Assembly: GCA_946699065.1 (NCBI GenBank)
Contig: CAMPDV010000149.1
Span: 558,001 to 622,000 of the forward strand
Length of the DNA stretch: 64,000 nt
Direction: 5' to 3'
DNA from: Loxodes magnus
Taxonomy: Eukaryota > Ciliophora > Karyorelictea > Loxodida > Loxodidae
Below, in pieces: positions 1 to 64,000 of the stretch (within the stretch, counting starts at the first letter, position 1; every line of letters begins with the position of its first letter). A model generated the notes under the pieces. That model made no database searches and was not told the DNA's origin. It worked only from the letters and a program-made list of their open reading frames with translations. A program made the translations under genes and the position numbers.

Positions 1-422
1 ATTGAAAAATATAGTAAAAAACAAAATTAGACAAATATATTCATTAAGCATTAAGCTTATTTAGCACTTCTTAAGTCAAAGAAGATAATGGAAATATAAA
101 GAATAAATAAAAATAACTAATTTATAAAGTTAATCCTTATGATAGTTGGAATCTGGCATGCTACAATAAAATTAAATAAAAATAGATAAAGTTATAATAT
201 TTTAATAAAGGTAATTAAAGATAAGAGACTTTAATGAGAAAAATAAGCAAAGTGATTTACGATCTTAATTAATTTAGGACAAGAATTTTAGAAATATTGC
301 TAGATTGATAAAGGAAAGCAGAAAAATATTTTGATACGATTAACTTTTTTAAGAGAGCCTTTGTTAAACTTATAAATCTAATTTATTAATTTATCGTTAT
401 GTTCGGATTTAAAATAATAAGC
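1..422. other. AT-rich sequence without a recognisable gene
   Basis: This stretch has no open frame with recognisable protein character on either strand and no tRNA-like or repeat structure that I can see. It lies downstream of the Notch-repeat gene, which runs leftward and stops at 423-428, so its first bases are probably that gene's 3' flank. Confidence 0.6.
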
Positions 423-2123
423 TCATCAATTTTTAAAGCCCTTATTCATATTAATCTCCTCATTATCATTCTTTTTCTATTGGATTTAATTTTTTTCAGG
501 ATATAAATTCTGCTCTGTAGGTGGAATGAAATAATTCTATTAATAGAACTAATCTTATTCGAGTGATTATGGAATGTAAACAGAAGAAGATTATTTTTAA
601 ACTTAATCTGAAGTAATTACAAATTAATCTTACTAAATAATTACATGATTGAGCTGCTTATCTGCCTAATTTTGAAGATAATAGTTGACGAATACTTATT
701 AAGAATCTAAAGCTATATTTTAATCTTGATTTTAGATAAGTAAATCCTCTTTCTTTTCAATATTGTTGTTTGGATGAATATTAATTATTTCCTTAGTGTT
801 TTGAGACTACTTTTTTTTATTTTATAAACTAATATTTTCATTTGTTTTTGTTTATTTTTGTTTATTTTTCATTTTTAAAAGCACATAAGCTATATATAAA
901 ATAAATAAACCACTAAATACTCATAGAGCTATAGAAACTGCTGTATTTTAAGCCATTTCTTTTTTATTATCATTTGTTTATTAATTAACTTTTTGAGATT
1001 TTTTTTTCTATTAATCATATCTCAGAAACTTGTTGAAGAACCTATTTAATCCTAATAATCAGTTTAATTTTTGTCAATTCTCTATTTTATTTGACGTCAA
1101 GACCATCTTAAGCGCATAATGTTTCACTTTTACATTCATAATCACAGAATCCATCATTAATCATATATATTTAACATCCTAAATGGCATTAATCACTTTT
1201 GCTATTAGATTTGCAATCAATTCCATCATATACGCAATTTTGAACTTAGCATTCTTAGTCACATTTACCATTATTTATTTAGCTTAAATAGCATCCTGTA
1301 CTGCACTAATCTTTATTGCTAAATTCTCCATTACAGTCTCCACTATCGTAAACACATTCTTGGACATTACAATCTGAATCACAAAAAAAGTTATTTATTT
1401 GGTTAAATTAGCATCCTTTTGTGCAATAATCATAATCTGAGTACTTATTACAATCAGTTGCATCATATACACAAGAATTGACTTATCAAACTTCATCACA
1501 TCAACCATCATTTACTCAAGTGTAATAACATCCATCAGCGCAAAATTCTTTACTAACAGAAGTGCAATCTCCATTATCATGATTGCAAAAATCATTATTA
1601 CACTCGTAGTTACATTCAGAGTTTGCAATATATCCATTTAAGCAACCATTTGAACATAATTTTTCTCCTTTACCTCAAATTACAACATCACAACCATCTC
1701 CATCTCATCCACATTTCTGATTATTGCAATTATTCTCACATATGTTATTATTAACTTGGGAAATCATGCATTCTTAATTCAAATCGCATGATCTATCTTA
1801 TAAATTAAAAATATTCTAAAGTTGAGGTTCTAGAGTAATTCAATATCCACAATCATCAATATCGAAAAGACATGCAAAGTTAAAGCATTTTTAATCACAA
1901 ATTCCATCATTAAAACTCTTGCCACATCGTTCGGAACATATTATAAGCTATTCATCAATATCTCAACACTCTAAGTTATCTCAAAAACATTCTCTTACAT
2001 TACATTATTCATCACATTACTAATTTCCAACCAAGTCAATTTAACATTCAGATGAGCAAAAATCTTAAGCTATTGCTTGAGAAAAAAAGTGATTGTTAAA
2101 GTTAAAAAAAATAATTTTGGCAT
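423..2123 (-). CDS. Notch/LNR-repeat single-pass membrane protein
   Basis: A cysteine-rich secretory-pathway protein. With UAA/UAG as Gln and UGA as Trp, the minus strand encodes a signal peptide (MPKLFFLTLTITFF...) and then several tandem modules spaced like Lin-12/Notch repeats (pattern C..GC...NDG.CD..C....C.YD..DC), for example INDGFCDYEC and INNGKCDQEC. A single hydrophobic segment (NTAVSIALWVFSGLFILYIA) and a Gln/Asn-rich cytoplasmic tail follow, so the topology should be type I. A 22-nt GT-AG intron at 1008-1029 joins the last repeat to the transmembrane part. The gene ends at two consecutive in-frame UGAs (426-428 and 423-425). One frame shift is needed at a run of seven T just after the signal peptide; adding one T and removing the intron gives exactly 560 codons, so a homopolymer length error is likely. 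Ligand and function are unknown. LNR proteins are common in ciliates but are not true Notch receptors. Confidence 0.8.
1008..1029 (-). other. 22-nt intron of the LNR gene
   Basis: GT...TAG on the minus strand. Removing it shifts the frame from the LNR exon to the exon carrying the membrane span. An alternative 22-nt intron starting in the last repeat (GTCTTGAC...AATAG) restores the same frame but would cut the final repeat, so this one is preferred. Confidence 0.6.
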
Positions 2124-3322
2124 TGTAATTAATATAAATATAAGAAATTAAATCATTCTTTTAGCTAAATTTTCTATATTTTATATCAACATAAAGTAGT
2201 AAAATCTTTCTATATTAAGTAAGGTATATAAAATAGGTTTAAAAGTATGAAGGTATAATTATATTTAAAATATTTAGTTTTACTTATCTACTCTTTATTT
2301 TTTTAATTAAATTAGCGTGCTTTATTTAAATATATTTTACTCTGCAAGCATCTTTTAACAAATCTTCTATTGTTTTAAAGCAAAATAGTTTACTTTAGCT
2401 ATATGAAATAAATTTAAATATTGCTTTAATTAAGCAACACTCTTAATAAACTATTTTATTAAGCAAAATTAATTTTATTTAAGTCTGCTTTAAATTAAAA
2501 TTCTAACTTATATAGATTTAAGCCTTTCAACTAAATAAATTAGTCTATGCTTATTCAAGTTATATCATACTAAATATAATTTTATTATTAATAATATATT
2601 TATATAAGCTTTAAAAATATTATAACCTAGCTTCTTGCTAACCAACACTTTGATAAGCAAAACTTAGAAAATAGCAAAGCTGTTAATTATATAAAAATAT
2701 AATGGAAAGTGTATAATTAGAAATAACTAATACAGTTAAATTTTCTAGGCAATTACTTTAGATTAAGAGGTGAGTATTAAAACTAACTTCTAATATTACA
2801 TTTATTTAATAATGGTACTTAAATTAGTTAAATTATGCATTTTAGGCTAGCTATTGAAATGAAATCATTAATATAACTTAAAAATTGGATTATATTCATG
2901 AATTACGTGAGTTGTATGATTTAAGATTATTCTTAGCTACTAAAGTAAAGAAATAGTTAAGAAAATAATATAAGAAAGCTTTAAAATGAATTTCTCCTTT
3001 TGTTAAGTTCTTTAATTAAAATTGAATTTTACGTTGTTTAATCTATTCAAAAAATAACGTATAGCTGTATTTTAAATATTAAATTAAAATCAAAACTAAT
3101 ACAAATGGAAGTGGTTTAAACTTCATTAATTTAAGAATTTCACAGAGTGAAAATATTAAACTAATGCAATTAAATAAAATTATTGATTTTAAATTTATCA
3201 AATTCTTACTTAGTGAATGAAAGTATTTTACTTTTTTAAGGCAAACTTATAAAAGCGGCAGCAAATGTCTTAGTTAAAGCAAGGTAATTAAACAAATAAA
3301 TCATAAATGTAAGAATAAAAAA
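2124..3322. other. Intergenic AT-rich region
   Basis: About 1.2 kb between two leftward genes. It should hold the promoter and 5' UTR of the LNR gene and the 3' flank of the 941-aa gene. It is dominated by A/T homopolymers and TTAA/TTTAAA words. I see no coding frame, RNA gene or repeat array in it. Confidence 0.6.
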
Positions 3323-6148
3323 TCATCTTCTACATAGTACAACTCCTTCCTCTATCTCTCTTATCTTTTCAGGGTCTTCTTCTGGGTTAACGATTTTATT
3401 CACAATGTAAATAGATACTTATAAGGAGAATTCTTCTATTTTTAAATTTAAATTTAAGAATTATTTCTTCATCAGCTCAGATAGTTAAATATTAGTTTAG
3501 TAAGACTCTTTTTTATCTTGAATCTATTTAATAAAATACCTTACGGAATAAAATTTACAGGAAATTTCTGTTCTATTTAGTAATTTTTGTATTTTTTGCT
3601 AATTAGTTAGAATTCTAACTCTTTTAACTAAATTAAATCTAGCTTAAGTTCCTTCTCAATCTGTCTCACCTGCATACTTATTGTCAAATATTTCAAAAAC
3701 TAGGCGTCATCTACTTCTTTATAAGTTAATGCTATCAGATTTTAGGTTTTTTAAATATATTTCATGAAATTAGATAGTTATAGTTCATATTAAATCCTAA
3801 CTTTCATTTTCTTTACTCAATAAAGAAATATTACTTCCAATAACCTTACTACTCATTTGAGTCGTCAAGGATGAATTTTTTCTATGCTTTTTATTTAGCT
3901 TTTACAATGATCTTTATTTTGATATCCCTATAAACGAAGAGCTTTAATTTTTATTTTATTTTAGATTTATTTATTGGTACTGAATACTACCCCTTGTATT
4001 TAAAGTCTACGATTTTTATTCTTCCTATTATTGAATAATCTTTTCATGTAAGTTTTTTTCAGAACTTCCATGGAATTTTCTGCCTTTAATGTAATTAATA
4101 AACATATGACCGATTTATTTGCTTGGGAATTCTATTTATAGTTTTCTGAAATATTCTTTAACATCAGGTATTATTTCTAACCATTCTTTAGGCAATTCTT
4201 CACAAGCTGTAAAATCTTCAGGTGGTATATAAATCCCATGATGATGTCTTAAATCTAATCTTCCAGTATCTTCGCTTTGCCCTTCAGATATGCCAATAGT
4301 AACTTTTAAAGTTGGAACTGGTAAATTTCCAGATAGCATTAAGAAATATTCTTTTTTATCAACTAACGGAGAATGAAAGTCTCTTAAATCAAAATATGCT
4401 GAACATATAACTTCTCCGTCACATAATATTTTAATAAGAAGTCTTTTTTAAAATTATAAATACTCCTTCAAGCTTTTGCGACTATTTCCATAGAAATAAA
4501 ACATTCGCATTTTATTAATGGGAATAACATTAATTCCTTAAGACAGTGTTTCTCTTGCTGAGAGTTTTATTTTTTGATGATATGTAAATTACTCATACTC
4601 TACATGATAACTTTTGTTTTAATTTCAGTTTAATGGAACATCTCTTAATTCGTGTATAATAATCATCATTCTAAACCTGTTTAGAGAACTTGCTGTTTTA
4701 TTTTGCATTTCTCTCTTTTTCTTTAGAGTTGCCTAATCTCGTATCACTACAATTGCTGCATCAGTTTATTTTAATTCCCAATCTTCAGGCATATTAACCC
4801 TTTACTGAAGTTAATTGACTTTTATAGGAGGAGCCTCTTCTTCTTTTATTGGTATTCCCATAGCTTCAGCAAAATGAATTTCTAATTGTCTCAATTCTTC
4901 TGTCTTTTCATATAGTTAGTAGCAGGATTTACATATCCTATGAGATTAGTAAAGCTATTGCTAATCTTTAATATTACTAAAATCTAGTCAATCAATATAG
5001 ACTCCTCTATGTCTCAAATGCTAATCAGTAGCTCATATCATTTTGAGAGTCATCTAGTGATTTAATTCTTACAGAGGATAGCCAATTTAGCAAAACTTGC
5101 ACTTTCTTAGCCTTTAGTACCCTGATTTGCTTTTATTTTTATCTTCTTATAATGTGATTTCATAGTTTGATTCTTCTTCTGGAAAATAATCATTAGCAAC
5201 TCCTCCTTCAAAGTTCTATTTTTAAGGTTTACTTCCTGGTTATAAAAGAAACGATTTTATATTTAAAAGTCATATATTTCCTCCCTCATCTCTTAAAAAA
5301 TCTACTACGAATTCCTGGAACTAAACTTACAAATTTCTCTACAAAAAGCCTACAAGTTCAACCATATAAGGCATTGTTTGATCCATAAAACTTCCGCTGG
5401 TTGTATGTACTGCTGAATAAGACTTTGGATTATTTATATTTACTACCATAGTTTCTGAAATGTCTTTAGCATTTTCATCTTTATCTAGTTTATTAGTGAG
5501 GATTCAGCAATAGCAAGGTTTAGAAATTCTATAAATAGTTCTTATGACAAAGGCTTTGTTTCCAGAACAGCGAATATATTTCTATATAGAACATTTTTCT
5601 TCCCTAGAAAATATTTCAGCTACATTCTTCTTAATATCACCAGCTTATATTACTTAGCTTTTGGTTCCCAAGAATGAGTTTGAATTGTAGTCTACTAAAT
5701 TGGTCTTCTTTACTATAACGGTTTATTTTGGAAAAAGTGGATTTCCCAACTTTTGAATTACATGACTTTCTTAAAATTGATCTGTTCTAAAAATGAGTCC
5801 GTCTTCATTGGTATAGAGTCATTAAGGTATTGAAGGTGGAGAGAACACAATAGTATCAGGAAGTCAAACCTTTAGACGATTATTTTTATCCTTTAAATCA
5901 ACTTCAGTTATATTTTTTCTAGATAAAAACTTGTAGAAGTTTATTCCTGGCAAAAAATCAGGTGTAAACTTTTCAGCATTTTCCTTAAATAATAATTTCT
6001 CCAAAATCTATTAATGCTTTCTACTCTCATATTCATGCTTGTTATATTTCCAAGATTTCGCTGATTTAGGGCGCTTCTATTGGAATAGATTCTAAGTTTA
6101 AGAAAATTGAGAATTAAAGATAAGTTTAGCTGACATCGGCCGTTCCAT
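3323..6148 (-). CDS. Large unrecognised protein with CxxC zinc-binding pairs
   Basis: A 941-residue intronless protein read from ATG at 6148 to UGA at 3323-3325. The frame carries about ten in-frame UGA codons as Trp (for example NIWLLN, IDWLDF, TDWEGT) and many UAA/UAG as Gln. The middle has a possible metal site: CKFC, a His-containing spacer, then CKSC followed by YQLYEK. Just before it, a segment with QFQEFVVDFLRDEGGNIW resembles a motif that I associate with several ciliate cytoplasmic proteins but cannot name. Further on lies a globular stretch with beta character (VKVTIGISEG region, coding 4136-4339). The C-terminal third is basic and Ser/Gln-rich. There is no signal peptide or membrane span, so it is probably cytosolic or axonemal. 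I do not recognise the family and assign no function. Confidence 0.8.
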
Positions 6149-7528
6149 AATTTAAATTTTTAGAGTTAATTTAAATTATTAAAGTTAGTTAATTATTACT
6201 TTAACTTACATTTATTTTCATCTACCAAGAAAATTAACTTATGCCCATACTCTCAACTGCATGCTTTTGAAACTAAGAATGAAATAAAGAACTGATAAAA
6301 TAAAGATAGTAGTAATGAGATTCACCTCTTATTTATAATTAATTAGCCCTGGTATTAGATACTGATTAGATGATTTAAAGCAAATGTAAAGTATTAAAGT
6401 AAGAAACCTAAGAATCTAAAATTTAAAACTAAAGCTATAATTAAATAGTAAAGCATTTACTAACTACTATTAATCATTTAAGGAAAAATCCTTACTTCTA
6501 GCTTTTATTTATATAAATAGAAGATACTTAATAAGAGTGATGCTTCTTAGCATTTAGACTAATTAGATTTGTTAAAACTAAACAATTTTACTAATAGCTA
6601 ATAAAATTAATAAATAGAAGCCTATAATTGTTTTCTTTTATTTCTCTTCTCTTTAACATTAACACAACAGAAACTATGGAAGTTAATTTTAAAACTTAGA
6701 AGCAAAAATTTAAATTTAATTTGTATTTTTAAATTAATATACTAGTTTAATTGAATTAGCTTAGTTAAATATAAGATTTAAGTTTCATTAATTAAAAATG
6801 GAAATAGAAGATAGAAAAGTAAAAGCAATTAACTTAAATAATCTATTTAAAATAGCTTATTATAAGTATTTTACTATTCTTTCGTGTTTATCCAGATGCT
6901 TATATAATTGTAATATCCTATCTTTTATTTAAATTTATTATTATTATATTTTATTTCAGTGCTGCTTTCTTTAGTTTTAATATCAATACAATTCAAGGAA
7001 ATTAATAAATAAGGTAATTTATAGATGAGTAGATTTAGTTAGTTACCTGATTTGCTTTACCAAATTTAATTAGCAAGTAATCAAATTTAGTCTAGCCTAT
7101 GCTTGTAAATTTGTAAGCGAAAAATCTTAAAGGTAAGAGTAAGGCTTATTAGCTAAATAAGGAAAAGATATAATAGTAAGAGTTTAATAATGAAGAAATA
7201 AAAAATAATTATAATAGAATATTTAATTAATAAGTCTCTATAATAGCAGCAACTATTCAACTAGGCTATAACTTAACCCATTACATTTAATTAATTTAGC
7301 AACTACTCTGCTATAACTATTTAAATAAAACTGTTATCTGCTGTGTACTGTAAAGTGTAAGGTGTAAGGTGTTTATAGTTCTACCCATGCTGTAAGGATT
7401 TAGAAGGTTGGAGAATTGAGTTAATTTAAATGAAAGTTAAGATGGAAGTGAAGAGAAATAAAGTTTATTGATTGAATTAAATTAAATTATAAATTTGTAT
7501 TTTTTTTGCTTTATAATTCTTAATAAAA
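6149..7528. other. Divergent intergenic region
   Basis: It separates the leftward 941-aa gene from the rightward CCT3 gene, so it should hold both promoters. It is extremely AT-rich with many TTTAAA and TAATTA words. A short tandem-like stretch (TGTAAGGTGTAAGG) lies near 7357-7371. No gene is seen. Confidence 0.6.
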
Positions 7529-9166
7529 ATGCTGCCCACAGCTTCTCCAATAATAGTAGTCACAAGTAAAGAAGCTAAAAGAGAACAAGGCCACTAAGCC
7601 CAGATTTCAAACATTCGTGCAGCAAGAACGATTTCAGAAATAATTAGGACTACTCTTGGTCCAAGATCAATGCTAAAAATGCTTCTCGATCCAATGGGAG
7701 GAATTGTTCTTTCAAACGATGGAAATGCAATTCTTAGAGAAATCGACGTTACTCATCCAGCTGCTAAAAGTATTATTGGTTTAAGTAGAGCTGTAGATGA
7801 GGAAACTGGAGATGGAACTACCAGTGTTGCAATTCTTGCTGGAGAGCTTATGACAGTTGCGGAGCCTTTCTTAGAGTAAAGATTCCATCCTACAGTTATA
7901 GTTCAGTCATATTTCTAAGCTCTAGAGGAAATAGTATAAACTGCTACTAAACTTGCAATTCCAGTAGATGTTAATGATCCAAAGGAAATAGGTAAAGTTA
8001 TTAGTTCATGCTTAGAAACCAAATTTGCTCACGCTTGGGGAGACTTGGTTGTCAATTTAGCTATCAAAGCTATCGAGATTGTTAGAGAGGGCAATGTAAT
8101 TGATACTAAGCGATATGCTAAGGTTGAAAAAGTTCCTGGAGGAGATTTACTAGATTCAAGAGTAATCAATGGATGCATGGTAGAGAAAGATGTCACTCAT
8201 CCTAAAATGAGAAGATATATTGAGAACCCTAGAATCTTATTATTAGATTGCACGTTAGAATACAAAAAAGGAGAATCTTAAACTAATTTGGAATTGACTA
8301 AAGAAGGAGACTTTGCAGCTGTTCTTAAATAAGAGGAAGAGGAAGTAAAAAAGCTTTGTGATTACATTTTAGCATGCAAGCCAGATGTTGTTATTACAGA
8401 AAAGGGAGTGTCAGATTTAGCTTAGCATTTCTTGATGAAAGGAAACGTATCTGTACTTAGAAGAGCAAGAAAATCAGATAATAACAGAATTGGAAGAGCT
8501 ACTGGAGCAACAATTATTCATAGACCTGAGGAAATATAGGAATCAGATATTGGCAAAAGATGCGGTCTTTTTAAAATTGAATAGATTGGAGATGAGTATT
8601 GGGCTTTCTTTGATAACTGTGAAAATCCTAAGGCTTGCACAATTCTTTTAAGAGGCGCTTCAAAGGACGTTCTTAATGAAGTTGAACGTAATTTATAAGA
8701 TGCCCTTGGTGTTGGAAGAAATGTAGTTAGAAATCCCTTCATTTTACCTGGAGGTGGAGCTGTTGAAATGCACCTTTCTTAGCATTTGGCTCAGGTTTCT
8801 CAAAACATTTAAGGAATGGAATAGTGGCCATACAAAGCAGTTGGAAATGCTTTGGAAGTAATTCCTAGAACTCTTGCATAAAATTCAGGTGCTAATGTAA
8901 TTAGACTTGTTACTGAACTAAGAGCAAAACATACCAATTAAGAAAATCTTTATTTTGGAGTTGATGGAAATTTAGGAGTTATAGCTGACATGAGAACTAT
9001 CAATGTATGGGAGCCATTACACGTCAAAATATAAATATATAAGACTGCAATTGAAGCAGCAGCTATGCTTTTGAGAATTGATGATGTAATGTCCGGTCTA
9101 AGTGAAAAGAAAAAACCACATAAAGCAGGACCAGTTAATCCTCCCAAAGAAGACGATGGAATTTGA
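7529..9166 (+). CDS. CCT3: T-complex chaperonin CCT gamma subunit
   Basis: The gamma subunit of the cytosolic group II chaperonin TRiC/CCT, which folds actin, tubulin and other proteins with ATP. The frame runs 545 codons from ATG at 7529 to UGA at 9164-9166, the same length as human CCT3. Hallmarks are the N-terminal TLGPRSMLKML, SNDGNAIL and the ATP-site GDGTTSV near residue 93, the Asp-rich LLDCTLEYKKGES segment, and the C-terminal ATPase motif LPGGGAVEMHL. No intron is present. Gln is often UAA/UAG, but the Trp codons I read in it are TGG, unlike less conserved neighbours. A second in-frame UGA follows 12 nt after the first, so a missed stop would add only four residues. The AT-rich leader contains no other plausible start. 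Confidence 0.97.
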
Positions 9167-9739
9167 GTAACGATGTGAACTTTTAAATTTTTAATATTTT
9201 AAATATAAAAAAATTGCTAAATTAACATATCTCAATCCATTATTATCTGAGAGTTCTATTGCATCAACTTATTTTATCATTACATAATGCTCTTTAAATA
9301 AATACTTTATATAAATATTCTATGCTTCATTTATTACAAGAAAATAAGCACCTAAATTTTAAAGCCTCTTAATCTTCTTCATTTATAAACATTTAAATAT
9401 GAATTTACAAACTATTTAAAATAAAATTTTCCAAAGTATTTATAAAAGAATTGAATAGGAAATTTATATTATTTAAGGAGTATAATTTATTACTTTATAG
9501 GTTAGTCTAAAATGAAAGAAAAATAGTAATTCTTAATAAAATGTAAATCATTTAATGTAAGCTGATTTAAAATTTTTAATTATTATAAATTGATCATTTA
9601 AAGATGTGATAAGTAAAGTTTATGCCTTTATCATTTAAGTAATTTACACTCCTTTTTTAAAAATAAATATCAGCTAATAAGAGGTTAAATAATTAATTCC
9701 TTTAACTATTAAAAGTTATTTGAATCAAATTATTTGATT
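9167..9739. other. Intergenic region between convergent genes
   Basis: This stretch lies between the stops of CCT3 and the tail-anchored protein gene. It is low-complexity A/T sequence and holds the 3' flanks of both. No coding, RNA or repeat signal is recognised. Confidence 0.6.
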
Positions 9740-10240
9740 TCACGGCTTTTATTTGCTTATAATCTTTTTAACGAAAATTATTCCATAAATAATAGCAAAT
9801 TGTATCAAAATAGCCATCAGAGTTAATACAATTAACTAAGTTACTTTTGCACTTGATTAGCTATAAACTTCGTTATATTCATCATCTTCGAAAAAGGTAT
9901 TATAAGTTTTAGAATTTTTCAATTCTGGTGTATTAATTAGTTCAGCATTCACATTATCCTGTATTAAATCAAGGATTCTTTTACTGATATATGTTCTATC
10001 CAAGCTTTTATTTTCCTTAATTTTATTTCCTTCGCTTTTACTTTCTTTATATTCTTTTTTATATTTTGGGAGTTGTTTCCAACCTTATGCAAAGCATTCA
10101 TTTTCTTTTTCTAACTTCTGGCTCCTTCCAATATTACTTATATCAGGTTCAGTAATAATTCTTTTTATAAATTCACTTTCTATTTTTGGAGTTTTCTAAT
10201 TAAGACTTAACTTTATGAAATTGAAATCCTTTGCAGACAT
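9740..10240 (-). CDS. Small tail-anchored membrane protein
   Basis: A 166-residue protein starting MSAKDFNFIKLSLNQ at 10240 and ending with UGA at 9740-9742. The first about 130 residues are polar and charged with many Lys, Glu, Asn and Ser. One hydrophobic segment near the C terminus (LIVLTLMAILIQFAIIYGII) is followed by VKKIISKQKP. That is the layout of a tail-anchored protein with its N terminus in the cytosol, such as a SNARE or an ER/mitochondrial anchor protein. The cytosolic part lacks obvious heptads or a zero-layer residue, so I do not call it a SNARE. There is no intron. The function is unknown. Confidence 0.7.
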
Positions 10241-12050
10241 TATAAAAATGTAAAAGGTTATTTATTTACAAGAACAAATAAAAGTCCTATAAGACAAATT
10301 ATCTTAAAGCTTAAGTATTCTTAAAGTTTAAGCAATAAATGTTCTTCATAAATTGTTGTTCATAGCATTGCTTTTAATTAATAAGCTTATTTCCATCTGT
10401 ATTTTTAAATACGTTACTGTCTCTTTTAAAAATAGCAAGTTTTTTGATATTTTTTTATTTATGTTTCTTGTATTTATAAAATAATGGATTATATAGTATG
10501 CTAAATTGATTTATTAGTAATTATAGCAAATTATACGAATAAAGAGCAATTTTATCTACTGAGTATAGAAATAATAACTAGTTAAAGTTTAAGTTATACT
10601 ACCTAATATACAGTACTTAAATCTTTAGCTCTACATTTATCTGGCTTATTGCTGTTAGTTGGTATCATATCTATAATCTATGCATTTTAAAATAATTTCA
10701 CTTTATATGCTTAAGTTACTGAAAATTTTTTGTGTTTTTGATAAAGTAATTGCTTCCTTTTAACTTAAACTAGCAAAATTGTTTAGTTGATTTGCATAGA
10801 TTAATTGTATATTTCTAAGAGGAAAATATATATTAGTTGGTATCAACATATTACTTAATAAAAATAGATGATATAAAGCATCCTAGCACATTTGAATACT
10901 TTTATATACTATAAAATATAAGCTATAATATTTTTAAGGTTTATATATAAATATGTATATTTGATATTATTCTCTCTTCTAGTGGTAATTTTGCATATAA
11001 GCAAATTATTTTTTATTAGTTCAAACTATTTTGCATTTTATGCCTTATTATTGTCTTTAATATTTGATTGTTAATTCTTCAATGGATATTACTACTCTAA
11101 GAACATATTTACATCTTCTCATTAATAAACTATTTTATGTTCTTTTTACTATTAAAAGGAAATTTGTTTTAGAGTCTAGAAAGATTTTTATTAATAGCAG
11201 CGAAATTATTGATTATTTAACTATAGGAGCTTAAAAAGCTACTTTAATAATTATGCTTAATATCTCATTAAAACTTTTGAGGCTTTTCATTACTTGCTGG
11301 TTAGCAAAATTTCTTAAGTAGAAGAAATTATATTTCATAAAGCAATAAAGTTAATAAAACTACAGCTGCTAATAGACTTTAAACTAAATCTCTCTAACTT
11401 CACAACAAATAAATTGCTATTTAGCATATTCTATTTTAACTTAGTGTTTAAAGTATTAGCTAATGGGTAATCTTTAGTAGATAAGGAACAGTTAATAATG
11501 CTTAATAGTTTTATGCGAAATATTAAAGCAAATAAATAATTTAATTAGTAAGAAAGTAAAAAGAGTCTTTCTATTAGTTTAAAAGACAACTAAAGTAAAA
11601 CATGTTTAGATATAGTAAGAAATAAAGCTTAGCAATAATTATTTAATAAGCAATTATTTTCTCTTTAATTATTTAAATATTAATACTCATTATATTCTTT
11701 GTAAGTTCTCTTTGCTTATCAATCAACTCAGACTTCAAGAAAACTTATTTTGCTTGAGATTATTTAATCTCTTTTATAATTTACCCGTTTTAAATGTTTT
11801 AAAGTTCATTTCAAGCTTTTATAGCTGATAAGAGAATAATTTGAAAATTTCTTAAAAATAATGAATTAAAAACGTGATTTTAGAGGATAATAGGTACCTA
11901 ATGATATTTTAGCTATAAGATTAGGAATTTAATTACTATAATAGAATAGACTTATTAATTATAAACAAAGACTAAAGAATAGAAACTATTAAATAAAGCA
12001 AATAAATAGTGTAGTTTAACCAGTTTCCTTTATTTCTATTTTTACAAAAA
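10241..12050. other. Divergent intergenic region
   Basis: About 1.8 kb between the leftward tail-anchored gene and the rightward ZnT9-like gene, so it should contain both promoters. The sequence is A/T runs and TTAATT-type words. Open frames here are short or compositionally random. I see no RNA gene or repeat. Confidence 0.6.
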
Positions 12051-13508
12051 ATGCTATCCAGAATTGCTTAAAGAGTTTTAATTTATTCAACTCCACTTGA
12101 AGTATTTTAGTTTAAGAATGGAATAATTGCAAACTAATCTAATAAAGTATAACCAAATACTAATAGATAGTATTCTACTTATACGAATTCCCCGCTAAAA
12201 ATGAATTTTTCTACCAATTAGAAAAAACCTTTCAATGAATTTGAGTCGATGTCTTCTTAGGAAAGTGAATTAAAGGAGTTTTAGCAAGTTAAGAACTTGC
12301 TAGTTAGAGAAATTGCTGCTGATGTCATTTAAAATTCGATTAAAGTAGCTGCTTTTTATTTCAGTCAGAGCTAGGCAATCATGGCAGAATTGATGAAAGC
12401 AGCAATTGATGTTCTAAATCATCAAATTATGTGATTTGCTAACAAATGAGCAATGTAGTCTCCAGATGAATTTCATAATTACGGCTATGGGAAATACAAA
12501 AATTTAGCTGTCTTGATTCCTGGAGTAGCTTTTATAGGATCTGGATGCTATAACGCTGTTTATCCAATAATATAATAATTGCATTTATCAATTCATGCAG
12601 AAAGCAGTGATTAAATTGTTAGTGCAATGGCGTTAGGTTTAGTAGGATTAGCAGGCTTTGGTGAGATTTATCTTTTCTGTAAAAATATGGGAAACCTTGA
12701 TGATAAACTAGTAAACTTGTGGTGGTTCAAGTAATTTAAGAAAAGATTTCAAACTGCATATTTAATAGGCATTGGTAAAGAAAGAATAGATCCAGTTGCA
12801 GATGCTATAATAAAGGAAAATATTTTGTCTATGATTAGTATTGGAATTCCTATTTTTTCTGTGTCAATCTGCTTCTTTACTAATTTAATGTGAGTCGATT
12901 AACTTGGTGAATTCACTTCAGGTTTGCTGCAAATTTATTTTGGATTTACAATTTTGCAGGAAAATACTAAGATTCTAATCGGACAATCAGTAGAAAGAAA
13001 GGAACGAGAAGATTTGCTTAAAATAATAAAGTCTTTGAATGAAATAGAAGATGTTGAAAGGTTGAAAACTTATCATCTTGATTAAGATAGAATTAAAATT
13101 TCAGTCTCAGCAAAATACAATTCACAAGAAATAGCTGATAATATAGAAGATGTTTTAGTAAAAGAAATCTAATAGATTGCTAAAACCAAGGCGTAAGAAG
13201 CAGCTATACGACAGTTAGTGCGTTAGACAAGTAAAATAGCGATAACTCATTTCACTGAAATCAATCTAGCTATAGAGGATCATATAAAAAAATAGTTTGG
13301 TAACAGAGTATTCGATATAGACATAGAGATGAGTAAATTGAATATTTTAGATAAATATAGAGGAATTGTGACTATAACAGAATCCGAAAGTGATGGAGAA
13401 CCCCTTGATTTAATTGACGTACATAATGCATAAACTAAAGCCATAAAAGAATAATCAGAGCAGAAAGCTGTTGAGAAAGTAGAAACCAGTTAGAATGATT
13501 TAAAATGA
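12051..13508 (+). CDS. SLC30A9: ZnT9-like cation diffusion facilitator (SLC30A9 family)
   Basis: A 485-residue, intronless member of the cation-efflux family closest to ZnT9/SLC30A9, which in animals acts as a mitochondrial zinc exporter. The N terminus (MLSRIAQRVLIYST) is basic and hydroxylated like a mitochondrial presequence. The family signature region is IMAELMKAAIDVLNHQ, then AMQSPDEFHNYGYGKYK, followed by several membrane spans and a C-terminal cytosolic/matrix domain. Three in-frame UGA codons (12432, 12447, 12891) must be read through, as Trp, and the stop is UGA at 13506-13508. The usual His-xxx-Asp metal site in the second span reads Lys116-xxx-Asp120, and a usual Glu-Asp in the fifth span reads Glu-Asn, so transport chemistry may differ or be lost. 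The stop lies 34 nt from the end of the convergent Dsc3-like gene. Confidence 0.88.
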
Positions 13509-13542
13509 GAAATATATAAATTTTTAAGTTAAGTAATTAAAA

Positions 13543-14388
13543 TCACGAAAGAACTACATTTAGAATTATAATTATTGAAATAATCGAGAGAGAAATTCCA
13601 AGCAGCATACCTTTTTTCTTATATGAATTATAGTTAGCACAGCATATCTAAATAATTGATTACCAAAAAAATAGTCACTATAGATAACACATATCCTAAA
13701 AGACAACCTATTAAAAAATCTTTGCTTGGGGCTTCAGTTCTGAGCTATTGAGCCTCAGGTAGCTCATGGTTCTAATTATTTTATCCTTAGTTAAAGTTTA
13801 TTTCTCGTGCATTGCTTGGAGTATTATTTCCATCTATTCATTCCTATTCTCTTTAATATCTTTCTGTATCTGAAGCATAATTCTAACCTGCATGGAATTA
13901 AGCTCTCATCATTTCTATTTCTTCCAATGAAAAACCTGAATTTACGAGTTAATCAAATCCTTTTGGCAAAGATTTTTTCATCTATAGTTTAAAATATTTA
14001 CAGCAGAAGCATTTTATTGCCTTTTATCTTTTATTCTGCCATGCATACAAATACCATCCTCAAGACCATCTAAATTAGATGTGAACTTACTTAAAGTTTT
14101 AAGTGGAATATTATCTTCCATAAATTTGCCCATATAAATTAACTAACATTCTATTCCTTCTTTAATTTCATTTGCGAATACTTTTTGCTTAATTTCATAA
14201 ATTGTGTCTTTTTCAAGATTTGCCCTTCCAGTTCGAACCTACCCATTTGCAAATCTTATTTCAATATTGGATAAATCCTGAATTTGATCTTTATGATCTG
14301 CTTAAGTTACATCAGGATTTGTTGCTAAATCCAAGTTAACTTCATGTTTAAGCTCTATTTGTTTAGCTTGACTCTCTTGCTTATTCAT
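13543..14388 (-). CDS. Dsc3-like ubiquitin-domain membrane protein of an E3 complex
   Basis: A 269-residue protein after removal of two introns. An N-terminal ubiquitin-like fold (IEIRFANGQVRTGRA ... IYMGKFMEDN ... DGICMHGRI) is followed by a region like the DUF2407/Dsc3 C-terminal domain (KGFDQLVNSGFSLEEIEMMR ... EQEWID) and two hydrophobic segments separated by a basic loop (SYKKKGMLLG). In fungi, Dsc3 is a subunit of the Golgi/endosomal Dsc ubiquitin ligase; TMUB/HERP proteins in ERAD share the layout. Intron 1 is 20 nt (13982-14001). Intron 2 is 16 nt (13648-13663), and its removal both creates the second span and brings UGA 13543-13545 into frame. The Trp of EWID, conserved in the family, is encoded by UGA. 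Whether a whole Dsc complex exists in this organism cannot be judged here. Confidence 0.82.
13648..13663 (-). other. 16-nt intron of the Dsc3-like gene
   Basis: GTAATCAATTATTTAG on the minus strand. Splicing extends the frame through a second transmembrane segment to a UGA 34 nt before the stop of the convergent gene. Without splicing, the frame would run far into that gene. Confidence 0.8.
13982..14001 (-). other. 20-nt intron of the Dsc3-like gene
   Basis: GTAAATATTTTAAACTATAG on the minus strand, phase 0. It joins the ubiquitin-like domain to the conserved GFDQL/GFSLEEI region, which lies in a different frame. Confidence 0.88.
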
Positions 14389-17343
14389 TTAAAAATAATT
14401 CAAAATTGACTTTGATAATAAATCTTTTGAAATTCATTCTATGAAAATTAATATTCTTGTACTGCTCTAATTTATTAACCTCCTTTTTCTTTTAATCTAT
14501 ACTAGATATCTCAAATCTAAATACCTTAAGCTTTAAGATCTCATACTTATACCAGTTCAGGAATTAAAATAAAAGAGTTAAATAAGAATAGGCTTAAAAG
14601 TACTCCTTATACTTTATTAATTATAGCTTGCTTTACTAATTATTTGTTCTAAGTATAAGTGACAATTAACAGCAAGTAGAGTGTATTAGCTTATTTAAAC
14701 TTACTAAACTAAGATTCTTTAATACAATTATACTGTAATTTTCTGATTCTATACCTGATATTCTTATATGCTAGTAAATATCTTCTAAATTATATGTTAA
14801 TTGCAAGGGAAAAGTAGGTGTATAAACATATTCTAAATGCTATTAATATTAGCTAATAAGAGATACTAAACTGTAAGACTTATATACATTTTTATGATAT
14901 AATATATATTAGGATATATCAAATGCTTTAAAATACTTATCATACTTAACTTGCTATTTAAACTTCTATTACACAATCATGCACATACTTAAATTAAAAT
15001 AAGTAAAGGATTGAAAGCGAACTAGTTAATAAGAAGCACAGTGTATTTATAAGATAATAGTAGATAATTTGTAACTTGTATTAATTACTCTAAGCTATTT
15101 AATAGAAACACTCAAAAATAATTGATTCGATATGGATATATTTAGCATTTATTAGATTTAAGCTATCACTAGTAATTCATTAATAGAACTTCTTTTATTT
15201 TATTACTTCTTATAAGAGTATGCATACTTAAAGCTTAAGTTTAAATAGATAATGCAAGTTTCTTAGATAAAGTTATTAAAAAATATGACTTTCCAAATTA
15301 AGTATCAACTCAAAGAAAATATCTACTTATCTAAACAATTTTCACTACTCTTTAACCAGGAAAACATAACTTGAAATACTAGAGGTTTAATAGCATTTAA
15401 TAATTTAAATTTTAAATTATTATTTATTTATAATTTAGAAGGTCTTCTATCAGAAAGAGTTACTAAAATGTATGGCAACTTAATTATTAAACTTATAATT
15501 AAGAATAATTAGCAGTTGTTATTAAAGTAAAAGCATAATATTAAAGTTAAAACATACCTTAAAATAGAAAATAAAAGTATATGTCTCTTTGTAATAAGTT
15601 AGTTGATAAATAAATTAAGAAATAGTAATATTTTTAATTAAAATATTTCAAAATTTAGTATTTTATCCTGTTATATAATTAATTACATTTGCTATTATTC
15701 TGATAAATTAAGAATTCATAAAGAACTCCTTACACTTAGTTAGTTTAATGAACTTAGAAAAAGTATTTGAAAAAATTTTCAGAATCCCAATTATTAGAAA
15801 GATGGAGTTAACTTAAATTATAGCGGATTATTTGATAGTTTTTACTTAATTTATAATATAAATGATAATAATATAATCCTTCAAATTTTATAGCATTAGG
15901 CACTAATTTTGCAATCACTTCTATCTGCTTAATTATAGTTAACTTTTATTTATCTTAACTTATTAAATTATTTAGGTTCAAACTTAAGATCAAATATTTA
16001 AAACTCTTTATCCAATTAATACATTTTTAATTCAAAGTACTAATGGATCTTTTAGTTAAACCTAATTTAGAAAAAAGTTCTAGCTTTATGTTAATAATTA
16101 AATAAAGCAAGGTAATTAAGTATTTTTTCTACTCGATAAGATGACAGTTAACTAAGTTTATCATTATATAATAAAATCTATTATTTAAAGTAATTTGTTC
16201 ATTTTTCAATAAAATCTATTTCACCGTATCACTGATATAACACTTCTATCTATGGGAATTTTATGAAACTTTATAAATTCTTTAATTAAAATAAATCCAA
16301 ATATTTTTAGAGTAGCTTGATCACTTTAAAATATTATATTTTATATACTTTTTAAATATCTTAAGCAATCCTTTATTTTCTTATTTTTCAAAGTGCTTGC
16401 TTAAATTAAAAATATTCAACTTTATACTATTTTTCCATAAAATCAGCATTTATTATGTTCTCAAAATGTTCAGAAGTTTTCATCAGCACATTGAAATTTC
16501 AACTCTGCTACTTCTAATAGAATTTGACTTAATTGTTTTGCTACTTAAAGTAATAAAGTTTAACTAGATAATTGATAATTAAAAAATATTAAATTTGCAA
16601 CTTTTTATATAAAACAGCTGATTAAAGAAACATACCTCAATTAGTTAGAACTTTAAACTAATTTATTGATTAGATTTATTTAGAATAGTAAATATTATAT
16701 TTGTATCTTAAATTTATACATAAATTAATACTTATTTACCAAAGCTAAATAGTAATCCTAATATAACTATCATAATCTTATTCTTCTAGAAATATTTTAA
16801 ACTTATTTTCAGTTTATCTTCGTTAAATTATCTATTTTTATATGCTAAATTTTAATCAGTTTTATGATTCAGTTATAAAAAAATCTTCTCTGTTCAACCA
16901 TTTTTTGATAAAGAAAAGCTGAATTTTTAAAATAAAGTGCTTTTTAAGCTCTATAAATGAGATAAAAATTAACATTTTAATCACTTAAAAATAAAAAATC
17001 ACAACACTCCAAATAAAGCTTTGATTGCTTATTTCTTTTATTTAAATGAAATTATAAATTTGGATAATATATTTAAAATTACCAATATAAAAGTAAATAT
17101 TTTAGATTTTAAGCTATAGCTGCATTAAGATTAAACTTAAAAATGTGATTTTTATTTTGCTTAGTTTTGAAATGTATTTGAACATTAAAATGAGAGTAAA
17201 TAATTTAATGTTGATAAAAGATTCATAGAGTAAATTAGATTTAATAATGCTTTAATTATTTATTTAAATTTTAGTTTTATTTGCTATTTATTGAATTATT
17301 TCTTTATTTTGCTTTTTGTATATTTTATAATTTAGATATTTTA
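14389..17343. other. Long AT-rich intergenic region
   Basis: Nearly 3 kb between the start of the leftward Dsc3-like gene and the start of the rightward TMEM151-like gene. It is divergent promoter DNA plus unexplained spacer. I found no frame with protein-like composition, no RNA gene and no repeat. With UGA as the only stop and about 80% A+T, random open frames of 50-200 codons are expected and were not called. Confidence 0.55.
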
Positions 17344-18228
17344 ATGAAAGTATTAGATGACAAATAGAGAACTTCTTATTATAATCTTACTTTATAAAGT
17401 ACATAAAGCTTCATAGACTTAGTAGGTGAATAATCTTTTTGCAAAGTTGATAAATCAGAACCTTTAGACCTTTCCTTGCTTCTATCAATTCTAGTTTGAA
17501 TTTTATTTTGACTAAATTCCTTTTTATATTATACTGGCAACTTTACCTTTTATACTTTGATTATTTGACTATTTATGTATGCTTTCTATCTATTTGACTC
17601 AGGAGTTGACAAGGTAAATAATTTCCTTTTAAACATTTAAAGAACAACATAGTTTGCTAAGTATTTGAAAAGGTTGTATCCTTAAAAGCCTATTATAGCT
17701 TGAAAAATAAGATCATTTCACTATGCATAAAAGAAACAGAAAAAGAACAAAAAATACAACCCATTTATTACTAATTGCCAGCATACTAAGTTTTACTTCT
17801 CAGAAGTATAAGATACTTCAGATCCTTTCTAATATGATTTTATTAAGGATGTTATGAAAGTTCAGATAATTGTTTAGGTAGTTTGCTCTGATAAAAAAAC
17901 TCAAAATTTATACACTAAGAAGAAAAAAGAATTCATTCTTGCAAATAAGACAGATTAAAAGCTTAAATTTAAAGAAAAAATCACAATTCCATCTATCAAT
18001 AAGTATATATTAGCAGTCAATGATAATACAAGAATTCCTTTTTGAATTAATATAGGAGTCTATTGGTTCTTGACAATACTTGCATGTTCATGATTTTATA
18101 GAAAGTTGCTTAATAATAATAGTGGAAAATATACATATGTTATTTAGAAAAAAATAACTAGAGAAGAGGATTTTATTTCAGGAATTACATCCTATATTGA
18201 GCCCAAAAAAAGTCCAAAGTTTATTTGA
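17344..18228 (+). CDS. TMEM151-like multi-pass membrane protein
   Basis: A 294-residue intronless protein from ATG 17344 to UGA 18226-18228. Two adjacent hydrophobic segments near residues 45-85 (SLLLSILVWILFWLNSFLYY and FYTLIIWLFMYAFYLF) are followed by KPIIAWKIRSFHYAQKK, which fits the Trp/His/Tyr motif of the TMEM151 family. Later come RIPFWINIGVYWFLTILACS and FYRKLL, a further pair of spans. Six UGA codons are read as Trp, including the Trp of AWKIRSFHY. The stop was chosen because sequence quality falls to random A/T text after it; the frame itself would continue if that UGA were also Trp. The molecular role of TMEM151 proteins is not established. Related ciliate proteins are expanded families. 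Confidence 0.75.
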
Positions 18229-21200
18229 ATATTGTTTTAAACATTTAAGATTTATGCTTTTTATAGTAGGATTATATCTTCAGTCATATTAAATTCAATA
18301 TTAAACAAATTTATTACCCATGCAAGAGTTAGTTATTAATAGAACGCATTATAAAGTTTTTGCAAGCTTTCTCAATTTTATATCCTTTAAAAAATAATTT
18401 CCTATATAGGTAGATATATTAAATTGATTTCACTATTAAGTAAGGAGCAAAAGCTAATACATTCCAGCTTAGATAATTTCTGGATTTATTTGCAAATAGA
18501 CTTTATTTTAATTAATTAAATATCTATAGAGTCATTTTTAGCTAAATCAAATTTATATTTATAGAGCAGCAATCTAAAATATAAGCATTTTAGATAGTGA
18601 TATTAATTATTATTTAAATTTATTGTTTTAAATACTTAATTTAAATATAAGTTAGTTAAATTATTAACTTTAAGATATTTAGTTCTACTATTATCCTCTT
18701 TAGACTTACTTAATTATTATTTATTTACAATCTAATTTATAAATAATTCTTATGCTTAAAAAAACTAATTTCATAAGCATCTAATTAAGCTTTAATTAAA
18801 TATTATCACTTAATATCCTTATAAAGCAATTTTAAAGTAAAATAAGCTTAGCAAGATAAGTTAAATTTAGATTTATTATAGAATATTAATAGTACATCTA
18901 AACAATTTTCAAAGTAGAGCTTATACATTTTTTAATAGAAGTGATATAGTTAAGTTTAGTTTTGTTGCTTATTATTGCTTTTATTAATTTTTTGAAATAT
19001 TTTAAAGAAAAAACTTTTAAAAACAGCAAAATAATTAATGCTTTGCTTAAAGAAAAGATTATCAAAAGAACTAGGAAAAAATAGGATATTTTGAAATAGA
19101 AAAATTAGTATATAAAAGAATAAAGCAAGCATTAATTAAAATAGCTTATACTTAATTTGACTATGATAAATATCATAAATCAATTTTCTATTTAATAAAT
19201 ACATTTTTAAAGTAACTTCATTCTTACATTCTAACAATATTAGCACTTTTGCCTATATCATATAAAATAAGCCTTTAACTAAATAATTTACTGATGCTTT
19301 TATTTTTTTATGAAATAAACAATTTTTAATTCAAAAACTACCTTAACAAGGCGAAATAAATTTTTAAAACTAATATTTAACTAAAAAGCTGCCTTCCTAT
19401 TTAAGCAATGAAACCAAATTTACTTTTTCTTAAAATTTATCGTTTATCGCATAAAAAGTTAATAAGCCTTTAGTAAGCACAACGAATTATGAAATCTTTT
19501 GTTTAAATCACTTAAAATAACTAAGATTTTTTTAAATAATATATAAGTAAAATCAAATTTTCTTTATACTTGAAATATAAAATTTATGCAAATCTTCATA
19601 AAGAGATGAAAATAAAAAGGAAATGATAAAATAATGAAAAGTATGAGCTTTTAATTATAAATTATTTAATAAATTTATTGTATATTTTATTTTAAAGTTC
19701 TTTAATACTTTCAGTTAGCTTATATTATTAAAAATAATAAGAGAGTTAAATTTGCAATCAATTTTATAATTTACTTATGTTTAAATTATTAAATCAAATT
19801 TTTAAATTAAAAAAACAAAAAATTTAATATTGAAATAGTAGCTAAAGATAAGAGAAAATTATATTTAGATTTAATAAATTTAAATTAGATTAGTGTTATG
19901 GAATTAATTTAATAGCTATTTAACTTAAATTTATTATTTCTATTTCTATTAATGAAGCATCTAAATATATTCTTAGATAGCAAAATATATCTAATTTAAT
20001 GTAATTAGCTCGGAATCATCGTTATTTTTAATAATTTTTGCTATCCTTTTATTTAAGAAACTGATTTAATTGGAAAGTGCTTTTAAGCTTTTATATAGTC
20101 ATTAATGGTATTTATTATAAATGATGAGATAGTTAAATTAAAAAAATAGTTTTAATATATCATTATGAAATTTTATTAAAAAAGTAGAAATTTTGAGAGT
20201 AACCAAGTGGCCTTCCTTCTCGAACTTCTAAAAAAAACGTTATGTTTTTAAATTTTATTATATGAGTATTGTAATTACTCTGGAAGAAGTGAAAATTATT
20301 ATAGCTTATAATAAATAATATAATTTCTAAACTTAACTTCTTAGTTTAGATTTTAAGCATTAGTTTTATCATATTTTCAAAAGATTAGAAAATTTAAAAA
20401 TTAACTATTTTTAAGAAGTTTTTTGTGAAGCATTTTAAATTTTTTGATTTATATATACCAAATAAACTATTATTAAAAGGTATAATTTTATTTTAAATTA
20501 GTTGGTGTTATTTGAAAAATCCAAAAGGTATTTTCATAGTTTTATTGTAATTTAAAACTTTTTAAAACCTTTAATAGTTTGAGTATAATCATTTTCTCTT
20601 TTCTTTAATAGACTAAGAATTCACTACATTCAAATATAATTATATATTAACTTTAAGCTATAAATTCTAATTTATATGTTCATAATTATTTTGATGATTG
20701 TATATGAATCATGCAAACGTTAAATTGAGTTCTGAGTAAATGATTTTAAAATGAAATTAATAATTAAAAGAACTGATAAATACCCAAAATAAATATAAAC
20801 ATAAATTTATCTTTTATAGTTAAAATAAAAATTTTATTTAGCTAATTGCAGAAATCGACAGATATTAGAGTAGCTATTTTCTTTTTTAATTATTATATAA
20901 TATTTAACTACTAAAAACTTAAAGAATACTTGGAAGTTACTTTCCTGAAATATAACTCTTCTTTTAAAAGAAACTAGTCTTTGTAAAATTAATGTATATT
21001 ATAAATGCGCTATACGGTCTATAACTGATTTTGATATGCAAGCTGTAAATATACAAATGTTGATGTTTATTAAAAATTAATTATGTCGAAGCAAAAAATT
21101 TTTTTAACTTAACTCCTTTTTAGCTTAATATAAATTTTTTCTTACTGACTTCACTATTTATCTATAAATGCTTAGACTCAACTAAATTGAAATTTAATCA

Positions 21201-21540
21201 ATTTTATTATATTCATTCAAAAGCAGCAAGATAACTTAACTTAATCTAATGAATTTCGCATAATTTGAAAGAATTTTTCAAATTATTCTATTTTAAAGAA
21301 CATTAACGTTGCAAATCTTAAAAGAAAGGGTTTAGACTAAAAGTTATAGACTTAGCATTAACTCATTTAAAAAGTTACTTATTTAAAATAATAATCATTT
21401 TATAATATTATACTTTTCTCATTTTAGAGTAGTTAAATATTAAAGTTTTAATAAACTATAAAGATTAAATAAAAACTGACTCCTTAATTAATTATGTAGG
21501 ATTAAGTTTTACAAACTAAAAAATAAGGATTAAAATATAA
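18229..21540. other. AT-rich region without genes
   Basis: It contains long A/T words and no convincing frame. One oddity is a short GC-richer island near 20195-20235 that includes an 11-nt match, with one mismatch, to a Pol III A box (TAACCAAGTGG). No partner B box at the right distance or tRNA fold was found. Confidence 0.5.
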
Positions 21541-21549
21541 AGAACATTA

Positions 21550-22420
21550 AGCATTTATAATTTTAGTTGAAATATTTCCTTTCTATACTCTCATTTTTTC
21601 ATTACCTACAATTTCCTCCACTTTAAAAGCAAGCAAAACTATATTAGTTTGCTTAAAATTATATTTACCTATACTTCTAGGTAAATTAGGTAGCTTTTTA
21701 CTAAGTAGTTGTTTGATTACTTTGCTCTCAACTTCATTCGACCACTGAGCCATATTTTGCTAATTTTTCGTTCCGTTCACTTCTCATATTATAATTAACT
21801 TTATCTCCGAGTTTAATATGCCTAACAAATATGGTGGATGTCTTTTTTTAAATATAATTAAGAATTAACTATTTTTTTAAATTAAGACTAAATGTGCTAC
21901 TACTTCATGAAGCTATCAAACGTAAAAATTATTCATTAAAGCATCTTGCAAAAATAAATAGCCAAGATAAAATATAACCTGTTTGTTGTAATATAATTAA
22001 TAGCTTCAATAAATTGAATCCAAATATCTATTTCTTTCTTAGAAGATAGAAGCATTATTTTAAATAATCTGCTTGAGAACATCAATTTCAATATTTTAAG
22101 TGATCATCAACATTCTTAGTACTTTTCACTTAAATAAATTGCTAATTTATTAAAATCTTTTTGAGCAAGAAATCGTTAATTTCATGTTTCTCTTGACTTA
22201 CTTAGAAATTTATTTGTATTATAGTTTTTAATTTATCAATCTTAAATAATAAATCGAGATATTATTCTCTAAATCTTTCTAACGCTGAAAAAGCAAAACA
22301 AACAAATAAGGAAACATTAAATTCGTTTTGTATTAAACATTTAGAGAACCACCAATGTTAATTATTTTATTAAGAAATGCATACTTTAGTATCGTAAATT
22401 GAAGACCAGTTGCTTTACCT
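21550..22420 (-). pseudogene. Possible degraded coding stretch, minus strand
   Basis: Over about 850 bp the minus strand keeps more protein-like composition than its surroundings, but in changing frames. Examples are FSALERFREQYLDLLFKI near 22270, SSKKEIDIWIQFIEAI near 22030, and MAQWSNEVESKVIKQLL near 21740. I could not join the pieces with credible GT-AG introns and recognise no family. It may be a decayed gene, a gene with several tiny introns, or chance. Confidence 0.25.
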
Positions 22421-25400
22421 AAATTTTAAGTTTTAAAATATGTAATAAGCATATAGAAATGGCATCTATATATTTTATATAGCAGCAACTAATAATCATA
22501 TAGTTTTAAAAATAAAATTATAATTTATATTATTACACTAAAAACTCTTAGATGAAATTACAGTCTTTAATAAATTAGAAAACCAATTTAAAGTAAAGCT
22601 ATTAACCTCTTATTTATTTCCTCTCTTGATTAAATCTATTAATTTTATTTAAATATTCTAAAATTTTATCTATATAACCTTAGAGATGAATGAAGGCATG
22701 AATTAAGAATAATAATAATTTACATAATTTATACTAGTTACTTTATTTTAGTGTTTTCTGTTAGTTTTTTATGTTTAATAAATTCAAAAAGGTAATATTG
22801 ATTTCTTAATCTTAAATGATGAATCTTTTAAAATGATATTTCGAAAGTTAAAATAATTAAAGTTTATTCTAAATAAAATTAAGTACTAAGAAAAATAAGA
22901 GTATGCATATATAATTGCTGGATTACGTTCATTTAATTCTGCTTCAAATCATTTAAAAATAAAATTGTTTATTATTAATCAAACAATTAGCCTTTCGTTT
23001 GCTTATTTGAACTACTAGTTTACAAAAATCAATTTTAATCAGTATATAACTATCATTCTACAAGCTAAAAGGCATAATATCAGAGCATAACAGGTTTAGA
23101 TTCGATGTTACAGACTAAAATTAAAAAAAACATATTTATAAACTATTTTTGCTTAATCATTTTATCTATATTTTTTCTAACTTAAATGAATCTAATTAAA
23201 ATTATAATTTTTGATGATGTAATTATAGTTATTTTAATAAACTTTTATTACAATATTTTAGTCTCATAAAAGCCTTATTTAAATTCAATTGATGCTCTTA
23301 TATTTTACCTCTAGATTTTTAAAGGAAAATAAGCTATTTTAATTTAGTTTTAATTTAAATTTATTCCATAAGATTTTAGATCTTTTCATTCTATTTATCT
23401 AAACCTATACGGTCATTATCATAGGGAATAAATAGAATGCATAAAGTTCTATAAACTTAGATTTAAAGGTATTTATAATAGTTCTACTTACTCATTACTA
23501 TAATTAAACTTTTGAAATATACGTTTATAATAAAATGATTGCCTAAAAAAGATTAGATAAATTTATAAAAGGTAAAGATTGATAACTAAATTATACATTT
23601 GCATAAGACAAGATAACAAACTCTTCTATATCAATATTATTCCTCCAAATAAATGCTTCTCCATTCATGAAATTCTAAGTTTATCGGTTTGCTTACTTAT
23701 CTCCTTTTATGCTTTAGATGAAGCAGTTTAAACTTAGATATTTACAATCTAAAGTTCTATTTAAAAATTAAATAATTTCATCTATTTTAAAAGCTTAAAT
23801 TTATCCTATTTATTTAAAATTATAGCTTATTTCAATCAATTAAAAGCTTCTTACCTTTATTTTATTATGTAAAAAACTAATGAGTGTCTCTTTTGTAGTG
23901 TTAATTAAATAGATAAAAAACAATAAAAAAGTATTTAGAACTTATAAATAGTAAATATACTATTTTTTAACTTTATTTCCCCTAAATTTTATAACTTTAT
24001 CTATTATAGCAAAATTATAAAATCTTAATAAACTAAGTTTAACTTTAATGCATATATTGGAATTAATAATTTAATAGATGTTGTTATATTTCAAATTACT
24101 TAGATTCAATTAGTTATCTTTTAATCTTTAATTATTTGAGCATAACAATGTTCTAAGCATTTGGATTTAGCTCTTTATTTAAAAATTATAGCCACTTAGT
24201 GCTTAGCAATGGTTATTAATAGGAATTTAAGTTTAGAACTTATTTATGGCTTTATTAATTTTAGTAGGTTTCACTATTATTTCAAGAAAGGCAATTATTA
24301 CGATGAATTTTATTAGAACTCCTTCTTTCTTTTGCTTCTTTTAAATAAGTTGAAATATAGATCTCTTTATAAGTTAAAGAATTTACTTTTAAAATAAATT
24401 AAAAGAGCACATAAGTTAAATTTTTGCAAGAATTAGATGAAGGCATCATTTACTTGTGTTATAAAAGAAAATAGAAATAGCAAATGCTTGATGATAAGTT
24501 TAGATTAAATATAGTTATTAAGAATAAAAACTAGTTAGGTTTAGAAACAAAAATTATATATATTTTAGTTAATAAGTCCTCGTTTTATTATCCTCAATTT
24601 CAGTTAAAATAGCACTTGTATTATACTATAATTATTATTTTCAATTTTTAATGAGTAAAGAAGGCATATCAAGAAACTCCCAAGTACATACCAATATATA
24701 ATAGAACTTTGAAAAGCTATTAATAAGAATATTTATGGAAGTAGATTGATAGAAGAAATTTTTATTATTCTAATCTTCATATTAGCAAAAGTGCAATTAG
24801 TTACCCTATTACTTCTTTTAACTAATTTTAATATCTCTAATTATAATAAATATTAATCTCTCTAGCAATGTAAATATTCTTAGCTTAATATAAAACTAAG
24901 TAAGTTTTCTCTTTTCTGTCTTTTAAATTTATTTTTTTCATTTAATAGATCTGAATATCAAAATAAAGAACCTCAAAAACTAATTTAGAGTTTTAAGCTA
25001 CCACTTCTTATAAATTTTACCAATAAAACCTGCTTTACTGCTATCTTTGTTCCAATCTTTTATTTAAAGTTGACTTTCATAATATTATAATTAAAAAAAT
25101 AGAAATAGAATATTTAGCTTAATTAGACTTAAGTTAGTTATTTTGCTTAATAATTAGTTTATTTTTCTTAAGATAGAGAAGATTAAAAATTATGAATTAG
25201 AAGAAATAAAATTTCCTAGAGATACTAAATAGCATATTAAACATAATAATAACCAATCAATGACTAATCAATTTTATAAAATTAGTCTATTGAATAAATT
25301 TAATTAAGCTTAGACATTAAAATCATATATTAAATAGAGAAAACAGGTAAATACAAAATCTAAGTAATTTTAATTTATAGTATTAGCTTCATAAACTTAA

Positions 25401-25598
25401 ATTAAACTTAAGTAGTCTATGAGCTATATGCTTTTACTTTTATTAATAATGAATTAAATCTAAAAATTGGTATAAAATATAAGCAATGAGTAGTTTTAAT
25501 CATTATTGTAAGCTCTATAATCAAATTGTTAATAAATAAAGCCAATATAAGTTGATTTAGATTATTAATGAGAACTATATAAAATGATAGTAATTTTT
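22421..25598. other. AT-rich region with weak coding hints
   Basis: Mostly featureless. Two weak hints exist. Near 23570-23765 the minus strand reads NFMNGEAFIWRNNIDIEEF, which looks protein-like but is too short to build a model. At 24148-24654 on the plus strand there is a 168-codon frame (MFQAFGFSSLFKNYSHL...) of K/Q/L/F-rich composition. Since only UGA stops translation here, frames of that length arise by chance in such DNA. I do not count either as a gene. Confidence 0.45.
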
Positions 25599-27615
25599 TC
25601 AATACTGTTCTTTGTCGATCGAAAGTAGTAAAGTGTCCATTTTTTCTATTTCTAACTAAGCTGGATTTTTCTGTTCACCTTCCTCTGCTGGAGGAGCTGG
25701 TTTTTTCCTTAAATTTGGACTCAATTTAAAATAAGTAACTCCTCCTCGATCATCTCCTACTATAATGGAAGGCATTGTTGGGTTGAAAACTATATGTGTA
25801 AGTTTTGCTCTTTCAGATGCTTTAGGGTTACAAAAGACTAAATTTAAATAGATTAAACTTACATTCATGCTTTTCTACACTAAGATCATATACAGGAACT
25901 ACTCTATTAGCAGTCACACAGGCAAAAACTGTTGAACTATAAGGGGCCCAGGCAACGTCTCCAACTGGAGCTTCTTAGTCAAATGTCATTATTGGATTTT
26001 TTATAGTATGATCCCAAATTTTTACAGTCCAATCTGCACTGCAACTTATAAAAATCTTAGGATGAAAACTATTCCATTTTACAGTATAAACAGCCATTTA
26101 ATGACCTTCATATGTTTCCAAATATTAACCTGAATAAGCCTTACTACATTTATGAATTCTTCCTTCTTCTGTTCCAACAATAAATAAGTGTTCTTAATGA
26201 CGATTAAAATCAAAACACATGCCTCCAGCTAAGCCTACAAGGGATGTTTCTTCCTCTTGTTCTCCTTCTTTACCAGAAACAAGTTTTAATTTCATAACTT
26301 CTTCTGGTTCAAGTTTGTTTTTCATCAAAATCCAATTTGTTACTCTACCATCTGAACTAATAGAATAAAAATTTAAATTTTTAGCAATATCTTCATCTTA
26401 CCAATAAACTTGCCAAACAGGATCAGTGTGTTTATTTGTTCTAACAGTAGATTAATATATGGGTCTATTATGTTTATTTCTCACATCATATACTAAAACT
26501 GTGCCATCATAAAGTCCAATCGCTAAAAGTGAAGCCCTTTGGGGATGCCAGTTCAGGCACATTACTCCAGATTCTGTTGTAAACGAATATTCTGGGAAGT
26601 TAGTATTTTTTAAGCTATAACAGCACACAAGACCCGTACCCGTTCCTTTCATAAAATCATAATAACCATATCCAACCGCAAATAAATCGTGATATCTTGG
26701 ATTCCAAGACAAAGCTGTAACATGTTTTTTTCTTGATCTTTCAGAAACAAATCTCCATAAAGGAAGTAAGCTTCCTTTGTTCGGTACAAACTCATCGCTT
26801 TTATCTTCATAGTATTTATTATCTGCATATGCATCATCCTCAATTAATAAATTTACCATTCTTTCCATCAATTTTAAGTTTTATTTCATTTCAAAAGAAT
26901 AAAGAGTATCTTCTTGCTTTCTTGAAGCTTTCTTCTCTTTAAGTTCTTAAGCATTTTCTCTTTCTTCTTTTTTCATCTCTTCGCTATAAGTATCAAAAAT
27001 ATCTCATTAAGTCACGATTTCACTAAAAGTTCTCATTGGAGGAGGAGCAGTTGAAACTCCTCTCTCTTTTATTGCGTTGTTAATAGTTTAAGCCATTCTC
27101 TCAGAATAGTTAAATTAATTTCTCAATGATTTTCTTAAAAGTTTTTCATCGATTTTTTAAGTGAAATCTCCTTCAACTTAGCTAGCCTTAATAGCCATGT
27201 CAGCTTCAAGTTTTTTGTTATCCTTATACTCTTGTTAATCTTTTTCTTCTTAAGAATCTTTTTGCAGTTGATACCCATCAACAGAAAAATGAACTATCAT
27301 TTAATCTACTTGCTCATCCTTTTTGTAAATTCTTTCTCTAAAATGGAAATTAGCTATATTAAAAGGAGCTTATGGATTTCTATCTACCAAAAATCTTTAG
27401 GGCATTTCTTCTTCGAGTTCTTTTTCTGTCCACTCTTTCTCAAAACCTTCAGCGGCTAGCTTTAATCCTTAAACATTCTCCATTCCTATATTTGATTCTG
27501 CAAATTCCGATTCTTCTTCTCTTAGTCTTTCTTTTCTATCTTCTTCTTATTTTGAGCGTCCTTAATCTTTAGCAACTTATTTAGAAGTACCTCTTCCTTT
27601 TTTTCCTTTAAGCAT
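25599..27615 (-). CDS. DNAI1: Axonemal outer-arm dynein intermediate chain 1
   Basis: The WD-repeat intermediate chain (IC1/DNAI1) that tethers outer-arm dynein to axonemal doublets. The spliced product is 663 residues, close to the family's about 700. The N-terminal Lys/Glu-rich region contains the family block [19 protein letters not shown] followed by [12 protein letters not shown] and [13 protein letters not shown]. The WD-repeat half then has [53 protein letters not shown] and [21 protein letters not shown] 25-nt intron (25838-25862, donor GTAAGT) lies between KHEF and FCNPKAS. The Trp of TQWDIF, conserved in the family, is UGA (27004-27006), whereas nearly all other Trp codons are TGG. 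The stop is UGA at 25599-25601. The start at 27615 precedes a basic MLKGKKGRG stretch typical of the family. Confidence 0.96.
25838..25862 (-). other. 25-nt intron of DNAI1
   Basis: GTAAGT...TTTAG on the minus strand, phase 1. It connects the last WD repeats ([12 protein letters not shown]) with the C-terminal [10 protein letters not shown] block, which lies in another frame. Confidence 0.9.
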
Positions 27616-28527
27616 TATTATAAATGAATTAAAACTTATTTTTTTGAATAACTGTAAATCTAATAACTTGATAATCTTCTTACACCCAAGTATGCTTATT
27701 TTAATTATTCCACCAACTCTAGTTCTAAGATCTTCTTAACATACTTGTCATGCTTTATTAAAGAATAAAATTCTTAGGGTAGCTCATTAGCAAATCCAGA
27801 TAAATATCATTATTGGATTAAATGGACTAATATTTCTGTATATAGATACTAAACTATAAACTAGTAAGGCAAAATATTATTTTATAGCTTCTTTATTATA
27901 TTTATCTATCTTGTTATACTAGTTTGCATTATCTTTTCCTTCTCCAAGTTAAAATTTTATACTTATTTCATAAGTATTTGAATAAACTTATAAAGTGATA
28001 TACTTATAGACAGCTATTAAGAATCTTTAATAGAGTTTATTCTATTATTTTATTTTAATAACTTATTTGCTCTTAAGCCTTTATTTTATTATACTGAGTA
28101 AGTTATTAGGCTATAGAAGTGTATTAATTTAATAGAATTAGCCAAGAACGGCTTAACTAAAGAATGTGTATTATAAATTTAAAGTATTTAAATTAGCTAA
28201 TTTCCATCTACTTTAGTGTAAAAGCCACTTAATTGGAGTAATTTACTTATAACTTTGTATAAAACTAAATTAATTACTAGCAAATCTAATAGATTTATCT
28301 AGCTTCAAATATATATCAAATCATCATTACACATCTAAAAATCCTATATTAATGGGGAAGCTCAATAAATTTGCTTATGTAATATTATATTCTTAGAATC
28401 AAATATAATAATATTAATAAATAATAACTATAATGATTTAACTTTAATCTTCTAAATGAAAGCTATAGACTATACTTATTTGTTTAGCGTGTTAATGTTT
28501 ATTTGAATAAATAATCTTTAAAGTATA
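27616..28527. other. Intergenic AT-rich region
   Basis: About 0.9 kb between the start of DNAI1 and the stop of the DTD gene, both leftward. It should contain the DNAI1 promoter. No coding or RNA feature is recognised. Confidence 0.6.
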
Positions 28528-29067
28528 TCAAGAGATTTCTATTTTAGCTTCTTCTTCTCCCTATTATTATTATTATTATTAAACTTCTTCGTTTTCTGCT
28601 TATTTTTTGTTTTTAACATTTTTACCTTCTGATTCCAATATTATAGTGACAGGACCATCATTAACAATAGTAACATTCATATATTCTCCGAAAGCTCCTG
28701 TTTAGATTTTATCAGGCTAGTATTTCTTTTTTAACATTTCAACAAGTGAATTAAACATTATTTTAGCTTCTTCATTGTTTAAGGCTTTATGAAAATCAGG
28801 TTTGTTTCCTTTCAAAAAAGCTTATAAAGTAAACTAGCTTACGATAAGTACTTCATAATTACGCATTACGCAAGATTCATTCCAAGCTTTTTCCCCAGTG
28901 GGCCATAGTCTTGTATTAAGTATTTTATTACAAGCCCATTCTAAATCCTTTTTCTAATCAGTTCTTTCTATTCCACATAATACTACTAACCCATACCCGA
29001 TACTTCCAACTACTTAGCCTTAGACAGTAACCTGTCCACTTATGACCCTTTAAAGTACTAAGCGCAT
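28528..29067 (-). CDS. DTD1: D-aminoacyl-tRNA deacylase
   Basis: This enzyme hydrolyses D-amino acids (and glycine mischarged on tRNA-Ala) from tRNA, a chiral proofreading step in the cytosol. The product has 179 residues and no intron. It starts MRLVLQRVISGQVTV, followed by GSIGYGLVVLCGI and LWPTGEKAWNES. It carries both family motifs: SQFTL in EVLIVSQFTL, and the Gly-cisPro loop motif in NDGPVTIILES. The catalytic fold ends near residue 150. An extra C-terminal tail is Lys/Glu-rich with a seven-residue Gln tract written entirely with UAA and UAG. The Trp codons read are TGG. The stop is UGA at 28528-28530. Confidence 0.95.
28561..28582 (-). repeat. TAA trinucleotide repeat encoding polyglutamine
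   Basis: Six TAA triplets and a TAG on the minus strand lie in frame inside the C-terminal tail of the DTD gene, so they encode seven Gln. Under the standard code this would be a run of stop codons. The tract is a microsatellite and may vary in length between alleles. Confidence 0.85.
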
Positions 29068-29425
29068 AATTATGAATTTTAAAGAAAAAGATATAAAATG
29101 ATTAAATAATAAAATTACTAAAATAAAGCTAATGAACAGCCAACATTCTCAAAATAACTTCCATTCATTTCTTCTTTAATAAGACGATTATATCAAAATT
29201 CTAAGCTTAAAGAGCAATAGTCAATCAGTTAGCTTTACTAAAATCCTAAATCATACTTTAAAAATCTAGTCATTAGAAATAATTAATCCTAAATCAGAAT
29301 TTTAATATTTCAAAAGAACATTCTATAGCAATATTTATATACCCTAACTTGGCTTTAGCTATAATACTTTTATAAATATTCTAATTTAATCTGTGAAACG
29401 ATTTAGATTAAGAAAAATATATTAT
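29068..29425. other. Short intergenic region
   Basis: This is AT-rich sequence between the DTD start and the chosen stop of the DHHC gene. It should hold the DTD promoter. Nothing else is seen. Confidence 0.55.
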
Positions 29426-30630
29426 TCATATTAAGCTAGTTTGTAAAAGATAAAAAGGAATAATGGAATATATTAAGCTAATATCTATAAAAGTAAGCAG
29501 TAGAGGACTATTAAGATTTAATATTAAACAATAAAGTTAAGTTACTTGATTTTCCTTCAAAAGATTTTATAATTCATTATTAATATTTTCTTTTAATTCG
29601 TTATCGCTTTTATTTACATGGGAATTTATATTGCTATATAAGCTCTGTTTGGTATCTTCCTGCTATTCGAAACTTATATGACGTTCTTGTACATTTTCAT
29701 TTTTTTAGACTACTTTAGAATTAACTGAGGTATTATCAGAATGCGCCTAAGCTTGATTAATATCAGGTGAGGATTCATTTTTGTTTTTTTAGAAATTGTG
29801 TATATTCCTACCTGTTGTCAAATCATCTTAATTAGGAATATCACTAGATCCATAACCTTTTTATTCCCATACTTAAGTTTAATCAGGTTGCACTTACTGC
29901 ATTTTCAGTCCTTTTTTTTCCCTTTTCTTTAAAATATATTCATAAGTAGTCATTTTATTTCATCTTAAGAATATATGAAGTCCAATAAGCTAAGTATCAA
30001 GGATTCAAAAAATGCCTGATTGAGCTGTAACAATAAGGATCAAAACATCACGAACAGTTGGTTTAATTTCATGGCATAGTAAGTTAATTCCAATAATAGT
30101 TTAAAGGATAACATGAAAATTCAACGTATATATCAAATAAAGAAAATCTCTATAATTTGCTCTTCCAACACAGTTATTGAGTCACTTGCAATGATGATCA
30201 AAAACGTCAACGCATCTATTACAGGAACCGCAGTGTTTACTTTTGTCATAAACATGAGTGTCACATATAGTACAAATTTAATTATACTCCTAAGTATCAA
30301 ATTCGTAACTGTTAATTATAAAACTTACTTGTTTTGCCTGCAATATCTTTCTTTATAAACAGTAGGGTCTGTTGGATCACATTTAGTGCATGTAAAAGCT
30401 TTTCATATAACTAAAATAGTTAATGCAGAGTAAAAAGTAGAAACTATTATAATACTTGGTACTTAGTCAAGCTTTGGAACAAAAATTGCATAAAAGATGA
30501 TTAAGTCAAAAGGAAATACAAATCAAGAAATTATTTATAAAGGATGAAACGGAGTGGAAAATCCATTCTTCTTTACTGGCCTTAATTTATCTTCATCAAT
30601 TTCTTATTTTTACTAAATTTTAATTTCCAT
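29426..30630 (-). CDS. DHHC palmitoyltransferase
   Basis: An integral-membrane protein S-acyltransferase. Spliced, it has about 394 residues. Two N-terminal spans (FPFDLIIFYAIFVPKL and SIIIVSTFYSALTILVI) precede the Cys-rich domain CTICDTHVYDKSKHCGSC-NRC and the active-site DHHCKWLNNCVG. Two more spans (RDFLYLIYTLNFHVILQTI and VLILIVTAQSGIFWILDT) and the TTYEY (TTxE) motif follow, then a long polar Asn/Ser/Lys tail. The invariant Trp after DHHC is a UGA codon (30182-30184). A 20-nt intron (30309-30328, donor GTAAGT) precedes the Cys-rich domain. The start is ATG at 30630. The stop at 29426-29428 is the first in-frame UGA after the tail, but the last about 40 codons are random-looking, so the 3' end is uncertain. 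The substrate is unknown. Confidence 0.92.
30309..30328 (-). other. 20-nt intron of the DHHC gene
   Basis: GTAAGTTTTATAATTAACAG on the minus strand, phase 2. It joins YCRQN to YEFDTQEYNQICTIC and restores the DHHC frame. Confidence 0.9.
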
Positions 30631-31670
30631 ATTATTAAGAAATTATAGAGTCTCTATCACTCTTTAATATAAGTTAGAACTTTGCTCCTTTAAATTAAAT
30701 CTAAACAGTCTTTAAGACAATTAAATCTAAATTTAAAAATTATTGATAAAACTTAAGCAAATGGAGAGTTTTAGCTGAATAAATTATTTTTTAATAACTA
30801 GAATTAAAAGGAATCTATATTAGATTTAATCTACAAAATATTCTGTAATTTTCCTTTATTTTTAATTCAAGCATTAATTATTATTTTAATTTCTAGAAGA
30901 GTATAATGCTGAAATAATAAGTGTAATAGTTTATATAAAATAAAGACTTATTAAAATCAATAATTACTAATAAGTTAGTAATAGAACGCTCTAAATTTAA
31001 CAACTATATAATAATTAGAAAGACTTCAACACATATTATTTATTCATATAAATTAAAAGTAAAGTCTTTAAGCTTTTAATATTATCTTCATACTGTTAAA
31101 GAGAGTTTGAAGATTAATATTAGTTGCTTTTAATCCCTTATATTTTATAAAGTTAAAGATGAAGATATAATAAATATAGGAACTTTCACTAGTTTATTAT
31201 TCTATAGTTGATAAGTTTTATCATTCTAAAAATCATCTTCTATCTTGTATTTTGTCCTAATTAAACCTAGATAATCCTTGAAAAATATAAATTAGTTGTT
31301 TTCGTTAGATACAGAGAATTAAAGTAATATAAGTAATTTATTTATTTATTTATATAGAGAAAGATATAAATACGTATTTTTCTCTTAATACAAAACTGGT
31401 TATACAAAGTAAATCAAAACTGCTTGTAATAATTTTATGCAATAAATTAAGAATTAATCATATAAAATGTAAATAGTTTAGCTTTATTTAACTTTAATTT
31501 CAGTATAATGTTTAAAGTTTACAGCTTTAACTTTAGTTATTTAATTCCTTCAAAGTAATTAAACATAAGTTAGTTAATAATAAATTATAATATCCAAAAT
31601 CTTTTGCATTCTGCTTCTTTAATTTTTAATCCTTAGTAACTCTAATTAAACTAAAATTTATAAGATATTT
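30631..31670. other. Intergenic AT-rich region
   Basis: About 1 kb between the start of the DHHC gene and the end of the cyclase gene. It has a short TTTA repeat near 31336-31353. It presumably contains the DHHC promoter. No gene is recognised. Confidence 0.6.
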
Positions 31671-34600
31671 TCATTTTAATTTTAGTAATATACATATAAA
31701 GTAACTATTCAATTTTAAAGAATTGATTAGAAAATATTAAAAAATAACTTAAGGATTAATGGAATCTTTCTTTTCTATATCCTTTTCAATGAAGTAGCAG
31801 TCCATATACTTCTAAAGTGGTTTTGACTAATTGTTAGTTCTTTACTATATTTCAATTTTTTGATTCAAAGTAAATTTAAAATTGCACTTGCTATTATTGG
31901 CTAATTTGTCTCTAACTTAAACACTGATGTTTATCGCTGATGGTTTTCCATTACTTTCCATTTTATTTGCTATTACTACGCTAGGACCATAAATATCATA
32001 TCTTACTATATTACTTCCACTTATTCCTCCTATAATATCTCCCATATGAATGCCAATTCTCATTTGAAGTTCGCATCCTTGTTCTAGGTTAACTTACTAA
32101 ATTGCATCTATTAGACTAAACCCAAAATTAATAACGTTTAAAAGTTCAATATTACAATCTCTCTTCTATTTTTCAATAGTTCCATTATAGCCTATCGCCA
32201 CGTAGCAGTCTCCTATTGTACAAACTTTATAGCAGTAATTTTCAGCACAAAGCTTATCAAACTTAGAAAAAAGCTATGATAAAACTTAAATTACAGACTT
32301 AGGAGACCTGCTACTAGAGAAATTAGTGAATCCAACAATGTCTGCGAACATTATTGATATATCTTCTAGTTCTTCTGCTACAATCTCTCCCTATTTCATT
32401 TATTATAAAACATGGAGAGGCATTAAGTGCGTTAACAAATCTTCAGTTTTCTAAATTTCTTAGTTTGCGAGATCTTATACTTAAAAGGCATTTATTTCAT
32501 TGTACTCTCCTGTGAAAACAATGTATAGGAGAAGGTTAACGCATGAAATGGTAATTTCTACTTGAAGGAAGTAGTATTTGATCATATGGTCCTTAATTTA
32601 ATATTTGAAGTATATACAATTGTAAGTAAGAACTATAATGAAAATTATTAAGATATGCCTAAACATAAATCCTGTATGGAAAGCTATTAAAATCAAATAG
32701 AAGCAGCATATGTACCCAATTTCTATCATTATTAAGTCTATAAAGAGAGTGTTTGATACATAAGATATTACGTAAAGCAATAAAGTCAAATAAATTATTA
32801 TCTTATTTAATTTTCTCATTCTCATTATAATTATAAAATAAGTTATATGCAATATAATTGCAACGCTCTGTATAATAATTTCAATTCAATAGTCTTTAGT
32901 TTAAAATTTCTTATTTAGCCATCACAAGATAAATAAAACAACCTGGAAAAAAAAGCTAAAAATTATGCCAATGTAAGTAGCTTTATATTAGTTTTCGAAT
33001 TTCATCTCAAAATATTCTTATTTTTTCTATTCGATATTTCAATATTTGAAAGGCCTAAAAAGAAGGTTAAAAAACTTTTTGATTTTTAATTTTAAAGATT
33101 TTTATTATGTTTTTTAAGATAATATTTCCTTAATTATTGTTTCTACTGAAACTGTTGAGAATTTGCCGAATTTTTATGTTGAAGATGAAGTTGATTTTTG
33201 AATTACCTAACTCATCCTTCTACTTAATTATTTCATGCTTGATCTTAGAGGAGATTGAACTTAAGATATATTATTAATTTTTTATTATAGTTGCTAGCTT
33301 TATTTATCTTTGCTGGTTATCATGGATTAATCAATAGTTTCGTCATTTATTTGTTATTCTAACAAATTTTCTTAATCTAACTTCTTTAATATCATACTAG
33401 AAGTTTTAAAATCTTTCTCAATTATTTATTTTTATTAGTTCTATTATATTCTTTACAGTTCCTGTTAACAAGTTTAGTTATTTTTCTTTAACATAAGAAT
33501 AGTAGGAAAAAGAGTTTTAGAGATGCTTTTTTATCTAATATTTATTTTACTATTCAATATGTTAAGGAACTTACTTTACTCACTGTTTTTGATATTTGTA
33601 GCATTATAATTCTGAGTTTATGTTGTTTATCAGTCTGTTTCTTATTTTTAATTTTAGAAAGAAATTTCATCTTTCGACAGCATTCTTGCTATCCTGAATT
33701 TATTTACTAGAGCCTATTAAATACTATTATTCTAATAAATTTGCGAAAGCTTCTATGGTTAATCAAGAATTAAGGAGCTTAGATCTTCATATTAAATACT
33801 TTAATTTTGATAAGGTATTTTATTTATGTTATTGCTAGCATTATCAGTGCTTTAAGTCTTATTGCTGCCTATTACTTCGTTCTTTAACTTATGCTGATTA
33901 CTAAGTAGTTAATTTATCTGAAATCTCTTTATAAGACTGTTTTTTATCGCTTGATTGGTCATCAGATTTTAAGATAAATTTTAAATAACTTAAATCTGTG
34001 GTTATTTGATACTAATAGCTTTAGAAAAATTAGAAAATGTATTAGCTTTCATTTTGTCACTTTCTTAGTTTTTGTTATTAATTTAGAGCTTTTTATCTCT
34101 AATATAAAAGATTTTATCGTTTTATTTTTCGTTTATTATCTTTCTTTCTTCTTATTCGTAAATGTTTTCGCTTTTTTTGGCCATTTTTTATTCGAATTAA
34201 TCATTTTCTGATTTGCTTGAAGAATTAGAAGGTGATTCACTTTCGGAACTTCTCTAAGAGGAGACTGAAGAACTTTAGATATCAATTTCTTAAATTTACT
34301 TGCTTGACTAAATAACCTAATTAGTAGCTTTTGACATTTTTTAATGTTCTGATATTTTATATTTCTATTCTTCTGTATTCTATTGATTTTTTGCTGTTTA
34401 TAATGCTAAAAATTGACTTGAATCTCTGAAAGAAGCTCTTCTCTATGATGTTTATGGATTAATTATTTTATTAGCAAAGCTTTGGTTGCTTTTATCGACA
34501 TATAAGAAAAACTATTTCCTTTGCTATTCTTTTTGTTTTACAATGTAAGTTTTCATTGTTCCCTTTCCTTTTATATCTAAAATTTCTTCTATAAACTCAA

Positions 34601-37600
34601 TTGAATATAGATGATAAGCTTCTTCGTAAGTAGTGTTAGATATTCTTATGCAATTTGGGTTTTTTACATTACTGCACATTCTACTTGCTGTATTAACAGA
34701 GTCTCCTACTAATGCAAATTAAGGTTTATGATCCCCAACTACTCCTGCAATTACAGGACCAGTATGAATTCCAACTTTAACTTATAAATTTGTTCCATTC
34801 TTTAATGTAATTGACTTGGCATTCTAAATCATGTCAAGGGCTAGCAGTATTGATCTTTGGGCATGGTTTTGTTTCATTTCGGATTCTTAAAAATTATTGT
34901 AATTTAAACCAGCACAAGCCATATAAGTCTTACCAACAGTCTCTATCTTATCTACTTTGTGTATTTCACATAATCTATCAAAAGATAATTGAATTGAATT
35001 AATTAGCTCGATAAATTCTTTTGACTGATACTGCAAAACAATATCATCAAAATTGTAAATATCACAGAATATTACTGACACTTCTTTATGCTCATCTGCA
35101 ATAAGTTTATTCCCCTTCTTTATTCGCTACATAATGAAATCAGGAAACAAATTGGATAATATTTCATGTGATTAAGCAATTGAATTTTGAATTATTTCTT
35201 AAGAAGCGAATCAGTTTCTGTTAGTTTTATCAGCATCAATCAAAGTCCTGGCTAATATTAAAAAGATGATTAAAGAAGCAAAATTCCTTAGTAATTAATA
35301 GTACAAAAAGCTATCATGAATGTAATCTTCGAAAAAATCAAACTCTACTAAAATTTGCCATCCAAACTCTCCAATTTGCTGAAGTAGAATCAAAATAAAT
35401 TAGATTACGCAAATTTCGAAAATATGCATTTTAATTCCAAGCATCTAAAATATCAAATTATATAATATATGCTACAGCCCTCCAAAGAAAGATATTAGCG
35501 TAGAAGCTAAAGCACATAATATTAACTTTAAGATAATAAACAATTTCCTCAAAATTTTAACATCTTTAAAGAAGCATCGTACTATAAGAATCAATATGGA
35601 AAAACTAAGATATATCAAGCTAATTAGGAATTGATTATCATATAAGTGCTTAAAGCTTGGTAGAAATACTATAACCAAAATTAGAAAATTAAAAGCAAAT
35701 ATAAGTACGTCTGAGATATTCCAAGTTTTAGAAGCTAGAAAACTAAGATATTTTTATTCCAGGAGAGGATCTTTGAATACTCTTTTATATTTATAAGTTA
35801 AGTATTAAGAGTCTGTTGCTATTAGAATCAATTACTTTTGATTTTTGTGATCTATAAGATCTCTATAACGATTTTTATATCTGTTTAAACGATAATTAAG
35901 AGGTTATAAGCTGTAATTAAGTTTCTAGTTTCATAGTTCTTTTTTTTATATCTCTAGTAAAATCTAAAATAGGTTCGGATATCAAAACTTTCTGAAATTT
36001 CATATTAAAGATGTAACCAAATTAAATCCAAAAATAAGGATAGTGATAAATATAAATTAAGGCTTCTTAGCAAACATAAAGTTTATGTTATTATTGTTAT
36101 AAAGAAATTTTAGGATAATTTGTATTACTTGCAGCATTGGAAATAATGCCAAGGCTAGAAAAATTAGAAGAACTAAAAGAGCACTGCTTCATCTGTGTGC
36201 TGTTCTTAGAATTTTCATTCATACGTTGATAATTGTGTTGATATATAGAATTGAGATCACTTCATCATAAGTTCAATCTACTTCTTAATTATAAAAAAAC
36301 ATCACTGCTAACAAAAATATGAAAAAGCCATTCAATGATGCTCTCAAAAACAACTTTAACAAGCCTCAGAATTTAAAAGCATTATGTTTTATGTTTGCTG
36401 AGTAAGTTTAAGGAAAGTATAAGATTGTATTAGGCATTAATTTTTGTTCGAATACTCCATAAATTAGAATAGATAATCCTTAAAACAGGAAAATATATAA
36501 ACCATAGTAAACAACTCCATAGATCATATTACTAAAGGCAGAGATAAACTAATAACAAAATAGAGGAATCAAACTAATTACAAATGAATATACTAATAAT
36601 TTTGCTGATTTATGTAATCTGTAATAAGAATAAGTTCCATGTAGCAATATAAGCTTCCCCAGCACGCTAAACTTAGGAATTATGATATCAGACATTATTA
36701 GGTTGGATAAATTTTTGTTTTTATTAAGAAAGATACCTACATCAGCCTTTTTGCACATCTTTAAATCACTACTTCCTGAACCTATACATAGAACTTTAGG
36801 CTTAAATGAATATTTTTCTTGTATAAGCTGAGTAAGTTTTTCCTTAGTTTGTGGCGTAGCATCTGATAGAATAACTGATTAACAAATGAAAGAAAGCATA
36901 ATGAACAATTAGACAGAGCTCTGGTTTTAAAATATTAGATCGAAAGAATATGCATCTATCAAAAGACACAATTATAGATTTTCTTTCACTCCATTGTTCA
37001 TCATATTACTTATATTATTTTTAATTGTTGAAAATTACATTTTTTCTTTACTCTAGATATCAAGTGAATTTAAGGGTTTATTTTAGGGAGATAATTTTAG
37101 TCTATAGCTTTATAATATTCCTTAGTTGCTGATGCTATTTTATTTTTAAGTGTTTTGCCTTTCAACTTGTTCTTGCTAATTTATATTCTAGTTTTGCTCT
37201 GCTAAAAATCCAGGAGATAGTATAAAACTTTAGCTTTAGGATGAAAGTGAATCTTAAGAATTCATTTAATTATTGCGCCTTTGAAATAAAGTTCCTTTGT
37301 TTTTAAGAGCTTAAGATAAAACGGTCTGTGACTTTTTTAAAAGATCGAAAGATTGAATAACATTGGTAATTGCTGGCTAAATATGATTTTAATTAAATTA
37401 AAATGAGTTTTAAGATTCTAGTAATTCTTTTGACATGAAAGTTTGAGATTTGATAGGTTATGATTATTCTTAATTATTCTTTAGTACATAATATTCTATC
37501 AAGTGAATTAATTATCACTTAATCTCTTCTGATTACTTTCCTTTTAGAATTTCAAGTATTTGCACGTTTTTATTGATTAGTTAAGAATTATATGCAGTGT

Positions 37601-39842
37601 TCAAAGCTATCTAAGAGTCTTCGCTACAGGTCAATCATAATCTTATATCTGTCTTTTTTATTTGATCTATTGTTTATTTTATTTAAATGTCTATATCTTC
37701 TTCCATGGCAATGACTCCTTCAAAGTGTAGATCATGCTCTATCCACTCAACGAGTTCCTGTAGTCTTTGATATTAATGCTAAATGGCTTCTTTTGATATA
37801 ACATACATTTTCTAAAAATGCTAAAGCTCTTTGCTGCTTAAATATTTGCTGGCATAGCAGATGTTCTAACAACCTTTTTAATAGAAGCTTTCAATCCTTT
37901 CTTAAATACTTAAATTGAAATCCTTACAAATTTTCGAAATGGATTAGACGCTTCCTTTGCTAATTAAAATAGCTTTATCCTTCACCTTGAAATTTTCGGC
38001 ATTATTAATAAATTATTAAGTTTCTCCCTAGGTTTAAAAGCATTTGATAGCTTCAAAAGTATCTTCATCTACTTCTTAAACAATAATAGACATTCTTTTT
38101 CTCTCTTCAGTGAATTCGTTTATTGCAATGATCTAAAAGTATTGATATTCTCCTAAAACTTTTATTTTGCATATATCAAAATCATTATATTTAAGCTTAA
38201 ATCCAAACTTTTTTACTGTTTATATTATAGCTAACTCTTCAGATTGAGTTTCATTATAAAAATTTTCTGTGCTTTTTGTAAAAAGGAGAGTGTGACAGAT
38301 TGTCATGAATATAAAGAATTTTTGCATCTTTTTGTTTGTTTTTAAATCTTGCTTAATAATTAGCTCCAAAAAATCTGTCTTTTAAGGAGATTCTCAAAAT
38401 GAAGTAATAGTTTTTTCTATAGCTGGAAATACTTTTTATGTTTTAGATTTATGCTTCAAAGCCTCAGCATCCACTAAAAACTAGTTATTTTACTCAACGG
38501 CAGAAAATTAGCTTTTAGAATCTTCAAAAATTTAACTTTAAGAAGTGAATCTTAAATGGCTTGCTTATTTGTATACTTTGTCTTAGAAAACACAACCTTT
38601 GAATTTCATTGAGTTAGAAGTGATTAGAGCAGATCTATCTATCAGTGCATATTCTATTTTCCCCAAATCTTCTAAAACATTGGTGTTGTTTATTTTAGTG
38701 ATTTTTGTTTTGTTACCTTCTTTCATGAGATGGAGATCTTCATCAAGAGTGATTTATTTCTTAAAGAAAATTTTAAGAATATCGTATATAAAATACAAAG
38801 TAATAGGAAACATATTAAAATACTTCCTTAAGAACTGAAAGAACTCCATTGGATTTCTCATAGAATTGTCTGTAAAATATTTTTCGGTTTTTTTATTAGT
38901 GTCACATCATATTATCATCAGCATGAAACTTAAAGCTGCGAAAAATAGGTTTAAAATTATAGCAAATAGAGTTATCTTATTCAAATGCTTCTCAATGATT
39001 CCTTTCTTAACTTCCTTTCTTATGTTGTAAAGTATTTTAGTATCCTTTCCTGTAAAAACTGAAAGTCCAATTATTCAATCTGTATTTCTTAGAATTTGTT
39101 CTCTGAAAATAAAGTTTGACTAGGTGATTTGGATTAAATTTGGAAAGCCTTGGATTTTAAAAGATCCACTCAAGTTAATATTTTCATTAATGTCATTAAT
39201 CTTAATTACTGAATTATTAAGCTTTTAGAGATTTATTTCAAAAGATTCTCCTTCTTATTAAAATATTAGAGACTATGCATGTGAAACTGCATTTCCAATT
39301 TTTATTTTATTCAATCCATAATAAAGTTAAGAATCAATAAAGCATTATCCTAAATCTGAAGTAGCTAAAATAATCATATCACAAGGAGACTACTCATCAA
39401 TCTAGAGGCAAACAAACTAGCCAACTTAGATATCTTTCCATTTAACTTGCTTTAGCTAATTATTCAGAAATATGTTAGTATTCTAGTTATTTATTCGATC
39501 AATATATTTTTTTTGCTAAGTATAGCTATTTATATCCATTACTAGATGAACAAAGCTTGAAGAAATCAAACAGAAAATGCAAAGTATCAAAGATTCATAA
39601 ATTTAATTAGAAATAGCGCTGCTGATCATATTGATTAGAACAATCATTAAAACTCAAATGTTTCCTAACCTCGAAAGTTAAAAAAGTAGATTTTTAATAA
39701 CTAACTAGTAAAATCTATGATGTTTAAGTTCATTGGATATGTACACATTTTAAGTACTCAATTTATCATCAATAACTATTGCCCTGCTTCTAAAGTCTTT
39801 GGTTTACATTGTACTAGCCTGCTTATTAAACTTCTATGACAT
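31671..39842 (-). CDS. Guanylyl cyclase fused to a P4-ATPase-like domain
   Basis: A single 8.2-kb open frame encodes about 2,723 residues, with every segment I checked in phase and no intron. Residues ~1-1350 resemble a P4-type ATPase with spans at both ends, and ~1350-2723 have the mammalian adenylyl-cyclase layout: spans, cyclase domain, linker, spans, cyclase domain. This fusion is known from ciliates and apicomplexans, where it makes cGMP. In the first cyclase domain I see VIFCDIYNFDD (~1594), KIETVGKTYMA (Glu1634, guanine-type) and LVGDSVNTASRM (~1715). In the second I see MFADIVGFTNFS (~2496) and HMGDIIGG (~2598). The metal-binding Asp pair and the Asn/Arg transition-state residues thus sit in different domains, in the inverted order described for ciliate enzymes. 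The ATPase half has lost its hallmarks: DKTGT reads DRSAL (Asp402), GDGxND reads GSGSSD (~1021-1026), and DGETN reads YYGLN (~175). The start at 39842 is tentative; the stop is UGA 31671-31673. Confidence 0.93.
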
Positions 39843-41165
39843 TTATCTTTATAATAACGAAGAAGTAATTTAATAATTTTAGGCTTTCTTCTTTAAATTT
39901 AAGTTGCAAAATTAATATTTGTTTTTGAAATTTCAATAACAAATATCCAAGTCCAAGTTCTTAGCTCTAAATGAAAATTTTACTATTTTATGAATTAACA
40001 TTAGCTTTCTTTTTAGTTTTTTCTTATTTTAAACATCTTATCACATAATCAAATCTAACTAGTATCAATTTCTTGTATTTATTCCTACTAAGGAAAGAAT
40101 GAAGACTCAAATGGAATAGATAGTAGCAGAATGCTGGATGACTTATAATTATAGTATGAATATTTGGCAATAATAATAAAGTTTAAGGATAAAATACTAA
40201 GAGACCATTCTTATCTTACCTATAACTCTAACTCTAACTCTTATTAATATGCATTTTTCTACTAATCTACATCTAACTTCCTATTGCTATTACTTCTAGC
40301 CATCTGAACAAAAAGCTTTTTTGATTTGTTTTAATAATTAAAATTAACTTGTAAGTAAGATTTGATAAAGTTATTGTAGGATTTTTAAGATAGACGAGCT
40401 AAACTCGATTACTAATTAAATATAGATAAAGAAAAAGATTCATTAGAATAATATTTAGTTAAAAGTCAATGAACTATAAAAGGATTATATAGTTTGCTTA
40501 GCTATCACGCTAAAGTTAAATATTTAATTAAAATAGCAAGCATTAATATAATCATTATAATCTTCTACAATTTCAAAACAAAAAGCCAAATAATTCTATA
40601 TTAATTTAAGGTATTAAAGAAGTAGCCAATTTTTTAATTTTATTCTATTAAATTCAAATAAACATCTTATCAATAAATTAATTAGTCTCACAAATAAAAA
40701 CTTTGCTTAACAAAAACTTAAAGGTATTATTAATTTTTAAGGAAAGACACTAGGTAATATTTGTTTTTAAGATTATCCTATTTTATTTATTTTGAGGATT
40801 ATTAAATGTAAAATTTTAAAGGAAATACATAATTTAAAGCAATAAATGAACTTATTTTCTAATTGGCTATGCAATGAATTATAGAAGTTATGATATTAAG
40901 AAAATTATGGTTTTAAATAATTGAAGGAATTAATATAAAATTGCACTAAAAATTGAAATAAAATGATTTTAAATAATTCTTAATGTAATTAATTATTTGC
41001 ATATTATAACTCTTTCAGATCAATTTCTTAGCAAAAATTTATATATTTCATAAGGAATTTCTTAATTTATGATAATTTATGGATTCCCTTCGTTAAATTT
41101 GGACAAAAAATAAAGATTGATGAATATAAATAGCTAGCTATAATTAAAAAAATTAATAACTAAGA
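39843..41165. other. Intergenic region upstream of the cyclase fusion
   Basis: About 1.3 kb holding the probable promoter of the cyclase gene. The first 200 bases upstream of the chosen start remain open in frame, so the true N terminus may lie further 5'. A short tandem (TAACTC repeated three times) occurs near 40223-40242. No other gene is recognised. Confidence 0.55.
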
Positions 41166-42043
41166 TCAATAATTATTTAATTTTAACTTTTCTTTTGAAT
41201 TTGTTATGTAAATATCGAAAGAAGGTAAGAGTTTATTTTTGCCAAGAAACTAGAAGTCATTATGCGAGTTTCTATTGCTTATCAAAGGAATAAAATCTGA
41301 AGTTTATTTTAGAATGTTGTATGATAGAATTCTTCTATGGCCAAGTGCTTACTTCGAAGGCGATTTTTTAATGCTAGCAAAGCTTTCAGGATCGGAAATT
41401 TTGGTTTAAATATCTTTGTTTGAGAGTAAAAATTATGGGGAATTGCACTCTGATTTAAACTTTTTGGTATTAATCACCGGAAAATGTTCCTTTTTCTATA
41501 AATTTTGCTTCTCATTAATATTGCTCAAGTTTTTAATAAAGTTTTCTACCTTTTCCTTTATTTTGACTTATCCCTATTGTATCCTTATATTTAAGCTCTT
41601 TAATTTTTCATATTTCTAAAATACTAATAAAATTGTTACTGTTTCTGATGAACTTTAAATCTCGAATTGTTTAAAGAATTCATCTTGCATTTATAGAATA
41701 TTAGTTAAGTCCGATTTTTGAGCTTTTCTCTGTTTCTTTTTTCTATTAGTTCCTTTCTTATGCGTGCTTTTTCTTTACAAGTTATCACAAGTAAATATGT
41801 CTTCAAATAGGTTAATAGGCTTCTAATCTTACCTAATTGAATAAAAAATTACGTTAAGGATGGTAAAATCTTGCTAAGTTGATTTTCATTAAACAAATTG
41901 CTTTGTGAAAATGATTTTGGCAACTTTTTTCCTTTCTCAGATTCATTTTTCAAGATATACTTCTTAGTATTTTTTTAAGTTCTCAAATAATCATCCTAAG
42001 AATTGAATTTTACTGTCTTATAATTTAACTTATCCGCATTCAT
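41166..42043 (-). CDS. Unrecognised basic protein
   Basis: A 285-residue product after one 20-nt intron, from ATG 42043 (MNADKLNYKTVKFNSQDD) to UGA 41166-41168. It is rich in Lys, Asn, Ser and Gln. A strongly basic patch after the intron (KSTHKKGTNRKKKQRKAQK) looks like a nuclear localisation or nucleic-acid-binding segment. A mixed-charge stretch that could form a coiled coil follows (near KYEKLKSLNIRI). No membrane span or known domain is visible. The intron (41833-41852) moves the frame so that FEDIFTCDNLQRKS follows LPSLTQDQKP. The function is unknown. Confidence 0.68.
41833..41852 (-). other. 20-nt intron
   Basis: GTAATTTTTTATTCAATTAG on the minus strand, phase 2. Its removal links two frames that are each open and protein-like on either side. 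Confidence 0.7.
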
Positions 42044-42160
42044 TATATAATAAGGATAGAAGCTGTTAATTTTTATTATTTTAAAGCTAAAATATAGCCT
42101 TAATTAATAAAACAGTGTGCATTCAAATTTATTAGTTACCTTTACTCAGTGATTACTTAT

Positions 42161-43000
42161 TCATAACTAAATCTAAATTACTAAGATTACTAATTTCTTA
42201 TATTAGTGCCTTAATTTCTCACCCTATTCAATTTTTAATATATATGAGTATTTATTTACTAAAGATTGGAAAGAAGCTACTAGAAGTTTTAGTTGTAAGC
42301 AATTATATTTAACCTGAGCTTCATAAAGCTAAGCTTTTCTAGACTTACACTATTATTTATCATAATAGCTTTTAACTTCTAAATAGCATAATATTAATTA
42401 AAGTCTTTTAAGCAGACTTGGTTATTAGTAAGCAGTTTAAATGTAAAATTAGAGATAAGTAGTATAATTAATTAGCAACTAAATCTTATTTGTTTTACGT
42501 AATTTTAAACTTAAAAAGTGTTCAATACAAGCGTTTAAGTGGAAAGAGTACTTTTTATAGTAAGTTAACACGTTTAAATTCGTAAAGGAGTAATTAAAAG
42601 CAAATTTTTTATAAATATCTTTATAGGATATATACATATTCTTACAATGGGATGCCAATGCTTCTATTCCTTCTACAAAGAAGAAAGAATAAATCAGACT
42701 CAAAAGAATAATATCAAGTGCTAGTCTAAAAAAATATTGCAGATAAGAAATTAATCTACTATCGCTTCTTTTGGAGAACTAGAATAATAAAAGATAGAAA
42801 GAAGTGATACCCCCATAGGTTAATCCGCGAGATAAAAATTAAGTAAGGAGATAAAATGCCCTGAAGATTCTTCCAGTTTTGACTTTTAAGATAGTTTAAG
42901 ATCTGATTGTATAATAGGAGAGTAAAGCTTTATTGAAAGATTAGAATATTTTGCTCGAAAAGAGTAAAATAAAACATAGAGAGGAGAGTAATTTTGAGAT
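42161..43000 (-). CDS. Possible multi-pass membrane protein, incomplete model
   Basis: The minus strand keeps one open frame with raised GC between about 43000 and 42480. It contains RIFRAFYLLTQFLSRGLTYG, GITSFYLLLFQFSKRSD, LALDIILLSLIYSFFFVEGI and SYKDIYKKFAFNYSF, suggesting two to three membrane spans. No in-frame ATG was found at its 5' end, so a first exon or a short intron is missing from the model. The in-frame UGA at 42161-42163 is far into AT-rich text, so the real end may be nearer 42479. An overlapping frame with an ATG near 42970 is also open and cannot be excluded. The family is not recognised. Confidence 0.35.
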
Positions 43001-43633
43001 AAAATTTTGTTTTTATTAATAATAATCTTATAAGTAGAGTATTTCCCTTTGCTGAATAATCAAATATCTATTAAATCTAATATTAAATTAAAGGATCTTG
43101 TAACTTAATAACTAAATTTAATTAAAAATCTAATCTAAGTTCTTTATTAATTTACTTCTACTTATCTACCCAAATTTTATTAAAGTAGTCTGGATTTAGC
43201 AATAATAATATAACAGATAACTTAAATTACTAAAGACAATCAACAAATTTATATTATATTTACAGAGGTATTTTCAATTTTTATAAATTGGGAGATAAAT
43301 CTAATTAAAATTGAAAGTAAGTATTTGATAGCCTCCAGATTATTGCTAATATTATAAAATGCTATTTCAATACTCTTTTAATTATAAATCATTTGCAAAA
43401 TTATTTAGCTTCTTTGCCACAACATCACAAATCATATTAAAAACTTCAAAAACACAAGAAATTAGATAATTTATTAATTGACTTTGTACTCAATTTGAAA
43501 TTTAGAAAAAACTAAATCTAGATGTCTCCATTAATTTAATTGAGACTTGGAAAAATAAATAATTTATAGAATCAACTAAACTAAAAAGTTAGAAGCTGCT
43601 TTAATAATAGTTATAACTTAAAAGCTTTATTTA

Positions 43634-44323
43634 ATGGGTTTGTCTTAGAAAGAAGAAAGTCTTACATAAGTAGAAAATAACTTTAGTTATATTTAATAAA
43701 TTAATTAATCAGCAGAAACAAAAGAAGCTTTAATAGCTTTTATTACCTTAAGATATATTAATAGCTATTGTAAAATAAAAAAGAAGTTTAATTTCCTAAT
43801 TCACTTATATAAGAATAAATACTCTAAATCACTAAATTTTATAAATTTAATACATTTGGCTTTAGGTAGAAGAAATAAACAGCTTATTTTAAAAAATTGA
43901 ATAAACTACTATGTTTACTTATATAAGCATTAGATAACTTATTAATATGCTTTTGGTTTGATAAATAAATAATCATTGATATGAACATTAGATGCTTTAG
44001 AATATTTCAAATTTTAAGTGTTAGCTTTAGTTTAGCTCATTGAACTATTTTCAATTATTTAGATTTTAAGAGTAAATTTTTAAATTTCTAAAGCTTACAA
44101 AAATAAGGATATTATATTAATATTTATAGAAAATGCTTTACCAAAAGGAGTTTCTATCCCTTTATCATTACAAAAAGCATTTTTTTATTTTAAATTTGCT
44201 ATTTAGAATTTATTTACTTCATAGATTCTTTTACCTCAATACTAAATAAGAGTGAATGCAATTTATCTAGAGTTATGTTGATAACTGGGTAATGATGTAT
44301 TTATAAATAATAAAAGAGAATGA
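43634..44323 (+). CDS. Open frame of uncertain reality
   Basis: 229 codons from ATG (MGLSQKEESLTQVENNFSY) to UGA 44321-44323, with stretches such as SAETKEALIAFITLRYIN and NALPKGVSIPLSLQKAF that look more protein-like than random text. The base composition, however, is as AT-rich as intergenic DNA, and with a single stop codon frames of this length can occur by chance. It precedes the coiled-coil gene on the same strand by 65 nt. No domain is recognised. Confidence 0.3.
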
Positions 44324-44388
44324 AAGGATTAATAAATAAGAAGGGAAAGTAGGAAAATAGTAATTAAATTTAGTAAAATAAATTATTA

Positions 44389-47340
44389 ATGAGAAGATAA
44401 AGAAATACTAGTGGAGAGTTTTTTATTACATAAAAGAATTAAAAATATCACAATAAATCTTATGTAGCCTCTCCCGAAAATAAATCTGAATTGCAAAACA
44501 AAACAAAGACGAATTCCATTGGAGATGCAAAAAATATAAAGCATTTTCTAATGACCCAAATTAGTGAAAAGTAATTTTTGTGAGAAATTATAATTGAAGA
44601 AAGAAAAGCATTATAAGTGTAGCTTTGTGTAATCAGAAAAGAATATGACTCAAATAAAATGTAGATTCAGGATTAATTAAAAGTATATAGAGATTAGCAA
44701 GGAAAATTAGTAAATTTAATAGCTTTGGAGCAGTCATTCAGAAAAAAAACAGAGGAATTAGAAAATTAAATCTCTGTACTATAGATTAAATTAGATGAAT
44801 ATAAGTATAAATTAGAAGAAGAGGAATATTATTCAGAAATATTAGAAAATATGCATTAAAGACTCTTTCATATCAAAACTGTTTTCCTTAATTAAAAAAT
44901 TCAAATCTTGAACAAGTTTGACTAAATGCAAAACAAAAAGTCATCTTTAATCGAACTTAAAAACAAATAGTTTGAACAATTTAAAATTACGGAATAAAAG
45001 GCTTAAGTAACAGAAAATTAATTGTTTATATAAGAGCTGGATAAAAACAGATTGATAAGTAACCTTAAGCTTAACATGAAAATAAGAAAGTTGAATAAAG
45101 TTAAAAGTGATCAAAACATTTAATAGCAAAAGTAAATTGCTACAAATGCTATATCTGAAGCAAAAAGTTTTGATAGTTCGCAGATGCACAGAACGTTTCT
45201 AGTAAATTAATTCTGAACTTACTGGATTTAAAATAGAAATTTTAAGTTTAATAAAAAACATGAAGCTCTTTTTGAGTTATATTAGGAATTAAAATATAAG
45301 ACAGACATCAAAAATCCTTAGATGTTCTCCTAAATTTGATTTAACAAGGAAAAGCAAATAAAATTTTTATAGTAATAAATAAAAAATTCGGAATTTAGAT
45401 TAGAAAACACTAAAAAAAAGTATGAATAAATGCTTCAACTGAAAAAGTTGGCTTAGATATCAAAGTTAGATCCCAAAGAAGAAAGCAGGTATTATGAATA
45501 ATTAGAATAAACATACATACAAAAATGCAATAACTTAAATTCTCTTAATGATAGAATTAAATTGGTAGAGCATATGTTTAATAAAATAACATAGTGGGGG
45601 AATTAAAACATCATTAGGTTATGCAAATTTCTTTAATTATCGGAATAATAGTATATTAATAAAGGCTTAAGTGCAGAAAATATTGGGAATGATGATTAGC
45701 AACTATGAAATTTATTTTGTAATCTATTTTCTTTAATTAAGAATCTTTAGAAATAATTACCCAAAAATAGCGATCTGAGGGATGAAGAATATAAAATGAG
45801 AAAAAAATTTAATTATAATGAAGTAAGTTTAACCTACAGTAAAGTTTTACAAAGGATCGCTATCTGAACGAATTATCAGAGTTTAGGGATCTGAAGCTGA
45901 AAAGATAAAATAAGATGAAAAAAAGTTGAGTGCACTTAATAAGGTGGAAGCAATAGAAAAAGTGGAGATTCTTGCAGCAAAATAAAATATAAAGCAGAAT
46001 GCTTTACTAGTAAGTAATCTAGTATAGTATGACAAATCTTTTCTAAGGAAGAATAGAAAATTTAAGAGAAATTTCTTTATTTAATTGTATGCTTAATTAT
46101 CAAAATTCCAATAATGATTAGCAATCTCTTAACGTTAATCTTTGTGATAAAGGAAACCTAAATAATTTAGGAATGTAAAATATGTGTTAATCTCACTTTT
46201 TAATTAAAAATGTAGATTAGTAATAATCTAATTAAGTTAAAGAGACAGATCAATGATATTCTAGATAAAGGTAATACTGACGAAATTATTCAAATATGAA
46301 AGAACTATAAAACTGAAGTAAGACAAGATTAAAAGCAGCTGTAAGGTGAAGAATAATAATATATTATAGAGAAATAGAAGAGACTTTGAAATCATAACAA
46401 ACCTTGCATTTCGAACTCTTTAGAAAATTATCATTTAGTCAAGAATTTAAATAATTAACTGGATATACAATATAAGATTCAAGTAATGCAAACTCAAATG
46501 GAAGAATAATAATTGAGGAATAAGTAAAGCTCAAGTAGATCTGGTGAAAACGAAAAAAGAGAAGAGTTTCTAAAAGTGAAGTAACCTTCTTCAGCAAGGA
46601 TTATTGAAAAAAGAGCTATCAATACATTCTAAATGAAAAGATCTTAAACCCCTGGAAGATTTAATGGAGATTTGAAATTAAGCCTTCACAACAGTAAAAT
46701 AACTTCATCTTCTCCTCCAAGTGAATCTTCGGATTTATGTGAACTAAGCAAAAAAGAATGATCAGTGCAATATAAAGAATAAATTGAAAGTAAGCATGGA
46801 TTTAAACTAGAAAAGAACAATATTTACTCATATGAATAGAAAGAAAAATGATAAAAATAGTATGAAAGCAATAACACTGAAAGCTTCAGATAGCGAATTA
46901 ATGATCAACTATCTCAATAATAAAATCATAAAACTTTTAATAAAACTCTGCAAAATAAGTAGAGCAATTATTAAAATAAGCCATATATAATTGAGGAAAC
47001 TAGATAATCTTAAAATTAATTATAGATATAGTCAAATAAATATAGCAATACTTTAGGAGTTTAAAATTAAGAATATTTAATAAGTAAAGAGAATGAAGAA
47101 TACTCGTAAATGGCTCAAAAGCTGAATATTTATCTTGAAAAATTAAGTTAAGAGGACTTCGAAAAACTTCCTGCAAGGTAATATTTTTTCTATAATAGAA
47201 GTTAGCAAAGCTATAACAAACTTATGACAAGTTTAATAAAAAAAAATTACCAAGAGGGACTGTCAACTCCTTCTTTTGATGCAATTTAACTTGTATGTAA
47301 TTAAATATTTAATATTTTTAATTAGGCAGAATAATTTTGA
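44389..47340 (+). CDS. Large coiled-coil protein
   Basis: About 960 residues from ATG 44389 to UGA 47338-47340. The N-terminal half is a long coiled coil (for example SFRKKTEELENQISVLQIKL and KYKLEEEEYYSEILENM), and the C-terminal half is polar, Ser/Gln/Asn-rich (SSSRSGENEKREEFLKV, KITSSSPPSESSDLCEL). At least three short introns are needed: 45823-45844 (22 nt, donor GTAAGT), one near 46010-46022 (13 nt by frame arithmetic, unusually short and unsure), and about 46211-46235 (25 nt). Their sum keeps the final UGA in frame. UGA is Trp at several internal positions. There is no membrane span. The layout suggests a cytoskeletal or basal-body scaffold, but I recognise no family. Confidence 0.72.
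45823..45844 (+). other. 22-nt intron of the coiled-coil gene
   Basis: GTAAGTTTAACCTACAGTAAAG. Its removal joins KKFNYNE to FYKGSLSERIIRV and continues into LNKVEAIEKVEILAAKQN. A shorter acceptor at the internal CAG (17 nt) leads to a poorer frame. Confidence 0.65.
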
Positions 47341-48941
47341 AAATTAGTCAAATAAACTAAAGGAAATTTTTATCTCTTTATCAACATTAAACTATTAAGA
47401 TACGTATTATGAAATCATTAATCAATTAGTGGCTATATGATAATGAAAGTTGGTTAAATAGAATTGAATATTAAAAGACATATTCATTAACTAAGCATTT
47501 AATTATCTTTATAAATTATATCATTAAATCAGTATTTAGTTCCTAAATCTTAAGTTCAATCACTATACAATTTTTTGCAATTTCTTATTTTGAGGATTCT
47601 TCCTTTAACTTTTAAATGCCTTTTAACCTTTATAACTTAAAGCTATATTACTTTTGATTAATAAGCATATAATATCTTAATATATAGTAAGCAATCTAAA
47701 TTAAGTAAATGCTTTATTTAGACAAAGATAAATCAATAAGTTCCTCTTAATATATGGTTATTATTTTAAATTTAAATTAGTAAAAATTAGATGTTTTCCC
47801 TTATGTGCTTAAAATAAATAATAAACCTTAAAAATCTTTACATTTAATTATATAGTCTACCTTATAAATAAGAAACTTAATTCAAATTATATGAATAACC
47901 AGCCAAGCTTCTCTTAGCAGAATCTAAATAATGTATAAGCAATGTGAAATAAAATAATATAGGTACTATTTGCTAGCACTAATAGCTATGCTTTATGTTT
48001 AAATAGCAAATTTTATTATTTCTACCATTTGTTATTATTTACTAGTGCCTATACATTTAATTTATATCATTCAAAATTAATCCTCTTCTAATAGGAGTCT
48101 TATATACTAGAAAAGTACTAACACATGAAAATAATTGCATATATAATAAGTAGATCTAACAAATGAAATAATTTTATATGAAATTAACTCTTTAAATACT
48201 CTTATCTTATGAGTATATGCTATATAGCTACTAGATATGATTATTATTATTAAACTAGCCTTAAATATAAAATTATTGATTTCCATTGAAACTTCTAATT
48301 ATATTATTTACATCCTATCTATTTAAAGGCTTAAGCATTAATACTTATTTAATTGAGAAATACATTTTAAAGTTAAGCTTATAAGACTATACATTTATTT
48401 CTTTATTAATAAATTAGATGCATTTAATTCAACTTAATGCTACTATTTAGAACTTGCCTAGGCTAATTAATTTAATTAGCAAGGACTTTTACTCTTTAAT
48501 AAAGTTTAATATAGGAATGAAAGAAAATAAAAAACTACGAAAGGCTAAAGAAGCAAGATTAGTGAGTTGTAAGTTTCTAAAGCATATTAATAACCTATAT
48601 GGAATGTGGTAAAAAGATATTAAATCATATTAAAGTATTAATCTTTTAATTTGCTTAAATCTTATTTTTAAAAGAATATTAGAATGCTAAGAGAATACAT
48701 AAGTGTTTAAAATAACGTCTTAATTCTTTATCTTCAATCTAGGCATTGTCTCTGCTTGATGAGAAAGAGATTAGTTACTTTTACTTCTCATAATAATTAA
48801 TAAAATTAAAAAAGAAAGGAAAAGCTAGCTTTTATTAAATTGAAACAGTAAAGAAACAAAAGACGATAAAAGATTAAGTTTATTTAGAAAGTAAGGAAGC
48901 TTTATTTAAGTTGTATATTTATTATATTTAAAAAATTTAAA
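47341..48941. other. Intergenic AT-rich region
   Basis: About 1.6 kb between two rightward genes. It should contain the promoter of the ubiquitin-like gene. A short frame at 47890-47946 (MNNQPSFSQQNLNNVQAM) is too small to call. No repeat or RNA gene was seen. Confidence 0.55.
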
Positions 48942-49247
48942 ATGGACATGAATTAACTAAAAGGTGGCCCTTCTTTCGAGGAGGAAGCCCAGGCAGTGAA
49001 AGGAGCTGAAATCGGACTTATTTTTTAACTCCCAGACTCCTCAACCTTCCCTCTTAAATTCACTAAAGGAGTAGACGTAAATTGGCTGAGATACTAAGTA
49101 GCTACTTATTTAAATGTCCCATTAGAAACATTGGAGCTAGAACTACAAGGAAAGAAAATGTTAGGTCCTTTAAGTTTAGAAGATTATCCTACAATATAGA
49201 ATGGAACTGTAATAGATGTAATTTTCAACGAGGATGAAGAATAGTGA
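48942..49247 (+). CDS. Small ubiquitin-like protein
   Basis: A 101-residue intronless protein (MDMNQLKGGPSFEEEAQAVK...) that looks like a free-standing ubiquitin-type beta-grasp domain. A strand (LIFQLPDSSTFPLKF) precedes a helix region (VNWLRYQVATYLNVPLETLE), then LELQGKKMLGPLSLEDYPTI and a final strand (NGTVIDVIF) before an acidic EDEEQ tail. That is the order and spacing of a Ubl, but the C terminus has no Gly-Gly, so it is not an obvious conjugated modifier. The local GC content is much higher than its flanks, which supports coding. The end is UAG-UGA: Gln, then stop at 49245-49247. The partner is unknown. Confidence 0.78.
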
Positions 49248-51028
49248 CCTTTTAACTTAACTTTTATGCTTAAAATCAAATTTATGTTTCATTAACTTAA
49301 CTTATTAATACTAAATAAGTTAAAAAGTTTATAATAGTTGTTTTCTCCTTCATATAATAAAAACTTTATATTGTAAATAAAAGCAAAAATTAAAAAATTA
49401 AATGTCTAAATCAATTGAAAAAGTAAAAAGCATGAATAAAAGACAATTAAAAGATATAGTTAACAATAAATAGATAAAATAATCTTGAGTCTAACTATTT
49501 CAATATACTAAAATAAATCCTTTTACTTTCTATCTTAAAACAAGTTTTCATTTTATTTGATAGCTTATATCTTTATAAATCTTACTGAAAATTGTATTAT
49601 TTAGAATCTAGTTATTGGATTTTATTTTTGATGTTTATTTATGTAGAAGCATTGTAAAACCTATTGAGAAAGCTAATTTATTTAAGTATAATTATCTATT
49701 ATAGAATGAGTATTTATTTTATATACACTCATTTATTTTCAATTTTTATTAAATTAAATTAACATTTTAAAAGGAAGTTTTAAGGTTCTAGATAAAATGG
49801 AGAATCTGACTGAAAATTAAGTTTTTTAATTAAAATAAATAATAAAATAACTACTTAAAAAAGGATAATTTTTACTTTTGTAAGCATAGTGCTAATCTAA
49901 CTGCTGCTATGATATTTAGATTTATTTAAATAATTTTAAATATTTTCCTTTCTTCCTTATATTAATTGCCCTTGTCAATGGCCAAAGCTGCTTAATTTAC
50001 TTCATTATATAATTAAAAGGATTCTTCTTTTCTCAATCAGATTAGAGTTATCCTACTAATTTGAAAATACTGTAAATAAAATAATAAACTAGTAAAATTT
50101 AGAATAGAGGAGATTTGAATGCTAAGAATAAAAGCAGGCTAATTAGGTAACTAGTAAATAAAAGATGTATTGAGACTATTAATAAACCTTAGATATTATA
50201 TAATAACTTATCTCTATTTACATTTTTATATTTTAAATTTCCTTATTTTTAACTAAACCATCCTTTCTATGATAAGCTTAAGAACTTATTTTTCTAGTAG
50301 AAGATTTATAAGCTTGAATAGATTTATCTAATTATAAGTTAATTTAAAAATATAAGTGATAATAATATCTGATTTATTGATTAGCCAGGGAGTAATAAAT
50401 GAGGTTTATAGTTAATTGTCAACTAGAAATAAAATATTAATTAATTCTTCTTATTAACTTTAAAAGTTATTAGACTCTGTCTACAATCAATTGTAATCTA
50501 TAATACCTAGTAAACTTTAATTATAATAGAATAAGATAAATAAACCTAATTAGCTAGTTGTAACCTATCATTTCTTTAAGTGAAGCAAAAATTATAGACT
50601 AAAGCTTTTAAAAGTCTTAATTATTAAATTATTTAAGCAAGTAAAGGAATATAGCTTTGTAATTTTCGTATATTTAAGACTTAGATAAATAGTATAAATC
50701 GGTTAACTGATCTTATCTAACTTGCTTTAATTTTAAATAAAAGAATAAACTTATCTTAAAGATAATCTATAACGCTTTTTATAAACTTTTAATTAAAATC
50801 TTATACTCTTGCTAGGCAAATAATAAGATAAATGTATACAGTTATTTTTTAAGTTTAATGGACATACTTAGTTGAAGTATAAGCTAGAGCTATCTCCATA
50901 AAGTTAGAAGACGGTTTCTTACTAGAAGATGTTGCAAAGCATTGCTAAGTTTTAAATAAGATAGATAAATTAAAAGTATTAATTTAGAAAGAAAGTCTTA
51001 TGAATATATTAATTCTTTTAAATATAAA
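49248..51028. other. Intergenic AT-rich region
   Basis: About 1.8 kb between two rightward genes, with the ARL6 promoter presumably at its right end. A 28-codon frame at 49402-49488 (MSKSIEKVKSMNKRQLKD...) has a plausible start context but is too short to support. Nothing else is recognised. Confidence 0.55.
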
Positions 51029-51586
51029 ATGGGAAAAGGTGGGTCTAAACTAAAAAGAAATATAATAATAGTGGGACTTGATGGAAGTGGAAAATCTACC
51101 ATTATTAATTTTTTTAAACCTAAAAAGGTGACTCTTTAATATAGCAATCAGTTCTTGAAGTTGTACCTACAGTCGGTTATCAAGTTGAAGGTTTCACAAA
51201 GAAAAAAATTCAATTTACTGTGTTTGATATGAGTGGAGATGGAAGATACAGATCAATATGGGAACGATATTATACTGAAGCATAAGTACTCATCTATGCA
51301 GGCTATAATTTTTGTAATAGACTCGACTGACACGACAAGATTTGCAATAGCTAAAAATGAACTTGAACTGCTTTTAAAGCACAAGGATATTCAAATAAAA
51401 AGTATCCCTATACTTTTTTATGCCAACAAAATGGACTTACCAGAAGCCAAGAATCCAGTTGAAATAATGAAAGCAATGCAACTTGATTAAGTTGTTAATA
51501 AAAGCTGACATATTACTGCAAGTAATGCTTTGACAGGACAAGGACTTGAAGAAGGTTTTAATTGGCTTTCTGATTAGATTAGATGA
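51029..51586 (+). CDS. ARL6: ARF-like GTPase ARL6/BBS3
   Basis: An ARF-family GTPase of the ARL6 type, which recruits the BBSome to membranes for ciliary cargo traffic. Spliced, it has 174 residues. MGKGGSKLKR has Gly2, so N-myristoylation is possible. The P loop is GLDGSGKS, switch I lies around VVPTVGY, switch II is FDMSGDGRYRSIWERYY, and the guanine motif is ANKMD. Matches to ARL6 include FTVFDMSG, QAIIFVIDSTD and WHITASNALTGQGLEEG. Two introns, 17 nt (51128-51144) and 16 nt (51286-51301), are required. The Trp of KSWHITAS is UGA (51506-51508); the stop is UGA 51584-51586. The usual switch II Gln (DxxGQ) is Asp here, which predicts altered GTP hydrolysis. The linker after the P loop is shorter than in animal ARL6. 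Confidence 0.95.
51128..51144 (+). other. 17-nt intron of ARL6
   Basis: GTGACTCTTTAATATAG. It joins NFFKPKK to QSVLEVVPTVGY in frame. Confidence 0.88.
51286..51301 (+). other. 16-nt intron of ARL6
   Basis: GTACTCATCTATGCAG. It joins WERYYTEAQ to AIIFVIDSTD, matching the uninterrupted family sequence exactly. Confidence 0.95.
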
Positions 51587-52379
51587 AATATTCACAATTA
51601 CTTCTTAATACTTTATATGAATTTAATTTTAATAATCCTATATTTTTCCTCTATACAAGGAGCATTTCTTATTAATTTAGCGTTTTACCTATCTTAATAT
51701 TTTAAACCTTAACCATAATAAAGAAAAACATAAATTTGATTCTTTATTAAGTTAATTAGACTTTAAATTTTCAGTTAGACATTTAAGCAAAGCATTGCTA
51801 AATTAGTTAATTAAATTTATTACTGAAAAAGATTTAATAATAAAGATAGACAAATTCTAAATCTTAACTTAATATTAATAATTTTAGCTTAGTATTTTAA
51901 TATTATGTAAACTACTTTATACACCTTTTAAAATTATTCTATTTACAAAAATTATTAAGATTTTAAAAATTAAATATATTAGATGAAGATCTTATCCTCT
52001 TATTTGTTTAATAAAAATTGCTTTATAAATTAATTTAATTTTGATTCCCTTATATAGATGAAATGTAACAAATGGTAAATTTAGATATAATATAATTTTT
52101 AAATATAACTTTAATCAATATAAGCGATTATTTATTTTTTCAAACCTTATGTGAATAAGTTTAATAAAAATATCTATTTGTTTGTAATTAATCATGTGCT
52201 TAATTTATAATGTTTAAAATTTATATTTATTTATTTATTCAGTCATCATCTATTTTCATTTTTATATAAATGTAATTAATTAAAATGGGTTAATTTTTAT
52301 TCTAATTTTATTAAATAAATAGATATATTCAATGTCTTTTTATTTTTTAAATAATATAAAAATATAATTAGATAATTTA
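51587..52379. other. Intergenic AT-rich region
   Basis: This is the 3' flank of ARL6 and the boundary to the repeat-rich end of the window. It is very AT-rich, with TTTATTTA words. No gene is recognised. Confidence 0.55.
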
Positions 52380-54960
52380 TTATAATGGTGTCACCTTTAT
52401 TTGGTTTATTACTTAATCGAGTTTTAAAAAATAATAGAGTTGTTCAAATCTTCTCATCTCTCACTTCTGATATTACATAAAGATTTGTGCAGATCTAACC
52501 TTTCTTGGAAGCAGGAATCTTGTTTCGATCTTATTTAGGTCCAAAAATTTATCTCGTTCTTCTTTTTTGAGGATTTACTATATCAAATAGTAATTATTCT
52601 CCACCGTATACCTTTTTCTTATAAAATCTTCCTTCTGGAGAGTAGTATAATTTATTAATGTCATTTCATATCCTTTGACTTGTTCCTTTCTATTTTCTCT
52701 GAAAATATCAACAGTTTTTAAAATTATGTCCATACTTTTAGCAATAAAACAACTTTTTGTGCATTTTTTAGAGATATGTCCCAATTTTTAGCATTTTCAA
52801 CGTTTTTTTTTTGTTTTTTTAATAGTAAATTGGTCCTCCTTGAGTCTATTGCTCTATATCCATTGGATCAATAAGTTATTAGTCTTATTCTGGTTAAAAT
52901 TTCTAGATTTTTGAATTTCCTATATTATATTTTCTGTCTTTTAAATTCTTCCTTAAATTTGCTGTAGTGACGGGTTTATAGTTAATTCCTGTCGTAATAC
53001 AGAATTTTCCGATTTTAATAATTCCATAGTTATTCCGATCTTAAGTTCTTTGGCAGAGTTCATTAATAGTCTTAATTAAATTTTGATTTTCCATCTAAAG
53101 AAAGTAGAGGTTGTAGCTATATCCTGTTATTGATTGTTGGGTTTTGATGGAGAAGTCTGTATTTTCCTAGGGTCCATTTTTTCATTATCCTAATAATTTT
53201 ATAATAATATAATAGTAATAGATTAGAGTATTCCTCCTTTAACAAGATCATCAAAAATTAAGCTAAATCTATTTAATTATTGCCTATAATAGCTTCCTGC
53301 TGCTTCCCAAATTTTCTATATCTTTCTTCCTATTCTTTCTCTTCCGTTCTGTCTCCACCTTAAACTAGTAATCCGTTCTCTTCTTCCTCTATTAGAATTA
53401 TGTGCTCTGTAGTTCCCTTTAACATTTTCTTCATTATAATAATCCTCGCTTTCGTTATTAATTCATGCAATTCCATCCTCATACAATTTTCTTCTATGAG
53501 TTTTACCTTCTCAAGTGTAATATGCTGACTCAGTTTTCTCTAAAAATTTTTACCTCTATTCTTTATTAATGCTAAATATTAACATTTTCTTATTTCCTCT
53601 TGCAGAATCAACATTTTAATTAATTTTTCCGATTATTGTATAAAATAGCTTTTCTCTTTCTCAATATCCGTATAATCTCCATAAATTTAGTTTTATTGGA
53701 GTATTGAATGTGAATATTATGTAAATTTGCCAAATCTCTCTACTATTTATTTTAGTTGAAAGTTTACATCTTATGTTTCCGTTTTGCAATTAATTTCCTT
53801 GAAAAATTAGTAATTTCTGTATTTATTCTTCGTCGCGGTTTATAATAAAATTATCATTTTAGGTTTAATTTTGAGACTTAAGATTTAAGGGCCTTATTTT
53901 TTGAGAACAGTTGCTATATCTCTTTTTAGTAATTTATACTTAAGGTTATTTAGTTTTTGGCTTCAAAAGAGTTTTAATATTTTTTATTTTATTTTATAGT
54001 AATAATATAATAATTTTACGTCGCCTTTATTTGTCTTGTCACGTATTAGCTTATAAAAAGTCTCAAAAATAATTGCAAGACTCGCTGAAATAGTACTTTT
54101 CTTCTCCAGGTTCATATTCTTGAATAGTAAATCTGCTACTGCAAATTTTTTCTTTCTTTATCGTTGGTATTTTATACAATCTAAGTTATTAGCAAAAATT
54201 TGCTTGATTCTTCTTCTTTAAGCGGTTACTACTTATTCGTATAATTTTTCTCTTCCAATCATTTTTCTTTTATATAATTAATCTATAGATGTACAATAAT
54301 CCTTGGTTAGGCTTTTTTAAAATTTTATATTTTCGTAAATTTTTTAATTTTATGGTATCTCTATCAGTTCTTTTTTATATGCTTATCTTTCTACAGAATC
54401 AGTACATAATTGATTTTCTTTTATTTCTTGATTAAGTAGATGTATTGAGGCTTTTAAGTTCAATTATTTATTCATTATTTTATTATCATTTTGGAGTTAG
54501 TTGGTTTTTTATTTATGTTGTTTATCTGCTAAATAATTGCTGGACTGTGTCTTGAAGTTTTTTATTCTCAGCCTATGAAGATAAAATTTCCATTAAGGTA
54601 CCTTCTCGTTAGTTAGAAGATAAATTTTAGGTTAATTGTTTTTTAGCTTCCATTTTATTATTTTTCTATAAAAAAATTTTATTATAGGGTGCATAGACCT
54701 TCAATAGGGTTTATCTCTTTAAAAAAGTCAATTTATAAGTCTCTTCAGTCTCAAATATTCCCAAAGCATTCTCTCTTCTAATTATGGGCAAGATTGCGGT
54801 TCAAAATCTCCAAGCAAAGAGACACCAATAGGCGATTACAGGTAGATTTTTAACCCATGATGAAGAGATTAGTCAGATTTAACATTTAAAACAGGTTGCT
54901 TCACAGTCAATTCATCTCTGGGGAATTCTTTTCGCTACCTTAAAAGGTAAAGTCCACCCT
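52380..54960 (-). mobile_element. Decayed retroelement unit encoding a gag-like ORF1
   Basis: Read leftward, a GC-richer leader (54960-54660) is followed by an ORF starting MEAKKQLTQNLSSNQREG at 54653. Polar and coiled-coil text continues in shifting frames (for example SQHITLEKVKLIEENCMR and ELLKSENSVLRQELT). Near 52800-52720 it ends with two degenerate zinc-knuckle-like modules (KCQKLGHISKKC and FYCQKYGHNFKNC). The frame has slipped at least between the two knuckles; one extra T in TGTTTTATTGC would restore Cys-x2-Cys. No reverse transcriptase follows. The 3' part ends with a motif AAATAAAGGTGACACC (52382-52405), and a similar motif lies at 54012-54034, so two partial units may be joined here. 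The gag-like ORF order matches the better preserved unit at 56480-57391. It is a dead or non-autonomous copy. Confidence 0.6.
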
Positions 54961-55007
54961 ATATAAATTAAATTATTTATATAATAATAAATAAGTGAGA
55001 TAATAGA

Positions 55008-55305
55008 ACCCATTGCACCTCAATTTTGCGCAACTCTTTAATAAAGATTTTTAAAGTTAAAAAAATTCCTTGATGAAGTCTTTCCACAGTGCTATCTTTC
55101 AATTGTGAGTTTTATCTTCTATAGGGCCGGGATTGGAATGCTACCCTAATAGATCTTTGTATCTGGCATCTTTCATCATTAGTGCTACTTGATGCCTCTT
55201 CTCTTGGCACTACCAAGATTTTTGTTTGGTTCTTCACCTATGGGCTTTCTGGTACCAGAGCTTAAGTCAGTTTCAATTGGAGGATCCACCTCCCTTGTTA
55301 TTTAT
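55008..55305 (-). repeat. Degenerate SINE-like repeat
   Basis: A roughly 300-bp GC-richer block in AT-rich surroundings. Read leftward, it starts with a self-complementary GGAGGTGGATCCTCC and ends with TAAAGAGTTGCGCAAAATTG then AGGTGCAATGGG. That end is an eroded version of the terminal hairpin (GAGCTGCGC...GAGGTGC...CGCTC) of the 430-bp element and the LINE further right. Its body is not alignable by eye with the 430-bp copies, so it may be a second family sharing the same 3' end. Confidence 0.5.
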
Positions 55306-56479
55306 ATAATAATTTTAAATTTTAAATTTAAGTAGTTTAATTATTTAATTTTTTATATATTATTATAAAATTTGTAAAAAATAAAAAAAACTGAATCAGA
55401 AATTTAAATATTTATATCTGATCAAATCATTAAATTTTTAATGCCATAAGTATTTAAATGACTGCTCAAATTTTTTGTTTTAAAATTTTAAATAAGATTT
55501 ATAGTAAGCTTCTTAAATTTTAAATAGTATATTTCTAAAAAACTTTACACTATAGCTCATAAATATAGATGTCTGAACTCTTTACTTCTAAATATTAAAA
55601 ATTTTAAAATAATAACTTAATTTAGTTTAAATCTATTTTGTGCATAAAAAAGTTCCTTATTATAAAATAATACTTAAATTAAAATATTTTACATATTTAA
55701 TAATTTATTATATTTATTTAATAAAATTAGCTTTATTATCTTTCTATTATTCAAAGAGACCAGATGAAGCTAGAATCATTTCTAGCCTATAATTAACATA
55801 TAAATTTGGTTTCTTTAACTTCCGTGGGATCCAAATAAAGGTGGTACCACGATAATTTAATTAATTAATTAATTTATAATTTTAGCAAAACAATAAATTA
55901 TTTTGTTTTAATAAATAGATTTTTGGATGTAAATTATAACTTTTCCCCTATTTAAATTATAATCTATTAAGACATATAATTAATTTATAAAATGTTTATA
56001 TTCTTTTCTATTAAAAAAGAAAAGTTCATTATTAATTTAGACACGAAACAAACACACATTGCTCCAAAAAATAATTCTTTAAACAGTAAAGAATTAGCTA
56101 AGATTACTGATTGACAGCTTTTGTAATAAAGTTAATTTAAAAAAACTAAATTTTTTTAATTTCACTGTATTTCATTATATATCTTAAAAAATATTAGAAT
56201 GAATTTGCAAATCTTAATGTTTAAAAAATTTATAAGTAATTATCCTGTTATTTTATAGCTATAAAATATTATTTAGTAACTATTCTTAAGTTTAAAATAT
56301 TTAAAGTTAAAAACTTAATTAAGATATCTAAATTTATAGTGATTAATACTATTTAGTTTTACTTTTCATAATAATGAATCTGATTTCTTAATTAAACGCC
56401 TAAAATATTCTAGTTTATTTTCTTAAAATAAATTAAAATCTTATCGTTATAATAATAATAGGATAAATTAAGTTTAGTA
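55306..56479. other. AT-rich spacer with a short element end
   Basis: Mostly A/T-rich text. Around 55757-55860 a GC-richer piece ends in CCAAATAAAGGTGGTACCAC on the plus strand and runs into a (TTAA)n tract. The same terminal motif occurs twice on the minus strand inside the gag-like unit to the left. I see no gene. Confidence 0.45.
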
Positions 56480-57391
56480 ATTATCGAGGATTTTCACCTC
56501 TTCATACTGTACATCAGATTGCTCTGGTATTAAAAATAAAGTTTATAAGTATCTACTTTTCTCTCCTTCCATCGCTCTTGTCATTTCAATTCTATCTTTA
56601 CTTCAAATCAAATTTTCTCTTTTAGATGTATCCTAATTCATTAAAGTACAATTTTCTCTGATTTGTCTCTACTGTATTTTTTTTTGCTTCCTCTGCTGTG
56701 CCTTTATTCTTCTTTATTTATTCCATACTACGTCTTGGAATTTGGAATTTTTGCAGCGTCTTCACAAGTGTTCTGTCGAATTGCAGTAGTAGCATTTCTT
56801 CACTATTTTTTATTGCTTAATCTTAGTCTTTCTTATGGTCTCTTCGATCATAATTGTAACTCCCCTTTGTTTGTCTAGCTTCTTTTCTAAATTTTTCAGT
56901 GAAGCTAATTTTAGGATTAGTTATTCTGGTCTTAATTTATGTTTCAGAAAGCGCTTAAGTCCTTTTTCTAAGGAAATAAGTCTAAATTATATTCCTTCTT
57001 CTAGGCTGAGTTGCTCCATCAGACTCTCATTATCCTTTCTAGTTTCTTAACCTCTTCCTAGTGATTCAGCACCACTTTGATGAGTTACTCCATGCTAATA
57101 TGGTCAGAAGGATAAAATTCTAACACATCTTGATGAAGAGTAGAGTTCATCTGCTCCATTGACTTTTCCTCTGATGTAGAACTTTTTGAGTGAGTCTCTT
57201 TCTAGGATTTCTTCTACTCGCCATATCCTGCTTTAATTCCAGGTTGTTAAGATTAAGAAAAAGGTTTAAGGTTAAGAAAAAGACTACTGGCCAAAATTAA
57301 ATTCAGGTTTCTTCTCCAACTTTTTGGAGGTGTAGAAACCTCTTTTGAATCCTTCCATGTTTTTTATAGCTGAATCATTAATTTAACTCAT
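56480..57391 (-). mobile_element. Gag-like ORF1 with a CCHC zinc knuckle
   Basis: A leftward ORF1-type frame starting MSQINDSAIKNMEGFKRG at 57391. It contains a coiled-coil part (HISMEQLIKVVLNHQEEV, then DNESLMEQLSLEEGI), a basic stretch (IEETIRKTKIKQQKIVKK) and an exact Cys-x2-Cys-x4-His-x4-Cys knuckle, CYYCNSTEHLWRRC (56753-56794). Its Trp is UGA. A Lys/Arg/Gln-rich tail ends in QSDVQYEEVKILDN. Two single-base frameshifts lie at about 57240 and 57020. The unit stops near 56470 without reverse transcriptase, so the downstream ORF2 is missing. Such ORF1 proteins bind RNA and package it in non-LTR and LTR retroelements; which class this belongs to is not settled by ORF1 alone. Confidence 0.72.
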
Positions 57392-57819
57392 TTTAATTAA
57401 TTATTAGAAGTGTGATTTTATTAACTAAATTTAAAAATCTCATTTAAATTTTTTATATTTAATTTAAATTATCTTTTATAAAGTTTAAAGCTATTTAATT
57501 TAATTTTGATTTTCGTTAAAAAGAAAGAAATAAATGTAATACATTTTTCCATTGTAATAATAAAATAATTGAATTTATTAACTTTATTGTCTTAAATAAT
57601 AATTTTAGAGTTTTAAACTATAATTAAATTAACTTGCCAAGATATTATTTATTTTTCAAAAGCTAGTGCTTATATATTTTTAGAAGTACATTTTATTTAA
57701 ATTTTAGATTCTTTTAAATTTAAATTATAACTTCTAGAATAGTTAAAAGAAGAATATCTAATATTTTTCAATAATAATTTATTTGTATTTGTTTATTTTA
57801 AGATAATATAAGATTTATT
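57392..57819. other. AT-rich spacer
   Basis: This is AT-rich sequence between the leftward gag-like unit and the rightward glycosyltransferase-like gene. It may contain promoter sequence for both. Nothing is recognised. Confidence 0.5.
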
Positions 57820-59547
57820 ATGAATTATAGAAGGCTATTTTTTATATTATTGGCGTTATTAACTATAGCTTTATATTTAGGGCAATTTTATCTGAGATAA
57901 GTTTGAAATTAAAATAATTCTATCTAGCAGGTTTAGTCTAAAGAGTTAATATACTAAAACATTTCAAGAATTAAGAGTTAGAAAACTATTTAATGAATAT
58001 CTGGAGTACCTTATCTTCCAAAGTGAGTTGAGTGAGAGTAAAAAGGCTTTTCTCGAAATGATACGTAATGCAAAGTTTGGAATGTATTACCACGTATTGA
58101 CTTATGAACCAAAGTCGGAGATAGATTTCTTGAATTGTTCCTAAAGCAATTGCTACCAAGCATTGACATGTTTTGACCGCTTTGCATAGGAAAATTTGTA
58201 GTTTTAACAGAAAAATAAGCCAATATCACAACTCTTAATGCATTGAGAGCATTAAATATGACATATCCTTCTATTATTTAGTTAGTTCTAGTGGACTTTA
58301 CCGCTGTTGAGAAGTTCATGCCAGGAAAAATGCTTGCTAGTATGAACAATGTATCTAAGCTTTATGATTTTTAATAGTACTTAAGTTTTATATCAGATGA
58401 AACTGTTGATGCTGAAACAAAAATTATTGCAACTATTGATTGCGATTCTGCCTTTCTTACTCCTGTTTTGCCAAGTGATTTTTTGGATCAATAGAATAAA
58501 ATAATATTGAAAGGGTTATTTGATTCTAAAAAATCTTTTTAAAAGACAAGTATTATAATGCTATAACCTTTAAAGTGTAATCATGTAGCTAACTTTATGT
58601 CATCTTTTCCTGTTTTGTGATGGAAAGATTCAATTACTTCCTTACGTAAATAAATGATAATAGTAACAAAATCAGAAAATATTTCATAAGTTTTTAGTAA
58701 GTTTGCAATAGGAATTTATTCTTAGTTTGATTTAATATTGAATTATGCTATAAATCAAGAAGCAGATCGTTATAAGTTAATCAGAATTAATTATTTTAGA
58801 GATCAAAAATTAAAATATCCTCATCTTGCTGGACATGGATTTAAATTATAATCACCTTTCCCTTATATGATAGAGGCCCTTTGCCATACCTTTTAATTTC
58901 CTATTGAATGAATTTCTTTTTGTGAAAAATATAAAGGAAAATTTCATCATATTATATTTGCTTTCGATGTAGGTCATAAAATAGATGGAAATTATTCTGT
59001 TATTTATAGAACAAAATCAACTATTCAGAGATATAGTTTGGTTTAAGAATTTCTTAATAACAATTGCTTATTTAATAAAACAATCTCTAGCACACCTCCT
59101 GCATGTGCCTCATGGACTTTAGCTCGTTTAAAATTTCCGGAATATCTAGTCAAGTAATTTAAAATTATGAATTTAACTCTACCAATCAACCAAATTTAAC
59201 TGAACGTTTATTAAGAATTAATTAGTTTAAAAATTAAATAATAAACTAAGTAATTAAAAAATTAAGTAATCTAATCATTTTATCTTAACTCTCTTTATTT
59301 CAAAACTCTTTCTATATATTTCTTTTTTAAGGTTTTAATCAAATTCTTTATTGACAATGTAAAATCTTTAATTAATATTCAAATATCCTCAGTTATTTTC
59401 TTAAATATTTCCTTATTTTAATTATTTGTTAATAAATATTAAAATAGATATAAAAGTTACATTGCTTTAAATGATTTATCATAATTACGAGTTACAAAGA
59501 TTGCAACATGCAAAGTATGTCTAAGTATTATTTTTATTTTCTTTTGA
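57820..59547 (+). CDS. Type II membrane glycosyltransferase-like protein
   Basis: An N-terminal signal anchor (MNYRRLFFILLALLTIALYLGQ) is followed by a lumenal domain. The best functional clue is IIATIDCDSAFLTPVLPSDF: an acidic motif in a strand-loop setting like the DxD site of GT-A nucleotide-sugar transferases, followed by a typical 'F.xPVxPxDF' continuation. Later blocks are FMSSFPVLWWKDSITSL, YPHLAGHGFKL and HHIIFAFDVGHKIDGNYS. Many UGA codons are Trp, including one of the WW pair. About 445 residues (to ~59160) have coding character. The next in-frame UGA is at 59545-59547, after about 130 codons of AT-rich, random-looking text, so the true 3' end is uncertain and a terminal intron is possible. 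A Golgi sugar transferase is my inference; donor and acceptor are unknown. Confidence 0.62.
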
Positions 59548-59877
59548 ATAATCGTTCTTATTACTTGTTCTGAATCTTTTTGAAGAGGCTTTTGACAACA
59601 TTTTCCTTTTGAAAAATAATAAATCTTTCATTTTTAACTTTAGCATTTCTAAGTTTATATTCAGAAATTCCTTAGAAAGATATAGAAGAATCTATCTACT
59701 ATAGTAAGCATGGCTCTTGAAAATACTAGAAGTTATAATTATAGCCATAGAGCATTAGTATCATTTAATATTTTACCAAGTTTAATTAATTATTAGAAAA
59801 TTTCTAATCAAAAGTTTATATCAAAGACAATTAAAGAAGTGCTTGAATTCGCAAACATTTTAGTTGCGTAAACAATC

Positions 59878-60204
59878 TCACTCTATTATATATTAATGTG
59901 TCCGTTAGTCTATTGCTTAATTAAAAGTTTTAAAATTTTAGGGGCCTATTTTTTAACGAGCTTTAAATCTCAAGTATCTTGCCCATCGAATCCTCCTTCT
60001 CTTATCATAATTTGCTCTTTTTGTATCTAAAAGTTCTTCCATTTCTAAATTCCTTTTTAGTTGTAAATTGTTCCATTTTCCCTACATAATATCTGGTTCT
60101 TTTTTTCGTATCTGCTGATTAATATTTTTTGCAAGATTTTTCTTTGACCTTTCAAAGCTCGTAGCAATTCTTACATAAATTTGATTCTTGAAGTAGTAGC
60201 GCAT
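59878..60204 (-). CDS. Small basic protein, unrecognised
   Basis: 108 codons from ATG 60204 to UGA 59878-59880. The first 85 residues are highly charged and clearly protein-like (SFERSKKNLAKNINQQIRKK, KRNLEMEELLDTKRANYDKR, RRRIRWARYLRFKAR), while the end is weaker. A frame on the opposite strand is also open, but it is Phe/Leu/Ile-rich, as expected for the complement of a Lys/Glu-rich gene. The 430-bp repeat begins 27 nt upstream of the ATG, so the 5' part of the gene or its promoter may have been displaced. Function unknown; possibly RNA-binding. Confidence 0.5.
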
Positions 60205-60230
60205 TTTCCTTACTATAATATATATAAAAT

Positions 60231-60660
60231 GGATGTCGGCCGCGTCAGACAAATTAGTAGGTAATCTGGTGCAGTGTATACTGCGTTACGAGTAATCTTG
60301 CACTAGATGCCACCACGGGGAAGGTTGGATAAGCTCCGTTGAGACTTCCTAACTTACCCCGAGGGTTCTTTCTACCAATATGAAAGTTTGACTGACGGGC
60401 CTTCTAATTACCGACTTAATAACTAATTCATATTTGGACCTTATTCAAGAAGACTGAAGCATTTGACTCAAGATTTAAGAATAATTTTTAATAAGAAGAT
60501 TCTCCATTTGGAGAAGCTGACATGACTCATCAGACCTCTAGAATTTTAACAAGAAACATGATAACATTTTTCTTAATATTAAATATTAATATTGAAAGAG
60601 CTGCGCGCCAATGAGGTGCTACACGCTCTATAATCATTTTTATTTATTTATTTTATTTAT
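60231..60660 (+). repeat. SINE-like 430-bp element, copy 1
   Basis: A GC-richer 430-bp unit starting GGATGTCGGCCGCGTCAGAC and ending with the hairpin GAGCTGCGCGCCAATGAGG...CTC (60598-60628) and a T/A-rich tail (TTTATTTATTTATTTTATTTA). It is the inverted mate of 61635-62064. By eye the two differ at one position (C at about 60349 against T in the mate's sense strand) and have the same length. It encodes no convincing protein. The 3' hairpin and tail are shared with the LINE 3' end at 63165-63206, so the element is probably mobilised by that LINE. A Pol III promoter is not obvious. Confidence 0.82.
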
Positions 60661-60698
60661 TATTTATAATTATTGATAGGATTATCCATAATAATATA

Positions 60699-62538
60699 AT
60701 GGATAAATTCATAATTGAAAGAGTAGGCTAGCCTGGACGCTGGAATAAGATCTAAACAGACTTTGAAAACTCATAAATTATTGTTTTGTCTTCTTAGGAT
60801 GGGCGAACTATAGGCTAAGGAAAAGTAAAAATTTTATGTAAATTAGTTCAAAACTGCGATTTGGCCAACAAAAGTTTCATACCGAATATCAATTGAGATG
60901 AAAAGTTGAAATTGGAGTTAAATAAAAGATCATTGAAGTATTCCACTGAAATATAAGGTTTATAAAAAGTAAATTAATATGATCATACGATTGATCTAAC
61001 ATTTTCTAATTTTTATTATTATCTGGCATATAGCAAGATGTAATGAAATTACTATACAGTTTGGTTATAATAAATCTTCTCTTATTAAGGTAACTTATAA
61101 TAGATTTTTCAGTACTTTTGAGTTCTTCTTTACATCCTGACATATATCTCTTAAGTTATTATAATGTTTGTAATAAGTTTTATAGTTTTGAATTAAAAAT
61201 GGAGGAAATTCGTAAAATTTTATTGATTGAAAAAATGTAAATACCACTTTTTCTTAATAACTCTTCAACTATATATTATTTATATGTAATTATATTTATA
61301 TTGACATGTTCAAACTTAATCTGGGCCTCGCTACTTCTTTAGCTATAATGATCTAAACTAATTTGCTTGATTTATTGATTTGATTAAGATTTCCCATTCA
61401 ATTTTCATAAATTAAAATTCCCTTTTTTATTCATTTAATTTCAACATTAATATATTTTTTCTTTATTTTTAATGTAATCAAATCATATTATAATGTAGAG
61501 ATGTCTTCAGCTCTGTTTCTCTAATTATTTTTAATTTTAATTATTTTACTGTTAATTTATCTCTTTTTAAGCTCTTAATCAAGTATAACTTATCTATTTT
61601 AATTATTATCAAGAAATTATTTTTTCTTCAAAAGATAAATAAAATAAATAAATAAAAATGATTATAGAGCGTGTAGCACCTCATTGGCGCGCAGCTCTTT
61701 CAATATTAATATTTAATATTAAGAAAAATGTTATCATGTTTCTTGTTAAAATTCTAGAGGTCTGATGAGTCATGTCAGCTTCTCCAAATGGAGAATCTTC
61801 TTATTAAAAATTATTCTTAAATCTTGAGTCAAATGCTTCAGTCTTCTTGAATAAGGTCCAAATATGAATTAGTTATTAAGTCGGTAATTAGAAGGCCCGT
61901 CAGTCAAACTTTCATATTGGTAGAAAGAACCCTCGGGGTAAGTTAAGAAGTCTCAACGGAGCTTATCCAACCTTCCCCGTGGTGGCATCTAGTGCAAGAT
62001 TACTCGTAACGCAGTATACACTGCACCAGATTACCTACTAATTTGTCTGACGCGGCCGACATCCATTTTATTTTATAATAGAATTGATGCAGCTTTTGTA
62101 AAATAGAGTTCTAATTTTTTAAATGGCCAGATTTAATCTGCCTTGTTTATATGTTATTTAGTAAACGAAAAATATAGAATTGGATATGGTTTCTTAAGTT
62201 TATTTTTGGACTCTTCTTTCTAGTAAATTGTTTCCTTTCCTAGTTTTAAGTTTATGGACAAAAGTTCCTGAAATATAAAAAAAATATTCTAAAAATTTGA
62301 TGGAGGGGACTGTAAAATTGGTATTATTTAAGGTTTTTCATTAATTTAAGTTTTTCTTATTAACCTCTTTCATAAACTTTGACTTAAATGAGAATTTGAG
62401 TGTTTAGTTGATCATATTAAAGTTGCAAAATTATATGATTTAATCAATGAAAAAATAAAGGAAATTTAATTCAAAAGTAATAAGACTGTACCAGTAGACA
62501 ATTTAAAGCCAAAATATTTAAATTTTTTAATTGCTTGA
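60699..62538 (+). CDS. Tentative membrane-protein gene interrupted by a 430-bp repeat
   Basis: Block 1 begins MDKFIIERVGQPGRWNKIQ at 60699 and is clearly protein-like to about 61040 (GRTIGQGKVKILCKLVQNC, WDEKLKLELNKRSLKYST). It then stays open, with UGA as Trp, through hydrophobic text to the edge of the repeat at 61634. Block 2 (62065-62538) reads RIDAAFVKQSSNFLNGQIQS, LVNEKYRIGYGFLSLFLDSS, ECLVDHIKVAKLYDLINEKI and ends at UGA 62536-62538. Deleting exactly 61635-62064 puts block 2 in frame with block 1 and gives 470 codons. That agreement has a one-in-three chance of being accidental. The middle (61047-61634) is AT-rich and could be non-coding. The alternative is a 115-residue protein ending at UGA 61044-61046 plus a separate remnant. 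No family is recognised. Confidence 0.42.
61635..62064 (-). repeat. SINE-like 430-bp element, copy 2, inside a coding frame
   Basis: The reverse-complement mate of 60231-60660, of equal length and virtually identical, so the two hairpin/tail ends face each other across 974 bp. Read on the minus strand, it starts GGATGTCGGCCGCGTCAGAC at 62064 and ends in the T/A-rich tail near 61635. Both copies are preceded by the same ATAAAAT word. No clear target-site duplication could be separated from the AT-rich flanks. It lies between two protein-like blocks of the tentative gene 60699-62538. Confidence 0.82.
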
Positions 62539-63164
62539 TTAAATTTAAATCTATGCTTCCTCATTCTTTAGTTTAAAAATTTTAGTTTATGTAAAAGTAT
62601 TTTAAACAGATTTGACATTATAAATTTTTTTAATTTTCTTTAAAATTAAGAATGTAAAATGACTTTTAATACGAAACGAAGTATATAAGATGATGTTTAA
62701 TGTTAAAATGGAGATTCAATTGCTTAACTAAGGTTTCTCTTACATATGATAAGTAATCAGATTTCCAAAAAAATATTTATTCTACCATTAGAGTTCAAAA
62801 TTAAAAATTAACTTAAAGCCTTTTGATTTAGTCAACTATCATTAAATTTTAAGAATCAAAATATTTATTTAAGACTAAAATAATGCTTACATTTTTTTTG
62901 CTATTATTTTAGAATTTCTTAGAATAGTTATAAAATATGCTTTTATCTAGAATATTCATTTAGTCATAACTAAATTTTAATATCTTAAATGCTAAAATTA
63001 TGAAAAAGAGAGAATCTTCAATTTAAGTTTGATTGTTTAAAATAATACCTATTTTTTTATTTGTTTGTATTTTTTCATATTTAAATTATAGTTATGATTT
63101 AAATCTTAAATATATGGGAGAATTTAAATATGGTTGAATTAAATTTAAAATAAAAAATAAATAA
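62539..63164. other. AT-rich spacer
   Basis: AT-rich text between the interrupted gene and the 3' end of the LINE. No gene, RNA or repeat is recognised. Confidence 0.5.
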
Positions 63165-64000
63165 ATTTGATTATAGAGCGCGTAGCACCTCGTTGGTGCG
63201 CAGCTCTTTAATAAATGTTTCAATACATGTCTATTTCTTCAAGTAAGCCTTCAGGTAATAAAAATTCTTCTCTTATTAGTTCCATATCTTCATCATTTTC
63301 TTCTTCAATATCTCTTGTTCTTCTGTCTTCTATCTATCTACGTTTTATTGATTCTTTGTTACAAGCGTCCATTTTTTTTTTTACATACTTTGCTAATTTT
63401 CGTTTCTAATTCTTTTCTTCTTAATCAAGCTTTTATAAACTCATAAAAACTATCCTTTTCCTGCTCTATAATCTTTTCCTATTTCTTTTTTTCATTCAAT
63501 TTTCTTTTCTAAATATCCTTTTTTTCTTTTTTCTAATATGTTTTTGATATAATCTTTTATTATCAAGTCAGTTTTAGCTCTTTTTTACTCTTCTTAGGTT
63601 CTAATGAATTTTTCGAATTTTGCCGTACCTCATATTATATCAAATAGTTCCATTCCTTGTCTTTCTACTCCTATTGCTCTTAACTTTCTAATACATATTT
63701 ATCTACTTTCTTTGTATTCTGAGCATTTTTCTATGATATGCCTTTCGCTTTCTCTTGCATCATTACAGAAAGGGCATTTGCTTGTCGCAACTAGGTGTCT
63801 TTCTTTTAAACAATCCTGGCTCCCATTACATCTCGGTTCTTATTCTAAATATGTAGCATATTTCTTCTTTTCTATTTTTATTGTATCTCAGGTAGTTGGG
63901 TGGTCCTACTACATATTCATCAAATCATGTTTTTCTATACTGTAGAGTTGTTATCATTTACTCCATTCTTTCTCTATCTTCTATGTATACTCAGTGTTCT
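63165..64000 (-). mobile_element. LINE-type retrotransposon, 3' end with ORF2 C terminus
   Basis: The minus strand encodes the C-terminal part of a non-LTR retrotransposon ORF2. It reads KEWSKWQQLYSIEKHDLMN, PTTWDTIKIEKKKYATYLEQ, then a Cys/His cluster (CNGSQDCLKERHLV and CPFCNDARESERHIIEKC) typical of the zinc-binding tail after the reverse transcriptase. A basic region and an acidic end (ENDEDMELIREEFLLPEG) follow, stopping at UGA 63220-63222. A frame slip occurs at a run of eleven A/T near 63372-63382. UGA is Trp inside it (FDIIWG, KIEWKK), so the element uses the host code. A 3' hairpin and T/A-rich tail follow the stop after 14 nt. The polymerase domain would lie beyond position 64000. 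The copy is probably recent. Confidence 0.82.
63176..63206 (-). repeat. LINE 3'-terminal hairpin
   Basis: On the minus strand GAGCTGCGCACCAACGAGGT continues to GCTACGCGCTC. GCACC and GGTGC form an inner stem and GAGC/GCTC an outer one. The same hairpin with two to three base changes ends both 430-bp elements (60598-60628 and its mate), and an eroded version ends the repeat at 55008. Such shared 3' structures are what a stringent-type LINE reverse transcriptase recognises. Confidence 0.75.

Follow-up and report, generated by a model that had tools for sequence, protein, structure and literature searches.

Genes and open frames of the window

The window, by which we mean the whole 64,000-nucleotide stretch of DNA analysed, carries nine homology-picked gene models and two further coding segments. 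CCT3 (TCP-1 gamma; positions 7529-9166, + strand) is a single exon of 545 codons with four UGG codons and a UGA stop at 9164-9166. It matches Pfam Cpn60_TCP1 at 508.6 bits, its PDB alignment with TCP-1 gamma reaches residue 527, and a further in-frame UGA is present at codon +4 after the stop. A cation-efflux (ZnT-like) gene on the same strand (12201-13508; Pfam Cation_efflux, 84.7 bits over residues 37-260 of 435) contains sense UGAs at 12432, 12447 and 12891 and ends at a UGA (13506-13508) backed by coding signal, without C-terminal homology. It converges on a Dsc3-like gene (13543-14388, − strand; UGA stop 13545-13543), the two stops being separated by 34 nt. The latter combines a ubiquitin-like N-terminus with Dsc3_C, which scores 51.7 bits in the unspliced frame (profile 1-118 of 145) and 59.7 bits (1-141) once two inferred introns, one of 20 nt at 14001-13982 and one of 16 nt at 13663-13648, are removed.

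Four genes lie between 25599 and 39800, all on the − strand. The DNAI1 homologue (25599-27615, the 5' start being putative) has 11 UGG codons, one sense UGA, an inferred intron of 25 nt (25862-25838) and a UGA stop at 25601-25599; it aligns with PDB 6zyw_D (dynein intermediate chain 2) at 690 bits, Trp opposite Trp, and the match to DNAI1 in 9fqr extends to residue 656 of 663. A D-Tyr-tRNA deacylase (DTD; 28528-29067; Pfam Tyr_Deacylase, 163 bits; PDB 2okv and 3knf) ends at UGA 28530-28528. The DHHC palmitoyltransferase (29426-30630) scores 92.4 bits against Pfam DHHC once its inferred 20-nt intron (30328-30309) is spliced; it was aligned with 120 homologues, the best-scoring relative being 41% identical, and has sense UGAs whose first bases are 30525, 30405, 30184, 30007 and 29962. 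The largest gene, P4-ATPase-like with two guanylate cyclase domains (31671-39800, where 39800 is an in-frame coordinate only), runs in a single frame without frameshift, with 18 internal UGA and five UGG codons. Its Pfam domains are two Guanylate_cyc, PhoLip_ATPase_C and Cation_ATPase, and several PDB-matched stretches lie between residues 6 and 2669.

ARL6 (51029-51586, + strand) has two inferred introns, one of 17 nt at 51128-51144 and one of 16 nt at 51286-51301. Spliced, it scores 166.3 bits against Arf and aligns with PDB 6vbv (195.5 bits, residues 7-173 of 174) without gaps over both splice junctions. A region of LNR (Notch) repeats (1000-2118, − strand; Pfam LNR, 116.4 bits in six stretches) shows eight UGA and no UGG in the 322 codons counted; on a by-eye reading its gene may continue in another frame to a tandem UGA UGA at 428-423. 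The two further segments are U1 (4043-5989, − strand; 649 codons, seven UGA, two UGG), which joins codon-bias segments in one frame and for which a family search gave nothing convincing, and a ubiquitin-like C-terminus (48921-49247, + strand) ending at UGA 49245-49247. The Pfam ubiquitin match of the latter is weak, its 17.6 bits falling short of the 25.4 cut-off, and stops 5-6 residues before that UGA. Rfam gave no match in the window, and ARAGORN no tRNA.

Under the standard code no frame in the window is open for 200 codons, and a Blepharisma-type code, with UAA and UAG as stops, was rejected on the same count. With UGA as the sole stop, 113 frames are open for that length; since UGA is rare in AT-rich DNA, many of these would arise by chance, and open frames alone are little proof. 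A preliminary description of this DNA was confined to 12051-51586, a range that omits CCT3 as well as the LNR region, rich in UGA, at about 2118-1000, and nothing special was found at position 12051.

Internal UGA codons and tryptophan

Four UGA codons had been named as Trp in the preliminary description, with positions that prove right: all are in frame on the coding strand, at 30184-30182 (−) in the DHHCxW motif of the DHHC gene, 27006-27004 (−) in TQWDIF of DNAI1, 51506-51508 (+) in KSWHITAS of ARL6 and 13840-13838 (−) in EWID of the Dsc3-like gene. The nine models together hold 37 UGA and 28 UGG in 5,633 codons, counting DHHC to codon 357, the cyclase gene to 2689 and LNR to 322; UGA makes up 0.66% of codons in this small, homology-picked sample, in which one gene dominates.

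We scored the possible assignments over 18 UGA columns, each at least 60% occupied, among 120 DHHC and 30 P4-ATPase relatives (30 of 60 collected proteins). Trp reaches 28.5 bits, followed by Tyr (2.7), Phe (0.0) and Ile (−8.8); Cys, the Euplotes meaning of UGA, falls outside the five best assignments and was rejected. Trp is the top residue in six of the 18 columns, the other 12 being variable or favouring other residues. The Trp columns include two in DHHC, with W 1.00 after rounding in one (n=120) and W 0.80 in the other (n=104 of 120), and that of P4-ATPase residue 722 (W 1.00, n=30). Among the matches listed, the ARL6 UGA lies opposite Trp in 3/3 alignments (694 sequences matched) and the DNAI1 UGA in 2/2 (255 sequences matched). 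As a control, UGG lies opposite Trp at 15 of 20 positions in the best PDB matches of CCT3, DNAI1, DTD and ARL6. The 18-column score and the Trp-to-Trp alignments thus uphold the earlier reading of internal UGA as Trp.

Homology continues beyond internal UGAs in seven of the nine models (ARL6, DNAI1, DHHC, cyclase, ZnT, Dsc3 and LNR), CCT3 and DTD having no internal UGA, and this rules out a code in which UGA is stop only. It is scarcely credible that UGA is an ordinary stop here and that the internal codons reside in introns, pseudogenes or assembly errors. For ten of the 37 sense UGAs there is indeed an overlap with a potential GT-AG stretch, 3n in length and 15-27 nt long, two of these ten being conserved Trp, but the remaining 27 overlap none; moreover, 18 UGAs share one 2,709-codon frame and several fall at conserved Trp columns.

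Gene ends and the meanings of UAA, UAG and UGA

CCT3, DTD, DNAI1 and ARL6 had been described as terminating at UGA, and their stops indeed lie just beyond the family homology. The distance from the end of homology to the UGA is one codon in ARL6 (stop 51584-51586, 26 codons downstream of its sense UGA), seven in DNAI1, 10 in Dsc3, 18 in CCT3 and 10-28 in DTD. GC content drops at the end of six genes, the final 60 nt having 0.23-0.38 and the 60 nt that follow 0.13-0.20. In six genes no sense UGA occurs in the last 25 codons before the stop, which carries little information because only about one would be expected.

The proposal that UAA and UAG encode Gln is also backed by homology. In CCT3, DNAI1, DTD and ARL6 (best PDB match only, per gene, with DTD residues 152-169, the final 18 of its alignment, excluded), UAR lies opposite Gln at 19 of 45 positions, opposite Lys at six, Glu at four and Arg at three, and the column of DHHC codon 32 (UAA) is Q 1.00 (n=103 of 120). 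Gln columns are poorly conserved in general, since CAA/CAG in the same four PDB matches is opposite Gln at just 3 of 21 positions. A divergent P4-ATPase alignment, in which UAA scored best as Lys and UAG as Asn, was set aside as uninformative, its CAA/CAG control missing Gln as well.

Calling UGA "the only clear stop" is apt wording, given that two of the nine models, DHHC and cyclase, end without a convincing UGA. In both, coding signal gives out close to a UAA, well ahead of the next UGA. The candidate 3' ends are UGA 29428-29426 or UAA 29539-29537 for DHHC, and UGA 31673-31671 or UAA 31751-31749 or 31739-31737 for the cyclase gene. In DHHC, the 36 codons that begin with UAA-358 and lead up to the in-frame UGA have a noncoding-like coding score (0.1% of 1,058 coding windows are as low; 82% of 918 noncoding windows equal or exceed the tail), as do cyclase codons 2690-2709 (0 of 1,085 and 92% of 926, respectively), the test windows overlapping in both cases, so that the fractions are not independent p values. 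Short introns were rejected as an explanation of these ends: among the GT-AG introns of 15-45 nt enumerated (23 in DHHC, starting after codon 300; 12 in the cyclase gene, starting after codon 2630), the best spliced versions score 4.5 and −3.6, against 9.5 and 6.1 when stopping at UAA.

Such tails, which none of the enumerated introns improves upon, would suit a Condylostoma-type code (NCBI table 28), where some genes would also stop at UAA or UAG, a reading we regard as improbable. Passages of PMC11441545 state that UAA is depleted ahead of L. magnus stops and UAG is not, a difference that UAA termination, if true, would account for as well. However, all five genes with homology-supported ends terminate at UGA, and four of the six introns are longer than the 15-16 nt of heterotrichs. 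DTD carries seven UAA (12-17 and 24 codons before its stop) and one UAG within the 11-24 codons upstream; ten Glu-rich codons that resemble coding sequence follow the UAA run. UAA also lies 18 codons before the ZnT stop, and in both genes this departs from the depletion published for L. magnus, a point against the karyorelict reading. Because UAA is so common (225 in the 5,633 codons), one is expected near any gene boundary. We likewise think it unlikely that UAA is a minor, position-dependent terminator besides encoding Gln, with the DHHC and cyclase genes ending at UAA and the code lying between tables 27 and 28.

As for what separates the two meanings of UGA, the 10-mer AGATGAAATA is common to the ARL6 stop and a DHHC sense UGA. 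The +4 bases at the 37 sense UGAs (A 13, C 2, G 11, T 11) track those of codons in general (A.37, C.11, G.25, T.27). A short local motif was rejected on these two grounds, a subtle one being beyond the reach of 37 sense and six stop sites; nine or more bases are shared no more often than chance would give (by 1 of the 222 stop-sense pairs and 2 of the 666 sense-sense pairs). Since the 10-mer serves both meanings and sense UGAs lack a +4 preference, the sequence suggests that position, rather than a short motif, plausibly decides. Passages of PMC4967479 likewise describe the sense reading as the default and termination as occurring close to transcript ends.

Relation to known codes and uneven use of UGA

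The six putative GT-AG introns (16, 16, 17, 20, 20 and 25 nt) were inferred via frame, GT-AG and homology. Passages of PMC11441545 give L. magnus introns a mean of 19.3 and a mode of 17 nt, and heterotrich introns 15-16 nt, a figure not given there for Condylostoma itself; four of the six here measure 17-25 nt. Both the intron lengths and the GC of coding sequence and 3' flank resemble the L. magnus values in those passages, and a karyorelict is therefore favoured over a heterotrich such as Condylostoma. Together with the homology, these features bear out the karyorelict code (NCBI table 27) proposed in the preliminary description, a code that is itself already described. We consider it very probable, judging from the DNA, that this is nuclear DNA of a Loxodes-like karyorelict ciliate in which UAA and UAG encode Gln and UGA is Trp or stop. 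The two meanings of UGA come from homology here; the steps involving tRNA, eRF1 and poly(A) would be as in published work.

Table 27 organisms (Loxodes magnus, Parduczia sp.) share these codon meanings, homology-supported UGA ends, tiny introns (about 16-25 nt) and 3' flanks poor in GC. The present DNA differs in its uneven UGA use between genes and in the seven UAA just upstream of the DTD stop. UGA forms 0.120% of Parduczia codons in passages of PMC4967479, against 0.66% in our nine homology-picked models; no published UGA frequency for Loxodes was found in the literature passages searched. For Condylostoma magnum (table 28), the same passages report that all three stop codons are also sense and, as here, that no clear local motif separates the meanings; sense UGA here is about 15 times the 0.042% published there. 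In contrast to Condylostoma, the clear ends here are UGA only and introns reach 25 nt. The Blastocrithidia code is NCBI table 31. According to passages of PMC12153298, UGA is Trp there too and reassigned codons are unevenly spread between genes, but UAR is Glu and UAA is stop; the reassigned codons are avoided as a group in highly expressed genes, whereas here UGA, and not UAR, is clearly uneven.

In fact, UGA accounts for 2 of 22 Trp codons in four genes and 35 of 43 in the other five (Fisher p = 2e-8, with groups chosen after seeing the data). In a permutation test not so grouped, 0 of 20,000 permutations reach the observed unevenness (p = 5e-5) with nine models or with eleven, U1 and the ubiquitin-like end included, and p stays ≤ 6e-4 whichever of the eleven is omitted (5,000 permutations per omission). 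Neither of the controls, UAR/CAR (p = 0.09) or A/G-ending Lys+Glu (p = 0.08), shows significant unevenness, although neither is flat. These data hint that some genes avoid the ambiguous UGA and others use it freely. We give roughly even chances to a cost of dual-meaning UGA in translation, a premise added here, because of which UGA would be purged from some genes and would drift to the mutational level in others.

Instead of selection on expression, the differences could go back to how soluble and membrane proteins are synthesised, or to chance in so small a set of genes, for which we see a real but somewhat less than even prospect. Going by family knowledge, the five UGA-rich identified genes would all encode membrane proteins and the four UGA-poor ones soluble proteins; the gene sample is small, and the LNR repeats are not independent. 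Yet U1 is UGA-rich (7/9) with no obvious membrane segment by eye, the permutations and the omission of single models speak against chance, and the control codons are not significantly uneven.

With stop and sense UGAs in near-identical flanks, an 18-UGA gene and an internal control, the window offers a compact test bed: the fully reassigned UAR is used fairly evenly, and the two-meaning UGA strongly unevenly between genes. If this held genome-wide, what ambiguity (or near-cognate decoding) costs could be told apart from mere codon reassignment.

UGA as tryptophan and as stop

The preliminary description, in which UGA is both tryptophan and stop and UAA/UAG are glutamine, is correct, with good internal evidence; the code is the karyorelict type already described. 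Open frames of at least 200 codons number none in the window with UAA/UAG as stops and 113 with UGA as sole stop. Because the DNA is so AT-rich, many of the latter are chance, and the case for the code therefore rests on homology.

We find UGA at conserved tryptophans, as proposed, at coding-strand triplets 30184–30182 (DHHC), 27006–27004 (DNAI1) and 51506–51508 (ARL6), and at 13840–13838 in the EWID motif of the Dsc3-like protein. Among the alignments listed, the sense UGAs of ARL6 and DNAI1 align to Trp. Every amino acid was further scored at each UGA column of two family alignments, one of DHHC proteins (120 of 166 relatives) and one of P4-ATPases (30 relatives, 8 plus 22 of 52; the remaining 30, mostly other P-type ATPases, were excluded). 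Summed over 18 columns, Trp receives 28.5 bits, Tyr 2.7 and Phe 0.0. Trp is the top residue in six (DHHC codons 36 and 143; P4-ATPase residues 242, 298, 722 and 1204), and the other 12 are variable or favour other residues, as with P4-ATPase residue 49, where Tyr stands at 0.64 and Phe at 0.36.

The glutamine assignment is likewise supported: in four close alignments UAA/UAG lie opposite Gln in 19 of 45 cases (Lys 6, Glu 4, Arg 3), with controls placing UGG opposite Trp in 15/20 and CAA/CAG opposite Gln in only 3/21. One DHHC UAA column carries Gln in all 103 sequences present there, of 120. The P4-ATPase alignment is uninformative on UAR: UAA scores best as Lys and UAG as Asn, and its CAA/CAG control also fails to give Gln.

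CCT3, DTD, DNAI1 and ARL6 do terminate at UGA. Ahead of it, matches to homologues run as far as residue 527 of 545 in CCT3, 656 of 663 in DNAI1, 151 (3knf) or 169 (2okv) of 179 in DTD, 173 of 174 in ARL6 and, in Dsc3, 259 of 269. GC falls across the stop from 0.23–0.38 to 0.13–0.20 in six genes; one of them is ZnT, for whose C-terminus homology gives no support. CCT3 has a further in-frame UGA at codon +4. Between the convergent stops of ZnT and Dsc3 lie only 34 nt (13509–13542), and the 3′ UTRs of these genes must therefore be tiny or overlap in antisense. A tandem UGA UGA at 428–423 (minus strand) is a candidate tandem stop; by eye, the frame upstream apparently continues the LNR gene via a transmembrane-like segment.

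Gene models and introns

The genes recognized against Pfam and PDB encode CCT3, a cation-efflux protein (ZnT), the Dsc3-like protein, DNAI1 (dynein intermediate chain 2 of Tetrahymena, 6zyw, is its best PDB hit), D-Tyr-tRNA deacylase (DTD), a DHHC acyltransferase, ARL6, an LNR-repeat protein and, fused in a single frame (31671–39800, minus strand), a P4-ATPase-like protein with two guanylate cyclase domains. In the last, the phosphorylation-site region reads DRSALITSN, retaining the Asp; because this departs from the DKTGTLTxN consensus of relatives, catalytic degeneracy of the ATPase portion is possible, a condition also suspected in alveolate cyclases.

From frame and homology we infer six GT-AG introns, in ARL6 (17 and 16 nt), DNAI1 (25 nt), DHHC (20 nt) and Dsc3 (20 and 16 nt). 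Four of these are directly supported, by an ARL6 alignment without gaps across both junctions and by a Dsc3_C score that rises from 51.7 to 59.7 bits once the introns are removed.

The coding frame U1 (4043–5989, minus strand) has a CxxC/CxxC stretch with weak likeness to PDB 9e78 ‘DC6’ (E 0.056). CCHC zinc-knuckle-like stretches seen by eye (52600–52900, 56700–56900 and 63711–63923, all minus strand), with a weak zf-RVT match (19.6 bits, under cut-off), suggest mobile-element remnants.

Context of stop and sense codons

The +4 base at 37 sense UGAs tracks general composition, and AGATGAAATA is common to the ARL6 stop UGA and the DHHC sense UGA at 29962, beyond which the DHHC domain match runs 11 residues. 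A short flanking motif is therefore unlikely to decide UGA meaning. In the published model, as set out in PMC4967479, translation is the default and termination occurs close to the transcript end, aided by poly(A)-bound proteins. PMC11441545 reports UGA and UAA, not UAG, depleted in the last ~20 codons of L. magnus genes. Across six stops, sense UGAs within 25 codons upstream number zero (nearest 26, ARL6), with ~1 expected and hence no power. UAG occurs 3, 5, 11 and 19 codons ahead of stops, in agreement with that pattern. Contrary to the UAA depletion, however, UAA lies 12–17 and 24 codons ahead of the DTD stop and 18 ahead of that of ZnT; in DTD a (UAA)6-UAG run (28561–28581, minus strand), read as poly-Gln, occupies codons 11–17 ahead of the stop.

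Possible UAA gene ends and uneven UGA use

In DHHC, UAA at 29539–29537 is followed by 36 in-frame codons until UGA; in the cyclase gene, UAA at 31751–31749 or 31739–31737 is followed by 25 or 21. Both tails score noncoding-like, with equally low scores in 0.1% of 1,058 coding windows (DHHC) and 0/1,085 (cyclase, codons 2690–2709), and of the candidate GT-AG introns, 23 in DHHC and 12 in cyclase, not one outscores ending at UAA. Either these are odd tails or UAA occasionally terminates; with UAA at ~4% of codons, finding one nearby is in itself weak evidence, and DTD argues against UAA termination.

UGA use among Trp codons differs between genes: 0/4 in CCT3, 1/12 in DNAI1, 0/3 in DTD and 1/3 in ARL6, against 3/5 in ZnT, 1/1 in Dsc3, 5/6 in DHHC, 18/23 in cyclase and 8/8 in LNR, with 7/9 in U1 and 0/1 in a ubiquitin-like frame. 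Random reassignment of Trp codons to genes never reaches the observed unevenness in 20,000 permutations (p = 5e-5), whether for the nine models or for all eleven, and gives p ≤ 6e-4 with each of the eleven dropped in turn; under the same test other codon sets give 0.09 (UAR/CAR), 0.08 (A/G-ending Lys+Glu) and 0.15 (UAA/UAG). Against a rough neutral yardstick, the A-ending share of Lys+Glu (0.78), UGA-rich genes stand at 35/43 (0.81) and UGA-poor genes at 2/22 (0.09).

We read this as purging of ambiguous, near-cognate-decoded UGA from some genes, and our guess is that expression level drives it; membrane targeting, however, confounds the comparison, and the LNR repeats do not count as independent. 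The idea is not new, since highly expressed Blastocrithidia genes are reported, in PMC12153298, to avoid in-frame reassigned codons. Among the papers listed in our literature search, which did not extend to the 2022 Peer Community J. article of Seah et al. cited in PMC11441545, we found no report of UGA-only unevenness in karyorelicts. The gene-to-gene UGA imbalance and the candidate UAA gene ends are both leads for genome-scale tests.
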